Of a stretch of 64,000 nucleotides of DNA, positions 1 through 64,000 are shown in pieces. Below the pieces are notes generated by a model. That model was not told the origin of the DNA. It did no database searches and worked only from the letters and a program-made list of their open reading frames with translations. A program made the translations under genes and the position numbers. This DNA is from Mytilus galloprovincialis (lineage: Eukaryota > Mollusca > Bivalvia > Mytilida > Mytilidae): contig NC_134849.1 of assembly GCF_965363235.1 (NCBI RefSeq), forward strand, positions 18,378,863-18,442,862, read 5' to 3'. Positions within the stretch are counted from its first letter, which is position 1; each line of letters begins with the position of its first letter.

Positions 1-664
1 TGAGGGCTACCTAATTTGCATGGCAAAATTCCAGCTAGCCCTCAACTATTTGCTCAACTGATGGCCAGCTAGCCCTCAACTGGCCCTCAACTGATAGCTC
101 AACTGGCGGCCAGTTGAGCAATGCAGTTGGCCTAGTGATCATTTTTTCTGTATGGGAGAAGCTTCTTACAATCAAAAGATAGTATCAAGAGGAATATTTT
201 TATTGATTTTTTTCCTCATTTTTGTTGAGTCTACGATTTTCAGCAAAAGTAGGCGAGACACTGGGTTCCGCGAAACTCTTACGAAATTTTTCTGTATTTT
301 ACTTTTAAATGGACGTAATTTTTCTGCCAGGAAACAACACATTCACTCTGTGGTTTAAGTTTTTAAAATTTTAATAACTTTCTTATTCTATTTTTGATTT
401 GTACCAATTTTGGACAGGAGTTTTTTTTATGATTAAAAGCTAGTATCTAGAAGAAAATTTTATTAAAATCTTGTACCTGTTTATCTGTATTTTACTTATA
501 AATGTCCTTAGTTTTTCTTCCAGTTAACGCTACATACAGTCTGCTGTAAAAGTTTTTTAAAACGTTTATTAGATTCATAAACTATCCTGGATTTTTACCA
601 AATTTGGACATAAGCTTCGTACAATCAAAAGACAGTATCAAGCGGAATATTTTTATTGTTTTTA
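1..664. repeat. Degenerate tandem/dispersed repeat
   Basis: The first 150 bases repeat short words such as GCCCTCAACTG and GCTCAACTG in both orientations. From about 152 onward, a unit containing ACAATCAAAAGA followed by GTATCAAG recurs near 168 and 620, with a more diverged copy near 428. A related piece with AGCAAAAGTAGGCGAGAC lies at 245-265 and again at 2,746-2,765. The only ORF, at 152-358, is AT-rich and has no recognisable domain. I see no gene here. If the MFF gene downstream has earlier exons, this may be intron or upstream flank. Confidence 0.6.
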
Positions 665-1905
665 TACGACCGCAAAAATTTTAATTTTTTGGTCGTATAT
701 TGCTATCACGTTGGCGTCGTCGTCGTCGTCGTCGTTGTCGTCCGAATACTTTTAGTTTTCGCACTCTAACTTTAGTAAAAGTGAATAGAAATCAATGAAA
801 TATTAACACAAGGTTTATGACCACAAAAGGAAGGTTGGGATTGATTTTGGGAGTTTTGGTCCCAACATTTTAGGAATTAAGGGCCAAAAAGGGCCCAAAT
901 AAGCATTTTCTTGGTTTTCGCACTATAACTTTAGTTTAAGTGAATAGAAATCTATGAAATTTTGACACAAGGTTTATGACCACAAAAGGAAGGTCGGGAT
1001 TGATTTTGGGAGTTTTGGTTCCAATTACAGTTTAGGAATTAAGGGCCAAAAAAGGGCCCAAATAAGCATTATTCTTGGTTTTCGCACAATAACTTTAGTA
1101 TAAGTAAATGGAAATCAATGAAATTTTAACACAAGGTTTATGACCACAAAAGGAAGGTTGGGATTGATTTTTGGAGTTGAGGTCACAACAGTTTATGAAT
1201 TAGGGGCCAAAAAGGGGCCCAAATAAGCATTATTTTTGGTTTTTGCACCATAACTTTAGTATAAGTAAATAGAAATCTATGAAATTTAAACACAAGGTTT
1301 ATGACCCTAAAAGGAAGGTTGGGTTTGATTTTGGGAGTTTTGGTCCTAACAGTTTAGGAATAAGGGGCCCAAAGGGTCCAAAATTGAACTTTGTGTGATT
1401 TCATAAAAAATTGAATAATTGGGGTTCTTTGATATGCCGAATCTAACTATGTATGTAGATTCTTAATTTTTGGTCCCGTTTTCAAATTGGTCTACATTAA
1501 GGTCCAAAGGGTCCAAAATTAAACTTAGTTTGATTTTAACAAAAATTGAATCCTTGGGGTTCTTTGATATGCTGAATTTAAAAATGTACTTAAATTTTTA
1601 TTATTGGCCTAGTTTTCAAGTTGGTCCAAATGGGGGTCCAAAATTAAACTTTGTTTGATTTCATCAAAAATTGAATAAATGGGTTCTTTGATATGCCAAA
1701 TCTAACTGTGTACAATGGTGTATGTAGATTCTTAATTTTTGGTACAATTTTCAAATTGGTCTACATTAAGGTCCAAAGGGTCCAAAATTAAACTAAGTTT
1801 GATTTTAACAAAAATTAAATTCTTGGGCTTATTTGATATGCTTTATCTAAATATGTACTTTGATTTTTGATTATGGGCCCAGTTTTCAAGTTGGTCCAAA
1901 TCAGG
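665..1905 (+). repeat. Dispersed repeat with ~160-bp and ~135-bp internal units
   Basis: The repeat begins with a hairpin-like end (TACGACCGC ... GGTCGTA) followed by a (CGT)n run near 715. A unit containing GGTTTATGACC recurs at about 812, 971, 1135 and 1296, a period of 159-164 bp. From 1,390 a second unit family containing TTCTTTGATATGC repeats at about 1,425, 1,560, 1,684 and 1,826. The same family appears in reverse orientation at 39,880-40,560, inside the giant foldback element. I recognise the pattern as common mussel repeat DNA, from memory only. No coding potential. Confidence 0.75.
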
Positions 1906-2340
1906 ATTCCATATCAAGTATTGTGCAATAGCAAGAAATTTTCAATTGCACAGTATTGCAAAATAGCAAGAAATATCTAATTGCACAATATTGTGCAATA
2001 GCAATTAATTTTCAATTGGAGTTATCTTTCTTTGTATAGAATAGTAGTTGATAATATATGTTGGAAATTTGCCAGACATGACTATGATGTCATTTTCTAT
2101 TTTTATTTGCCAATAACTTTAGTTAAATAACTTCATTGGACATTTGCCAATATAAAATGTTGCTGATGAAGCTTTTTTTCCTTATCTTATCTAAAATGTT
2201 TTTAGATAATGTATGTTGGACATTTGCCAGACATGACTATGATGTCATTTTCTATTTTTATTTGCCAATAACTTTATGTAAATAACTTTATTGGAAATTT
2301 GCCAATATAAAATGTAACTGATGAAGTTTTTTTTATTGTT
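1906..2340 (+). repeat. Short repeats plus a 155-bp tandem duplication
   Basis: Up to about 2,030 there are repeated words around ATTGTGCAATAGCAAG. Then a unit holding GCCAGACATGACTATGATG occurs at about 2,070 and 2,226, two tandem copies about 155 bp apart with only a few differences. No gene is seen. The stretch from 2,341 to the exon at 2,854 is AT-rich and contains another small piece of the repeat described at 1-664. Confidence 0.7.
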
Positions 2341-2853
2341 TTATACAATAAACAATGTATATTTCACTTTTACTACCAACCAATCTTTACCATTCAGTGA
2401 TAACAAGCACTTTATTTTACATTTTATTATTTTATGATGTATTTAAAAGAGTAGTTATTGTTGCAAACTCCATTAGAAATTTGAATTGATATCAGTTTTG
2501 GAAAAAGGGAAACGGGGATGTGAAAAAAAAGGGGGGGGTTTAAATTTATCTCATTTCAGATTTCATAAATAAAAAGAAAATTTCTTCAAACATTTTTTTG
2601 AGAGGATTAATATTCAACAGCATAGTGAATTGCTCAAAGGCAAAAAAAAACTTTTAAGTTCATTAGACCACATTCATTCTGTGTCAGAAACCTATGCTGT
2701 GTCAACTATTTATTTTCCTTCATTTTTGTTGAACCTGCGATTTACAGCAAAAGTAGGCGAGACGCTGCATCATGTGCATGGAACCCTTACAAATTTTTAT
2801 ATCAACATTTCTGCTAAAGTAAACACAAGTTAGAATTTCATTTTTTCCTTCAG

Positions 2854-3037
2854 CAAATAGTCCTGCTCGTGACAACTTAGAAAGATTTGATTTTGGAGGA
2901 AGAGGAGATATGAATTATGTAGGACTAATAACACCACCTAGGACACTCACAATGGAAGAAGCTTTCCCAGAAAATTCAATGACAGACAATGCTGAGGAAC
3001 CTGTTCAAAGACCGACACATACTATTTTACCAAATGG
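2854..3037 (+). CDS. MFF: Mitochondrial fission factor (MFF/Tango11) homologue, penultimate coding exon (partial gene)
   Basis: MFF proteins are tail-anchored in the outer mitochondrial and peroxisomal membranes, where they recruit the dynamin-like GTPase Drp1 for fission. The exon starts after a pyrimidine-rich acceptor ending TTCAG and ends at a GTAGGT donor. It is open throughout in one frame, with phase 1 at the start and phase 2 at the end. The 61 codons read through NLERFDFGGRGDMNYVGLIT and then PPRTLTMEEAFPE, a TPPRTLT-type segment typical of the family, before ending in ILPNG. The split glycine codon joins the exon at 4,554 in frame. Earlier exons, with the N-terminal Drp1-binding region, are not visible; they may lie left of this window. 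The surrounding intron is full of repeats. The call rests mainly on the tail exon plus this motif. Confidence 0.72.
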
Positions 3038-4553
3038 GTAGGTGTAAAATTATCTAGTCTTAACAGCTATAAGCATGATAAGTGTAAAATATTTCTATTC
3101 ACCATTTTCATCTTCTATATTTTTTTTGTTTCACTGCAGGTCTCACTGTTGCATGCTATATGTAATTATCTCTTTGGATAACTTGGATTAATTAACAACC
3201 AGGTAAAAAAAAGAATTTATCATTATAATTTGGGTTTTTTTCATGGAACACATAGAAGTTAGGAGTTATAAGAGCACTAAGTGAGAATTGTTTGTTCAAG
3301 CAGAGTGGCATTACTTTCTGCAGACTATTACCTTCTAACATCTTGCACATTTTAGAAATCGATCTCAGTGCTTCTGTCTATAGTACAAAGCACGGTTCAT
3401 ATAAAAAATTTATATCACATTAAAATGTTCTTATTATGAATATGCATGTAATACTTGCCACTGACATGTACATAAAACGGTTATCTGATCCTTCTATACA
3501 TATCCATTACTATCAATCATGTTATATATAACATGCATATATATTTTCAAACATTGTGATGTAACTGAAAATGTGTGGTTGACTTTAAAAAGGATATTTT
3601 GTGTGATCAAAACTCATGGTGCATCTGGTTTATATCAGGCCTTGAAGGCATAAAGCTTTGCTCAGTGCTTGGAGCACAAAAATCGTGCTCAAAACATGAA
3701 GTCCAGCAATTTGATTGGTTGATTTTTGAGTCTGAGTACAAAAATCATGCTCGAAAGTTTTATGACCGTGAGGCCAGGTTTTCTATTTTTTTACTTTTTG
3801 TGAGTACATTTCTTTGTTATTACCGTGCAATCAATCCATTTAAGTTTTAAGTGACCAGAATGAAGATCATACATAAAATACATTTTGCATGCAAATTCTT
3901 TGAAAAAAAATCAACTTTAAATGTGTTTGCTGAGACTTTTCATGTCATATAAAAAGGCAAAATCACTCTCAATCCTTTTTACTTTTTTTAAATCTAACAA
4001 AGAAAGAAACAGCTGACAAAAATACTACCATGACTACAAAAAAAGTGTTGCCATCAAATTTGATAAACACTCCCATTGACTATATTGCTTTTTAGTTTAA
4101 AAAGAAGGAGCATTGTATTATTAGCAAATTAAATAACTGACACCCTTTAAAAATTAATATTTGCAGCTTAAAATCATTGTATGGCCTTCAACAATGAGAA
4201 GAACCCACATGAATTGAAAACTATTTATTAATAAGTGATAATACAAACTACCTGATTGATGCTTAAGCTGTTAACTAAAAAAATTGTTGGAAATATCTCT
4301 GAAATGCCACTCTAAATAAAAGTTCATTAAGTATCCAACAGGGTTTTAAACAAGTGTTACCACCTGATATGACCAGCAATCGCTGTTTCACTCAGATTAT
4401 TTCAATATAATTGTGAGTGTAGACCTTGAGTGTCCTGTGCATTGTTCATTGTTGTTTGATAATTTTTACATTGTTTGAATTTGTTTCTGCCATTGTTGTC
4501 TGATAATGAAAAATATTTTGTTTAACATGTCTAACAGACTTTATCTTTTGTAG

Positions 4554-4788
4554 AGATACCCGTGGCCCAGTAATGTTTACACCAGGAGCTTCACTTAGTG
4601 ACTCACTGCTAATTACTGAAGAGGATGATGCGACACAGATACGTACTCAGGTGGCGAAGCTGTCTAGACGTCTGGCGAGTCTAGAACAAGAAAACCAGAG
4701 ACGTAGTACCAGAGAAGTGATTCTACACCTACCAGTCATTCTATACTTGTGTGCAAAAATATACTCTTGGTTATTCAGATCGAAATGA
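4554..4788 (+). CDS. MFF: MFF/Tango11 homologue, last coding exon: coiled coil and C-terminal membrane anchor
   Basis: The exon follows a TTATCTTTTGTAG acceptor and completes the glycine codon split at 3,037. It reads GDTRGPVMF, then an acidic stretch LLITEEDD, then a heptad coiled coil (QIRTQVAKLSRRLASLEQEN), and ends in a hydrophobic segment of about 18 residues from VILHLP to YSWLF, with a short basic tail RSK before TGA. Coiled coil followed directly by a short C-terminal transmembrane helix and one to three basic residues is the MFF tail architecture, and LSRRLASLEQEN matches the family's signature. Such proteins insert post-translationally into the mitochondrial outer membrane. An AATAAA lies about 20 bp after the stop, with others further downstream. 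The intron at 3,038-4,553 holds dispersed repeat, including a spurious 91-codon ORF at 3,575-3,850. Confidence 0.8.
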
Positions 4789-6469
4789 AGAAGTGACAAG
4801 AAAAAAATAAACTATGCCTGGTCACATAAAGGCTATTTATAACATTAACATTTTTAAGAGAATTAAAGGAATAAGGACGTTCGATATTCTGCATACATGT
4901 ATATTATAAGATGAGATTTGAATTCAGCCCAGTCACTTCAATTTATTACCTTACATCTGTATTGTTTAGACAATTAAATGAATCAGACCTTTATATTTCC
5001 TGTAAATTATTATGTTAATTATATAAAATATTTGCCTTGTCACATGATATCGAGGGCTTTTTAATTTCAATCTAATGGACCAAGCCTCTGTATACTCTCT
5101 ATAGTTGATTTAAAAATTGATATTCTATACTTTTTCCTGCTTAAAAACAAGCTACAACTTTCAAGCTTATAAGACTTTTAACATGTTTAATACCATAATG
5201 GAATAGTCATACAGTACAGTTGACATATTTAATCATATTTTTAAATTTATGTTGATTCAATTCTTTATAGCTAAGCAATTCAAGTTCTTGTTTGATTAAA
5301 ACTTCTTTTGTAACTCATGTGTTAAATTTGAAGTGGAAATTGTAAACTAGTGCTTAACCAGAATTTCTCATTGTAGTCATAAGTGAATAGACTTATCATG
5401 CATTGTATAAATTGCTTTTCCATACAAATTACTCCTTCAGTAAATATATATAAACAGATTCAAACTATGTTAACACTCACATTTTTATTTTTAATCAGGT
5501 CTGAATATTGTTTGGTTTTGATAAAAAAAAAAATTATCAATGTAAGTCTGAGGATTGACATATATGTATATTTGCAGTCAGTAAAAACACTTTTTCTCAC
5601 ACTTTTCTCTTTTAAAGCACCAGTGTGTTTATGCCAGCTTTTCTTATTAGGGACCTTTTGATTATGAAAACTATCATGTTTGGATTAGAAAATTAGTTAC
5701 TTAGAAAGGATGTACTGAGAAACATAAAAAAGGCTGAGGCTGATTGCATTCGACAAATAAAAAAATAAAAAATATAAAAATGTATAAATTGCTGTCAGAC
5801 AGTAACTGGTATTTTATGCTTTGACCTGTGAATAGTATTCAACATGTTCTATGTATACCATACAACAACTATCCTGGATTTGAGTATTTTTTTGCATGTT
5901 TGATATTTTTCGCTTTTCGTAACTTCTTGCAAACTCATCATATAAACAGGATTCTTTTTACTTCAGTACACTTTTGAATGTTGTAGTTTTCAATTGATTC
6001 AAGGAATTGCACATTTTGTTTGATTTATCTTGAAAAATTAATTACTGTCAAACACTTAACCTGAGTAAATCAATCTGAAAAATCATGCTTTTGTAAATAG
6101 ATAAATATGCAAATATATCTATCTATTTTTGTTTTGATAAAATATTGATTACTATAATTATGTCATACATTGCAATTCATAAGTAGGAGATATAATAAGT
6201 GTTATTTTTTTGCTCATTTGTTGGTTTTTTTTATTGAAAAAAAATTAATAAAAAATGTATAATAAAGTGTCTTTATTTATTCATGGTCAAGCAGAAGCAA
6301 TAATCTATATGTTAATTTCTGTAACTCTTACACGATTAATCCTTACCCTGACATGTTGATTATTTTTATTTAATCAATGTGTGGTTCATTTGATCTCAGT
6401 TCTTCATTGGTCAATATTCAATTATGAAGTTGAATTTACTTTCTTTTCATCTGAATTTCTTATTGTAAC
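4789..6469. other. AT-rich non-coding stretch (3'UTR / intergenic)
   Basis: It begins with the 3'UTR of the MFF homologue, which has an AATAAA at about 4,804. Further AATAAA-like signals near 6,265 could end a longer transcript. ORFs such as 5,383-5,661 are low-complexity AT and show no domain. I see nothing else. Confidence 0.55.
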
Positions 6470-6630
6470 AGACAGACAGACAGAATATTTTATTATAGTG
6501 TCACATACCAATACAGAACAATATCATACATCATAATATTGATATAAAAATACAAATACAAATTTAAATCGAAGTTAAAATATCGGTATCCAGCCATGAC
6601 TGACTTATGAGACACTTTTGCTTTAAAACT
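6470..6630 (-). mobile_element. 5'-truncated LINE fragment (3'UTR only)
   Basis: TTTATTATAGTGTCACATA and, further on, TATCCAGCCA followed by GACTTATGAGACACT match the 3'UTR of the full-length LINE at 46,620-46,720 in order and orientation. The fragment starts beside a (CAGA)n run at 6,471-6,485, which on the minus strand is a (TCTG)n tail. Ending in a short tandem repeat is usual for several non-LTR clades. It is a dead 3' scrap of the same or a sister family. Confidence 0.7.
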
Positions 6631-7335
6631 TATTCTAACATTCATTACAAATGAATATAAAAAAATCTTTTAAATTACATAATAAAAAAAAACAAAAAAC
6701 ATACTGTTATACACAATATTTTCTGTGATTAAACATAAAATATAAGGATTTTGCTAAAAAGGGTTGTATACTGTCATGTGACATCAGAAAAATAAATTTG
6801 TTGTCATGATTAAAATCGTAAAAATTTGTAACAGCATGAAAAAGGGCTACCATGCCTGATGACATCACGTTGAAAGAACACATCTTTTTGCCAATCATTT
6901 GAAAAGAAGAAATAAGTTTTCTGGCATATTTTTCAAACATCATTATAATAACAGAGACAGATTACACCACCAAATATCGGGTAATACAATATTTATCCAC
7001 TCTAGACAGTAAACTAATATTTAAAGCACTGGGCGTGCCTTGCGTTTTACTGTCTTAAGTTGATGAATATCATATCACACTCAGTGCAGTGGTAGAATCT
7101 ATAATTAACCAATAGCAAGCACATTAATCATTGACAAACATTACAATTGATCATTATATATTCACAAACAAGATTCGACTACAGAATGTACACAAAAGGT
7201 TGTTCAGTATAAATCAGTCTAAGAATTGATTCTTCACAATAGATGCTTTTGATTTTGATTGGTGGTGATTCACTTTAGAATATCTCCCTGCATATTTAAT
7301 AGAAAATATATATCACATGATCATCAATCTGAATA

Positions 7336-7543
7336 CTGTGGATTCATTTATTTTCGTGCGTACCAATTTTCATGGATTGTTGAAAACTTACATGTTCGTG
7401 GATATTGAATTTCGTGGTTTTGCCGAAGTATTTATACAAGCCTATTGAAAACTTAGTATTCGTTGAACATTGAATTTCGTGGTTGAACTGTTCCCACGAA
7501 ATCCACGAAAATTGTTATCCAACGAATAATTATAAATCCACAG
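7336..7543. mobile_element. Small inverted-repeat element (MITE)
   Basis: The ends are inverted repeats: CTGTGGATTCATTTATTTTCG on the left, and CTGTGGATTTATAATTATTCG on the opposite strand at the right. Inside, a segment with TTGAATTTCGTGGTT occurs twice. No coding capacity and no clear target duplication. I recall this as a frequent mussel repeat. Confidence 0.7.
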
Positions 7544-8079
7544 CATGTTACATTTAATCTTCAATTATCAACCATATTTGCAGTGATTGACTCAACAGCA
7601 GCAACAATTATTTTGACTAAATCTCATAGTTTGAAAATGGCAGCACATAAAGGCTTCAATATATCTTCAACATTTGTTTTATATTTTGCTAGCAGATGAC
7701 AAATGTTTCTAAGGAGTTTCTCCCCTTTGGTTTTATAGATTGAATCACTGGTCAACGTAGTAAATAACAATAGGTGTGAGTAACAAATCAATTTGGCAGC
7801 TTCCACACACACACAAAAAACTAAAATAGATGTTTTACTCACATGGACTTGCGGGAGCTATTGCCAATTTTATGCATGTTGTTTAAAAACTACTGTAGAG
7901 CAACACTATATAAAAAGAAAGTTGAGCAATAATATGCTGTGGTATTAGCATTTGCACTTTTTATTTCCATGGAGATAATTTGTTTTCACACAAGTCTATT
8001 TTAATATTTGTGTAATTGTTGTAAAATACATCAAATAACATATTAAATTAGAAACCTAATCTTGATTTATTTTAAATGT
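7544..8079. other. Non-coding stretch
   Basis: It holds a (CA)n run near 7,805 and a minus-strand ORF of 72 codons (7,624-7,842) with no recognisable domain. Nothing else is supported. Confidence 0.5.
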
Positions 8080-8800
8080 TTCGAAATTTACATGTGACGT
8101 TTCTTTTTAGGACCTTGATCCATTCGTGTTATAGACACACACTTCATAATTCTATTGAGCTGTTTCTGTTTACTGTCCTAAATTATTTTAGTTATCCGTG
8201 GATAGCCATGATATATGTGGTTAACATGCCTAAATGTTCTATTATGTTATTTATTTATGTATTTCTCTGTCTTTGATGTTTTTGTACTTTCCGTCATGTA
8301 ATGTTGTCATTTAAACGGAAAATTTAACATTGCCATAAAGCGGAGGTTTGACACAAAATCGGGTTCAACCCACCATTTTTCTTAAAATGATCCGTACCAA
8401 GTCAGGAATATGGTAGTTGTTATCTAATAGTTTCGTTTCTATATATCTTGCATTTTTGTTTGTTTTTTCTTGCACTTCTGTGTTCTGTTATTTCGTTGTT
8501 TTTTGTCCCGCCTTGACGGAGTCAAAAAGCGAGACATGAGTATGCTCTTTCCGGCGTCGGCGTCAACAATGTATTAGTTTGTGATTAGGTATAGTTTATG
8601 GTGAGCCACAAGTGGTAGGTCAATCATATTTGGTATGCAGTTGTATAAGCATTGGCACATCTCATTTCCATGGAGATTATTTGGCCCTGCCCCCTCAGTC
8701 ATGGTCTATTGACTTTGAAACTTTTGCTTATTTTACATGTATTAGATTGTGATTAGGTATCATTGTTTTGAAGTTTGGTTAGTGCACTCTAGTTTCATTT
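8080..8800 (+). repeat. Dispersed mussel-type repeat cluster
   Basis: The segment contains ACACAAAATCGGGTTCAACC and neighbouring words of a repeat I recognise from mussel sequences. A 3' part of what looks like the same family lies at 63,437-63,600. From 8,510 a second repeat begins with a hairpin-like GCCTTGACGGAGTCAAAAAG and GGCGTCGGCGTCAAC. No coding potential. The recognition is from memory and is not database-checked. Confidence 0.55.
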
Positions 8801-8923
8801 AACATTTGTTTAGTATTTATTCATTTTACTTTTCAAATAAACCAATGACTGTTCATAAAACATGTCTATAATATGTCAAATATTAAGTTATTGCATATAA
8901 ATTTAATGCGCATGTCACTCGTT

Positions 8924-10612
8924 TTAGGAAACATCATAAACAAAAGCACAGTTACTGTCGTTTGCGACTAAAAGCTGATTACTCTTTCTTTCAAAATGCA
9001 ATGCACGTGGACCGTCCAGGCCATCACTAGCTGATAATATTTTTCTTGAGTATTTCCCATCCGGGCTTATAACAACAACGGCGTTAGATTGTTTAAAAGC
9101 CACATACAAGTTTCCATTACCATCTACAGATATACCCTGGGGATATCTAAAATTGGTTGTATCCTTAAACTGCCATTTAAGATCACCATGAATATCGTAG
9201 CATGCTACCGTCTGGTCCTCTCTATTTGTGTAATAAAGTCTGTCTTTTTGCGCTGCAACATAAGAATACGAAGCCATTATTGAGCTAACTATTGTATTTC
9301 CTGATGCATCGTTTGAGTGCATTTCTACTATCCCTTTAGCTCCGTCACAATAAACAAGGGTATTTTCTCTTATTGCTATACCGTAAGGATTTGATGTTAC
9401 TTTCATAGATTTCGCAATGCTCCTACTGTTCAGGTCAATGATGTGAATAACATGTTCATCAGACCAACCACTTGTGACGACAGCGGTATTGTCTGCATCA
9501 TTATATGCTATATCACATGGGTTTATATTCAGTTTGATTTCAAAATCATACGAACCATTACTATTCAATGCTACTATGTTCTTAACACCACCAAAACAAA
9601 ACATCATCTTTCCGTTTGAGAGAAGAGCGCAACCTCTGATAATCCCACTCCGCAAATTAATTTTCATTTTATTTTTTAGTTTGATATTATCAATGCGTTC
9701 GGATATTGTAATAGGTACGATCATCTGGGCTTGTTGTTTTTTGTTTCTTGTAATAACAACTTCACACGATTTTGAATTAACAACAACGGACCCAAAATTT
9801 CCAATAGTAGCAAAATTCGTCACCTTGTCATTAACCACACAGGAAAGAACCTTTGTCTTCATGTCCTCGCTTTGAACAATTGACTCGATAAATTCTTCTT
9901 TGTCAGTCACCTGTTTTTCAATGTGCTTCAGTGCTAAGAATGCTTGAAGATCTGACGCGTGTTCTTTAATATTAGTTAGATTAAGTTGTACATCCGTAAT
10001 CTCTCTTTCATTCTCTTCAATCAAGGACAACAACTGCTTAATGTTTTTGCCTTCGTTTTCTTCGATAAAAGCTAGTTCCTTCAGAATATCATCTTGTATC
10101 TTATCTAGATAGTCGTTTATCTTATTACGGGTTTGCTCGATATCATGTGCAATCATGTCTCTCTCTTCCTTAAGGTCTTTAAGATTTTTGATACGATCAT
10201 TCTGGACTCTTTTGACATTCTCTAACAATTCCGATAGCTGTTTTTCTAACTCAAGAAATGCATTTGATGATTTGATATCATGGATGATGTCGTCAATGGC
10301 CGTCAAATCTTTACAATCATTGTGCGTCTCTATGACACATCTTCTACAGCACGGGCAGTCATGTTTCTTACAGAATATTTGATATTGTTCATTGTGTATT
10401 TGGCATGTTTGTGTTATTTCTAATACATTGGAGGGCAGTTTCTGGTATTCTGTGATAGGGATAACGCTGTGGTTTCGAGATGATTTTACAGCACTATGAT
10501 GTTCTTTACATTCGTCACAAAGGCCCTCGTCACATTCTGAACACCACACAACTGATTTTTTTTGTATGTTCCGGAATTCACAGACGCCGCACACAGTCCA
10601 ATTACTAGCCAT
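8924..10612 (-). CDS. B-box/coiled-coil/NHL-type (TRIM-like, RING-less) protein, copy 1
   Basis: An intact 562-residue protein. Residues 8-48 form a first B-box-type zinc site (C8, C11, C24, C27, C32, C35, H38/H39, H48). Residues 70-100 form B-box 2 (C70, H73, C81, H84, C89, C92, H97, C100). About 130-275 is a charged coiled coil. About 330-562 is a beta-propeller of the NHL/TRIM2-3-56-like type, with repeating NPYGIA and YPQGISVDGNGNLYVA blades. There is no RING, so ubiquitin-ligase activity is not predicted. The likely role is a cytosolic scaffold or RNA/protein-binding factor; related families are greatly expanded in bivalves and often linked to immunity. An open frame continues 17 codons upstream, but TTTATTTTGTAG, a good splice acceptor, sits one base before the MASNW methionine, so I start there. 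On the minus strand AATAAA lies about 105 bp past the stop. The paralogue is at 28,879. Confidence 0.9.
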   Translation of the reverse strand: MASNWTVCGVCEFRNIQKKSVVWCSECDEGLCDECKEHHSAVKSSRNHSVIPITEYQKLPSNVLEITQTCQIHNEQYQIFCKKHDCPCCRRCVIETHNDCKDLTAIDDIIHDIKSSNAFLELEKQLSELLENVKRVQNDRIKNLKDLKEERDMIAHDIEQTRNKINDYLDKIQDDILKELAFIEENEGKNIKQLLSLIEENEREITDVQLNLTNIKEHASDLQAFLALKHIEKQVTDKEEFIESIVQSEDMKTKVLSCVVNDKVTNFATIGNFGSVVVNSKSCEVVITRNKKQQAQMIVPITISERIDNIKLKNKMKINLRSGIIRGCALLSNGKMMFCFGGVKNIVALNSNGSYDFEIKLNINPCDIAYNDADNTAVVTSGWSDEHVIHIIDLNSRSIAKSMKVTSNPYGIAIRENTLVYCDGAKGIVEMHSNDASGNTIVSSIMASYSYVAAQKDRLYYTNREDQTVACYDIHGDLKWQFKDTTNFRYPQGISVDGNGNLYVAFKQSNAVVVISPDGKYSRKILSASDGLDGPRALHFERKSNQLLVANDSNCAFVYDVS

Positions 10613-11697
10613 ACTACAAAATAAACATATCTTTAAATTTCCATATGTTGAACATATGACCACGAGTGAATCAGGAACCTAGAAAATGTAATTATGATAA
10701 AAAAAAATAATCTGATAATTCTCACTTTTCCAACTATATACCAACACTACTAAGTAATATCAAGAACCTCAAAAAGGAATATAGGGATATAAGCTCAATA
10801 AATAACAAACTGTTAAACATATGCTCTGTTATGAATTTATATAAAATAAATAAATGTGGTGTGCTTGCCAATTAGACAAGTATCAAAATAAAATGGATTT
10901 GAGCAATCATTAGTCATGTGACGGTATACAACATTGCACACAAAGGTCTGTCAGCTAACAATGAACGAAAAACAAATATAACAAATACGGTATAACGCGC
11001 GCCAACCACTGAATTACAGACTCCTGGCTGGGTTAAACATGTTTGTGAGCGCTAATATAATCCCAGATATAGGACAATGGTGTAACAGAACCCAATAAAA
11101 AAAGACCATAAACAAATAAGTTAAATATGAGTTGAAAAACGACAAGTACTTATGTAAAACACATGACGTACAGAACCCATCGCAGTACTCGTAGTTAGTT
11201 TCAATAACAATTCGTACAGTGCTCTGTAGTTATTCATCCCCGTAATTGTGTTATTGTTCAATGGTAAATTTGTCTTTACAACTGCTTACAAATTATTTCA
11301 AATATTAAGCATTTTGGAACCAGATTACTTGATTTGGCCTGAACAATTGGAGCGTCACTTGTGTGTCGAAGAGATCGAAGAAACAATGGATCAGGTTGAT
11401 CAATGTATTACTTACAAAATATGTATCTTGTTAGTATTAAAAACTTAAAACCAAATCTTGGTATCTATATAAGAATTTAGTAAAATCTTAAGGTAACCAA
11501 TGGTAAGGAAAACATATTCAAGATTTACTCTTTTGTTTAAACTGTCACTAATTAAGCTTTCTAAAACTATATATATGGAACCTTGTGGGACATGACATAA
11601 ATAAATGAATAATTCATGGGGGCTTAAATGTATACTGATCTTACTACGGATTGGCTCTTTATCATGTTTATGCTTAATATTTTATATGTTGATCTTC
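10613..11697. other. Probable 5' intron of B-box/NHL copy 1, no gene
   Basis: On the minus strand this lies just upstream of the splice acceptor of copy 1. I see no coding exon. A plus-strand ORF at 11,248-11,448 has no domain. If the promoter block at 21.34-21.48 kb is real, everything from 10,613 to 21,336 is one intron, enlarged by two transposons. Confidence 0.4.
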
Positions 11698-12593
11698 GTT
11701 TTTGTCGAGCCTGCGACTTTTGTCGTAGAAAGCTCGACATAGGGAAAGTGATCCGGCGGCGGCGGCGACGGCGTTAGCTTATTTCTTAAAAGCTTTATAT
11801 TTTAGAAGGTGAAAGACCTGGATGCTTCATACTTTGTAAATGGATGTCTCATGTTATGAAGTTTCCGTCAGTCACATGTCCAATGTCCTTGACCTCATTT
11901 TCATGGTTTAGTGACTACTTGAAAAAAAGTTAAGATTTTTGTTATGTTAAATTCTCTCTTTTTATAAGTAATAGGATAACTGTATATGTTTTCACTTGAC
12001 ATCGACCTTATTTCATGGATCAGTGAACAAGGTTTAGTTTGGTGGTCAAGTCCATATCACAGATACTATAAGCAATAGGATAGTATATTCAGTGTATGGA
12101 AGGACTGTAAGGTGTACATGTCCAACTGGCAGGTATCATGTGACCTTGACCTCATTTTCATGGTTCAGTGGTCATAGTAAAGTGTTTTGTGTTTTGGTCT
12201 GTTTTTCTTATACTGTATGCAATAGGTCTACTATATTTGGTGTAAGGAAATATTTTATGATATATATGTTAGTCGCGTAGGTTTTGTTTGATCTTGACCT
12301 CATTTTCACGGTTCATTGCTCAGTGTTAAGTTTTTGTGTTTTGGTCTGTTTTTTTAAACTATAAGCAATAGGTCAAATATAGTCGTTGTATGGAAGAATT
12401 GTTAGCTGTACATGTCTGCCTGGCATGGTTCATCTGACCTTGACCTCATTTTCATGGTAATTGGTCAATGTTTAGTTTTCTTGGTTAATGTTAAGTTTGT
12501 GTGACAGTTGTAATTAAGTTTTATATTTAGGACTATCAACATAATATAAATGATTTGTTAAGAAGGCGAGACATTTCAGCGTGTGCACTCTTG
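11698..12593 (+). repeat. Dispersed repeat with TGACCTTGACCTCATTTTC units
   Basis: It starts with a hairpin (GTCGAGCCTGCGAC ... AAAGCTCGAC) followed by a GGC-rich run. It then repeats a unit of about 150-180 bp containing GACCTCATTTTCATGGTT at about 11,893, 12,148, 12,297 and 12,440. It ends AAGAAGGCGAGACATTTCAG. A second copy of the family, lacking the 5' end, lies at about 54,490-56,690 and is split by another element. No coding capacity. A further 390 bp of unremarkable AT-rich DNA follows before the retrotransposon. Confidence 0.75.
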
Positions 12594-12984
12594 TTTACAA
12601 CTGTGCATTTTCCCGTAAAATGCTTATATTATTCCGTCATCATCCAATGACGTCGTGAAGCTCATTCATAAAAATGCATATGACGTGGGAGTATGTTCGG
12701 AAGAGCCAAACCAATATGCTCGTAGTTTACCACGGTTGTGTACTCAAAGCGTTTGAAGAAGGTCATATGAGAATATGTCTTAAAAATCTGTGTTAACCTT
12801 ATTACCTATTTAAAAAAAAAAAACAAACTTTAAAAATTTCATACGTCCAAAGTGCTTTTCTGGATTTACCTTGATTTGAAACGGTAAAAGCCTAGTATTT
12901 GAAAGCTGATGGTGTAAAAGAACCCAAGCATTTGGAGAGCTTGATCAAAAAGAAAACTGACATGTGATTCTGGAATATTGCGCT

Positions 12985-13177
12985 ATTGTGTAATTTTTGA
13001 TTTTATAAAAATGGATAATTACCACGTGAATCACTGTTTACATTTACTCGGAAGAAATTGTTCCGAGTATTCCTTATTTTGATTGGTCAATTTGTTACCT
13101 GGGTACAGGACGCTCTTATATATTTCTTTGTTTCGGGATTCGCGGTACATTTGAAATTTTTCATTGAAATTATTTAC
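12985..13177 (+). repeat. Split direct repeat A1
   Basis: This 193-bp block starts ATTGTGTAATTTTTG and ends TTGAAATTATTTAC. It matches 18,818-19,010 with one visible difference (GGATAATTACC against GGACAATTACC). It should carry the promoter and the left recombination end. The gag-like ATG follows directly at 13,178. Confidence 0.93.
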
Positions 13178-14512
13178 ATGAGTAGCGCTAACCAGGAATT
13201 CCGGGCAGTTTTACCCAGGCGTGTCAAGAAGAGTTTTAATTACAGAGTTTTCGATCAACTGGGGATGCAGTCAGATGCACTTACCGGAGAATCGGAGGTT
13301 GGTGACGAGCTTGTGCACGGTGCGACTGGTGGAAATGACAGTATGTCAAAGGCGGATTTTGAAGATCTGAAAGATCGTCTTTCGATTTAGATGGATTCAG
13401 AGGAGTCGGACACTGATGAAGAAACAAAAGAAATGGTGAGGAAACTCAAGGAAGTTAAGAAGAAGGAGAAAGAAATGAAGAACAAGAAGAGAAAGGTGGA
13501 ATTACGACAGGAAATAGAGAAGAGAATGAAGGAATTGGAGGAGTTGGAGGAGCTCGAGTTAAAAGGGGCTTCTAAGCCGAAGAAGGAGAAATCCGGCAAG
13601 AAGGTGGAACAGTCTAAGAAGGGCAAAGATAAAGGTAAAAGCAAAGATACAGATAAAGGTAAAGATAAAGATAAAGATAAAGATAAAGACAAAGACTCAG
13701 TTAAAGATAGCAAAGGTGATGAACTTTCTAATTTAAATATTAAACATTTGAGAAAAGATACAAAGACTAAGAAAATTGTAGATAAACATATGAAACAAAT
13801 GCTAGCCACAGAGTCTAACTCAGAGTCTGATTCTTCTATAAGTAGTAGTTCAAGTTCTGATAGTAGTACGGGTAGTGGGTCAGAGCAAAATGTTTTGTCT
13901 AGTTCTGATTCTGATAGTGAAACTACACATAAAAAGAAAAATAAGCATAAGAAAAAGAAGGTCAGATCAGGTATCAAAGATAGACCCCATGATAAAGTTA
14001 AAATTAAGATGAACTGGCCTCAATCTGAGCTTAAATATGAGTTTACAAATAGAAAGGCTGTGGAGTTTAGACAGCTAACTATGAGTCAGTTTTGTGCTGG
14101 AGAACTAGAAATTATAAGGCATTGTAAAATTAGTAAAAAAGAAAGAGAAGGTAGATTATCATTATTGAACAAAATTTGTTATTATGCCAGTGAATTTGAA
14201 TGGTCTGTACTGTTAAATTTTTATGCAGCATGGGTAAAGCTGTTAGAGGTTAGAATGTTAATAGGAAAGAAAGTGTTGAATAAAACAGCAAGTAAATATT
14301 CAGATAAATCGTCTGAAAAGAATTTTGATAGAAAAGTTTGGTATTGTCCTTTGTATCAGAGAAATAAATGTAATATTTCGAAGGATGGACATAATTTGGA
14401 TATTGCAGGCAAAAGTAGATTTGTCCAGCACATTTGTGCCACATGTTTAAGGGAGGATAAGGCTAAAATGAAACATCCAGAGAGTTCATCGGCTTGTCCT
14501 CATATGCCATGA
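13178..14512 (+). pseudogene. Ngaro ORF1, gag-like basic protein, with an in-frame TAG
   Basis: The frame opens at the ATG beside the end of A1 (MSSANQEFRAVL) and runs to TGA at 14,510. It is interrupted by TAG at 13,388-13,390, immediately followed by ATG GAT. Residues after the stop form a very lysine/glutamate-rich coiled coil. This includes a (K-D)n run from a GATAAA hexamer repeat at about 13,630-13,690, then a serine/aspartate-rich linker, then a more globular domain. The C-terminus has cysteines and histidines spaced WYC-x7-C and HICATC, suggesting a zinc-binding nucleic-acid module. The role would be packaging the element RNA. The TAG may be a mutation, a reinitiation point or recoding. 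The long minus-strand ORF at 13,387-13,977 is the antisense shadow of the charged repeats. Confidence 0.75.
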
Positions 14513-16517
14513 CTAGAATTAGAAAAAGCTGTTAATAGCATTGGGAATTTTAATTCAAAAGTGATAGATACTTTTTATCCTGAATGGTTACGGTTAGATT
14601 CAAATAAGGATAAAATGCTGATTGATAAAGGTGAATTCTCTAAGTCAATAGAGGTTTCTAAATTTGATACTTGTACAGTTAATAATGACAATTATAGAAT
14701 TTCTAGTAAAAGGGTGGTAAATAAATCTTTATCAGTTCAATCAGCTTTGAATTTAAAAATTGATGAATTTTGTCATAAACACAAAAAGTGTTTAATTTGT
14801 GATTTGAATGTTAATTCTTTAGATTTGCAGTATTTTGTGGATATTCAGAGAGAAATTAAATTGTCAGGTTTATCGAATTATCAAGGTTGTAAAATACCAG
14901 TTTTTTTAAAGTTAAAAATAGATTTTTTTAGATCTATGTTAGTTGATTATAATGATCACATTTTGTGTGACTTATTAGAATTTGGTTTTCCTATTGGTTA
15001 TACAGCAGGTGATATAGTAGATATCAAAAAGCCGCGTAATCATAGCGGGGCCAGAGATTTTCCAGATTTCATTTTGAAGTATTTGAAAAAGGAGTTAGAA
15101 TATAAAGCGGTTATTGGGCCTTTAGAAGTGAACCCTTTTATATATTCTTCATTAGTGTTATCTCCTTTAAATTCAGTTCCAAAGAGTACACCAGGTGAAA
15201 GAAGGGTAATACTAGATTTAAGTTTTCCTTCTGAAAATTGTATTAATACAGGTATTGATAAAGATATTTATTTGGGTGAGTCAGTTAATTTGACTTATCC
15301 ATCTGTAGATGATTTTGTTAATCTTATTAAGTTAAAAGGTAGAAATTGTGGTATTTTTAAGAGGGACTTGAAGCGGGCTTATCGCCAAATTCCAATTGAT
15401 CCTGGAGATATTAATTTTGTTGGATTTCATTGGAAAAATCACATTTTTGTAGATAGAGTTTTAAGTATGTGACTTAGGTCATCAGCTCATATTTGCCAGA
15501 GAGTGACTTCATCTGTAGTTTACATGATGAAGCAGTCTGGTTATTTATTATTAAATTATTTAGATGATTTTGCTGGAGCAGAAAAATCAGAAGATGCAAA
15601 TGTTGTATTTGATTTATTAGGTAGACTTTTAGACAGTTGTGGTCTTGAAGAATCAGTGGAGAAGGCGAGCTCTCCAAGTACGGTTATGACATTTTTAGGA
15701 GTGAAATTGGACACTTCGGAACTTACAATTTCTGTAACAACTGAGAGAGTGGAAGAGATTTTATTGTTGGTAAAGACTTGGTTAAATTTACTGGTTGCTA
15801 CAGTTAAACAGTTACAGTCATTGTTAGGTAAATTACATTTTGTATCTAACTGTGTAAGACCAGGAAGGCTTTTTGTTTCTAGGTTGCTTACTTGGCTTCG
15901 TAGTTTACCAGATGACAAATGTGACCATATTATTCCTTTGTATATAAGAAAAGATTATTTTGGTGGTATCATTTTTTAAAGTCTTACAATGGTGTTTCTA
16001 TGATGGCTTTAGAGGATTGGTCTCAGCCAGATGAAATATTGGAGATGGATGCTACTTTGAGTGGATGTGGAGGTTGGTTTCTTGAAAAAAAGAGAGTTTT
16101 TTCATGTTCAATTTCCTTCCTTTTTGATGGATTTGAATTTACATATAAATCAATTTGAATTGATTGCTTTGATGATTTGTGTTGAAGTATGGAGTGTACA
16201 TTCATTTTGTAAATAGAAAGATTTTAGTGAGATGTGATAATCAATCTACTGTGTTGGTTTTGAACTCTGATTGTACTAGAGATGCATATATGCAATGTTG
16301 TTTAAGAGAAATTTTGTTTTATGCTGCAAAGTATAATTTTGAAATTAAGGCTGTTCATTTTCCTGGAGTTGAAAATAGAACAGCAGATATTTTGTCAAGA
16401 TGGCATTCTGATTCAAGATTTGAAGACTTATTTTATGAATTGCCTGTTGTGAGATTAGGTAAATGTTTTGAGAAATTTGTCTATTCAGGTCTTTTTCAGT
16501 TTACTCATGATTGGTAA
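14513..16517 (+). pseudogene. Ngaro ORF2 part 1: reverse transcriptase and RNase H, disrupted
   Basis: The frame continues from ORF1 past TGA at 14,510 with no ATG near it. RT motifs appear in order: a GERRVILDLSFPS block, FKRDLKRAYRQIPI (first catalytic Asp), then LLNYLDDFAGAE (catalytic Asp pair, about 15,550). A TGA at 15,470-15,472 replaces a residue in the conserved M-x-LRSS box. RNase H follows, with EMDATLSGCGGW and, after shifts, VRCDNQSTV and ENRTADILSRW. Frameshifts lie at about 15,955 (one T missing), 16,097-16,102 (one T extra) and about 16,204 (one T extra). All are in homopolymers. The stop at 16,515 is in frame with the recombinase that follows. Confidence 0.85.
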
Positions 16518-17512
16518 TTTATTGTAGATTTACAGCTGAATTTGTTGAAAGTGGATCAACAGACATCGTGCAAGTCAGCCTTTGCGCATGGCACTTTTGA
16601 AAACATTAAAGTTCAGTGGAGGACTTTTTTAACATTTTGTATTTATTTTGGTTTTAAATTTTTACCAGCATCTTTGAATACTGTGTGTTTGTAAGCTCAA
16701 TTTTTGAGCAGGTCTTTTAAATCGGTGAATTCTATTAAAAATTATTTAAATGGAATAAGATTATTGCATTTATACAATGATTTGGAGTTTCCTTATTTAC
16801 AAAGTTTTTCGTTAAAACTTACATTGAAAGGTTTACAGAGATTAAATCCTTATTTACCAAGGAAAGCGCTTCCTATAACTCCTTTGATTTTAAAACAAAT
16901 TTATGAGTTTATGGATTTAAATGACACCCAGGATAAAACTTTCTGGAGTTTGTTTTTGTTAGCCTTTTTTATGATGAGTAGAAAATCTTATCTTGTTCCA
17001 AATTCAGAAAAAGAATTTGATGAAAATAAGCAATTATGTAGAGGGGATATTATTATTGAGAATGATGTTTTAATAATTATTTTGAAATGGTCTGAAACAA
17101 TTCAGTTTGGACAAAGAAAGTTGAGAATTCCCATTTCTAGTATTCAGGGGAGTATTTTATGTCCGGTTAATGCATACAAGAATATGATCAAAGCTATTCC
17201 TGCGGTTAAAAAGGATCCTGCATTTTGTAAAGTTAAAATGGGGCGCATTCTACCCATTACTTATAAAGAGTATCAAAATAAGCTTCGATATTTAATACAA
17301 AAAACAGGTCGTAACTCTTTATTTTACTCTACTCATAGTTTTAGAAGAGGGGGGCAACATTAGCTTTTGATGCTGAGGTTTCTACATAATTAATTCAACT
17401 TCATGGAGATTGGCATAGTGATGCTTATAACAAGTATTTAGAATTTACTTTGGAACAGAAACTGCAAGTTTCGCAAATGATGTCGAAGAGTGTCTCCTTG
17501 TTAGGTTACTAA
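16518..17512 (+). pseudogene. Ngaro ORF2 part 2: tyrosine recombinase, disrupted
   Basis: It reads in the same frame as the RNase H part. The N-terminal helical domain contains SVNSIKNYLNGIRLLH. The catalytic domain has FMMSRKSYL (first Arg), YSTHSFRRGG (H-x-x-R), LHGDWHSDAY (second His) and YNKYLEF (nucleophile Tyr region). It would cut and rejoin a circular DNA copy into the genome. Lesions are TAA at about 16,692, one missing G in the G run at about 17,352, and TAA at about 17,391. The shifted frame then stays open to TAA at 17,510. Confidence 0.85.
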
Positions 17513-17552
17513 TTTAAATCGTTTCTTTGTAGAACCAGGAACTTTTCTGATA

Positions 17553-18053
17553 GTGTCAGACTCAATCGCAAAATATGTGAAGCTTGAGAATGCGGATGTT
17601 TATGCGTTTCGGGGGGCTTCCATTGGAGAAATATCCTATCAGTTTAACAAGAACAAGGGGAGTATTTATGAAGGTTATAAATGTTTAGTTATTCATTGTG
17701 GTACCAATGATATTCATATTTTATCTATTGATCAGTTTAAGTCTGCCTATTGTAATTTAATTTCTACCGCCAAGTTGTTGTTTCCTTCTATGGTTATTGC
17801 TTTGTCTGGTATTCTTCCTCGTCCTGTTGATTTTGAGGAAACTGGTCAGAAGATAAAGGATGTTAATATGGCTTTGTTAAATTTATGTTTGAGTTATGAA
17901 GTCGAATTCATTCATTCGTATAAATATTTTTTGAAATGTGGAAAGCCAAAGGTGGAGCTCTTTTCTTATAACGATGGTGGTTTACATCTCAATTGTGAAG
18001 GTACAAGGCAGTTAGGTTTATATTTTAAAAAAAGGGTTGCTCATTTAATTTAG
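17553..18053 (+). pseudogene. Ngaro-associated SGNH (GDSL-like) hydrolase domain
   Basis: About 166 residues, open from at least 17,514, with no ATG at the start, so probably made as part of a polyprotein. Block I reads VSDSIAK: the nucleophile Ser is kept but the usual Gly of GDS is Ser. Block III is HCGTNDIH, with the GxND motif. Block V is DGGLHLN, with D-x-x-H. These supply the Ser-Asp-His catalytic set of a lipase/esterase fold. Its role in the element is not known; similar hydrolases occur in vertebrate and invertebrate Ngaro elements and in some CR1 LINEs. The preceding frame continues upstream without a stop, so the split from the recombinase may be an effect of the frameshift at 17,352. 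Confidence 0.8.
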
Positions 18054-18592
18054 ATAGGTTGACTTGTCATTTGAGATGAATTTCTCAAGTGGAGTTAAAG
18101 GATTAGATATGGTTGAATTTCATGTTTCTACCATACTTCCTTTGGGTTTTTTTTTTTTAGTTTATGGTCGATATTATTTCTTCCATACTAAAAATTTGGA
18201 TTATTTTTATTTTATTTTCCTTAATATGTATTGGTATTATTTAAGATTGTTTGGTTAAGATGTAGTTAGGTTTATTTATATTAATATGTACTAATATTTT
18301 TATTTTATATTGCAGGTAAGGGACTCTTTTCAGTGAGTATTGTTCACACTGTTGGGTGCTGTTTCTTTTCATATGAGATATTGTTTCTTGTATGGAGAAA
18401 AGTTTATGTTCAGGGTTGATATTGTTTCTTCCTTGCTTGCTTTAATTATTTAGTTTTTGCTTGATATTATTTCTTGCATGCTAGATTAACAAGCTTAAAT
18501 TGTGTATTGTTTATATGATAGTTAAAATTAATCTGCTTGATTCTTTGTTCAACACAGTTGTTTGTTTATTTTTTGGCGGCCGTTGGCTTGGC
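18054..18592 (+). other. Ngaro 3' non-coding region before B1
   Basis: AT-rich and without a domain-bearing ORF; the 64-codon ORF at 18,064-18,258 is low complexity. The word GATATTGTTTCTT or close variants recurs several times at 18,170-18,480. Confidence 0.5.
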
Positions 18593-18820
18593 GGCTAGCT
18601 CATGTGTTTATTCGAGCTGTTTGGATGAATATATTTATAATTTCTAATGGCTAGACGCTATATTTGCTCTTTAACATTAACTTTAATGTTATATGTGACT
18701 GTCAGTGGTATAGTCGAGTGTTTGTCCTGTGCTGTGAAATATATCTGTTTGTCTTGTGTATATATTGTGCCGTAATAAAATTGAGTAACTTTGATTTCTT
18801 TTGTGAGCAGCCTGGTAATT
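18593..18820 (+). repeat. Split direct repeat B1
   Basis: It begins GGCTAGCTCATGTGTTT and ends GCCTGGTAATT. It matches B2 at 19,098-19,326 with a handful of substitutions and one indel. Its last bases overlap the start of A2. Confidence 0.92.
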
Positions 18821-19010
18821 GTGTAATTTTTGATTTTATAAAAATGGACAATTACCACGTGAATCACTGTTTACATTTACTCGGAAGAAATTGTTCCGAG
18901 TATTCCTTATTTTGATTGGTCAATTTGTTACCTGGGTACAGGACGCTCTTATATATTTCTTTGTTTCGGGATTCGCGGTACATTTGAAATTTTTCATTGA
19001 AATTATTTAC
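18818..19010 (+). repeat. Split direct repeat A2
   Basis: A near-identical copy of A1 (193 bp), placed directly after B1 as in Ngaro-type elements. The ORF reading through B1/A2 at 18,664-18,915 is not a gene. Confidence 0.92.
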
Positions 19011-19097
19011 CCTCCCACCCGCCGCATACAAATGTGTTAGTTATGAATTTTAATGTATTTTATGTACTTATTTATAAGATGTGCTTGTGTATACTGT

Positions 19098-19326
19098 GGC
19101 TAGCTCATGTGTTTATTCGAGCTGTTTGGATGAATATATTTATCATTTCTAATGGCTAGACGCTATAGTTGCTCTTTAACAATAACTTTACATGTTATAT
19201 GTGACTGTCAGTGGTATAGTCGAGTGTTTGTCCTGTGCTGTGAAATATATCTGTTTGTCTTGTGTATATATTGTGCCGTAATAAAATTGAGTAACTATGA
19301 TTTCTTTTGTGAGAAGCCTGGTAATT
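19098..19326 (+). repeat. Split direct repeat B2 (3' end of Ngaro element)
   Basis: Second copy of B. It is separated from A2 by 87 bp that contains CCTCCCACCCGCC. The element ends at GGTAATT, where flanking host DNA (ATAGTTTG) begins. Confidence 0.9.
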
Positions 19327-19451
19327 ATAGTTTGACAGGCAGCTATGAACATGAATGTTCATGTTCTATCATATTCATTATTATCTCATATATATTTAAA
19401 TGAAAAGATTGTGATTAAATGAATTAGTCTATGTTATATTTTTATATTATA

Positions 19452-21029
19452 TTAGAGGTCGGTCATTTAAAGACGTATCAACCGTATCATATACGTTTAC
19501 GTATCCGCATCTACAGATATACCAAAAAACAGTATGTGAACCCGAGCTTTACTTTATGTACTTTCAATAATGCAAATGGGCGACTGATTAATTTCTAATG
19601 CAGAAATTTACAAAACAATTAGGAAATATCGAGTTTTTGTGGAATATGTAACCCAACGTTTAAAGATATTCCGGAAAGTTGGAACAGTTAACTGGCATGA
19701 TAGGAGTGAATACGGTAAAATCGTCTGTTAGTGTATGAACTTGTGCTCACGTTGAACCAAATGGTTATTTGACAAATAGAGTGATACTCAGTACTTTTCT
19801 ATAACCTTTATGATAAAATCGCAAATGAACAATATTCAAAGTTCCTTACATATATATAATTAGTACATTTAATTAATTTTTTTTTGTTTATTCATGTAAG
19901 ATCTTGAAATATTTTTTTAACTAGATTGTTAAAGGATTGTGTACGATATTTGTGTACCTGCCCTACATTGGCTCCTTTTTAAGGGCATGTAAAAGTTGTT
20001 TCTAGAACGCCTTATATTTTTTTTTACAAAACACCACTTTGACAAATATTGAACGTGTATGTTTGATTGTTGTGAAGAGATTCCAATTAGTTTTTTTCTA
20101 AGGTTCATGTGGATCTTTTAGCTAAAATGGCTGCATTTTCACTTCAAAATTTAATCTGAGTACAGACAAACCTGTGCATATAGACAAGATTTAAGGAATA
20201 GCATGCCCTAGATAACTATTATTCAAATGCATTGTATGATTCAGAAAATTCATAACTTAACTGGATTTTGCAGTGCACTTTTTTTCAGAAGATGATAAAA
20301 TTAACAAACAGTTGAGATTTGCTTGATATGGTCCACTCCGGTACACAGTTTAAATCACCAATTATTGTCAGGTATCGTTTGTCCATCTATTGTCCATGCC
20401 AAACAAAATAGCTCATTTCAAATATTACCTGTGGGGAAGATTTCAAACCTCTTGCTCAACTTAGTTTATTTTGGTACCTTCTGGATGAATGAAAAAAGTG
20501 CACTGCAAAATCCGGATAAGTTTTTATTTTTCTAAAACATAAAACATATTTGAAATGTATTTATCTAGGGCATGCTATGCCTTAAAACTTTTCCAGATGT
20601 ACAGGTTTGTCTGCACTCAGAGTAAATTTTAAGGTGAAAATACGGCCATTTTAGACGAAGGGTCCAAATGAACCTTAAATGAAGCATGGTCTTAATAGAG
20701 TATTTGCATTATTCACGTATCAAGATACGTGCACGGATCGACGTATACGTATCGAACAGATTTGTTTACAATAATGACTTAACCCCGATCTCAATTAAAA
20801 TTAAATGCATTATAAAATATTTTCATCGGGACCTACTTGACTTAATTTATCCTTTCCTCATAAACGTTTTATACGATACGCCGATACGGATACGCCAACA
20901 AATACTTGATTAATGCAAATGCTCTTATAATAAGCTCGGATTCACATAATATTTTTTGATATATCTGCAGATGCGGATACGTCAACGTATACGATACGGT
21001 TGATACGTTTGTAAAAGACCGACCTCTAA
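19452..21029. mobile_element. 1.58-kb foldback DNA element with TA target site
   Basis: The ends are TTAGAGGTCGGTC and GACCGACCTCTAA, each flanked by TA (19,450-19,451 and 21,030-21,031). Inverted homology continues inward: ACGTATCAACCGTATC followed by GTATCCGCATCTACAGATAT on the left is mirrored at 20,965-21,010. Further in, GGATTTTGCAGTGCACTTTT at about 20,263 is mirrored near 20,495, and GGCATGCTATGCC-like words occur on both sides. The whole element can fold into one long imperfect hairpin. ACGTAT/ATACGT palindromes are dense in the tips. No transposase is encoded; ORFs are short. Probably a non-autonomous element. Confidence 0.85.
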
Positions 21030-21336
21030 TACAGCTTATAAACCAACCGTTGATACTATTGTTTGTTTAAAAAATTACAAGCAAACAAAGACCATAATTG
21101 TAAGGACATTCATAATAAACTATATATTTAATCATACAAAATCTATAGAAAATGTATAACCTAGTTAGATAACACGTTAGTCATAAAAACTATCTGTACA
21201 CACATATACACACACACACATGGTAAGGCTAATTAATGCTGTGTTTGTAACGATTCAATCGATTTAAAAGGGTTTTATATTAAGTGTAACAAAATGATAT
21301 TAAAACTTTAAAAATTTACTTGAAGATTATAATACC

Positions 21337-21480
21337 TTTATAATTGCCAATCAGTCGTCTAAGGTCATAAACAATGTCATAAGAACATGGTCACATGATA
21401 ACTATATTGATTTCAGAACTACTTCCTGAACTTGATAAAGTTACAAAAGCGCGGGTATTTTAAAGAATGAGTTTAATGTT
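21337..21480 (-). promoter_or_regulatory. Candidate promoter and 5'UTR exon of B-box/NHL copy 1
   Basis: This block matches 33,885-34,020, upstream of copy 2, in order and orientation. On the minus strand both have ATACCCGCGC, then an A/T-rich spacer, then CAGGAAGTAG (an ETS-type site), then ATCATGTGACCAT (an E-box/TFE-type M-box), then a donor-like AAG|GTAT. The donor here is at 21,336-21,335. A degenerate third version lies at 27,165-27,290, upstream of the pseudogene. Conservation where the rest has diverged suggests regulatory function. No TATA box is obvious. Transcription start and exon use are inferred. Confidence 0.5.
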
Positions 21481-23895
21481 TGAAAACATTTAAGATTGTA
21501 CGATTATTACATCAGAAAGAGGCAAAACAAACCAGCATAAGATAATTGTATTTTGTTTTTATTTCTATTAAAGTTATAATTTCCGCGATTCGTTGATTGT
21601 CTGTAAGTAATGTTATCAACTTGTTGTTCGTTTCATCGTATACAGAATGACGTAACAAGCAAAGAACACATTGATTTAACAAATCATTGACAAAGAAAGG
21701 TAAGTATTTAATCTATACCGATATACAAAAGATATACTAAGTATTTAAATTTGCAGTTCTTTTATATTCACTCCACATTTTGAATAGTAATGAAAGGTAT
21801 GGTTTCTCTTGTATAATTCAAATAGGAAACGGAAAAAGTTTAACCCATTCAAGAGCTGAAGTACGAAAGATGAAATAATTTCACATATTTTGGAATCTGT
21901 TTATGACTACTTGTTTTAAAAAAGTTAAGTACTACATCAATGTTACAAATGTTCTGATGACTTCCTCATATCACCTCGTACTTTTTTTTTTCGTGAAATG
22001 CAAGTTTTAAGGATTATGTACCCTTGTGTTGATTCAATGCTAAAAATATGGAAATTTTATAGAAAATCCACAGCATTTATCTTTTTACCCTCATATTTGG
22101 CAATTTCATGACTGATAGATATAAGATTATTGCATGCATTGCTAGTATTGATTTCCTTAAAACGAGTTTATCAATGTAGCTATTGGTTAAAACAAATATA
22201 AACATGGACCAAATCAAGTACACCTTTTAGGGCGTACTCGACTTTAGTGACTCAGCACGAGGCGTTTTGGAATTTACAGGTTGCTTAGAACTTTTTGTAA
22301 AACAAAAACTCTGACACATCATAGAAAAGCAAGTGAGTAATCTATGTTTCAAATTTTATAACAAAAATCTCTGTATTAAAGGCTATAGATTTTCTATAAA
22401 AATATTGGTTTATTTGCCACAAAGTACTCTTTTTCTATTAAATGCAATGAAACAATAAACAATAATACTTTGCATCAAGTTTCCCTTTGGCATATGTGCA
22501 AAATGGCCTATCGCTATTATTCATTACATCTGTAGTTTTGATACAATTGAAGTTTGAAAAATTCGTACAAAAATGGCTATAGAAGGGGTCATAAACCTTA
22601 AAGAAATGTATTAAGACCCAATGTTTTAACCATTTTTCATCATGGATGCGCCCTATGTTATGTTAATTCGTCGCAGTCTAAATACACTTTTTAGACGTAA
22701 AACGAACCGTAAGTGCATGAATATATAACATGACGTCACTGTCATACAATAAAGATACCAAAATTCCAATATTATTTTTATCAAATTGGCTGACAGCTTT
22801 TAAAATATGAAGCAAAGTATCTTGATTGTATCGTTTACTTTTTGTTGGGGAATATTCTAGATTCAGGTTTTGTATTCAAAATTTGTATTTGGCGTACATT
22901 ATGATTATAAAATGACTTGCTTCTTTCATTTTGTAAACAACACCGTGATAAAATTTTCGATAGATCTATACTGTATGAGGGTGAGAAACTGTTTGTGCCG
23001 AATACAAAAAGTTTATATTTTTTTTTGAAATTGATCTTCTAATGTTTTTATACAGCTTTTAATTTATACATTGATAGTCTTATAAAATTGTAACACACAT
23101 TTCAAACTAATTTTCAACCCTGATTACGGAAAAGTGTTCCACGATGACATCGACATTGCACAAAAAATGCAGAATAAATAAAATAAACACATTTTGTTGC
23201 AGCATACATCATCGTTTTTACTCATTCCAAGCTGATTACGTTGTTGTTTCCGCGTGACAAAAATAACAAAATATTAATCAGTTCAATTTATTTTTAACAA
23301 TATAAGAAAATATTATTTTTTTTGTAATCGAATATAAAGTAGGTCGTTTAAAGGGGGCGTGACACGAACAGCCCATTTTGTGCATTTTAATGCGTTTGTA
23401 AAAGTAGATATACTGTGATTATACTGGTTGACGAAAATAGGTATATTAGAATTAAAATCATTTGTAACCCACATTTTCATAGGAAAATAATTCTTACTAG
23501 ACGCATATAACAGTCATGCAGGTTTTTTAATGGATTTTTTTTTCGAATGTAAGGGTATATTGTACAAATATTTTATCATTTTTAACGTGATTTCAGACGT
23601 TGACACGATCAAACGGTTCAGACTACAACGTACATTGCTGTTATGTTCTTATTACGGATAAATATATTGCAGCTGATTTTGACTGACTGAGTTATAATAT
23701 CATATTCTGTTAACTGTCTTCAAAATCAGTAGCTTTAGATAAGTACATTTGTAAAGTAAAAGAACATAGAAAATGTTTCGTCTCATGCAATAATCATAAG
23801 TGGTCGTACTGTGGTTTATTTGGCTTGGTATACATGATGGCGAGAGGGACTTTTACAAAACCAGTTATCATTGATACGGTAATATTTATAAATTA
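21481..23895. other. AT-rich non-coding stretch
   Basis: No ORF with a domain and no clear inverted-repeat element was found. It contains A/T homopolymers and single copies of CCCATTTTGTGC-type words only. Treated as intergenic DNA upstream of copy 1. Confidence 0.45.
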
Positions 23896-24140
23896 ACTGT
23901 TTGCAAAATTTTGGTTAGAATTTTTGAAATATTAAGACTTTTCTACCTCAGGAATAGATACCTTAGCTTTTTTTTGCAAAACTTTGAGGAATTTTGGTCT
24001 TCAATGCTCTTCAAATTCGTACTTTATTTTTATTTTTTTTTTAACTTTGTGGAATTCGAGCGTCACTAATGAGTCTTTTGTAGACGAAACCCGCGTCTGG
24101 CGTAAACACTAAATTTAATCCTGGTATATATGATGAGTTT
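23896..24140 (+). repeat. SINE-like dispersed repeat, copy 1
   Basis: It contains AATGCTCTTCAAATTCGTAC, GAATTCGAGCGTCACTAATG, GTAGACGAAACCCGCGTCTG and a TCCTGGTAT end. A second copy with the same blocks in the same order lies at 26,590-26,850. The GACGAAAYGCGCGTCTGGCG core is one I recall as extremely frequent in mussel sequences. No polymerase III boxes were confirmed, so SINE is a guess. Confidence 0.65.
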
Positions 24141-25225
24141 ATTTGCAAGGATATTTAACAATGAATAAACTATTTACTTTGAAAATTGACGGTAAAACGT
24201 TTAATTTTACTAAATAGTTATATACGTATTCTTCATGACTAGAATGTGTATGTTTCTTGTTTATCTAGATCTGTTATCATTGTATACTTACAAAACACGA
24301 CAACATTTGTAAAGAATAAAAAACAAACAAAAAAAACAATGTATCAATATCCTAACAATATTTTTAAGGATACACTAAGGAAATATAAAGTATGTTGCAT
24401 ACGAGCAACTTTATACAAGGTGCACAGACCACGATAAATAATACGGTATCAAAAACGAATCAAATTAGAGATGATGCGAGCTAGAAAACCATAATGATAA
24501 CAAATAGTAATGTAAATATTTGATGAAAAGAAACAAGTTGAAAGCCTATGCAAACTTTATGAAATAAAAAACAAAGAAAAGATGATACCAAGCATCAGTT
24601 CACCCAAATGTTTGAAGGGTCATATTACAATTTGAAAGCTTCATCTAAGTATCATGAACTCGAAAGGAGTGGTGTTATTGAAAAAAAAGTATCGCAATGC
24701 ATGTGATCCAAGTAACAATCGGGTTTTCCAAGTTAAGCTTCACAACGGGAACGTTTTCCTAGCTAGAATTTTGTTTTTCATATCATGGATAATGGGCATA
24801 CTAACATCTGTTTATCTGTACAATTTGTAAATACATAAGGATAATTTTTTTTCAACAGGTGATCAATTTATACAGATACTCTTTAGATGAGTGATTGTCC
24901 ACATCTGAATTCTTCGATTAGTTATTAGACTATTATTTCAATATCTGTCTCATGGTTAAGAATTTACTATGTTTCTATTGAAATCTTGATACATAAATTT
25001 TAATAAAACATATTCTTAACGCTAAAATTTCGTTTATAAATGACATCTTCGTATAATAAGGTTGAACAACAACGTTATATTTCTTCTTAATCATTGGTAA
25101 AAAAAAACATGAACTTTCAGAACAAATAGATTGTCTTATAACAAAAAGTAGTATTAACATAACATTTGATTTCCCCTAATTTTTTGACGAAAGATAACAC
25201 CAATTTGTGTTGTATATAAGGCTGT
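24141..25225. other. Non-coding stretch
   Basis: Low-complexity AT-rich sequence. The ORFs at 24,246-24,437 and 24,975-25,160 have no recognisable features. Confidence 0.45.
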
Positions 25226-25229
25226 AAAC

Positions 25230-25400
25230 CAACTTATACGCGTATATTGTTGTTTAAAACGCGTATATTGTCGTTTATACGCGTTTATTGTTAAAATAGA
25301 CCCGTATCTATACATGTATCTGCTGAAATGATTCTTTTGTGTAAACGCGTATAATAATATAAACTAGTTGTACTATACACGTACTATATAAACGCGTTAC
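25230..25400. repeat. Cluster of five ACGCGT motifs
   Basis: ACGCGT occurs at about 25,238, 25,259, 25,279, 25,345 and 25,392. The first three are 20-21 bp apart, each within a TATACGCGTATATTG-like context. CpG is rare elsewhere in this AT-rich DNA, so the cluster stands out. It may be the remnant of an element tip or a protein-binding array. Confidence 0.5.
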
Positions 25401-25539
25401 TTCTGGGAAGGTGTCAATATATCAAATCCAATCTAAACTGTCCATGTTACTGCGTTCGATTTCACCAAGAGGGAGGGACTAAACATTTGAATGGTATAAC
25501 TACACATATTTAAAAAAATATTGATGGACAGTAATGATC

Positions 25540-26180
25540 ATGTATGTTTGTCTCTTTCGATCGAAAAGTAACGCAGGTGGAAAGATAAGATCATCACTAG
25601 CGGATAATATTTGTCTACAATGTTTTCAATCAGGGTTTATAACAACCACACTTATTATCAGTGACCTTCTGAGAGGAAAAACAGGTCACATATACGTTTA
25701 TCAATGCTGTCTACTGATATACCCTGTGGATATTTCATGTTTTTGTATCCTTATATTTAGATTTCCAAGTAAATCATAACATGTTGCATGGTTGTTATGT
25801 ATGTTTGTATAACAAAGATGGTCACCATGTACTGCAACATAAGAATACTGTGGTATATTGTGGCTAACAAAACAAATGAAATCACAACGATACTGAACTC
25901 CGAGGAGAATTCAATACGATAGGTCCATAATCAAATAGCAAAATAAAACGCTCAAACAAATTAAACGAATGGAACTGTCATATGCATGACTAGGTACAGG
26001 CATGTTATTATGTAGAGGAAAGAACAAGTGACTTTTCGGTTAAATTTTGTCAATTCCTATTATCCGCATTTCTCTTTTACAGTAGATTATTTTAAAGTGA
26101 TGTTATTCCATATAAATCTGAATTTGATTTTATTGATCTCTTTATGTGTCTGATGTTCAGGTTAATGATGTCATTCACTT
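25540..26180 (-). pseudogene. Degenerate B-box/NHL paralogue (C-terminal propeller remnant)
   Basis: The plus-strand sequence at about 25,585-25,870 aligns with the 3' part of copy 2 (28,965-29,230) and copy 1 (9,020-9,270). Shared landmarks are CGGATAATATTTGTC, GATATACCCTGTGGATAT, AATCATAACATGTT and GCAACATAAGAATACT. A further match, GTTCAGGTTAATGATGT at 26,156, aligns with 9,430 of copy 1. The reading frame is broken, and a dispersed repeat (25,880-26,010) separates the two pieces. The B-box half is not recognisable. It is a third tandem copy that has decayed. Confidence 0.8.
25880..26012 (+). repeat. Dispersed repeat nested in the pseudogene
   Basis: It contains ACTGAACTCCGAGGAGAATTC, then CAAATAGCAAAATAAAACGC, then AACTGTCATATGCATGACT with TGGTACAGGCAT-like words. 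I recognise this as a common mussel repeat from memory. It interrupts the alignment with the functional paralogues. Confidence 0.55.
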
Positions 26181-26589
26181 TTAAACGTGTATGGCAATAT
26201 TACTTTTTCAAAGTACGCATATTCACATGGCTTATTTACATTTTTTGTATATTAAACAAGATTTTTACTTTGTTATATGTTCATAACATACCCCATTTTG
26301 TTGATTATCTTTATCATCTAGAATGTTGGATTGCCATGTGTTAAATAATGAAAAGCTTGGTTGTGTCTTAAAATACTAATGATCTCTTTATTGCAGTAAC
26401 TGATACGTGCTTCGAACGTTTTGGTATTTTCAATGATCTTCTAGATCAGAATATTCTACAGCCAAAGCGTTAAACAAGAGAAAGAACTAATAAACAAAAA
26501 AGGACCAAAAGTATTGCAAAACGCGGACACTCGATAGAGATATTTAAAATGTCTAACATAATCAAACCATCGGTTTTTTTTTTGGTAGA

Positions 26590-26850
26590 TCAGATTTGAT
26601 AATATTTACCATGATTAGTTACAAATTTCAATATATTGATGTATTGTAGTACCGCAGTTGAGGTAGAATACCTTATCTGGATTTGGCAAAACTTTTATGA
26701 ATTTTGCTCCTTAATGCCCTTCAACTTCGTACTTTATTTGGCCTTTTTAACTTTTTGGGATTCGAGCATCACTGATGAGTCTGTTGTAGACGAAATGCGC
26801 GTCTGGCGTATATACAAAATTTAGTCCTGGTATCTATGATAAGCTTTATA
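26590..26850 (+). repeat. SINE-like dispersed repeat, copy 2
   Basis: It shares ordered blocks with 23,896-24,140: AATGCCCTTCAACTTCGTAC, GATTCGAGCATCACTGATGA, GTAGACGAAATGCGCGTCTG and TCCTGGTATCTATGATAAG. A shorter related word (TCATCACTGAAGAGGCAT with AATGCGCATCTG) appears at 31,950-31,992. Confidence 0.65.
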
Positions 26851-27164
26851 CATATTTAAAACAACATTTGATACATGGTAACTCCAGGCAATACAAGTAT
26901 ACATCAAATACAATTGTCAATGAGGAATACCACTAGATACTTTAATTTCCATAATGGATTAACGTATATAATCATAGAAAAACAATGGATGTTGTATTAA
27001 CTCTTGTACATTGTTATACAAATATATACATCGTGTCAAACAATCAATACACAAGTGTTTTAGACAAATTAAGACAGCCGAATGTTGCGTTACAATGAAT
27101 TAAATAAATTTGTTAAATATTATTGTTATCACCTATAGCAAAATATAAGTCAACCAATCGTGAA

Positions 27165-27290
27165 CATTTTAAAAAGTAAACGTCACCACAAGAGCTAGAG
27201 GAAGGAATGAAGGCAACATAGTCAGACGCTAACGACTTCCAACACCATTACGTTATTATAGCGCGGGGATTCGAATATGATATCACTGCA
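27165..27290 (-). promoter_or_regulatory. Decayed version of the B-box/NHL promoter block
   Basis: On the plus strand, GTCACCACAAG, GAGGAAGGAATG, CGACTTCC and GTTATTATAGCGCGGGGATT follow the same order as in 33,940-34,010. It lies about 1 kb upstream of the pseudogene, as expected if the whole unit was duplicated. Confidence 0.4.
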
Positions 27291-27933
27291 GCTGATACAT
27301 GTTATACATCGGGAAAAGTTAATGTAAGAGACAATACACATTGTAAAACAATACTAATATGTATATACAATGATGATGCCTAGGTTTTTCTGACGTAGTC
27401 GGCATAGTTTCGGTTTATGCCCTTTGAACTTAAGGACGCTTAACTATGGCAACAGAATACGCATGCTCGAAAATCCTTTCTGTGATTGGACAAAATGCTG
27501 TCATGGTGGGTGATTTGGGTGTGTTTGAAAAAAACGTCTCGTTAATTATATCGTGATGGAAAGCAAGTAAATATTTGAACTAGATCTTACAAAGATTTAT
27601 ATTTTTATTAAAATAATTGTTTCTCCAATAGCTCTTTGCATCCATGACAGCTGTTTATTCGGGACAATTATAATAATTTTTAATGTTTACTTTGTTGTAC
27701 GAACGTACATGACTTTTAGAACGCACCTTCGCGATTGAGATTTCCGCGGGGTTTTGGTGAATGTAAACAGAAAGATACGAGAACCGAGAATACTGAACAA
27801 AAACAGAGAACACGTTATTTAAATGGTAAATCACTTATTTAAATATAATCGGAATATTCACAAAACAATTTTTAACGTTCTTTTGTTGGTAATTCATTGA
27901 TTTTGAGATAGTTAGAACATTCTTGTTCACAAG

Positions 27934-27988
27934 ATGAAGGTAGTGAACGGGCGTTGCCACCAAGGACAAATTGTGTCAAACTATGCAG
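27934..27988 (+). other. Possible first coding exon (ATG to GT donor)
   Basis: ATGAAGGTAGTGAAC opens a frame of 18 codons (MKVVNGRCHQGQIVSNYA) that ends at CAG|GTTAGT, a good donor. The context CACAAGATGAAGG is a fair initiation context. Upstream, 27,440-27,770 is locally CpG-containing and has CTATGGCAACAG, half of an RFX-type site. I find no downstream exon to pair with it, so this may be chance or a gene reduced to its first exon. Confidence 0.2.
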
Positions 27989-28878
27989 GTTAGTGCACTG
28001 CAATGTAGTTACATTCAGATGGAGATTTAATTAAAGAGGTGCTGCATCATTAAGTCATTGTGCTTTTGAAGGTTATCGAAATGATAGTTTTAAACATATA
28101 TTCAAATTTAAATACGTCGGATATTTTTTTTTAAGATAGTTCTTGTTTTCTATATTGTTACATCAGTTGAAACTATATGTTACATTTGAAACAACATCGA
28201 AGTTTTTACAATGCATTTCTGTAAAGAAATAAGTAAACATCCACTAAATAGTGCAGGAGTAGATATTCAGTTTCTTTGTGATAAAGTAGAATATTTTACC
28301 TTACAAGTTGGTAAATTCAAACTCATTAGTCAACAACAAAATGAATACTGTAGGGAAAGAACGACACACGACGAAAAGACAAACAACATTTCATAAAAAA
28401 CAACATGTATAATAAAGTTAGAACAAACACTAGGAGTGGTGTCAGATGCTCTGGACGTGATTGGTGTTGCTCAGTAAGTTTAATCCTGCTGATAAGTGAA
28501 ATTTTGTGATAAGCATAGTTCGTTTTCATAGGGAAGCCGACAATGTGTACGGCTGGTGTATTCATTTATCGTTGTCGATATAATAACATTTTATGCAACT
28601 GTCAAACAACAGAGAGGTTTAGCTAGCTGTACAATTTAAAATATCTCAATACGTCATTGTAAATAGTTTAAGCATGTCACTAATTCAGGTTGCTCCGTTC
28701 TTTAACGCCAATTTAATAGTGCGTTTATTTATGAAAACGGCAAATATTTGCTTCCACCTAGAGCACTTCGTTCCAAGAGAATTACCGTAATTGTCCTATA
28801 AGAATAGAAATAATTCGAGCCCCCATGAATAATTTCTTTAACAAAAAGGTTCTGAGTTTAAAGTTCACAGTAGTTATT
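27989..28878. other. Non-coding stretch, 3' flank of copy 2
   Basis: The minus-strand AATAAA at about 28,724 can serve copy 2 (stop at 28,879). The short ORFs at 28,211-28,396 and 28,326-28,565 overlap on opposite strands and show no domain. Confidence 0.45.
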
Positions 28879-30564
28879 TTAGGAAACATCAAATAGAAAT
28901 GCAAATTTAGTTTCATTGGCAACTAAAAACTTGTTACTTGTTGGTTCGAAATGCATTGCACGCGGCTTACTAAGGCCATCACGAGAGGATAATATTGTCT
29001 TGCAACGCTTTCCATTAAGCGTAATGATGACAACGCTGTTTGTATCCATACTGGCCACATACACGTTTCCATTGTTGTCTACAGCTATACCCTGTGGATA
29101 TCGCAGGTTTTTTGTATTCTTAAATGTCCATTTTAAATTTCCAAGGATATCATAGCATGTTACAGAATGGTTGTCTTTATTTGTATAATACATATTGTCA
29201 CCATACACAGCAACATACGAAAAAGATGGCATATCAAGGCAAACAAGTGTCTTTTCTGATTCACCATTCAATTGCACTTCCATTATCCCTTTACCTTCCT
29301 TACAGTATACCAGGGTATTTTTCTTCAGTGCTATACCATATGGATTTGCACTAGTTTTTATAGATCTCTTTCTCGTTCTGTTGACGTCAATAATATGAAT
29401 TGATTTTCCAGAATAACCAGTGGTAACGGCTATGGTATGTTCTCCTTCAATATACGCCATATCAAATGCGGTTGTATTTAGTGCGATGTCTAAATCGTGC
29501 GAACAGTTGTCTTTCAACGCGATTGTTTTTATACCCTCATTATCAGAAAACATCATCTGCCCATTTGGCAGAATTGCGCAACCCCTTACATTCCCAGAAG
29601 ATTTCAAATTTATTTCCATTTTGTTGCTTAGTACGATATCATCAATGCATTTGGAAATTACAATAGGTACCATCATCTGAGCTTGTTTGTTTTTGTAACT
29701 GTCAATAACAACTTTGAACGACTTCGACTCAACACTAACGGACCCAAAACAATCAGCCCTGTCAATGTTTTGTACGTCTTTGTTAACCTCCAAAGCCAGT
29801 GTTTTTATCTTCATGTCCTCGTTCTTAAGGACGGACTGAATACATTCTGCTTTATCAGAAACCTCTTTTTCAATGTGCTTTAATGCTAAAAATGTTTGAA
29901 GTTCTGATGCATGTTGCCTTATGTTATTTTGGTTACCTTGGAGGTCAGAAATTCCCTTTTCAATGTCTTCAATCTCACACAACAACAGCTTTATTCTCTT
30001 ACTTTCATTTTCTTCATTAGCATATAATTCTTTAATTGTTTTGTCATGTATTTTGTCTAAGTGGTCGTTGATCATTTTCCGGGTTTGGTTTATATCACGT
30101 TCAATCTCTACCCTCTGATCCTGTAGACATTTTAAATTTTCTGTGCGATCGTTACGAATTCTTTGTACATTTTTCAACATTTGGACCAATGTTTGCTCTA
30201 CCTCTAACCACGCATTCGATGACTTGACATTTTTGACGATGTCCTCTATTGCTGTCAAATCATTACAATCATTGTGTGTCTCAATAACACACCTCCTACA
30301 GCACGGGCAATCATGTTTCTTACAGAATGCTTGATAGTGTTCTTTGTGTTTTTGACATGTTTGTGTTATCTCTAACACATTTGTTGGTAGCTTCTGATAT
30401 TCTGTAATTGACATAGTGTCATGGTTCCTAGTTGATTTTGATGCACCATGGTGCTCTCTACACTCGCCACAAAGTCCCTCGTCACATTCTGAACACCACA
30501 CTACTGATGCTTTGTTGATGTTTCGGTAATTACATAAACCACAAACAGTCCAATTACTCGCCAT
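28879..30564 (-). CDS. B-box/coiled-coil/NHL-type (TRIM-like, RING-less) protein, copy 2
   Basis: An intact 561-residue paralogue of the gene at 8,924 with the same architecture. Two B-box zinc sites lie in the first 100 residues (MASNWTVCGLC ... CCRRCVIETHNDC), with a coiled coil at about 130-270 and a beta-propeller of the NHL-like kind from about 330. All zinc ligands match copy 1. Divergence is spread over the whole protein, with the B-boxes best conserved and the coiled coil least. There is no RING. The minus strand has TTTGTTTTTTAG two bases before the MASNW ATG, so the coding sequence probably starts in the second exon; the four-codon extension upstream is intronic. The candidate promoter is at 33,885-34,020, a 3.3-kb intron away. 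Function is inferred from the family only. Confidence 0.9.
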   Translation of the reverse strand: MASNWTVCGLCNYRNINKASVVWCSECDEGLCGECREHHGASKSTRNHDTMSITEYQKLPTNVLEITQTCQKHKEHYQAFCKKHDCPCCRRCVIETHNDCNDLTAIEDIVKNVKSSNAWLEVEQTLVQMLKNVQRIRNDRTENLKCLQDQRVEIERDINQTRKMINDHLDKIHDKTIKELYANEENESKRIKLLLCEIEDIEKGISDLQGNQNNIRQHASELQTFLALKHIEKEVSDKAECIQSVLKNEDMKIKTLALEVNKDVQNIDRADCFGSVSVESKSFKVVIDSYKNKQAQMMVPIVISKCIDDIVLSNKMEINLKSSGNVRGCAILPNGQMMFSDNEGIKTIALKDNCSHDLDIALNTTAFDMAYIEGEHTIAVTTGYSGKSIHIIDVNRTRKRSIKTSANPYGIALKKNTLVYCKEGKGIMEVQLNGESEKTLVCLDMPSFSYVAVYGDNMYYTNKDNHSVTCYDILGNLKWTFKNTKNLRYPQGIAVDNNGNVYVASMDTNSVVIITLNGKRCKTILSSRDGLSKPRAMHFEPTSNKFLVANETKFAFLFDVS

Positions 30565-33500
30565 TCTAAAAAACAAATGAGTCTTGAATTTTACAAATGG
30601 GTGACACTGTAGTTGTAACTTAACAAAATGTGAACATGATATATTTTTTTCATTTGGATGATTATGTTCGGCTTGTCATAGTTCACGGATTTCGATTGGA
30701 TAATGATAGGTCGTTAAAAAAATATGCCACGGGTGTTGTTGTTACCCACTACCACGGGCCTTTTTTGTTTTGTCCAGTAGTTGTTATATGTGCAAACTTG
30801 ATTTCTGTAGATTATCTATGGTGTTGTTGGTTTTTTTCATCAAATATGTAAATAACTAACGATATTATCAGTGTATACAATGTCGTTAATTAGTGGGACT
30901 ACTGACCTAGTTATGCAAATTACCCACGTTGATTTTCTGCTGTCTAAGACTATATTTAGATATATGTAGGGTTACCTTACATACGGTAAAAGAAATGTGG
31001 AATTCTAAAATTAATAATACCATTTTTTAATAAATTATATTTAAAAAGTTGCTTTTACTTAACACCTTTTTCCTTAATTCTTTTAGAAATATCGCCCGAT
31101 TCGGACATAAACCGGGAACATTTTGTTATCTACGTTCATTTTCGTGGATTACTCAATATATGTTATTGAACACTTCCGTTATTGTCCCAATATTACCGAC
31201 TTATTTGTTTGGGTTGTTTCCCTTCAGTCGACACTTATTGAAAATGTTATGCTAGCGTTAAGAGCGAAGGACATGATTTATTTTTGCCAAATATATTGCC
31301 TTTTCTGTCATCATTTTATAATAATAAAAAAATGAAAGGTTCTTAAATTGATCTATTCCGAAGGCCCAAGTGCTAGGGAACAAATGATTGTTTTATAAGT
31401 GAACATCGACGGCTCCATAACCCACAATATGGATGTATAAGTATTGTCAAAACTGTGTGCTTTTAACGACATTTAATCTTAAGGAAATCTTAAGCTGCAA
31501 TCTACGATCTATTATGTCAAATAACCAAAAAGGAGTCAATAATTATAATAGATTCGTAGACACAGTTATTATCTGCTGCAGGGGTTGCAGCTAAAATGGA
31601 TTACGCAAAACAAACTTTTGGTTAAACATTGGTCCAAACTTTCAACACAAATAATGAATAATATTAATTCAGAAGTCATTACTAACTTATTTATGGCTCA
31701 GGTTGTTTGTCGGGTTTTTGGGCCATTCATTATTATTTTTTCTTTTTTAAGCTCTTCTTTTGTTTAATAAGTTTTTGAAAAGAAATTTGGACCACATATT
31801 TTATTGCTCAAACTAGGTAGAATACTCGGCTAATGAACTGCTAGACCAGTAATCAATTACGATACTTATATGTTGTATTTTTTGGGTTTTTTTTTTTTTC
31901 ATTTGTTCGACATGTTTAATAAGATATGGAACTTTCAAATATATAGCTTTGTTCATCACTGAAGAGGCATTTATGGTCAAAATGCGCATCTGTGCATCGC
32001 AATTAGTACAGTTAAATGCCAACAAAGAGTTTATTTTGTATAAATACTCAAGTAGTAGATTATCTATGTCAAATATGTAGTAATGAAACCCGATCAAAAA
32101 ACGCATTAAAATTGTAAGATCTATTTATTATCAGATTATCAAGACTGGTGTAGCAACTCTAAATCTAAAATTAAAAATATTATCCGACAAACTCAAATAA
32201 ATCTTGTTTGTGTATAAACAATATTAATATATAAATCAGTGTTTCTTATTCTTTATTAAAAGTTCAGTTTGAACAAGTTCTGGAATGATCGATTTTTTTA
32301 AAACAATATGTATTACACTTCAGGGTCTGGATATGGCAACGAATTATACATTGATGGGCGAAATAATGAAATAAAGAAAATATGGCTGAAAGAATAAAAA
32401 TAACGACCATTAAGCACCCGCTTTCTAGAATATCATTCTAAAGAGGTCACAATAACATTTGTTTTTAAGTTCCCTAATCTGACTACCTTTATCATTTATA
32501 ATTATATTCTGTTTATCTGAAAATGGATTAATTTAACTGTCCCTCTGGTATCTTTCGTCCCTCTGGTATCTTTCGTCCCTCTGGTATCTTTCGTCCCTCT
32601 GGTATCTTTCGTCCCTCTGGTATCGTTTGTCCCTCTTTTGCATCTCTCTTTGCACACACACGTTCACAGTAATTGAATTGACCATCAAACTGCAAACTAA
32701 ACCAGTTGAGATATGCTTACCAATCTAACATGTTAAGTTCTAAATCTTTATGACTCACTACTTTTTTATTATAAAAGTAAAGTTTCACATTCTTTAATAG
32801 GGTGTAAGTTCACGAATGGTCAAAATTGGTCCTAAGATTTTGAATGTTTTTTTTTTAATCAGGCCATGATACAACAAACAAAACAAAGAAATTGGTATGA
32901 TATTACAAAATAACTTAAATTTTACACATCATTTTAAATATGACGATGTCTTGATTATTTTTAAAAACACTGTTGATTTTCAATAGTTCTTAACCTTTTT
33001 TAGCATATTTTACTGTATCCGCCATCAAAAATCCAGAACGTTATTGTGTCTAGGGATTCAATAATATCGATAGCAAATCTTTGTAACAGACCATTCGTAT
33101 CCTAGATGGAGGCTTTTAGGTCCGAAAATGCACACAATCATCGTATTTTGATTTTGTAGCCAAAAATGTACGCGTATCGAGGGATTTATTTTTACAAGCA
33201 AGTAAATCATTTGAAATAGATCCATTGATAAATAACCTAATCTGGCCATTAGGAAATTTTGCAATAAAGCTGAAGTTCAAGGTTATGCATGGTTTGCATG
33301 GTAGACATTGTGTGTGTTTTAACTGAAATTAGTCTGAATAAACTATTACCATTCCAACTTAACAACAAACGAAAGCAGTGAGTTCTTTGGAGTTCGGTAT
33401 TGTTTTTTTTTTACTTTTTGGTATGCAGTTGATATGACCGGTCTCTCTATTTTAGTACATAAAGGTCAATTCGATCATTATAAGACCGAATAGTTCTACC

Positions 33501-33884
33501 TTACAAACTATTATTAATTTAAAATTGGTTGCACTTTCATATTAATGAGTTTCTCATATTAGTTTATAATGTTGAAGTGGTTGCATATCACTCTTTTAAA
33601 AGGGCAATTTTTTTCAAAAAAGGGCCTGAGGGTGACCCATTGATTCTTTCTGAAGTAAAATAAATAATTATAGATAGTTGGTAAATATCATATTATCTAG
33701 CTATAGTACAGATTAGCTATGGCAAATCTAGATCTCTGAACACGTTAAATGTGTGTGTAATGTAGGCGTTATTCAATTCCGTATTAATTTTACATTACAA
33801 ACTGGTATGCTTTAGTAAATATGATGAAGACAGTCACATTTAACAATGGAATGATTAAAATGGATTATGTATGGATCATCATAC
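30565..33884. other. Probable 5' intron of copy 2, no gene
   Basis: No exon-like ORF is supported. It contains the 18-bp tandem repeat at 32,541 and a small SINE-like word at 31,950-31,992. The ORFs at 30,630, 31,049-31,335 and 31,813-32,106 lack domains and are AT-rich. Confidence 0.4.
32541..32636 (+). repeat. 18-bp tandem repeat, 5 copies
   Basis: CCCTCTGGTATCTTTCGT repeats five times (starts 32,541, 32,559, 32,577, 32,595, 32,613). The last copy is slightly altered, and a partial sixth (CCCTCT) follows. Confidence 0.95.
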
Positions 33885-34020
33885 CTTAAAAATCACGAAA
33901 AGGCGTCAAAATGGTTACAAAATAAAAACCGTCGCCACAACAAGGAAGGTAAATATGGTCACATGATAGCTACTTCCTGTAGACAATAAAGTTATAATGG
34001 CGCGGGTATTTCAAACAACA
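33885..34020 (-). promoter_or_regulatory. Candidate promoter and 5'UTR exon of B-box/NHL copy 2
   Basis: On the minus strand it has AATACCCGCGCCATTATAAC, ACAGGAAGTAGC (ETS-type), TATCATGTGACCATA (E-box/M-box) and then TTTTTAAG|GTATGATG, a donor with GT at 33,884-33,883. Order and orientation match 21,337-21,480. The match is the main evidence; start site and transcription factors are inferred. Confidence 0.5.
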
Positions 34021-34902
34021 TTTTATTGTGATCATAAAATCCAGTCAAAACACAATTTCATGGTTTAAAAGAGAAAATCCGACACTTTTGTATGTGAGTG
34101 CACATAAATAAACTAACATACAATATGAAGTGAATCAATGATGACCTGTCTGGTTGTATTCACGAGTATAGAATATTATTCAGGGTTACATTTCAATTTT
34201 CGAAATATTTTTTGAAATTTTTGTATTCATTTAGATATTTATGAGGTATATATACACTGCATACATGGTAGTTGTAATTCATTAAAGATGCGTGTTCCGA
34301 TTCTACACTATAAGGGGGGAAATGACTTTTAGCGAATTGAAAAATAAGTTGCAAATATATAATAACTTTTTGCAGTAAATGTTAAAATTTGAAGATTTTA
34401 CAATACCACACAACTTAAACAATCAAGATAAAATATAACGTTTTATGAAAAATTATCTAAGAGTGTCTCTACTAAAATGCGTAGTAGAGAGTAAAATAAT
34501 AAAAAAATAATGAAAATAATTATGAATTCCAAATGAAAATTCAAATAGTAAAATCTCTCTACAAATTACAAAATCAAAACCTAAAAGACATCAAATAAAT
34601 AGAAATCAACTGTCCAATTCCTGCGTTTATACTGTAGTGTTTTTACTTTTTATACATGCGTTTCCTTATGTAGATCAATATGATTAATTTATTTGTCTCA
34701 GTTCCTAATAGTAATGGTGACACGTTAATAAACTATCTATCTATCTATCCAAAACCAACATCAAAAAGACAAAACAATTTAACGAAAGTAGGGTGTCAAA
34801 ACTAGCTTACATTACATTAATAATAGATTTGAGATAAGTTTTACTTTTTAATTCAAAAGGAGAAGTTGGTACAACTTAAAAAATTAAAATGCTATCAATC
34901 AA
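34021..34902. other. Non-coding flank left of the giant element
   Basis: AT-rich; a (CTAT)n run lies near 34,735. No gene. The last 8 bp (TCAATCAA, 34,895-34,902) are the left copy of the target duplication. Confidence 0.5.
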
Positions 34903-35076
34903 CACTGTGCGGGACAAATTTGCCATTCCGGTATCGGCAAATCTGACTTTGTCGGTTTACAAGATATCAAAAAAAAATTTTGTCCAGTGATAGATTATTG
35001 AAAAATTAAAAAAATGCCATATGTCCCAACTTGTCACTGTTGTCACTCTTGTCACTGCAGCTGATTAAAAGTACAT

Positions 35077-35469
35077 TTCCCATGGGAAATTTGATAATTC
35101 CCATGGGAATATTAGAATTTCCCATGGGAACATTGAAAGTTCCCATGGGAAAAAATACTTTTCCCATGGGAAGTTTAGAGTTCCCATAGGAACTTTAAAG
35201 TTCCCATGGGAACATAAGTCAATTGTTTGTTCCCATGGGAAGTTCTAAATTTCCCAAGGGAACTTTTCTTCCCAAGGGAACTCCTTTTCTTCCCATGGGA
35301 AAATACTTTTCCCATGGGAACAATATTTTTTCCCATGGGAACGATATTTTTTCCCATGGGAACAATAATTTTTCCCATGGGAACAATAATTTTTCCCTTG
35401 GGAACAATAATTTTTCCCTTGGGAACAATATGTTTTCCCATGGGAACAATAATTGTTCACATGGGAAGT
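35077..35469. repeat. Left array of TTCCCATGGGAA palindromes, 19 copies, 21-bp period
   Basis: CCCATGGG cores, or one-base variants such as CCCAAGGG, CCCTTGGG and CCCATAGG, start at 35,079, 35,100, 35,121, 35,142, 35,163, 35,183, 35,203, 35,232, 35,253, 35,271, 35,292, 35,311, 35,332, 35,353, 35,374, 35,395, 35,416, 35,437 and 35,458. Most steps are exactly 21 bp. Three copies of a TTGTCACT word at 9-bp spacing precede the array at about 35,030-35,056. Open frames here (35,175-35,493, both strands) arise because 21 is a multiple of three. Confidence 0.95.
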
Positions 35470-35659
35470 GATATAACTAAAAAGAAAACATAAAAAAAAT
35501 CCTCTAATTGCATGAGTGAAGCAATTTCACAAAACGGACTAAGTTATTATGGGTACAAGTATTTCTTTGAATCTTAATTGTAGAAATATATAATTGTGTG
35601 TTCTACGATTTTTGTCTTGGCATGCTTAATTGAAAGTAAATCACTACGTGTCAAAAAAC

Positions 35660-35856
35660 TACTATAAATTCAGAAATTATTGCTGTTTTTATTATTGTGA
35701 AAATAGTGACAGGGTTATAATCACAATAATATACACTTGCATATTGAAATTTTTTATGAACTAAACAGGATTATTCTAAATTTTCGAACAAAAAAATGAT
35801 GAAATTGAGAAAAATCGCACTTACAATTGCTAGCAATAATTTCTGAATTTTCAGTA
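35660..35856. mobile_element. Small inverted-repeat element inside the left arm
   Basis: Left end TACTATAAATTCAGAAATTA; right end, on the opposite strand, TACTGAAAATTCAGAAATTA; both continue TTGCT. The same family is at 38,678-38,900. It is absent from the right arm. Confidence 0.7.
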
Positions 35857-36224
35857 TATAGTTTTGCATATATAGCTTTCACACCATTGCACACAGTGTC
35901 TTATGTTTATCCATTTGAATGTTTTTGTGTTTTTTTCATGCAGACATTTAAATGTTGATAGGTCTTGCTCATTTTTGACGGCTGTTCAGTCACTGGCTGA
36001 AAATACCTTTATCTCTGGTTTTTAGTTGTCTCATTGGCAATCACATACCATATCCTTACTTAATTTCAACACTTCTTAATTTAAGTTATATACATTTGAG
36101 AATATCATTTTCAAAAAGACAAAACATTACAATTGGTATAACAAATAAGGCACTTGTGTTTTAATATTTCATCTTTCACTGAGATAACACCATCAAGTAA
36201 AATGTGTAAAACAAAAACAGAAAA

Positions 36225-36690
36225 TTAAACAAACAGCAATAAAATAACTCAAGCAAGTGTCAATAAACCTGCACAAATAACATGAATAACATATCTAAGG
36301 TCATAAGCAAGTGACAATAAAACATACAGCAATAATATATCTAAGGTCATAAGCATAAACATGCAGCAATATAATACATTGTATATCTAAGGTCATAAGC
36401 AAAAGACAATCAACATACAGCAATAGTATATCTAAGGTCATAAGCATAAACATGCAGCAATAATATATCTAAGGTCATAAGCAAGTGACAATCAACATAC
36501 AGCAATAATGTATCTAAGGTCATAAGCATTTAAAAAAAAACATGCAGCAATAATATATCTAAGGTCATAAGCAAGTGAAAATCAACATGCAGCAATAATG
36601 TATCTAAGGTCAAAAGTATAAACATGCAGCAATAATATATCTAATTTCATAAGCATAAACATACAGCAATAATATATCTAAGGTTCTCTG
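36225..36690 (+). repeat. Tandem repeat of ~36-45 bp units
   Basis: The word ATCTAAGGTCATAAGCA recurs about nine times, alternating with ACATACAGCAATAATAT or ACATGCAGCAATAATAT. Unit length varies with an optional AGTGACAATCA insert. It is present only in the left arm, so it arose after or aside from arm duplication. Confidence 0.9.
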
Positions 36691-36749
36691 ATATTTGTCC
36701 TAAAAATGTTTGGCTCTAGCACCACTGTTGAAAAAGTAATGCCCCTTTT

Positions 36750-36990
36750 TTCAACAATTTCCTCAGAGGAAAAAGAGTTTTCCTCAAGGGAAAAAGATTT
36801 CCCTTAGGGAATTTGCTGCATAATTATTTCCTTTGAGGAAATTCTTTTTCTTTTGAGGAAATTTGCCGCTTCAAATTTTCCTTTGAGGAAATTTTCTCTA
36901 AGGAAATCATTGTTCTTCAAATTTCCTCTAAGGAAATTTCTGAACATCAAATTTCCCTTAAGGAAATGTTTTTCCTCTATAAAAATTTCA
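36750..36990. repeat. Left inner palindrome cluster (TTTCCnnnnGGAAA type)
   Basis: Repeated dyads such as TTTCCTCTAAGGAAA, TTTCCCTTAAGGAAA and TTTCCTTTGAGGAAA occur about every 25-35 bp. The mirror cluster is 58,390-58,590, with AACAATTTCCTC and AAAAAGGGGC-type flanks shared. Confidence 0.85.
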
Positions 36991-38677
36991 TAACAGTACA
37001 AACATTGACAAACAGTATAAATATATTTTCTCCTAGACTGAATTATTGATCATGTTGATACAAAAGATTATATAAAATAAACACTTTTCATGTCAAATTA
37101 ACTTGTCTTCTGTTTCAGCTGCTGTGTATAATTATTCTACCCCTTACATAACAGTTCAGTGCATAAATAATTCCATTCACAAGACATCTTCCTTCAATTG
37201 GTTGAATAAATTTTGGCAACTTGTTCTTCAAACATCTTCTCTGTATATTTGATATGGAGAGCCATGTACATAATATTATGTACATAAATGGATAACGCAT
37301 GTGTTTATTTCGACAACAAACATGACAAAGACACTATTTTTTTTCTTAATTTCTCCATAATCCATCAGTGAATATGTAGGTTGTTACATTTTACACCATT
37401 GTGTCCTTGTGCATCTTTGATAGTACTCCATTTTGTTTATAGCAATTTTGTAGAATTTTTTCTATTTCTTTTTCCAGAAAAACACACAATTGAGTTCATT
37501 TCACATTAATTAATCCAATTAGCACATTATGTAGAAAAGTATTAACAAATAAGTTTCCTCTTCAGTATAGACTTGCAGGACCTGACGATGATCATAAAAA
37601 CCAAGATATCTGACCTATAAATACACAAAATAAAAATAAAAAGTTATAAACATGATAAATGGAGAAAAAAACAGCAATATAAATAGGCTTATTTTATCAT
37701 GTTTTAATTAAAGTCATAAGAAACCTCAAATTAAAAAAAAATATGTATAATAATTATGTTTTTTTACTTATTTTTAATTGCTTGCTTCCAGGAAGCAATT
37801 CGCCGATACATATTTTCCATATACATAGTGACCCGAGCGTAACCCTCCTCGTAAAAATCCGGTGACCACAATATGCAAGGATCTGTCATTGAAATAAACA
37901 AATAGCTGATTATACATGTTAAACACGTGCTCAATACCCATGCTTTTTGTGATTTGTTTACTATAAGGTGGCAATCGGTAAAACTCAGCTTCAAAACACG
38001 GCATTTAATGAGCAGCATTATTTGTTAAATCAGAACAAACAGAGAGAAAAAAAAATTGACGATTTATATGATATACTTGTGAAAATAATGATAAAATCGT
38101 GCACAGAGGACTAAGTTTATGATGTATACATGCATTGGTTCAAAAGTTGTACAAACTTTATTTTTCATCACTCACTTGTTTCATATGACTTTAACATTTG
38201 AGAAACTTTCATTTGATATTCTTACTTGTCATGCTTTATATGAGTTCTCTTATTTCAGTGCTTTGTGTCCAAGATTTAATATTCGTTGTTTAGTGCCTTG
38301 CAGTGATATTTAAAGTTTAGCCACTTGCAAAAGTTGTTATAGAATGTTCATATGCTGTGTTATTTGAACCACTGTCCTATATTATGGTCAGGTAAGAGGT
38401 TGAGTGCTCACAGACATGATATTTTTTTATTAATTGTTATTGTTTTTGAACATGTTGAACTAAATTGGATTGTTTAAATCTTTTCATGTTGGGATCTTTA
38501 TTGGCTGACCTATAAAGGAAGTGTTGTCTCATTATTGAAGGCCAGCCCATCATTGGCCTTTAATTTCTTGCATCCACTTCTTTGAACTCTGGTGGATAAG
38601 TCACTCATTTACCATACCACATCTTCTTATTTTTATAAGAGTCATCATTCAAAGGCAATTACTTTTATCATGTTTGT

Positions 38678-38900
38678 TACTGTAATTCAGAAATTATCCA
38701 GAGGTTTTTAGTAATGCGATTAATGTGACTGGGTGAGTATCGCAAAAATAAGAAATCATATTTTGATAACAGAAACATATATATATCATGTATATACATG
38801 ATATATAATTGATGCAGATTTTTTTGTAATCACAATAAGTTGTCCATTCCCTGAAAAATCACAATAATAAAGGCAAGCAATAATTTCTGAATTTACAGTA
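38678..38900. mobile_element. Small inverted-repeat element, second copy of the 35,660 family
   Basis: The left end TACTGTAATTCAGAAATTAT and the right end (GCAATAATTTCTGAATTTAC before AGTA) are inverted repeats. No coding content; a short ATATATGATATA-type dyad lies inside. Confidence 0.65.
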
Positions 38901-39379
38901 TATAGAAGTGGTCTTACCATTTAGGCCTTGTTGTATTCTGTTTATCTTGTTTTGTCGCTCATTTCTATTGAAACTGTTTATATTTTTCATTATTTTTCTA
39001 TATTTCTTGTCCTATAAAACATAAAAAGGGTAAAAACTATTATTAAACATCAGTATTTTCTTTATATACAATAATATTTAATAAGAATGGAATATTTGTG
39101 CTATTTCATTTCACAAACTTTTTGTCAGTCATGACTTTCAAAGACTTTCACCCTGGTCAATAGTTTAAAAAACAAACATTCCCATACTTTTTCTTGGTGT
39201 TCGTACTAATTTTTCATTGGACAACAAAAACATGATTCAACTATTCTTCTATGATTTGTTTTGCTTGACTACCTTAAACTCTGAAATATTGTTTACACTG
39301 TATAATCTGTATGTGTCTCACTCGTCAAAATTTCAAATTAATATATAAATAACCAATAAGAATGCTATGCATGGCTCAG

Positions 39380-39880
39380 CTTGATACAAACGTACACTTT
39401 AAACCCTGAACAGTTGGAGCAAGTATGGACACAACATTCAATTCAAACTTTTCTCCATTGGTTAGAGGTATAGGGGGAGGGGGAGATCTCACAAACATGT
39501 TTAACCCCGCCGCATTTTGCGCCTGGCCCAAGTTAGGAGCCTCTGGCCTTTGTAAGTCTTGTTTTATTTTAATTTTAGTTTCTTGTGTACACTTTGGAAA
39601 TTAGTATGGCGTTCATTATCACTGAATTAGTATATATTTGTTTAGGGGCCAGCTGAAGGACGCTTCCGGGTGCGGGAATTTCTTGCTACATTGAAGACCT
39701 GTTGGTGACCTTCTGCTGTTGTTTTTTTATTTGGTCGGATTGTTGTCTCTTTGACAAATTCCCCATTTCCATTCTCAATTTTATGAATACAACTCTGAAT
39801 TGTAAATTTGGATTGTGATTCAATAGTTGATGCAGCATAGGTTTCTGACATTGAATGAATGTGGTCCAAGTATTTAAAAA
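39380..39880 (+). repeat. Dispersed mussel-type repeat
   Basis: It contains AAACCCTGAACAGTTGGAGC, CCCCGCCGCATTTTGCGCCT, GGAGCCTCTGGCCTTTG, GACGCTTCCGGGTGCGGGAA and GAAGACCTGTTGGTGACC in order. I recall this chain as common in mussel genomic and UTR sequences. The minus-strand ORF at 39,642-39,869 is read from the repeat and is not a gene. Confidence 0.6.
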
Positions 39881-40560
39881 TTTTAAATTGACAATTAACC
39901 TCTAAAATGGTCCAATATTCAAAATCTTAATACATGGTTAGATGCAGCATATCAACATGATCAAAGAACCCAAATAATTCATTATTTGATGAAATCAAAT
40001 AAAGTTCAATTTTGGACCCTTTATATCTCAATGTGGACCAATTTCAAATGAATTTGTTAACGGGCCAAAATATCAAAAATCTAAATGAATGGTTAGATTC
40101 AGCATATCAAAGAACCCCATATATTCAATTTTTTGGAAATCAAACAAAGTAAAATATTGGACCCCAATTTGGACCAACTTGAAATTTGGGCCCATACTAA
40201 AAATCTAAGTAAATATTCAGATTCAGCATATTAACATGATTAAAGAACACCAAGAATTTAAATATTATTAAAATCAAAATAAGTTTAATTTAGGACCCTT
40301 TGAACCTTAAGATAGACCAATTTAAACAGGACCAAAAAACTAGGAAGCTTAATGCACAGTTAGATTTGGAATATATATATCAAAGAACCCCAATAATTCA
40401 ATTTTCTATAAAATCAAACAAAGTTTAATATTGGCCCCTTTTGGCCCCTAATTCATGTAATTTCTAAACTCTGGACAAAAACTCTGGTCACAAACCCTGT
40501 GTTTGAGTTTCATAGATTTCTGTTAACTTATACTAAAAGTAATTATGCGAAAACCAAGTG
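39880..40560 (-). repeat. Reverse copy of the 665-1,905 repeat family
   Basis: The plus strand reads GCATATCAAAGAACCCCA repeatedly (about 39,950, 40,103, 40,230, 40,378) and ends with AACCCTGTGTTTGAGTTTCA and GCGAAAACCAAG. These are reverse complements of the TGGGGTTCTTTGATATGC and GGTTTATGACC units at the window's start. Confidence 0.75.
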
Positions 40561-40569
40561 TCTTCGGAC

Positions 40570-40735
40570 TACGACGACTACATGATAAAATTAAGAATGG
40601 GAATGGGGAATGTGTCAAAGACCCCCCTTTTTTGGACTATCAATGCATTTGAATGGGGACATGTAATTACCCCCCCCCCCCCTTTTTGTCCTGGGTTAGG
40701 AAACCCTTTTTGAAATGACTGGATCCGCCCCTGAA
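40570..40735 (+). repeat. Dispersed repeat with a C run
   Basis: GGGGAATGTGTCAAAGACC, GAATGGGGACATGTAATTA, a run of about 14 C, and TTAGGAAACCC. The same words appear in reverse order and orientation at 53,418-53,545 (with a G run), so they are two copies of one family. Confidence 0.65.
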
Positions 40736-40938
40736 GGGTCTATCATTAAGTTTGACAACTTCAGACATACTACTTTACCAAAAAAATTGACACATTTCAT
40801 CCAATTTAATTCATTCTTTACTTGCTATTTCATCCATAATATTTTAAAGAAAGAAATTTGGAAGGAGTATGATTTTAATTTGCAAGTTATACACTATCCA
40901 AACTAGAGACCTAATAGAGTAGATATATACTAGACTAA

Positions 40939-41984
40939 GGGAGCTACCATTTGATTTTTATGGGGGGGGGGGGGGGGGGGGCTAGGATGAAAAATTTTAT
41001 CCTGCATTTTTTTTTAGCTGTAATCTCTGTCCTGCCTTTTTATTTTTCACTCTGTTCGTTCCTGCCTTTTTTTTTTTTTTAGTTTATCCTGACTTTTTTT
41101 ACCTAAATTGTCGTCCTGACTTTTTTGCTAGTGTCTCATCCTGCCTTTTTTTTTCTCAAACAGTCAGGGGACTTACTTAAATGAGTGATTTTCTAAATCA
41201 CTGATTTAAGTAACATTATTTCCATAAAGGTTGGAAGTTAGAGTTGTCTTTCTTTAATAATCACCTATTTAAGTAGTACAAATTAATCACTAGAAGAAGT
41301 GATTTAATTTTATTGTAGCTTTAAATATAGAATACTAATGATCCAGGGACTAATTATGTTTCTAAACTTATCAGAACCAACATCTGTGTTGTCTAGGATG
41401 ACCAGGTCATTTCAGGTGATGACCTTGTACTGAATCTAGGATAATGACATAAAAATCACTTGTTTAAGTATCAGACCTCAATTTCCTTCCCAAAAATCAC
41501 TTCTTTAAGTATCATTCTTTTAATTATCCCTACTAATTTCAACACCCCCGAACAGTGAGATTTTTATCGCAACAGTAGAATTTTATTACATAATCTGAAA
41601 GATGAAACCTTGAACTTCACAGGAAAAATCTTTGAAGAAAGTATCAGTTCATTATGTAAAGCCATTATTATAGCATTTTTTCAACTAAAATAGAATTTTC
41701 AGCTAAATGATAGCATCAAAGGCAGAAACCTTTCTACTTAAAAGAAGCAAAAAGTTTATTTTTTTTTAATTTTACTAATTAAAAGATATTATTTAAACCA
41801 GATGTGTTTAAAATTTGGAAAAAAATACAAAATTTCAATTTGTGACAAAACCACAATTTTGCTACTCGAATAAGTGATTTAAAAATCACCTATTTCAGTA
41901 AGTCCCCTGACTGTCAAAACTCCTGTTCTGCCTATTTTTTTCAAATTTCATCCTAGATCCCCATAAAAATCAAATGGTAGCTCC
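40939..41984. mobile_element. Inverted-repeat element (outer of a nested pair)
   Basis: The left end GGGAGCTACCATTTGATTTT with TATGGGG matches the inverse of the right end (CCCCATAAAAATCAAATGGT, AGCTCC). Both continue to CTAGGATGAAA. Flanks CTAA and TTAA suggest a 4-bp TTAA-like target. Inside are repeated TCCTGCCTTTTT words and a run of about 20 G after the left end. It is split by the element at 41,161. Confidence 0.8.
41161..41913. mobile_element. 753-bp inverted-repeat element nested in the previous one
   Basis: The ends are CAGTCAGGGGACTTACT on both strands. Inverted homology continues through AGTGATTT/AAATCACT words. The flanks TCAAA at 41,156-41,160 and 41,914-41,918 are a perfect 5-bp duplication. 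It contains many AAATCAC(T/C)TRTTTAAGTA variants throughout. No ORF. Confidence 0.85.
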
Positions 41985-42050
41985 TTAATTTAAATCAAAC
42001 TTGGGGTGACTGGCGACAAAGATTTAAGGAAATAGATGACAGTTTACCTA

Positions 42051-43017
42051 GCCCCACAGGACGCAATTACGACTGGACACAATTACGAACGATTTCCAAT
42101 GTTTGCCCTCTGAGATCATATTTATTTATTTTTATCAATAAACGTTTTTATAAATAAAAACCCTATTAAAATTCCCTTGTTTTCATGATAATATAATTTA
42201 TGTGCCATTGGTGAATGTTGATGACGATGACAAAATCATTCTGAAAATATTATAAGAACGGCAATCTGGCCTGCAAGTTATATAAAAAAAAACATAAAGG
42301 TAAGTGCACATTGCCTTCTATTGTTAATATATAGAAAGAAAAATATCTCCTGATTCTGTTCATGTGCGTGATGCCTTTTATCTTGCCCAAATAACCCCAC
42401 AATTGACGTTTTTTAGACTCTTGTGACCCTATTTATGGTCAAAAGAAAATATGTTAATTTTATTGAAAAGTCCAGAGAACTCCAAAAAAAATGTTGACCT
42501 GTATAAAAAAAAATCATAGATGAATGATAAGTATAACACTGAAATGGATAAACTTGAATTTAGTGCTCCTTTAAAGGAGGAACTTACACAAAAACAAAAA
42601 AAAATCAGAAATCTTTCCTTTCCACATGACCGACATTTCGTCTGCAACCATTGCTAAAGTAATTGAAGGAAAAAACAAACTTGTGCATCTTATTTTCCTA
42701 TGAAAATGTGTTTGAGATAAAGATTAATGTATGCTTTATCAATCTAGACTGTTGTCATTGATTTCTTCTGCAAGATATTTCAATATAGTGCTGTTGGGAA
42801 TTGCGTCCATATGTGGCTCTCTTGACCCGTAAAACGAGGTCACGCAAATCTTACTAAAGTATCCTAACGTGAATAAAAATTTATGTGGGATATGATGCAA
42901 AATAGAAAGCCTTCATACATCTTAAATTCTATGGTATAAACAATTCAAGAAAAGTAGTCTACTTAAAAAAATATTAACCACAGTTCAAAAATCGTTCGTA
43001 ATTGTGTCCGGTGAGGC
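42051..43017. mobile_element. 967-bp inverted-repeat element with TA target
   Basis: Left end GCCCCACAGGACGCAATTAC; right end, opposite strand, GCCTCACCGGACACAATTAC, followed by GAACGATTT on both. TA flanks both sides (42,049-42,050 and 43,018-43,019). The left end has GGACRCAATTACGA twice in a row. The ORF at 42,429-42,647 is AT-rich noise. A mariner-type origin is possible from the TA target. Confidence 0.85.
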
Positions 43018-43019
43018 TA

Positions 43020-45760
43020 CAATGATCTAGCTTCATGGCAATGGCATACATTACAGACTACATCATGTACATGGTCATTCTTAATTGTGTTTAAACTTTG
43101 GGAGTTCATTTTTTTAATGTTTAAAGCTAACAATTTCAACTACATACATTTATCAAGATTTGATTCTACATTTATATATAATTGTGTATGTCACATGTAT
43201 GTACATGATGTATTTTAATGTAAAGCATCTGAAAACTCATTAGCCGTTTTCATAGCCTATGCCTGAAAACAGAGATTTCTTATTAAGGAGAAAGCCCCGC
43301 CCCCCCTTTTTGGTGTGAAATATTTTGTTGATTATATAGGGAATCACTGAAGCATGACTGGAGCAAGCATCCCCCTCTGCCCCCCCCCCCCCCCCCAAAA
43401 AAATAATTAAAAAAATGGAAATTTCTGGATCTGCCCATGTCAACCTTTCACTCAGGTCATTGGTGAAGAGTTGTCACACAAAATAAATGATATCAAATGT
43501 TCATATGTATATGTTTTAGCTCGTGTAGGTGTAAGGAGGCAACCATTTGATTTGTTGGGCGAAAAGGGTGAATAATCTTGCCTTGTAAAACTTGTGCTAT
43601 AAATAAAAATTAATACATTTCCATTTAAAAATCCGTCAGCCCAATCTCATCCAGTGAAATAGATTATTATCTGTTTTCGAAATTATATGGAAGTACTTAG
43701 TAGTTCAGACGCATTGCAAGGCATTTTTTCTAAGGAGACGTGTAGACTCATTTAATTGGGGGAATGGAACCAATAAATTGATAGGATCCGATATGATCTT
43801 CCCAGTAAGGAGCACCTATTTTTTTAGGTAATTATTATTAGTGTCGGTGATCACACAAGTAAATCAGAGAAAATATTGCATGCAAGTTAATAAGCAGAGA
43901 AGAGACAATTATCAACTTGTGTATTATTCATTTTCTCGCAGTTATTTGCGGTAAATTAACTATATGTATATATATCCCAAAACAGGTGTTCGGTTCTAGT
44001 ACTATACAATTTAGTAAAACTGCTATATTTTGGGGCCGAAAAGGGGTCTTACTGAACCTACTCCTTTATAAATCTTAAGTAGGAATGCGTGGGTTCCATT
44101 TCATGAGACCTACACGGATTTTTTATAAAATAAATTTAAAAATTATAAATACAGTTTTCATCAATTCTTTCCCGGCTTAGATAAAAAAAAATATGAAAAT
44201 AAATAATCTTTTGAAAATAATACGATATGGTTTAATTATTTCACTTCATTATAATGATAAATCCTTTAGATCTGAAATGTTTAATTAAAACGAATTTATC
44301 ATTTTGATCTACCGATAAGAAACCACCGATAAACTTTAAATTGAAGTGACATGGTCAGTTAAGTAACCTGATTAGTTGCATGGCTGATTACCATCTTACA
44401 GGTGACCCAGTAATTTTCCATATGACACTAGCGTGTACCCTCGGGGTGTGTATAACTTTTTTTGGGGGGAACATCCTGTCCACGTGTAATACTTAGCATA
44501 TATTGCAACATTTGACATTAAACAAATTTTCTTTGTAGCATCGGAGGCAATTTCATGTTCAACCACACAGCAAATTTCACACAAAAAATATGATAAAATC
44601 ATAAGAAAAAGAATAAGAAATACTAACAAATAAATTTGGCATTAATAAAACGGGGATTCGTGTATTCAAGAGCTTATTTTCAGTGGACAACAACAAATGG
44701 AAGTTTTTAACGACCTTGACTGGCTATAATATATATATAGCACTTGCACGGTCGTTCCAGTGGACATATTTCATACCAGATTACTTATTCTTTTTATATA
44801 TATGACAATTATTGTTTAATCTGATACACGTACCTATAATGTACAGTATTTTGAACAGCTTCAAATATATGGGGTCCGTAGTAATACCGCAAAGGACCTC
44901 CTTAGTGCACTAAGAACAAAAATGTGCACTAAGGACCTGATGGAATGATACAACTGTTACAAAGGACATGGCATATAAAAATAGACTTTGTAAAAATTCA
45001 TTATTTTAAATTTTACAATTATACCTTTTTTAATTAGAAAGTTATCTAATGTGTATTCGACACGTGCCTAAAAAAATTGATTGTCACCTTTTTAGTGTAA
45101 TAGGTAGAAATTCACGTTCGCTCAACCTTGACCCGTTTATAATCTGCTAGTAAACTGTTTAAACATGTATATATGGTATTTCAAATTGTTCTTTATTTTT
45201 TTCCCATTTGTTTGTTTCTGCCGTATTTATTCTGTCTGTTATAATTTTTACTTCTAAAGTAATAAAGTATTTTCAACTCTTTTCAGTTTGGGAATTTTTA
45301 ATCCTTTTAATTTTAAAAAGACAAATAATTGTGAACACTTCACGGAAAAGTGAGGATTTATATTTGGTTGCTTAACGTCCAGTTGCCAATACTTCAATCA
45401 TTTTTCTGATGTCAGGGACCATGCCTCACAGCAAGGTTTTATAAGGATAGAACATAGGCAAATGCAAATAGATTCTATTGTCTATATCTTTGCTGCTTTG
45501 GTCTCTGTATGTATAATGATTCATTATGTTTTATGGGATACTTAACTTCTGTTCTACAAATTTTATATTAAAATATATTCTGATTTTTCATTTTTAATGA
45601 GATTTTAGTTTCTGTTGATTAGAGGCAGTACAAAAAACATGTTTTAATCATAATTAAGGTGAACCCCCCCCCCCCCCTTTCAACATGACACCCAACCACA
45701 CCGCTTGAAAATCTTAAAATATTTTTTAATGTTATCATTACTATATATATATATATTGAA
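43020..45760. other. Anonymous interior of the giant element
   Basis: No recognisable gene. It holds C-run repeats at 43,300-43,398 and 45,665-45,680, and AT-rich stretches. The ORFs at 43,240-43,443 and 44,396-44,629 carry no domain. GTGCACTAAG words form a small dyad at 44,903-44,936. Confidence 0.45.
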
Positions 45761-45772
45761 TAGGGTGACACG

Positions 45773-46475
45773 TTGTCGCTACATAATAACCAGATAAAAT
45801 GGATCTTGTTTATACAAAAAATCTTTCAAGATTGTGGTTTCTCAAACATATGGGAGTCACAAAATTTTGTTAATAAAGAATGGTTAAAAACTGTCATAAA
45901 GCAGAGATTGCTATATCAATATATTCAGAACTGGAATTCCCTCATTCAAAATTCGTCAAAAGGTATAAACTACAAAAATTAAAAAAAAAAACACTTGAAA
46001 TTGAAGAATATTTTAATATTTTGGACTTCAAAGACGCTTTTGTTTTTTGTCGATTTCAAACGACTAATACTAAGTTGCCGATTGAAACAGGAAGATGGCA
46101 AAACGTAATCAGAGAAAACCGCTTTTGCAGTCTATGTAACAATCGACAAATAGGTGACGAATATCATTTTATATTTGAATGCAAATTTTTTCAATCAAAA
46201 ACGAAAAGAGTTTTTAACTGCATATTTTACAAAACGGCAAAATACAGTTAAATTCTCTGAAGTTATGTCAAGTACAAGAAAACCAGTTCTGAAGAAGCTT
46301 TGTTTTTTTTTATAGAAAATATAAATACTTGTGTTTGTCGGCCCGTGCTTGTACTCCTGGCTTGTAACTTTTGTAACCTCTCTCGCTTGTTTTGTACATA
46401 TTGTAAATATTTATTGTTGTATTTGTTATCTCTGTACCGATGTAATGCATTTGCTTTATGAGAATAAAGATATAT
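45773..46475 (+). pseudogene. 3' fragment of a second LINE family (C-terminal zinc-finger domain)
   Basis: Two overlapping frames (45,773-45,982 and 45,880-46,251) form one broken reading frame. The shift is near the poly-A run at about 45,980. The product has LPIETGRWQNV, then RFCSLCNNRQIGDEYHFIFE ending in C, the C-C-H-C motif found at the C-terminus of many LINE ORF2 proteins. A 3'UTR with AATAAA at about 46,463 follows. A related fragment on the other strand is at 53,545-53,993. Only the 3' end is present, as usual for 5'-truncated insertions. Confidence 0.75.
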
Positions 46476-46942
46476 AAGTAACGTCTTTAAATATACACAA
46501 GTCATAATTACATTGGCCAGAGGGTAACTTGATAATTAGAGGATCAAAGGATTTAATTAAGACAATCCAAGACTGCTACCTCTATATTTTATTATAAAAT
46601 AGAATAAGAATAAAATTGTTTATTATAGTGTCACATATTGATTGAAACAAGACATTCACACAATATTCATATACATACATACTACAATCAATATCCAGCC
46701 AAAAAATGACTTATGAGACACTGATCCTTAAAACCAAAATATATACAAAAATATACTATTTAAACTTGTAAGTAATCACATAAAAGTTTTATCTAAATGG
46801 AACAAGTAGCTTAAAATATAAATAATTCTTAGTTTAAAAAAAAAAAAAAAAAAGATATGTATTAACTATGAAATATGAAATACTATAAAATTGGGTAAAA
46901 ATCTTATAAATAAATGCATTAAAAATTGATTAATGAAAAATA

Positions 46943-49900
46943 TTACTGTAAAAATAGTTTTCTACGTAAATAAAATTTATGTAAACATTTGCAAAAATAA
47001 TACTGGATATTGGTACAATTCATAATTTCAATAAATTTTCTGTTTGTATTAAAATCTTGAAAGTTTTCAATAAGTTTTGAGCATTCATTAAACAAATTGT
47101 ATCGAAGATCGTCATATAATGAGCATTCCGTTAGAAAATGTTTTTCTGTTTCTATGCTGTTGGTTTCGCAAAGCACACATATTCGGTCTTCAATGGGTGT
47201 AGGCGGCCTGGAGTATCTTCCCGTCTCACACGCAAGTGGAAGTGAACCGGAGCGAAACAGAGCCATTGTACGTCGCTCAGTTTTGAAAATGTTCAAACGG
47301 ACATATTGTTCGGTTTTCACACTTTGTTTGTATTGCCTATAAGTTCGTAATTTGTTTCCGTTCTGTGAGTTATGTCGATCATTAAAGACTTCCTCGTTCC
47401 ATTCCGTGTTATCTAATACAGTTATTTTTTCGCTAATTGTACGCATTACAGTTTTTGTAGATACAGATAAATCGTACACAAGATCTCTCACATTTAGCAA
47501 ATCAACAGTTTTGTGCACTTGGAAAGCCCAACCCTTTCTATACCTTGAAGTCCATTTAAGTATTTTAGTACAGTTTCTATGTTGATCGGAGCGTAAAAGT
47601 CTACACAAAAGCCTACAGAAGTTAATTCGCTGTTTTGTAAAGCACGACGTCCAGCCCATATCGCCGCGTGATGCTAAATTAGACGTTCGTTTTCCTACGG
47701 ACAAAAAGAATTTACAGGCCCGGTTCTGAATTGTCGATATGGCACTAAACGCTTTAGTGCCCCAAATACCACTACCATAGAGAAGAACAGGCTCTACCAT
47801 TGATGTATACAGTTTAGTGTAAACCTTATATGTCATTCCACCTAACATAGACGTCTTTGTCATTAAAGCTCCAAGGGCACGACTAGCCGCTTTTGATAAC
47901 TCCGTTACATGTTTTTTAAAAGTCAAGTACTCGTCCATCCAGACACCTAAGTATTTGTAGGATTCACAGTAATCAATATTATTGCCTGAACAATTGAAAA
48001 TCCGATCTGACCTTGCAATTGATTGATTTCGGAAATGTACGATTTTGGTTTTGTTAATGTTAATTGAAAGTTTCCATGTAGCACACCAGTCCGATACGAC
48101 ATCTAGCATTCGTTGTAAACTATTTTCGTCGGGTGCGATTAAGGCGATATCGTCCGCATATAATAAAATACTCAAATGAAAATCATCAACCTTCACTCCA
48201 CAGTTTAACGCATTAATGCGGTCCGCTAAGTCATTTATGTAAAGAGAAAACAATGTCGGTGAAAGGATACATCCCTGTTTTACTCCGGCTTCAACGTTGC
48301 ACCACTGAGTAAGGTCATTATTAACACGAACGGTACAATTAACATCATCATACAGTGACTGAATTGCGAATAAAAACTTTCCCCTTACTCCTGCACGTTG
48401 CAGTTTATACCATAAAAAGCTATGCTCAACCGTATCAAATGCTTTTTTCATGTCAACGAAACATGTAAACGTGGATTTTCTTGATATTTTACGATCATTT
48501 ATGATTGAGTATAGCGAATGTATATGCTCCTCACAGCTTCTGCCTCGTCGAAATCCATTTTGTTCGTCACATAAAATTTTGTTATCTTCAAGCCATTTAC
48601 TTAAACGGTAATTTAAAATGTTACAATAAATTTTACAAGGCACCGAAATCAAAGTTATTCCCCTGTAGTTGAGCGGGTTTCTATTGTCATCGGATCCGTG
48701 TTTAAAAATCGGGTTTATAATACCACTTTTCCACTGAATTGGAACTTTGCCGAGATTGAAACAGCCCATAATAATTTGGTGTAATAAGTCAATAGCTGTG
48801 TCATTCTTTAATACTTCAGCCGGGATGTCGTCAATTCCTGTAGCTTTCCGTGATTTGGCACGTATGACTGCATCGAGAACCTCGGTTCTGGAAATAGATG
48901 CATTAAGCGTAGTTACATCAATTTCAATATTAAAGTTCGCAGAATCAAGTTCAGTTTCGACACCGGTTTTTCGCTTAAATAATGAATGAAAATCGGTCTT
49001 CCACTTATTCATAACATCGTTTCTGTTTGTATTAACTGAACCGTTCTCATCAACAATTGCCATTGGAATACACGGTTTACGCTCGTTGGCAATACCCAAT
49101 TTACCAATAGATTTCCAGAAATCACGCTGATTGGTTTCACACAATTTATTTTCAAGTATATGGCGTTCATTGGCTTGATATTTTCTTTTAAATTTTCGGA
49201 TTAGACGGTCAAAAGTTTTTCTTTCGGAACAGTATTCTTTTTTATATTTTTGCTTTAAAGATGTTGGTCCAGTGTAACGTAACCACTTCTTTTCAGTTTC
49301 ACAAACTTTACTCCATTGACCAGCTAGACTATCATTCCAATAAGGTTTAAAACGTGACTTCTTTCGTTTATTCCCACTTGAACTATTATAAATAGGTAAC
49401 TTGTTGTCCATTTCACATTTAATTAAAGATTGGAATTCGTCGTAGGCATTTTGAACATCACTTGATACTTCAATATAATTTTCTATTTTCTGAATAGCTT
49501 CCAGTACTTTATGAAATATATCCTCATTTAGCAAGAAATCATTTGGCACAGATGAAACATTATGCTTATGACTAGCATTATTCTCACTTTTATTCATATC
49601 CATATTCCTTTTTAAATTAATAGATAAATTCACATCACAATATAATACTGAGTGATCCGGAATACTATCAGGAATGTATGAAATATTATTAATTATATCT
49701 GACATTGGAACTATTTTGAAGTCTTCAATATTTTCCATATCTTCGTAAGGAACACATATATAATCTACTACAGATTTTCCAGTTGTAGAAATACAGGTAA
49801 ATTGGTTATCATTAAATCGCCCATTTAACATGCCGAAATTAACGTCACTTAAAAAATTAATGAACACATCTCCATGATGATTTTCTGTATGATCAATATA

Positions 49901-50428
49901 ATTCCTTGGTTTAACAAGATCAACACCTTCAATATAATCGGAATTTGATCCTACACGAGAGTTAAAATCTCCACAAATAAATATTTTCCCTTTGTGTTGA
50001 TAAGAATATATCTGATGTAATAGATTTCGAAAAAATACGTCCGAGTCCACAGGTCTACATGAATCTGCTGGTGGCAAATAACATATTGCAACACAAAAGC
50101 ATAGTTTTTCTAGTTTAGCAGAGAACTCCAACCATAATACTCCCTCTTCCTCCTCATCTAAAACATGTATATCAAACATATCCGCTATATTGTTTTTCAC
50201 AAATGCACCTACTCCTGCTGAGCCGCGAGTGGCACGTTTATGCAATGTTTTCCTATTATTTCCATAAAATCTAAAACCATGAACGTGTAGGCGTTCATTT
50301 CCACGTAAAAATGTTTCACAAATTCCAATAATATCACAGTTAATATAGTTTAAAACTTTTTCCCGGAAAATTGAATTTTCGTTCGATTTAGTAGACCATC
50401 CCCTGCAGTTCCATACCCCAAGCCGCAC
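46943..50428 (-). CDS. LINE ORF2 protein: AP endonuclease, reverse transcriptase, CCHC tail
   Basis: 1,161 residues if counted from a GTG at 50,428. Endonuclease (about 1-235): LGVWNCRGW, GICETFL, ICGDFNSRVG near residue 150, and SIPDHSVL. Reverse transcriptase (about 500-810): ATGIDDIPAEV, FVDMKKAFDT near 655, GVKQGCILSPTLFSLYINDL, and LLYADDIAL near 757 with the catalytic Asp pair. C-terminus: CVLC ... H-FLTEC near 1,080-1,095, a CCHC motif. It nicks target DNA and primes reverse transcription there. All catalytic motifs are present and unbroken. There is no in-frame ATG at the start: the frame runs back through GCA and GAT to the ORF1 TAG. The ATG that overlaps GGATGCAG is in another frame. 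Synthesis must therefore use readthrough, reinitiation or a non-AUG start. Confidence 0.92.
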   Translation of the reverse strand: MRLGVWNCRGWSTKSNENSIFREKVLNYINCDIIGICETFLRGNERLHVHGFRFYGNNRKTLHKRATRGSAGVGAFVKNNIADMFDIHVLDEEEEGVLWLEFSAKLEKLCFCVAICYLPPADSCRPVDSDVFFRNLLHQIYSYQHKGKIFICGDFNSRVGSNSDYIEGVDLVKPRNYIDHTENHHGDVFINFLSDVNFGMLNGRFNDNQFTCISTTGKSVVDYICVPYEDMENIEDFKIVPMSDIINNISYIPDSIPDHSVLYCDVNLSINLKRNMDMNKSENNASHKHNVSSVPNDFLLNEDIFHKVLEAIQKIENYIEVSSDVQNAYDEFQSLIKCEMDNKLPIYNSSSGNKRKKSRFKPYWNDSLAGQWSKVCETEKKWLRYTGPTSLKQKYKKEYCSERKTFDRLIRKFKRKYQANERHILENKLCETNQRDFWKSIGKLGIANERKPCIPMAIVDENGSVNTNRNDVMNKWKTDFHSLFKRKTGVETELDSANFNIEIDVTTLNASISRTEVLDAVIRAKSRKATGIDDIPAEVLKNDTAIDLLHQIIMGCFNLGKVPIQWKSGIINPIFKHGSDDNRNPLNYRGITLISVPCKIYCNILNYRLSKWLEDNKILCDEQNGFRRGRSCEEHIHSLYSIINDRKISRKSTFTCFVDMKKAFDTVEHSFLWYKLQRAGVRGKFLFAIQSLYDDVNCTVRVNNDLTQWCNVEAGVKQGCILSPTLFSLYINDLADRINALNCGVKVDDFHLSILLYADDIALIAPDENSLQRMLDVVSDWCATWKLSININKTKIVHFRNQSIARSDRIFNCSGNNIDYCESYKYLGVWMDEYLTFKKHVTELSKAASRALGALMTKTSMLGGMTYKVYTKLYTSMVEPVLLYGSGIWGTKAFSAISTIQNRACKFFLSVGKRTSNLASRGDMGWTSCFTKQRINFCRLLCRLLRSDQHRNCTKILKWTSRYRKGWAFQVHKTVDLLNVRDLVYDLSVSTKTVMRTISEKITVLDNTEWNEEVFNDRHNSQNGNKLRTYRQYKQSVKTEQYVRLNIFKTERRTMALFRSGSLPLACETGRYSRPPTPIEDRICVLCETNSIETEKHFLTECSLYDDLRYNLFNECSKLIENFQDFNTNRKFIEIMNCTNIQYYFCKCLHKFYLRRKLFLQ

Positions 50429-50434
50429 TGCATC

Positions 50435-51409
50435 CTATGTGCGCTTGGCTAAGAGTCGACTTCCTGCAAATTTATAGTCTTTGTCTTTTCCCATTTCTTT
50501 CAAAACGGTCCTCATCGCATTTTGGAAGTTCCTCGTTTCCAACGGCATATCATTTTCTATATACACTTTCTCAAATTGTCTACTGCTTTTAAGTTTCGAT
50601 TTATTTTTCATGACTTCCTTTTTGTTTTCCATGTTGCTCGTTTCGACTACCACTATACCAGGGTAAGCCCCCCTACTTTCTTTTCTCTGTACACTTTTTA
50701 TATCAACATTGGCTAAACCCAGTCCATCTCGCAACATACCTTTAACTTTATGTTTTGTCAATTCATCTTCGGTTAGCTCTCGCTCGTCAAACGACAAATT
50801 CTTGATTATGAATCGGTTTCTGGTATTACTTTGGCGTGAACTGTTAGTATCTTTATCTGATACCTTTTTTTCTAGACTGTTTATTTGACTTTTCATAACA
50901 TCAAGTTCATTCTTTACCTCAGTTTTTACTTCATCTATCTTTTCCTTCAACTTGTTGTCTATCATTGTTGAAATTCTTTCGGACACTTTTACTGATATTT
51001 TTTCCTCCATGTTAGTTTCGAGGTCATCAATTCTTTTTTCTAAGCTTTTACTCATAGATGTAAAATTTGCCGACAATTGAAGAATTAAAGATTCAAGTCT
51101 ATTGTGGGAATTTTCGCTATCAATCGCCGAGGGTGCACTCGAGTAGTTCAAATCACATCTACTTTTCTTGTTTATATTGTCTGATTCGATGTAGTGTTCA
51201 GCCATCTGATCTGATTGACGTTTTCTTTCGCTAGGTGAAGCAATGTTATAATTAAAAGTACTTACAGGCACATGTCCATTACTCGTCATCAAGTTGTTGA
51301 CATACTGACCGGCGCCATTTGTACACAAACGATAATTAGAAAATTCATCCATCGTGTAATATATCCAGTTATTTTGCAAATTAAAATTCCCAGTGGATTG
51401 TATGTCCAA
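50435..51409 (-). CDS. LINE ORF1 protein (coiled coil plus RRM-like domain)
   Basis: 324 residues. The N-terminal ~95 residues are polar and disordered. Residues about 100-190 form a coiled coil with heptads (SLEKRIDDLETNMEEKI, then KNELDVMKSQINSLEKKV). Residues about 197-270 read RNRFIIKNLSFDERELTEDE and PGIVVVETSNMENKKEVM, which resemble the RRM of L1-type ORF1 proteins, followed by a basic C-terminal part (VYIENDMPLETRNF). It is expected to be an RNA-binding chaperone that trimerises through the coiled coil and forms the element RNP. The ATG at 51,409 is the first in frame. It ends at TAG (50,437-50,435), and the next codons lead in frame into ORF2. Confidence 0.85.
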   Translation of the reverse strand: MDIQSTGNFNLQNNWIYYTMDEFSNYRLCTNGAGQYVNNLMTSNGHVPVSTFNYNIASPSERKRQSDQMAEHYIESDNINKKSRCDLNYSSAPSAIDSENSHNRLESLILQLSANFTSMSKSLEKRIDDLETNMEEKISVKVSERISTMIDNKLKEKIDEVKTEVKNELDVMKSQINSLEKKVSDKDTNSSRQSNTRNRFIIKNLSFDERELTEDELTKHKVKGMLRDGLGLANVDIKSVQRKESRGAYPGIVVVETSNMENKKEVMKNKSKLKSSRQFEKVYIENDMPLETRNFQNAMRTVLKEMGKDKDYKFAGSRLLAKRT

Positions 51410-51500
51410 TAAGCACTGTATAAAGTTACTTGTTAACTAAAATTTGAGTCTATAAAATCAGTAAATACATAAAAAATCACTTTTAAGATCACAGAGAAAA

Positions 51501-53417
51501 TACGACTGTCCACTATCACTAGTCACGTGATCATCTATCCTAATACATATACTGTAATTCAAATATAATTTAAGGGAACCGTCGCCTATCCTTTAACTTC
51601 CCCTTCCTATTCGTTCCAAATGCGGTGATATTTAAACTAGAACCTATAAAGTTTTTAATTCGTCGAAACTGAACATTTCGCATATTTTCGGAAAATCATA
51701 CATATCTTTATTAGCCTCATTTAGGGTGATACAGCAATTGCAAAACGGGTAGATACGATCTGTAATCAAATAATTAAACTAATCAAAAGTTTATTTAGAG
51801 TAACCATATGCCGGATGAACAAAAAGTTTGCCATTTATTGAAAAACATATGGTTTTATATAACAAGAAAACTTCTCTAGTATTCTAAACATTTATCACGT
51901 ACCCCCTCCCCCAAACCTCCGCTTCAAGCTCTAGATTCGCGCCTGCACATTGTGAATTATATTTCTTACATCACGATGCTTATTACATTATAAAATAAAA
52001 TGGTATTCATCTTCAATTGTTGAAATAAAGATGAATTGTTATAAAAAAAGCATTGACATCAGTTTTAAAGTTATTGTTCATAGGAGACAGTTATGATTTA
52101 TAGTCTCTTTTTAAAACGTAATATAATTTTACCTCTTGGAGTTTTTCTACATTACTTCTGTAATCGGATTTTGAAGAACCCCACGGACACCACATACTCT
52201 CATGCATATGTCACTCATTCAAGGTATAATGATAATATATGTAAACTCTTGTGTTGTTAACAAGGAAACGAAATCTCAAAAGCATTTTTGTCTCAATTTG
52301 TATCTCAAAATAGGGTTCTTTAATTTTAAAAAAAGCTTGCATAGCAATTTCCTTAAAAACAAAATATAACAAAGGCAAAGTTTTAAAACACAAAATTCAT
52401 TTTTTTTTAATTTTTCTTTCATAAACTTGAAAATTTACCACGCTAAACCGTTAAGTTTATTCAACAACAACCATTAATTAATCAATAAGTAACGATAAAA
52501 AGACAATTGTGTATTGGATTAGGTTGATTGAACATGATGATTATTGAATTTGCAATAAGCCGTTGGTCACGTGCCGAGTGGCACGCGTTGATTAAAAAGT
52601 CATTTAACTTCAAAATTACAATATCTATTGATACCTAACTTTACAGATATGAGGTATTTAATCATATCCTCCTATATATCCATATTCTCTGTGATCTTAA
52701 AACATCGTTTTAGTGTCCTTAATGCAAAAACTTTCTTCTCAGTCAGCGCCTTTAAGAATTCCTTTGCGGTATTTCTACACACCGAAATATATGGCCTTAT
52801 TGGTAAAATACCCACGTGAAAATACCACAGTGTTAGTGTCACTAATAGTCAAAATATTGTGCCGTGAAAACTGGAAATGAAGTTTAGCGGGACATAGGAA
52901 ATTACAAAAATATTAGAATTGTTTACTTACATAGTGTAAGCGGGATGCAGGAATCTAAAAAAATAAATAGTAACTATAAAGCGAGATCCGTGAACAGAAC
53001 CCCCAAATGAGACCCCATTAGTTGTGGCTTATTTTTGGTCTTTTTAGCTAGTTTCCTTCCCCTACATTACTTGTAAGTTGATCGTTTTTGTAAAGCAGCA
53101 CTCGAGGTTTGACAGTATATTACCAAGAAATCCACAAAATATTGAAAAAGAAGGTTTAGAAAATTTAAATAATGGTATGCACACACACTCCCCTGTCAGC
53201 ACAGACAATTATATTTTTGTAAACGCGCCAAACTCATTTCTTCCACAGTGAGACAAGCTTTACAATGTTGATGGTGGTGAAAATCTAGTCCAAATAATTA
53301 TTACGTCTTGCAAGGCTATTTTATTTCTGGAACGCTTTCCTCTGACGAAGCCGAAATGTGAAACCAAATCAACAAGAAGTCTAACATCTATAATAGAACT
53401 GAATATAAAATCGAAAT
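51501..53417. other. Anonymous interior of the giant element
   Basis: No gene seen. The ORFs at 52,211-52,393 and 52,628-52,819 are AT-rich with no domain. It contains a TCACGTGCCGAGTGGCACGCG dyad-like stretch near 52,567 and ordinary AT-rich DNA. Confidence 0.45.
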
Positions 53418-53545
53418 GTAAATGGGGAATGTATCAAAAGACCAAAGAGCATTCAATGCAACGATAAAATCCCATAACCCGAGAAGGGGTTCCTAACCAA
53501 AGACAAATGGGGGGGGGGGGGGTCCAACTACATGTCCCCATTCAA
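53418..53545 (-). repeat. Dispersed repeat with a G run (reverse copy of 40,570 family)
   Basis: It contains AATGGGGAATGTATCAAA, GGTTCCTAACC, a run of about 12 G, and ACATGTCCCCATTC, mirroring 40,570-40,735. The LINE fragment at 53,545 begins at its edge. Confidence 0.6.
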
Positions 53546-54000
53546 TACAATACAATACAATATGCTTTATTTGAAAAACACTCCGTCACATTGACATGTG
53601 AAACAAGAGGTAAATTACAAAATACAATCACATACAATTAAAAAATAATAAAACAACTTAGAAATAAAATATATGGAAAATTACTTTATATTATAATATT
53701 TTAACATTATAATATTTTAGTTAACTTTGAAATGAATATAGACACATTTTTAAATAATAAGTTAATATTTGTCAATGACGGTTAGTCCTTTCATTTTTGC
53801 TTAATTCTGATATTTCACATAGTACTCTGGAATATGCTGATTTCTGATATTTTTTAACTAATAAAGAATTGCATTCAAATAAATAATGGAATTCATTGCC
53901 TGAATTGCAGTTAAACACAGTTTGCATGTCCTTCTTCTTTTGGAATGACTTATACCATCTTCCCAGCTCTACTGGGATTTTACATTGCAGCATCTTAATT
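53545..54000 (-). pseudogene. 5'-truncated LINE fragment with (AATAC)n tail
   Basis: The minus strand encodes LQCKIPVELGRWYKSF, then a segment ending GNEFHYLFEC (ORF 53,993-53,772). This aligns with the C-terminal domain of the fragment at 45,880-46,251 (KLPIETGRWQNV, GDEYHFIFEC). The first CxxC pair is not clear here. A 3'UTR follows and ends in an ATACA/AATAC tandem at 53,546-53,565. The piece is dead. Confidence 0.7.
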
Positions 54001-54489
54001 TTGAAATATATTTACGTTTGAATGGTGTTAATTTTAAAATTCAAATGCATTGATCGTCCAATAAAGAACAATGTAGAAAGGGGGGTTCCAACATGTCCAA
54101 CCCTCAGACCCTCCTGGATCCCTGCCTGTGAGGCATGCTTTAGCTTGCCATTAATGTATACTAGTTGAGTGATAATGGACGTCATATTAAACTCTTTGAT
54201 ATTAAAAAAGAAACTAAAATAAAAATCATACAAAGGTCACAAAGGCCATAATCTGGCTCCTGACGTGGGAAAAGTGCAAAATGCAGTGGGGATGAAAGCC
54301 TTTACTGTAAATTCCTGAAATTACAATTATATAAATCATCTCACATCTTTGCGCATTTCTTGAAATTGGTCATATTAATAAATGCATGTAATATTTTCAG
54401 AAAATTTCAATATATAGGCTTTTTAAAAAAAGTCAATCTTGTGCATGATTTATCAATGATTATACTTGCACAATTAACGCATGTTGTTC

Positions 54490-56690
54490 TCAAAACTAAG
54501 AGGTGTCTATGCTATTTATGACAATTTTCATGGTTCAGTGGTTATAGTTAAGTTTTTGTGTTTTGGTCTGTTTTTCTCATACTTTATGCAATAAGTCTAC
54601 TATATTTGTTGTATGAAATGATTGTAAGGTGAACATGTCTAGTGGGATGATGTCATCTGACCTTGACCTCATTTTCATGGTTCAGTGGTCAAAATTAAGT
54701 TTTTGAGTTTTGGTCTTTATCTATTAAATACTATAAGCCATAGGTCAACTGTATTTGGTGTATAGAAATATTTTATGATCTATATGTCAGTGGCACAGGT
54801 TTTATTTGACCTTGATCTCATTTTCACGGTTCATTGATCAGTGTTTTTGTGATTTGGTCTATTTTTCTTAAACTATAAGTAATAGGTCAACTATAATTGT
54901 TGCATTGAAGCCTTGTTAGCTGTATATGTCTGCCTGGCATGGTTCATCTGACATTGAGGCTTAAATTAAAATATTATTTGTTTGCCCTTTACCGACCGAC
55001 TCTATAAATTCGTTCCGACTGAAAATCTTTTATTTGTATTTACCAGCAATATTTTGTTTTAATTATTTTTTGTTCCTCCCGAAAATCTTATATTTGTATT
55101 TCCTGCTCAAAACTTTTTTACCGGAATCCACAGGTTTTATCTTCCCCGTATAAGGTTAAGTCCATTTGGTATCACGTCAGCGTTTGGCATGAACACTTGC
55201 ATTTAGAGATTCAAAGCTTTTGATTGAAGTCGATGTTGAAAGTATAACCAACGTTGCCCTTTATACTTGAAGAGCAGGGTTCATTCAAAAAAGTGTGTCC
55301 AATACAAAATTATCAACGTGTGTACAAAATATTTTGTTAACGGATGTTGTATCCTATATAACATGTATAAGGATGACGTTTAGTGATTCGTATATCCGGA
55401 TGATTATGTTATTGCTGCCTATTACCAGCTTTGACATTTTATTTATATCTGAAATGAACCGAAGTCCTGTAAATTGGAGAATAATTGGCAGTAAAATCGC
55501 CAAGTTTTCCTTGCAGACCATTTATAAATGCGATGTAAAATATGTGACATTTGAGTTTCAAGTCTTTTAGCTTTTTTTTTATAACACCCGGACACACTCA
55601 GTCTCTAGGGTTGTAAATAAAGTAAGATAAATGCTTAGTTTTAGCTTTTTTAACTGGTTGCATGATGACGATGGTGGGAAATGCACTGCTGGGCAGTGGC
55701 TTTATATTCTAGTCAAATATTTTTTTTTTATTTCACAGATATCATCTCTGATAATTTCAGTTCAAATTTTGATAAAATTGGTAGAATGTCGGAATGACAC
55801 ATACTATAGATAGGGGTTGGAGGGTCCGGATCCTGAAATCCCGGGCTTTAAAACATGAAATCCTGAGCTCCCGAATTTAAATAAATTTAAATTCTGCATC
55901 CCAAAAATTAAAAAAAAAAACAATTCCTGGAAATCCTGAAATCCTGAGCTTAAAAACACCCAATCCCGAAGTCCCGATAAAGGTCCTACCCCCTAATAGA
56001 TTGCACATAGTAAAGCTGTTTCACAAACCATGCTAGGGAGATATATATGATATTAATAAATCTTTCGGTCAGGTTAAGCGTACAAGGTACATGTACGTAG
56101 TACAGAATATCAGTGCAAGTTAAAACTCTTTAAAAGTTCCAGGCATATAATTGTTGAAAATATGCTCGAGCCCTATATTTTGATATTTAAAAACAAATAG
56201 AAGTGCATATAAATTAACTTCACATTATACATGATAATTTTTTTTCATAACTTCCTGGGACTATTCAGAAACTTTAATAAAAGTAAAGATTAGTAAAATC
56301 GATCATTCTTAAAACAAGAGCAAATACAGACAAAAATGATATCATTCAGATATTGTATCTATAAAATAAAATATTATACCTACCTGCCTACCCATGACAA
56401 AAAATGTACCGAGCCAAGTTATTTTATGGGAAAGAAAAATAAAATATTTTACCTACCTACCTACCTTGTTTCAAAAAATAGGGTCGGAAAAGGGCAAACA
56501 AACAATATTTTAATTTAGGCCTGACCTCATTCTCATGGTTCATTAGTCTTTATTTATTTATCTTGGTTAATGTTAAGTTTATGTGACAGTTGTGATAAAG
56601 CTTTATACTTAGGACTATCAACATATTATCAATGATTAGTAAAAGAAGGCGAGACATTTCAGCATGTGCACTCTTCTTATTAAACACACA
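54490..56690 (+). repeat. Second copy of the TGACCTTGACCTCATTTTC repeat, split by an insertion
   Basis: It matches 12,130-12,593 in order: CATGGTTCAGTGGT, TTTTGTGTTTTGGTCTGTTT, TGACCTTGACCTCATTTTCA, GCCTGGCATGGTTCATCTGA, and then, beyond the insertion at 54,958-56,521, GACCTCATTCTCATGG up to AAGAAGGCGAGACATTTCAG. The GTCGAGCC hairpin 5' end is missing. Confidence 0.8.
54958..56521. mobile_element. 1.56-kb Harbinger-like inverted-repeat element with TGA target duplication
   Basis: Tips are GGCTTAAATTAAAATATT on the left and GGCCTAAATTAAAATATT on the opposite strand, both continuing with TTTGTTTGCCCTTT and CCGAC. The flanks are TGA at 54,955-54,957 and 56,522-56,524. The uninterrupted copy of the host repeat near 12,434 reads CATCTGACCTTGACCTCATT, so the empty site is visible in the same window. 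A 3-bp TNA duplication and GG tips fit the PIF/Harbinger superfamily. No transposase; the longest ORFs (55,295-55,570; 56,336-56,518) have no domain. Confidence 0.9.
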
Positions 56691-58389
56691 TTAATATACA
56701 TCATGTACATTAAACAGCAAAAAAAAATATTGATCTAAGATGCCATTCAATAATAACTTTTACTCTTTTATGTATAGGACAAGAACTATAGAAGATACAG
56801 AGAAATTATAAACAGCAGAAATGATAGGCAATTTAAAATTTGCAGAAGCAAACTAAACCTAAATGGTAAGGCCACTTTTATTTATTTTTTTAAAGTTGTT
56901 GAACTTGAAAGATGATAATCATGATTACTATAAAAATTAAAAGATGTGGTATATTAAATATGAAAACTATCATGGCTTTAAGAAAGCAATTGTAGGCCTG
57001 TGACGACCTTCAATAATGAGAAAATCCATACCCTATAGTCAAAGTAGGCAGCTATAAAAGACCCAAAGATGAAAAATTGAAACAATCCAACATGTCCAAA
57101 CTGTAAAACTAATTGCCTAGTTTATCATGTTTATTACAAAATAAATTACAAAAAATAAATATAACCGGTATGAAACAACAACAACAACAACCACTAAATG
57201 TTAGTGTCAGACTAAACTTACAAAAACTACAGGCTCTGAACTTTGGACAGGCACAATAGGAATATGGCAACCTATGATGTAAATTTCCTGCAAACACAGA
57301 CTGGACTAATGTAAATCAACTAATTTTTCGCGACTACTTTATTTTGCGTTTTATACTTTCTAGTCTACATCACAGCTAATTATTTTTCGCAAGGTTCAAG
57401 TTTATACTTAATGAATTTTAATAAAGAAAGCTACATATGAAAAACATTTATTGCTGTTTCTCTCTCCATTTATAACATTTTATTTGTTTATTTTGTGTAT
57501 TTATAGGTGATCAGACATCTTGGTTTTCACGATCAATAGGTCATTACTGAAGAGGAAACTTAAAGTTGAAATTTATTTACAAAGTGCATAATTGGATTAA
57601 TTTGAACTGGAATGTGTGCTTTCCTGCAAAAAAGAAACAGGAAATTTCATCATTATCACATGTTAATGCCAATAAACAAAATGGAGTTCTATCATAGATA
57701 CACAAAAACACTATTGCATAAAAGCAACAACATATTATATATATTATTCGAAAGAAAGGAGAATGCAGAACAAATACTATTTTGTTGTTGAAAAAAGGAA
57801 CACCAGTTTTATCCACTCATTTACATCGCTCCCTCATATCAAATATACAGAAGAAGATCATTGAAGAACAATTTGCAAAAATGTTTTCTCTTAGAATTGA
57901 AGGAAAATGTTAAGTGAATGGAATAATGTATTCACTGAATTCTTACGTAGTGGATTGAACACTGTACACAAGCTGAAACAGAAGAAAATTTTAATTTAAA
58001 ATAACACGAAAAGTGTATAATTTATTATTTAATCTGCAAATATATAAAAAAAATTCTTTAGAACACCACAAATGGTATGACATTCAAATTGGTTGCTTAT
58101 TAATGTATTGCATTGAAACAATTACATGAATTACAAAGAAAACAGAATCATTTGCTACAAATTTTTGTTATAAATCATAGTTAAATTTTATAAAAAGTAT
58201 GAACAATACCTAGATCTAAACAGTCAGACTTTATCAATTTTCAATGTCATTAAAATGTTGAGTCAAACATTTATGAAAGTTTTGAATATCATTTGCATCA
58301 ACTATACAGTCTTGTAATAATTATATTCATACTGTTTGTATACATGGTATAGCGAAGAAATGTTTAACAAGAACAAATAAGGGAAATTT

Positions 58390-58590
58390 GATGTTCAGAA
58401 ATTTCTTTAGAGGAAATTTGAAGAACAATGATTTCATCAGAGGAAATTTGTTGTCTTGAAGGAAATCTTTTTCCCTTGAAAAAACAATTTCCCTTGAGGA
58501 AAAAACAATTTCCCTTTGAGGAAAAATCTTTTTCCTTTAGGGAAATTTGATTTCCCTTGAGGAAAACAACTATTCCTCTAAGGAAATTGT
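58390..58590. repeat. Right inner palindrome cluster (TTTCCnnnnGGAAA type)
   Basis: AAATTTCTTTAGAGGAAATTT, TTTCCCTTGAGGAAAA (three variants) and TTCCTCTAAGGAAATT. Mirror of 36,750-36,990, but with some units lost or altered. Confidence 0.85.
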
Positions 58591-58938
58591 TGAAAAAAGG
58601 GGCATAACTTTTTCAACAGTGGTGCTAGAGCCAAACAATTTTAGGACAAATATCAGGGAACCAATACCAACCAAGTTATCAACTTCATTTTGACTTAACT
58701 CCAAAAATTAAGGTGAACAACTTTTGCACTCAGCAGAATTGCAAACTTGTCCCGGAGACAAATCTGCTTTTCTGAGATGTTTTACAAGGTTCCCCATCAG
58801 CTTTCCATCCAGCTAAGGCAGAAGTATATTCTCTTTTATTCTCATATATCCAGTATTTGCAACAAATTGTAATTTTTCTGAAGAAAAAAATTCAAATGGA
58901 AAATAATGTTTGTATTGTACATGTTGTAATATAGTATG

Positions 58939-59290
58939 TTCCCATGGGAAGAAAAATTGTTCCTATGTGAAAAAAAATTGTTACCATGGGAAGAAAAATT
59001 GTTCCCATGGGAAGAAGATTTGTTCCCATGGGAAGAAATATTGTTCCCATGGGAAGAAAAATTGTTCCCATGGGAAGAAAATTTGTTCCCATGGGAAGAA
59101 AATTTGTTCCCATGGGAAGAATTAATTCCCATGGGAACTTTTTGTATTCATCTTTTCCCATGGGAACTTTAAAGTTCCTATGGGAACTCTAAACTTCCCA
59201 TGGGAAAAGTAATTTTTCCCATGGGAACTTCCAATGTTCCCATGGGAAATTCTAATATTCCCATGGGAATTATCAAATTTCCCATGGGAA
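58939..59290. repeat. Right array of TTCCCATGGGAA palindromes, 17 copies, 21-bp period
   Basis: Cores start at 58,941, 58,962, 58,983, 59,004, 59,025, 59,046, 59,067, 59,088, 59,109, 59,128, 59,157, 59,177, 59,197, 59,218, 59,239, 59,260 and 59,281. Reading inward from the tip, steps are 21, 21, 21, 21, 20, 20, 29: the same series as on the left. The innermost units are separated by GAAAAATTGTT-like spacers, unlike the AACAATAATTTT spacers of the left. Both arrays begin 176 bp from the tip. ORFs in five frames (58,842-59,496) are by-products of the period. Confidence 0.95.
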
Positions 59291-59472
59291 ATGTACTTTT
59301 AATCAGCTGCAGTGACAAGAGTGACAACAGTGACAAGTTGGGACATGTGGCATTTTTTAAATTTTTCAATAATCTATCACTGGGCAAATTTTTTTTTGGA
59401 TATCTTGTAAACCGACAAAGTCAGATTTGCCGATACCGGAATGGCAAATTTGTCCCGCACAGTGTTAATCAA

Positions 59473-60130
59473 CAACCCTACCATATTCATTGCTAAGTAT
59501 AAAATGACGGGTTAAATCTGGTTTTGTAGCTAACTAAACTTCAAACTTGTATGAAAGTTATGTTGACAGTATTAGATAAACAACCTAGTGACATGATAGG
59601 TTAATCTAAATTAAACATACATCACAAATATACAACACAGCAGACTAACAGATTCAGACAAGAATTCAAATAAAAAATAATCCTGCCTAAAAGTTTTAGT
59701 CGATTGTACATGTACTACAGTATACATTTTCATGGTAAGGTAAAAAAAATTATCAAATACAAAAACAAAGGGAACAAAATGGAAACAACACTGTAACCCC
59801 TGTGTGTACTAATCAAAACTTAGGACACATCTATAACTGGGACTGCAATGTTGACTTCTAAGATATGATTCAGTAAAAGACATAATCTCCCAAAATTAAA
59901 ATTTTTCACCGGATGCATTTGTCCTGATAATGAGGGAAATTTCTTTTGAAGTGTCGCTACGCGGCATGGATATTTGGAAAGGTTACGGGTGTCAAAATTT
60001 AAATTCAAGCTGCAAGTATTTTGATTTTTAACTGTTATAAACTAAATATCCATCATAAGTGAAATTAACAATGCGAGAACCAAATTATTTTTTAAATTTT
60101 CCTCATGATAATATGTCCAAATTTCTTAAA
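59473..60130. other. Non-coding flank right of the giant element
   Basis: It follows the right target duplication TTAATCAA (59,465-59,472). AT-rich with no domain-bearing ORF. Confidence 0.45.
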
Positions 60131-60510
60131 TTCTAAAAACTAAGTTTGACAAAGCACTGCAAACTTAAATTAGTCAATTCAAACAATTTGAATAGTCGTC
60201 ATAACTGTCCTCTAGATGACAATGCACTATAATCATTTTGACTATGCTCTTAGTCGTTTGACTAGATGGTAAGTCACATCTGACTAAGTAGATTGGTAAT
60301 TATAAATATGGTAGGAAATTAAAATGACTATATGTTATACTCGTTATGACGATTTGGATTGTTCAATTGACTATGCAGATTTGTCATTTTGACAATTGAA
60401 TGTAGTTCATATGACTAATTGAAATGGTCGCACGTGACCATGTTGGTTAGTCAACATGATTACTGTGAATAGTCACAACTGTTAGACCGTCATTTTAATT
60501 TGTGTTGTGT
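60130..60510. repeat. Cluster of GACTA/TAGTC dyad motifs
   Basis: GACTA, TAGTC, ATGAC or GTCAT occurs some 20 times in under 400 bp. Several form dyads such as TAGTCGTTTGACTA (60,251-60,264) and GGTCGCACGTGACC (60,426-60,439). Spacing is loose, about 15-25 bp. No coding potential. Confidence 0.65.
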
Positions 60511-61700
60511 TTTTTTTTCTACCATTTTAGTTTGTGTGTGTTTCTATCTCGGTGTTTTGTACTTTTATGTTTTATTTGTTTTTTATGTCTGTTATTCGTC
60601 TTTATGTTGTTTCTTTTCCATACGATTTACAAATACATCTGGAATATTATATCATTAAAAATAACACTGCAGCACTATTAACAATGACAACAGTATAGGA
60701 CCACAAAGCGCTCAATTTTTAAAACCTTCCTATATCTAAGTTTCCATGCGTTGCCATTACTCAGTGATATAGTTTTTAATCAAAGTCTAAAAATCAAAAA
60801 AAAGAAATATATTTATTATAAACTCATTGTTATATACATTATGATATTCCAACTTAAGAATACTCGCGTGTACAAAAATTTCAGGAAAAAATTAAAACAT
60901 TTGTTTTTACATATTGTTTTTATTTATTACACTATTAGTTATTACTTTATGTTATGATAACAAAAATTAACCAAAAAAATCGATTCGGTTTGACCCCAGA
61001 AGACTTTTAAAATGTTAATATCATTGAAAAAGCTCCAAATTATCTTCCTTTGGTGCAAAAATATCTATTTTTTGGCATTGAAATTGAAATATCTTTTTTC
61101 TACTCATCGGTGACCTATATTTTTTCTTATTGTTTTCAAGTAAGATATACATAAGCTAAATAACTGTAAAATGTAAGCGATTTCTGTAATTAAGTTCTTT
61201 TTTTTATTTCGATATTACCTCATTTTCTCATATTAGTTCAACAGAAAAAAAAGTACCTTTACAAAAATGTATGCTTCTTTCGAAGGCAAATTGTGAGCGT
61301 AAATGATCGGTGACCCCTCTTTTTTATTTTATTTTTCTATTAGGTATAAGATAAAGTTCATTTATAGAAAAAAATAGCGAAATCTTATATTAAGTAAAAA
61401 TATTGATTTAGACCCGCGAGCCCCCTTAAATATTCATTTATACATTTTCAGTATGTTAGAATTTGAAGTGTTTATTTCAGATATAGTGTCTGTATCAACT
61501 CTGTATGTGACAGTGCAATATTTTCTCCGGTCAAAAAACTCTTAACTGCAGTGATCATACAAATAGCAATGTCTTCATTTGCTGAATAAATATAATTATA
61601 TCATTTAAGAGGCTTAAATATAAGAATAAACAAATATAAATCAATCATGTTGAAAGTTAAAGAAAACAAAATAAATTTCAAAATCTGTAATCTAGTGATT
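60511..61700. other. AT-rich non-coding stretch
   Basis: T-rich with many homopolymers; GGTGACCTATATTTTT and GGTGACCCCTCTTTTT near 61,109 and 61,309 suggest a degraded 200-bp duplication. No gene. Confidence 0.45.
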
Positions 61701-61711
61701 TAGTCACTCAT

Positions 61712-62730
61712 CATATACCACAAGACTGTAATGTAACACCAGGATCATGACAGCCACCCATCTTAAACCCCAACATTGTAACGTAAGCACCGGGATCTTG
61801 ACAGTCACCCATCTTAAACCCCAACACTGTAATGTAAGCACCGAGATCTTGAAAGCCACCCATCTTATAACACAGCATTGTAATGTAATCACCAGGATCT
61901 TGACAGCCACCCATCTTATACCACACCAATGTAATGAAAGGACCAGGATCTTGACAGCGACCCATCTTGTACCACAATATTGTAATGTAAGCACCAGGAT
62001 CTTGACAGTCACCCTTCTGATACCACACCATTGTAATGTAAGGACCAGGATCTTGACAGCGACCCATCTTATACCACAACATTGTAATGTAAGCACCAGG
62101 ATCTTGGCAGCAACCTATCTTATAACACAACATTGTAATGTAAGCACCAGGATCTTGACAGCCACCCATCTTATACCACACCATTGTAATGTAAGAACCA
62201 GGATCTTGACAGCCACCCATCTTATAACAAAACATTGTAATGTAAGCACCAGAATCTTGACAGCCACCAATCTTATAACACAACATTGTACTGTAAGCAC
62301 CAGGATCTTGACAGCCACCCATCTTATAATACAACATTGTAATGTAAGTACCAGGATCTTGACAGCCACCAATCTTATACCACACCATTGTAATGTAAGC
62401 ACCAGGATCTTGACAGCCACCCATCTTATAACACAACAGTGTAATGTAAGCACCAGGATTTTGACAGCCACCCATCTTATATAACAATTTTCTTAATGTA
62501 ATCACCGGGATCTGGACAGCCACCCATCTTATAACACAACATTGCAATGTAAGCACCAGGATCTTGACAGCCACCCATCTTATACCACAACATTGTAATG
62601 TAAGCACCAGGATCTTGACAGCCACCCATCTTATACCACAACATTGTAATGTAACACCAGGATCTTGACAGCCACCCATCTTATAACACAACATTGTAAT
62701 GTAAACACCAGGATCTTGACAGCCACCTGA
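61712..62730. repeat. 51-bp minisatellite, about 20 copies
   Basis: The unit is 51 bp, with landmarks CAGCCACCCATCTTATA, ACATTGTAATGTAAGCACC and AGGATCTTGA. Successive GCCACCCAT starts, for example 62,161 and 62,212, are 51 bp apart. Since 51 is 17 codons, several frames remain open for hundreds of codons (61,747-62,484 plus; 61,704-62,694 minus). Copies differ by a few bases. The first two copies and the ones near 62,490 are most diverged, and one or two copies are shortened by a base. It ends in a T run at 62,733. Confidence 0.95.
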
Positions 62731-63436
62731 GGTTTTTTTTTTTTTTTTGTTAAGTTCGATTTCAGTGTTTATTTTTACAGTTAGTGGTCAGAAGAAAAAA
62801 GATATGGCTAAATACTCTTTTCAAATGACAATACGTTGTATTATGTGTATCAAAATGGATATCCCGTAAACATATTTTCTCCTTTTTTTATTGTCATTAC
62901 GTTAACATGTGCCGATATTACATTCCTTATGAGTTTGATTTCCAGTGAGTAACTATTGTGAAAGACAGTTAATCTACTACATGCTGAACTTTAATGTTGG
63001 CGATGACGTCGTAATAAAGAATTGTTATATCGCCTTTGTGCCTTATTTCGCAGGGGCGACAAAAAATCAATCTTTCATTTCCAAAAAGACTCAAATCAAT
63101 GTTTGTTTGTTTGTTTGAAATATTACACAAGTAGAAGTGGTTTAAAACAGTTGAATTTTAAATAAAACGAATGATAGAAATTTTATTGAACCATATGTAC
63201 ATTACTCCCACTAGTATCTCTGTAGTGAAACTCGAGTCCAAAACATGATACCAGTTCAAATGTTGTAGAGTTGATGGAACCTAAAAGAACCAAAATAAAG
63301 CCAAACCTAGGCGAGGAATTTAAGCTTTGCATGAAGAATTACTGGATCTTCTTTGGAACAGCTGCTTTCTTTGTAAGGAATTTAATATGGACTATTGCAG
63401 TTTTAACAAATAGTTTATTTCTATGAATCTTGAGGT
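62731..63436. other. Non-coding stretch
   Basis: A run of about 16 T at 62,733, then AT-rich DNA with (GTTT)n near 63,098. No gene. Confidence 0.45.
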
Positions 63437-63600
63437 GTGCTTTTTTTCGTTCCATTGTTGCTGTTGTTCCGTTGTCATCATCTTAAAGTTGATGTTTTTC
63501 CCTCGGGTTTAGCTTGCAACCCGTGTTTCTTTTCTCTTAATCGATTTATGACTTTTGAACAGCGGTATACTACCTTTGTCTTTTTTATTACCCATTTTGA
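63437..63600 (+). repeat. Dispersed mussel-type repeat (3' part)
   Basis: CTCGGGTTTAGCTTGCAACC, TTAATCGATTTATGACTTTT and GAACAGCGGTATACTACC in order. I recall this as a frequent mussel repeat, related to the segment at 8,080-8,500. The 86-codon ORF at 63,437-63,697 is read through it and is not supported as a gene. Confidence 0.55.
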
Positions 63601-63840
63601 AGCAATGGCATTATTCTCAACCATTGATGAACAATGTCCAATAGGTATCAACAAACAGTTTAGATTGCATGTAGTAAAGCATAAATGTTTGCAATGATAT
63701 TAGCTCAGGACCAGCTAAAGCTAGTATCTATGCTATGCAATATTTCTATAGAACATGTGGCATTAGAGCACTTTTGTGTAGTGAGCCCCAGGCATAAAAA
63801 AAGAGGCATCTATAAAAGAAATCCGGCATTTACGTGGACA

Positions 63841-63867
63841 CATCAAAGATTACCTTAATCTTTGATG
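63841..63867. other. 12-bp perfect hairpin with 3-nt loop
   Basis: CATCAAAGATTA and TAATCTTTGATG surround CCT. It lies in unannotated DNA with no neighbouring gene. It may be the centre of a small foldback repeat. The rest of 63,601-64,000 shows no gene. Confidence 0.6.
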
Positions 63868-64000
63868 GCACAACAATAATAATGTTCGAATGATTTTAAC
63901 AACTAAGATCTGGAGTTTTAAAAGATGTTCCGATTTATCATGGTTTAAAAAATTGTAATTCTTAAACTGGTAACAAACTTCCCTATCTGCGTAATAATAA

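Follow-up and report, generated by a model that had tools for sequence, protein, structure and literature searches.

The window, the whole 64-kb stretch of DNA analysed, contains an element of 24.6 kb at 34903..59464, with near-identical inverted ends, palindrome arrays, a series of inverted blocks, and an interior carrying a non-LTR retrotransposon and other repeats. Rfam scanning at gathering scores and tRNA scanning of the window gave zero matches each.

Ends, palindrome arrays and flanks

An exact 20-bp tip begins the element at both ends, at 34903-34922 on the plus strand and 59445-59464 on the minus strand, and these are the two matches obtained in the window at up to three mismatches; shuffles gave a mean of 0.01, with 0 of 100 reaching two matches. 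The identical tips described in the initial annotation are borne out, and the sharp, matching ends support its treatment of the locus as a single unit. The outermost 66 bp of both ends show no differences. Over the terminal 310 bp (left, 34903..35212, plus strand, comprising the tip and palindrome sites 1-7; right, its counterpart at 59155..59464, minus strand), 303 of 310 positions are identical, with none of the seven differences in the 84 palindrome bases and two in the 52 spacer bases. The identity change-point falls at alignment column 310, separating 7 events in 310 columns from 50 in the 251 beyond, and none of 1000 permutations was as extreme. The near-identity earlier assigned to the outer 175 bp is correct in its few differences but too short, because this change-point extends the tract to about 310 bp.

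Sites within two mismatches of TTCCCATGGGAA number 19 in the left outer array (35077..35467, plus strand) and 17 in the right (58939..59290, minus strand). The commonest step is 21 bp, taken exactly in 13 of 18 steps on the left and 12 of 16 on the right. Sites 1-8 lie at equal distances from the tip in both arms, and the imperfect site TTCCCATAGGAA is common to both. Past column 310 the spacers are arm-specific: the left has three copies of CAATAATTT, the right three of CAATTTTTC and two of CAAATTTTC. Further in, related palindromes of the TTCCTCNRAGGAA type form a second array. The palindromes are putative repeated transposase-binding sites.

The flanks, TCAATCAA on the left (34895..34902, plus strand) and TTAATCAA on the right (59465..59472, plus strand), agree at seven of eight bases with one mismatch, forming a putative 8-bp target duplication. 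Among 8-mer pairs drawn at random, one from each 2-kb flank, agreement at 7/8 has a frequency of 0.0012, a value for a single length, uncorrected for the lengths and offsets tried. If the tip is read as AACACTG, the same diagonal gives a perfect 4-bp AATC duplication (34897-34900 on the left). The target duplication is therefore likely 8 bp, with 4-bp AATC as the alternative; of the duplication proposed initially, the duplication-like flank stands at 7/8, whereas the length is not fixed.

Inverted arms and interior

Beyond the ends, six more inverted blocks keep the same order on both sides over about 6 kb per side, at roughly 75-90% ungapped identity, as the collinear blocks over several kilobases in the initial annotation had suggested. 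They derive from 20 left-right matches at E <= 1e-3, seven of which were collinear and used; 11 array-versus-array matches were set aside, and two weak out-of-order matches were dropped (4615-4684 of the left arm with 2209-2281 of the right, E 6e-5; 4843-4905 of the left with 6023-6079 of the right, E 4e-4). The first inner block, which carries the second palindrome array, pairs 36682..37076 (plus) with 58270..58662 (minus). The plus-strand left-arm blocks that follow are 37072..37743, 38439..38649, 38899..39047 and 39500..39666, with minus-strand partners at 57381-58025, 56917-57113, 56746-56884 and 54130-54296, respectively. The innermost block, C-rich and the weakest arm member (40649..40708, plus, with 53484-53545, minus), may be a dispersed repeat.

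Five of the six inner blocks have about 75-83% identity against 98% for the outer 310 bp, consistent with the earlier statement that the tips are more alike than the interior. The block with the second palindrome array departs from this pattern, retaining 92% identity across its outer 100 columns, and decay of the interior is therefore not uniform. The outer array is separated from this block by about 1230 bp on the left and about 250 bp on the right, and no similarity was found between these two stretches; the arms are therefore not a mere pair of diverged copies of a single sequence. Comparison of 37000-40800 with 53400-58300 at E <= 1e-6 gave five inverted and no direct matches. Direct matches are present between the array-bearing 4-kb tiles 32001/56001 and 36001/56001, and these are taken to be the palindrome arrays. 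Net of insertions, arm length is roughly 3.5-4 kb.

Later insertions, a LINE among them, make up much of the 24.6 kb, which agrees with the earlier view that part of the length was acquired. The non-LTR retrotransposon, with endonuclease and reverse transcriptase, occupies 46943..51436 on the minus strand, where its long open frames contain a single in-frame TAG, and is taken as a later insertion; a search for its target duplication found only shared words of 10-11 bp. In the left arm, a tandem array with units of 45, 82 or 172 bp (36220..36684), for which no right-arm counterpart was found, is probably a later insertion or expansion. The left arm also carries a dispersed repeat at 39822..40581, whose inverted relative lies between window positions 728 and 2710. 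A nested element at 40940..41984, read by eye, has inverted ends GGAGCTACCATTTGATTTTTATGGGG and contains a further inverted-repeat insert. In the right arm, a dispersed repeat at 54524..56678 has a relative at 12011-12595 and is interrupted by an element of 1.57 kb whose inverted ends lie at 54957-54997 and 56482-56522, with a TGA duplication read by eye.

Pfam matched no family at E <= 1 in all six frames across 35500-46800 and 51500-58700, and no transposase in the three minus-strand frames across 46001-52000, so that coverage of about 46.9-51.5 kb is for the minus strand. Within these frames the initial finding of no recognisable transposase holds, and P or THAP, KDZ and MULE transposase domains were likewise not found by Pfam in this copy. 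The same read-through mode recovered the LINE. In Ngaro-like frames of the same window it matched no reverse transcriptase or recombinase, and it can therefore overlook divergent coding sequence. Among stop-to-stop frames of at least 100 aa in the element, LINE frames and palindrome arrays excluded, the longest is 124 aa, with a sub-threshold zf-RVT match.

Relationship to known transposon families

The element has the long inverted ends with internal tandem repeats by which foldback-type TIR elements are recognised. Hallmarks of hAT elements are an 8-bp duplication, a YARNG tip and an nTnnnnAn target; here the tip CACTG departs from YARNG at base 3, and the right flank TTAATCAA fits the target pattern whereas the left flank TCAATCAA does not. 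A member of the P superfamily (Galileo) would be expected to have a P transposase with a THAP domain, its own or that of a relative, and a conserved terminal sequence of about 40 bp.

The initial annotation placed multi-kilobase arms outside the usual description of the well-known superfamilies. This view is not supported, given Galileo copy 112 of D. willistoni, whose arms measure 4246 and 4680 bp (PMC4168063), and MULE foldbacks, with 8-9-bp duplications and subterminal repeat arrays (PMC5225508). Foldback elements are already known from flies, mosquitoes and worms, and the present element is within known kinds. According to the passages cited, long-arm non-autonomous Galileo copies resemble it in their long, internally repetitive arms, lack of a transposase, ends better conserved than the rest and other transposable elements within the arms, and have 7- or 8-bp duplications, comparable with the putative one here (PMC4168063), and Galileo repeats contain transposase-binding sites (PMC3688188). 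In contrast, the Galileo repeats described there are about 140-210 bp, compared with 12-bp palindromes at 21 bp here, and the target consensus is GTATTAC; no P or THAP domain accompanies the present arms in the frames scanned.

MULEs are defined in the cited sections by an 8-11-bp target duplication and long inverted ends (PMC6446971, PMC5225508); long inverted ends are present here, and the duplication is likely 8 bp, its length not being fixed. Muta1 of Aedes aegypti, placed like other MULE foldbacks of this mosquito with Phantom (PMC6446971), has as points of resemblance 8-9-bp duplications, a subterminal array (nine copies of a 12-bp repeat) and non-autonomous copies with varied interiors (PMC5225508). 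As described, it differs in its spacers (3-4 bp against 9 here), its length of 3198 bp and its arms of 145 bp. Tm1, a Mutator/Foldback element of root-knot nematodes, is reported to have composite ends with variable copy number of a motif of about 14 bp, duplications mostly of 8-10 bp and nested insertions (PMC3169594); its asymmetric 7-bp terminal motifs lie outside its inverted repeat, whereas both ends here begin alike. Tetris of D. virilis is described as a non-autonomous foldback without conserved ORFs, with 8-10-bp duplications and tandem repeats in the arms (PMC4079207), but its repeats are about 220 bp and several copies are known.

Among KDZ elements (Zisupton, Dileera, Kyakuja), the cited account gives 8-bp duplications for Zisupton and a Dileera element and CA..TG ends for Kyakuja (PMC12730594). 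Kyakuja is described there without inverted repeats and with 7-bp duplications, and no KDZ domain was found here by Pfam in the frames scanned. KolobokP, presented as a composite-looking DNA transposon whose hosts include bivalves, Mytilus species among them (PMC9587614), has long terminal repeats that are direct and solo-repeat duplications of 3-5 bp. It was rejected, as the long repeats here are inverted and the inner arms gave no direct matches at E <= 1e-6.

Origin of the element

The element is probably an ageing, non-autonomous foldback-type cut-and-paste DNA transposon (class II, TIR order) moved in trans by the transposase of a relative. Since a single copy is known, mobility is inferred. 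A DDE transposase from a relative would have moved the element, cutting at CACTG. The 12-bp palindromes, about two helical turns apart and hence presumably on one face of the DNA, could serve as repeated dimer-binding sites that enhance end recognition. The arms would originally have been better-matched inverted repeats, the inner parts of which decayed and acquired other elements. Similarity of the terminal 310 bp might reflect gene conversion between the arms, or mobility limited to copies with two good ends. Past column 310, array units may have been amplified separately in each arm, which would explain the sharp identity step.

Two separate insertions from one multi-kilobase element family, oppositely oriented and some 12 kb from each other, would make the outer match family identity and the flank match chance. 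Dispersed families do recur within the window, the divergence of the inner blocks is compatible with separate old copies, and the right-flank 8-mer TTAATCAA occurs again at 52478, some 1 kb inward of the last right-arm block. Each arm should then own a second end, but the tip search over the window found no second tip within the arms; with up to one mismatch, the first 11 tip bases recur elsewhere only on the minus strand at 41557, about one such match being expected by chance on our own estimate. No tip-like sequence adjoins TTAATCAA at 52478, and around 40.7 kb there is no further TCAATCAA. The window has four plus-strand occurrences of TTAATCAA and three of TCAATCAA, so one near miss is unremarkable. 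With the outer flanks also agreeing at 7/8, this history is considered unlikely.

A decayed autonomous element, its own transposase gene unrecognisable, removed or displaced by insertions, would be a variant compatible with the foldback explanation. Large parts of 40.7-46.9 kb and 51.5-53.5 kb have no assignment, and strongly decayed genes escape Pfam; the absence of any family at E <= 1 from the scanned frames and the remaining frame of just 124 aa weigh against it, leaving it improbable. There is a similarly slim chance that an undescribed lineage is represented, in which two tiers of helically phased palindromes (TTCCCATGGGAA outer, TTCCTCNRAGGAA inner) would act as cooperative binding arrays and a transposase supplied in trans would move units with multi-kilobase arms whole. 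Host sequence duplicated locally in inverted orientation, or forming a palindrome, is an alternative without a transposon that fits the long collinear arms and their lower similarity inside than at the ends. It is very improbable, given that homology ends at CACTG or two bases before it on both sides with a duplication-like flank, and that it would not explain why the outer 310 bp are 98% identical when five of the six inner blocks have about 75-83%, or why there are terminal arrays.

Neither the exact tip nor a pair of spaced palindromes gave matches in viral, bacterial and archaeal contig collections, a result of little weight given those collections. No published description of the element was found in the literature searched, the coverage of which excluded most subscription journals. 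As a single decayed copy, the element is chiefly a descriptive record. If other copies confirm it, it would represent a foldback family whose arms are unusually long and whose palindrome array is unusually regular, and could help to address whether long arms and multiple binding sites arise convergently across superfamilies, and whether such ends drive chromosomal inversions, which the cited accounts report for Galileo in flies (PMC2775673, PMC10990002).

Terminal sequences and inverted arms of the element

The putative foldback DNA transposon at 34903-59464 spans 24562 bp and carries an inward-facing 20-base tip at each end, which occurs twice in 64 kb against a mean of 0.01 in shuffled sequence. 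The left and right ends are without difference over the first 66 bases and show 7 differences in the first 310, bearing out the matching tips and near-identical outer ends of the initial annotation. The rate of change jumps at alignment column 310: the 310 columns up to this point hold 7 events and the next 251 hold 50, a step matched by 0 of 1000 permutations. Five of the 7 outer differences fall in the 174-base tip, two in 52 spacer bases and none in 84 palindrome bases, counts too small to prove constraint on the palindromes.

Palindrome arrays follow at 35077-35467 (left) and 58939-59290 (right), with 19 and 17 sites, respectively, at no more than two mismatches to TTCCCATGGGAA. Steps of exactly 21 bp account for 13/18 on the left and 12/16 on the right, and all 35 sites with at most one mismatch in the whole window lie inside the two arrays. 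The palindromes are putative binding sites, and a step of two helical turns would present them on one DNA face. Sites 1-8, including the imperfect TTCCCATAGGAA, lie at equal distances from the tip in both arms; the step from site 7 to site 8 is 29 bp in each, with a 17-base spacer (35213-35229 and 59138-59154) that by eye is identical at only 5/17 bases. Past site 7 the spacers are arm-specific: the left has three copies of CAATAATTT, and the right has three of CAATTTTTC and two of CAAATTTTC, a pattern that independent amplification of units within each arm would be expected to produce. A second palindrome set, of TTCCTCNRAGGAA type, lies near the start of the second arm block (36682-37076 and 58270-58662). 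Because the imperfect palindrome is common to both arms and the spacers are nearly equal, arm-to-arm copying, with probable conversion of the tips, is favoured over base-by-base selection, although a family-wide sequence would look alike.

Compared at high sensitivity, the two 8.5-kb ends share 20 inverted matches (E <= 1e-3): 7 in the same order, which were retained, 11 of palindrome array against array, and 2 that were weak and out of order (E 6e-5 and 4e-4). Measured from the tips, the 7 collinear matches extend inward by 5.8 kb on the left and 6.0 kb on the right, confirming inverted blocks over several kb per side, with ungapped identities of 91, 83, 83, 76, 79, 77 and 90% from the outermost inward; the innermost, C-rich block is the weakest. 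Comparing 37000-40800 with 53400-58300 yielded 5 inverted and 0 direct matches (E <= 1e-6), against a background of 120 pairs of 4-kb window tiles in which 11 had inverted and 16 direct matches at this same threshold, several stemming from the element itself; the short inner blocks are therefore trusted mainly for their order. Net arm length is about 3.5-4 kb if the 1.2 kb of the left arm that has no match is treated as an insertion. The left arm alone contains a tandem array at 36220-36684, with periods of 45, 82 and 172 bp.

Putative target duplication, transposase search and structural placement

The flanking 8-mers, TCAATCAA and TTAATCAA, agree at 7/8 bases, a rate of 0.0012 between random flank 8-mers for one length and offset among several possible. 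Shifting the tip 2 bases outward on the same diagonal gives a perfect 4-bp AATC, and by eye the direct repeat (AATCAACA, 34897-34904 and 59467-59474) takes in the first 2 bases of the left tip. The proposed 8-bp target duplication is likely, as a near-match with one mismatch at the boundary; its length is less secure, as a single copy cannot choose between the 8-bp and AATC readings. An 8-bp duplication would suit hAT elements. In the excerpts cited, it would also suit MULE (PMC5225508), P (PMC4168063) and KDZ (PMC12730594).

The suggested lack of a recognisable transposase agrees with a Pfam search (E <= 1) that, with X at stops, covered six frames of 35500-46800 and 51500-58700, all inward of the terminal arrays, and returned zero families. 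The same mode, applied to the three minus frames of 46001-52000, recovered RVT_1 of the internal LINE at 2.5e-40. Neither singly nor in a read-through of one frame did the frames of an Ngaro-like candidate at 12985-19326 give a Pfam RT or recombinase, which means that the scan could overlook coding sequence that is divergent or fragmentary.

Arms of several kb had been said not to fit the usual description of the well-known superfamilies, a view that is not supported in the light of Galileo (P superfamily, Drosophila), for which a published non-autonomous copy has 4.2- and 4.7-kb arms containing, as here, tandem repeats and other TEs (PMC4168063). Excerpts on Muta1 (MULE, Aedes aegypti) report short subterminal repeats and 8-9-bp duplications (PMC5225508), and those on Tm1 (Mutator/Foldback, root-knot nematodes) a ~14-bp motif and mostly 8-10-bp duplications (PMC3169594). 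Since such arms, repeats and duplications are already published, the element belongs to a known structural kind; this placement is structural, not to superfamily level. Repbase classes non-autonomous elements by their first 11 bases and duplication length (PMC4455052). If the element was mobile, the most likely scheme is that a transposase supplied in trans by a relative would bind the palindrome arrays at both ends, pair the ends, cut at CACTG and insert with an 8-bp stagger.

Later insertions and other features of the window

Later insertions contribute part of the length, as previously proposed: the open frames of a LINE (46943-51436, minus strand; 4494 bp), dispersed repeats in the two arms, one of 760 bp on the left and a split one of 2155 bp on the right, and a nested element with inverted ends (40940-41984; 1045 bp). 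The LINE is taken as younger than the arms because its endonuclease and reverse transcriptase domains lie in a 1163-aa open frame; a search for its own target duplication found none. Its first and second frames, at 50435-51436 and 46943-50434 (minus strand), are in phase, with one TAG between them; this stop may be a nonsense mutation or belong to a design for read-through or reinitiation. The right arm shows a sequence of events, in which the arm received the dispersed repeat and that repeat a 1.57-kb element (54957-56522) with ~41-bp inverted ends beginning GGCTTAAATT. By eye, TGA flanks this element on both sides, and we take it to be Harbinger-like.

The 12985-19326 candidate, presumably an Ngaro-like tyrosine-recombinase retrotransposon, has split direct repeats (12985-13177 = 18818-19010, 99.5%; 18593-18820 = 19098-19326, 97.4%) enclosing RT-like and recombinase-like frames recognised by eye only and unmatched by Pfam. 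A GDSL/SGNH-like frame at 17505-18053 (4.1e-07, 31.1 bits) scores slightly below the Pfam cut-off of 32.9. Two TRIM-like open frames at 8924-10678 and 28879-30675 (minus strand), both long, show B-box and NHL-type matches and have 71% DNA identity. Just outside the element, 61702-62727 holds a tandem array of 20 copies of a 51-bp unit with 88% matches.
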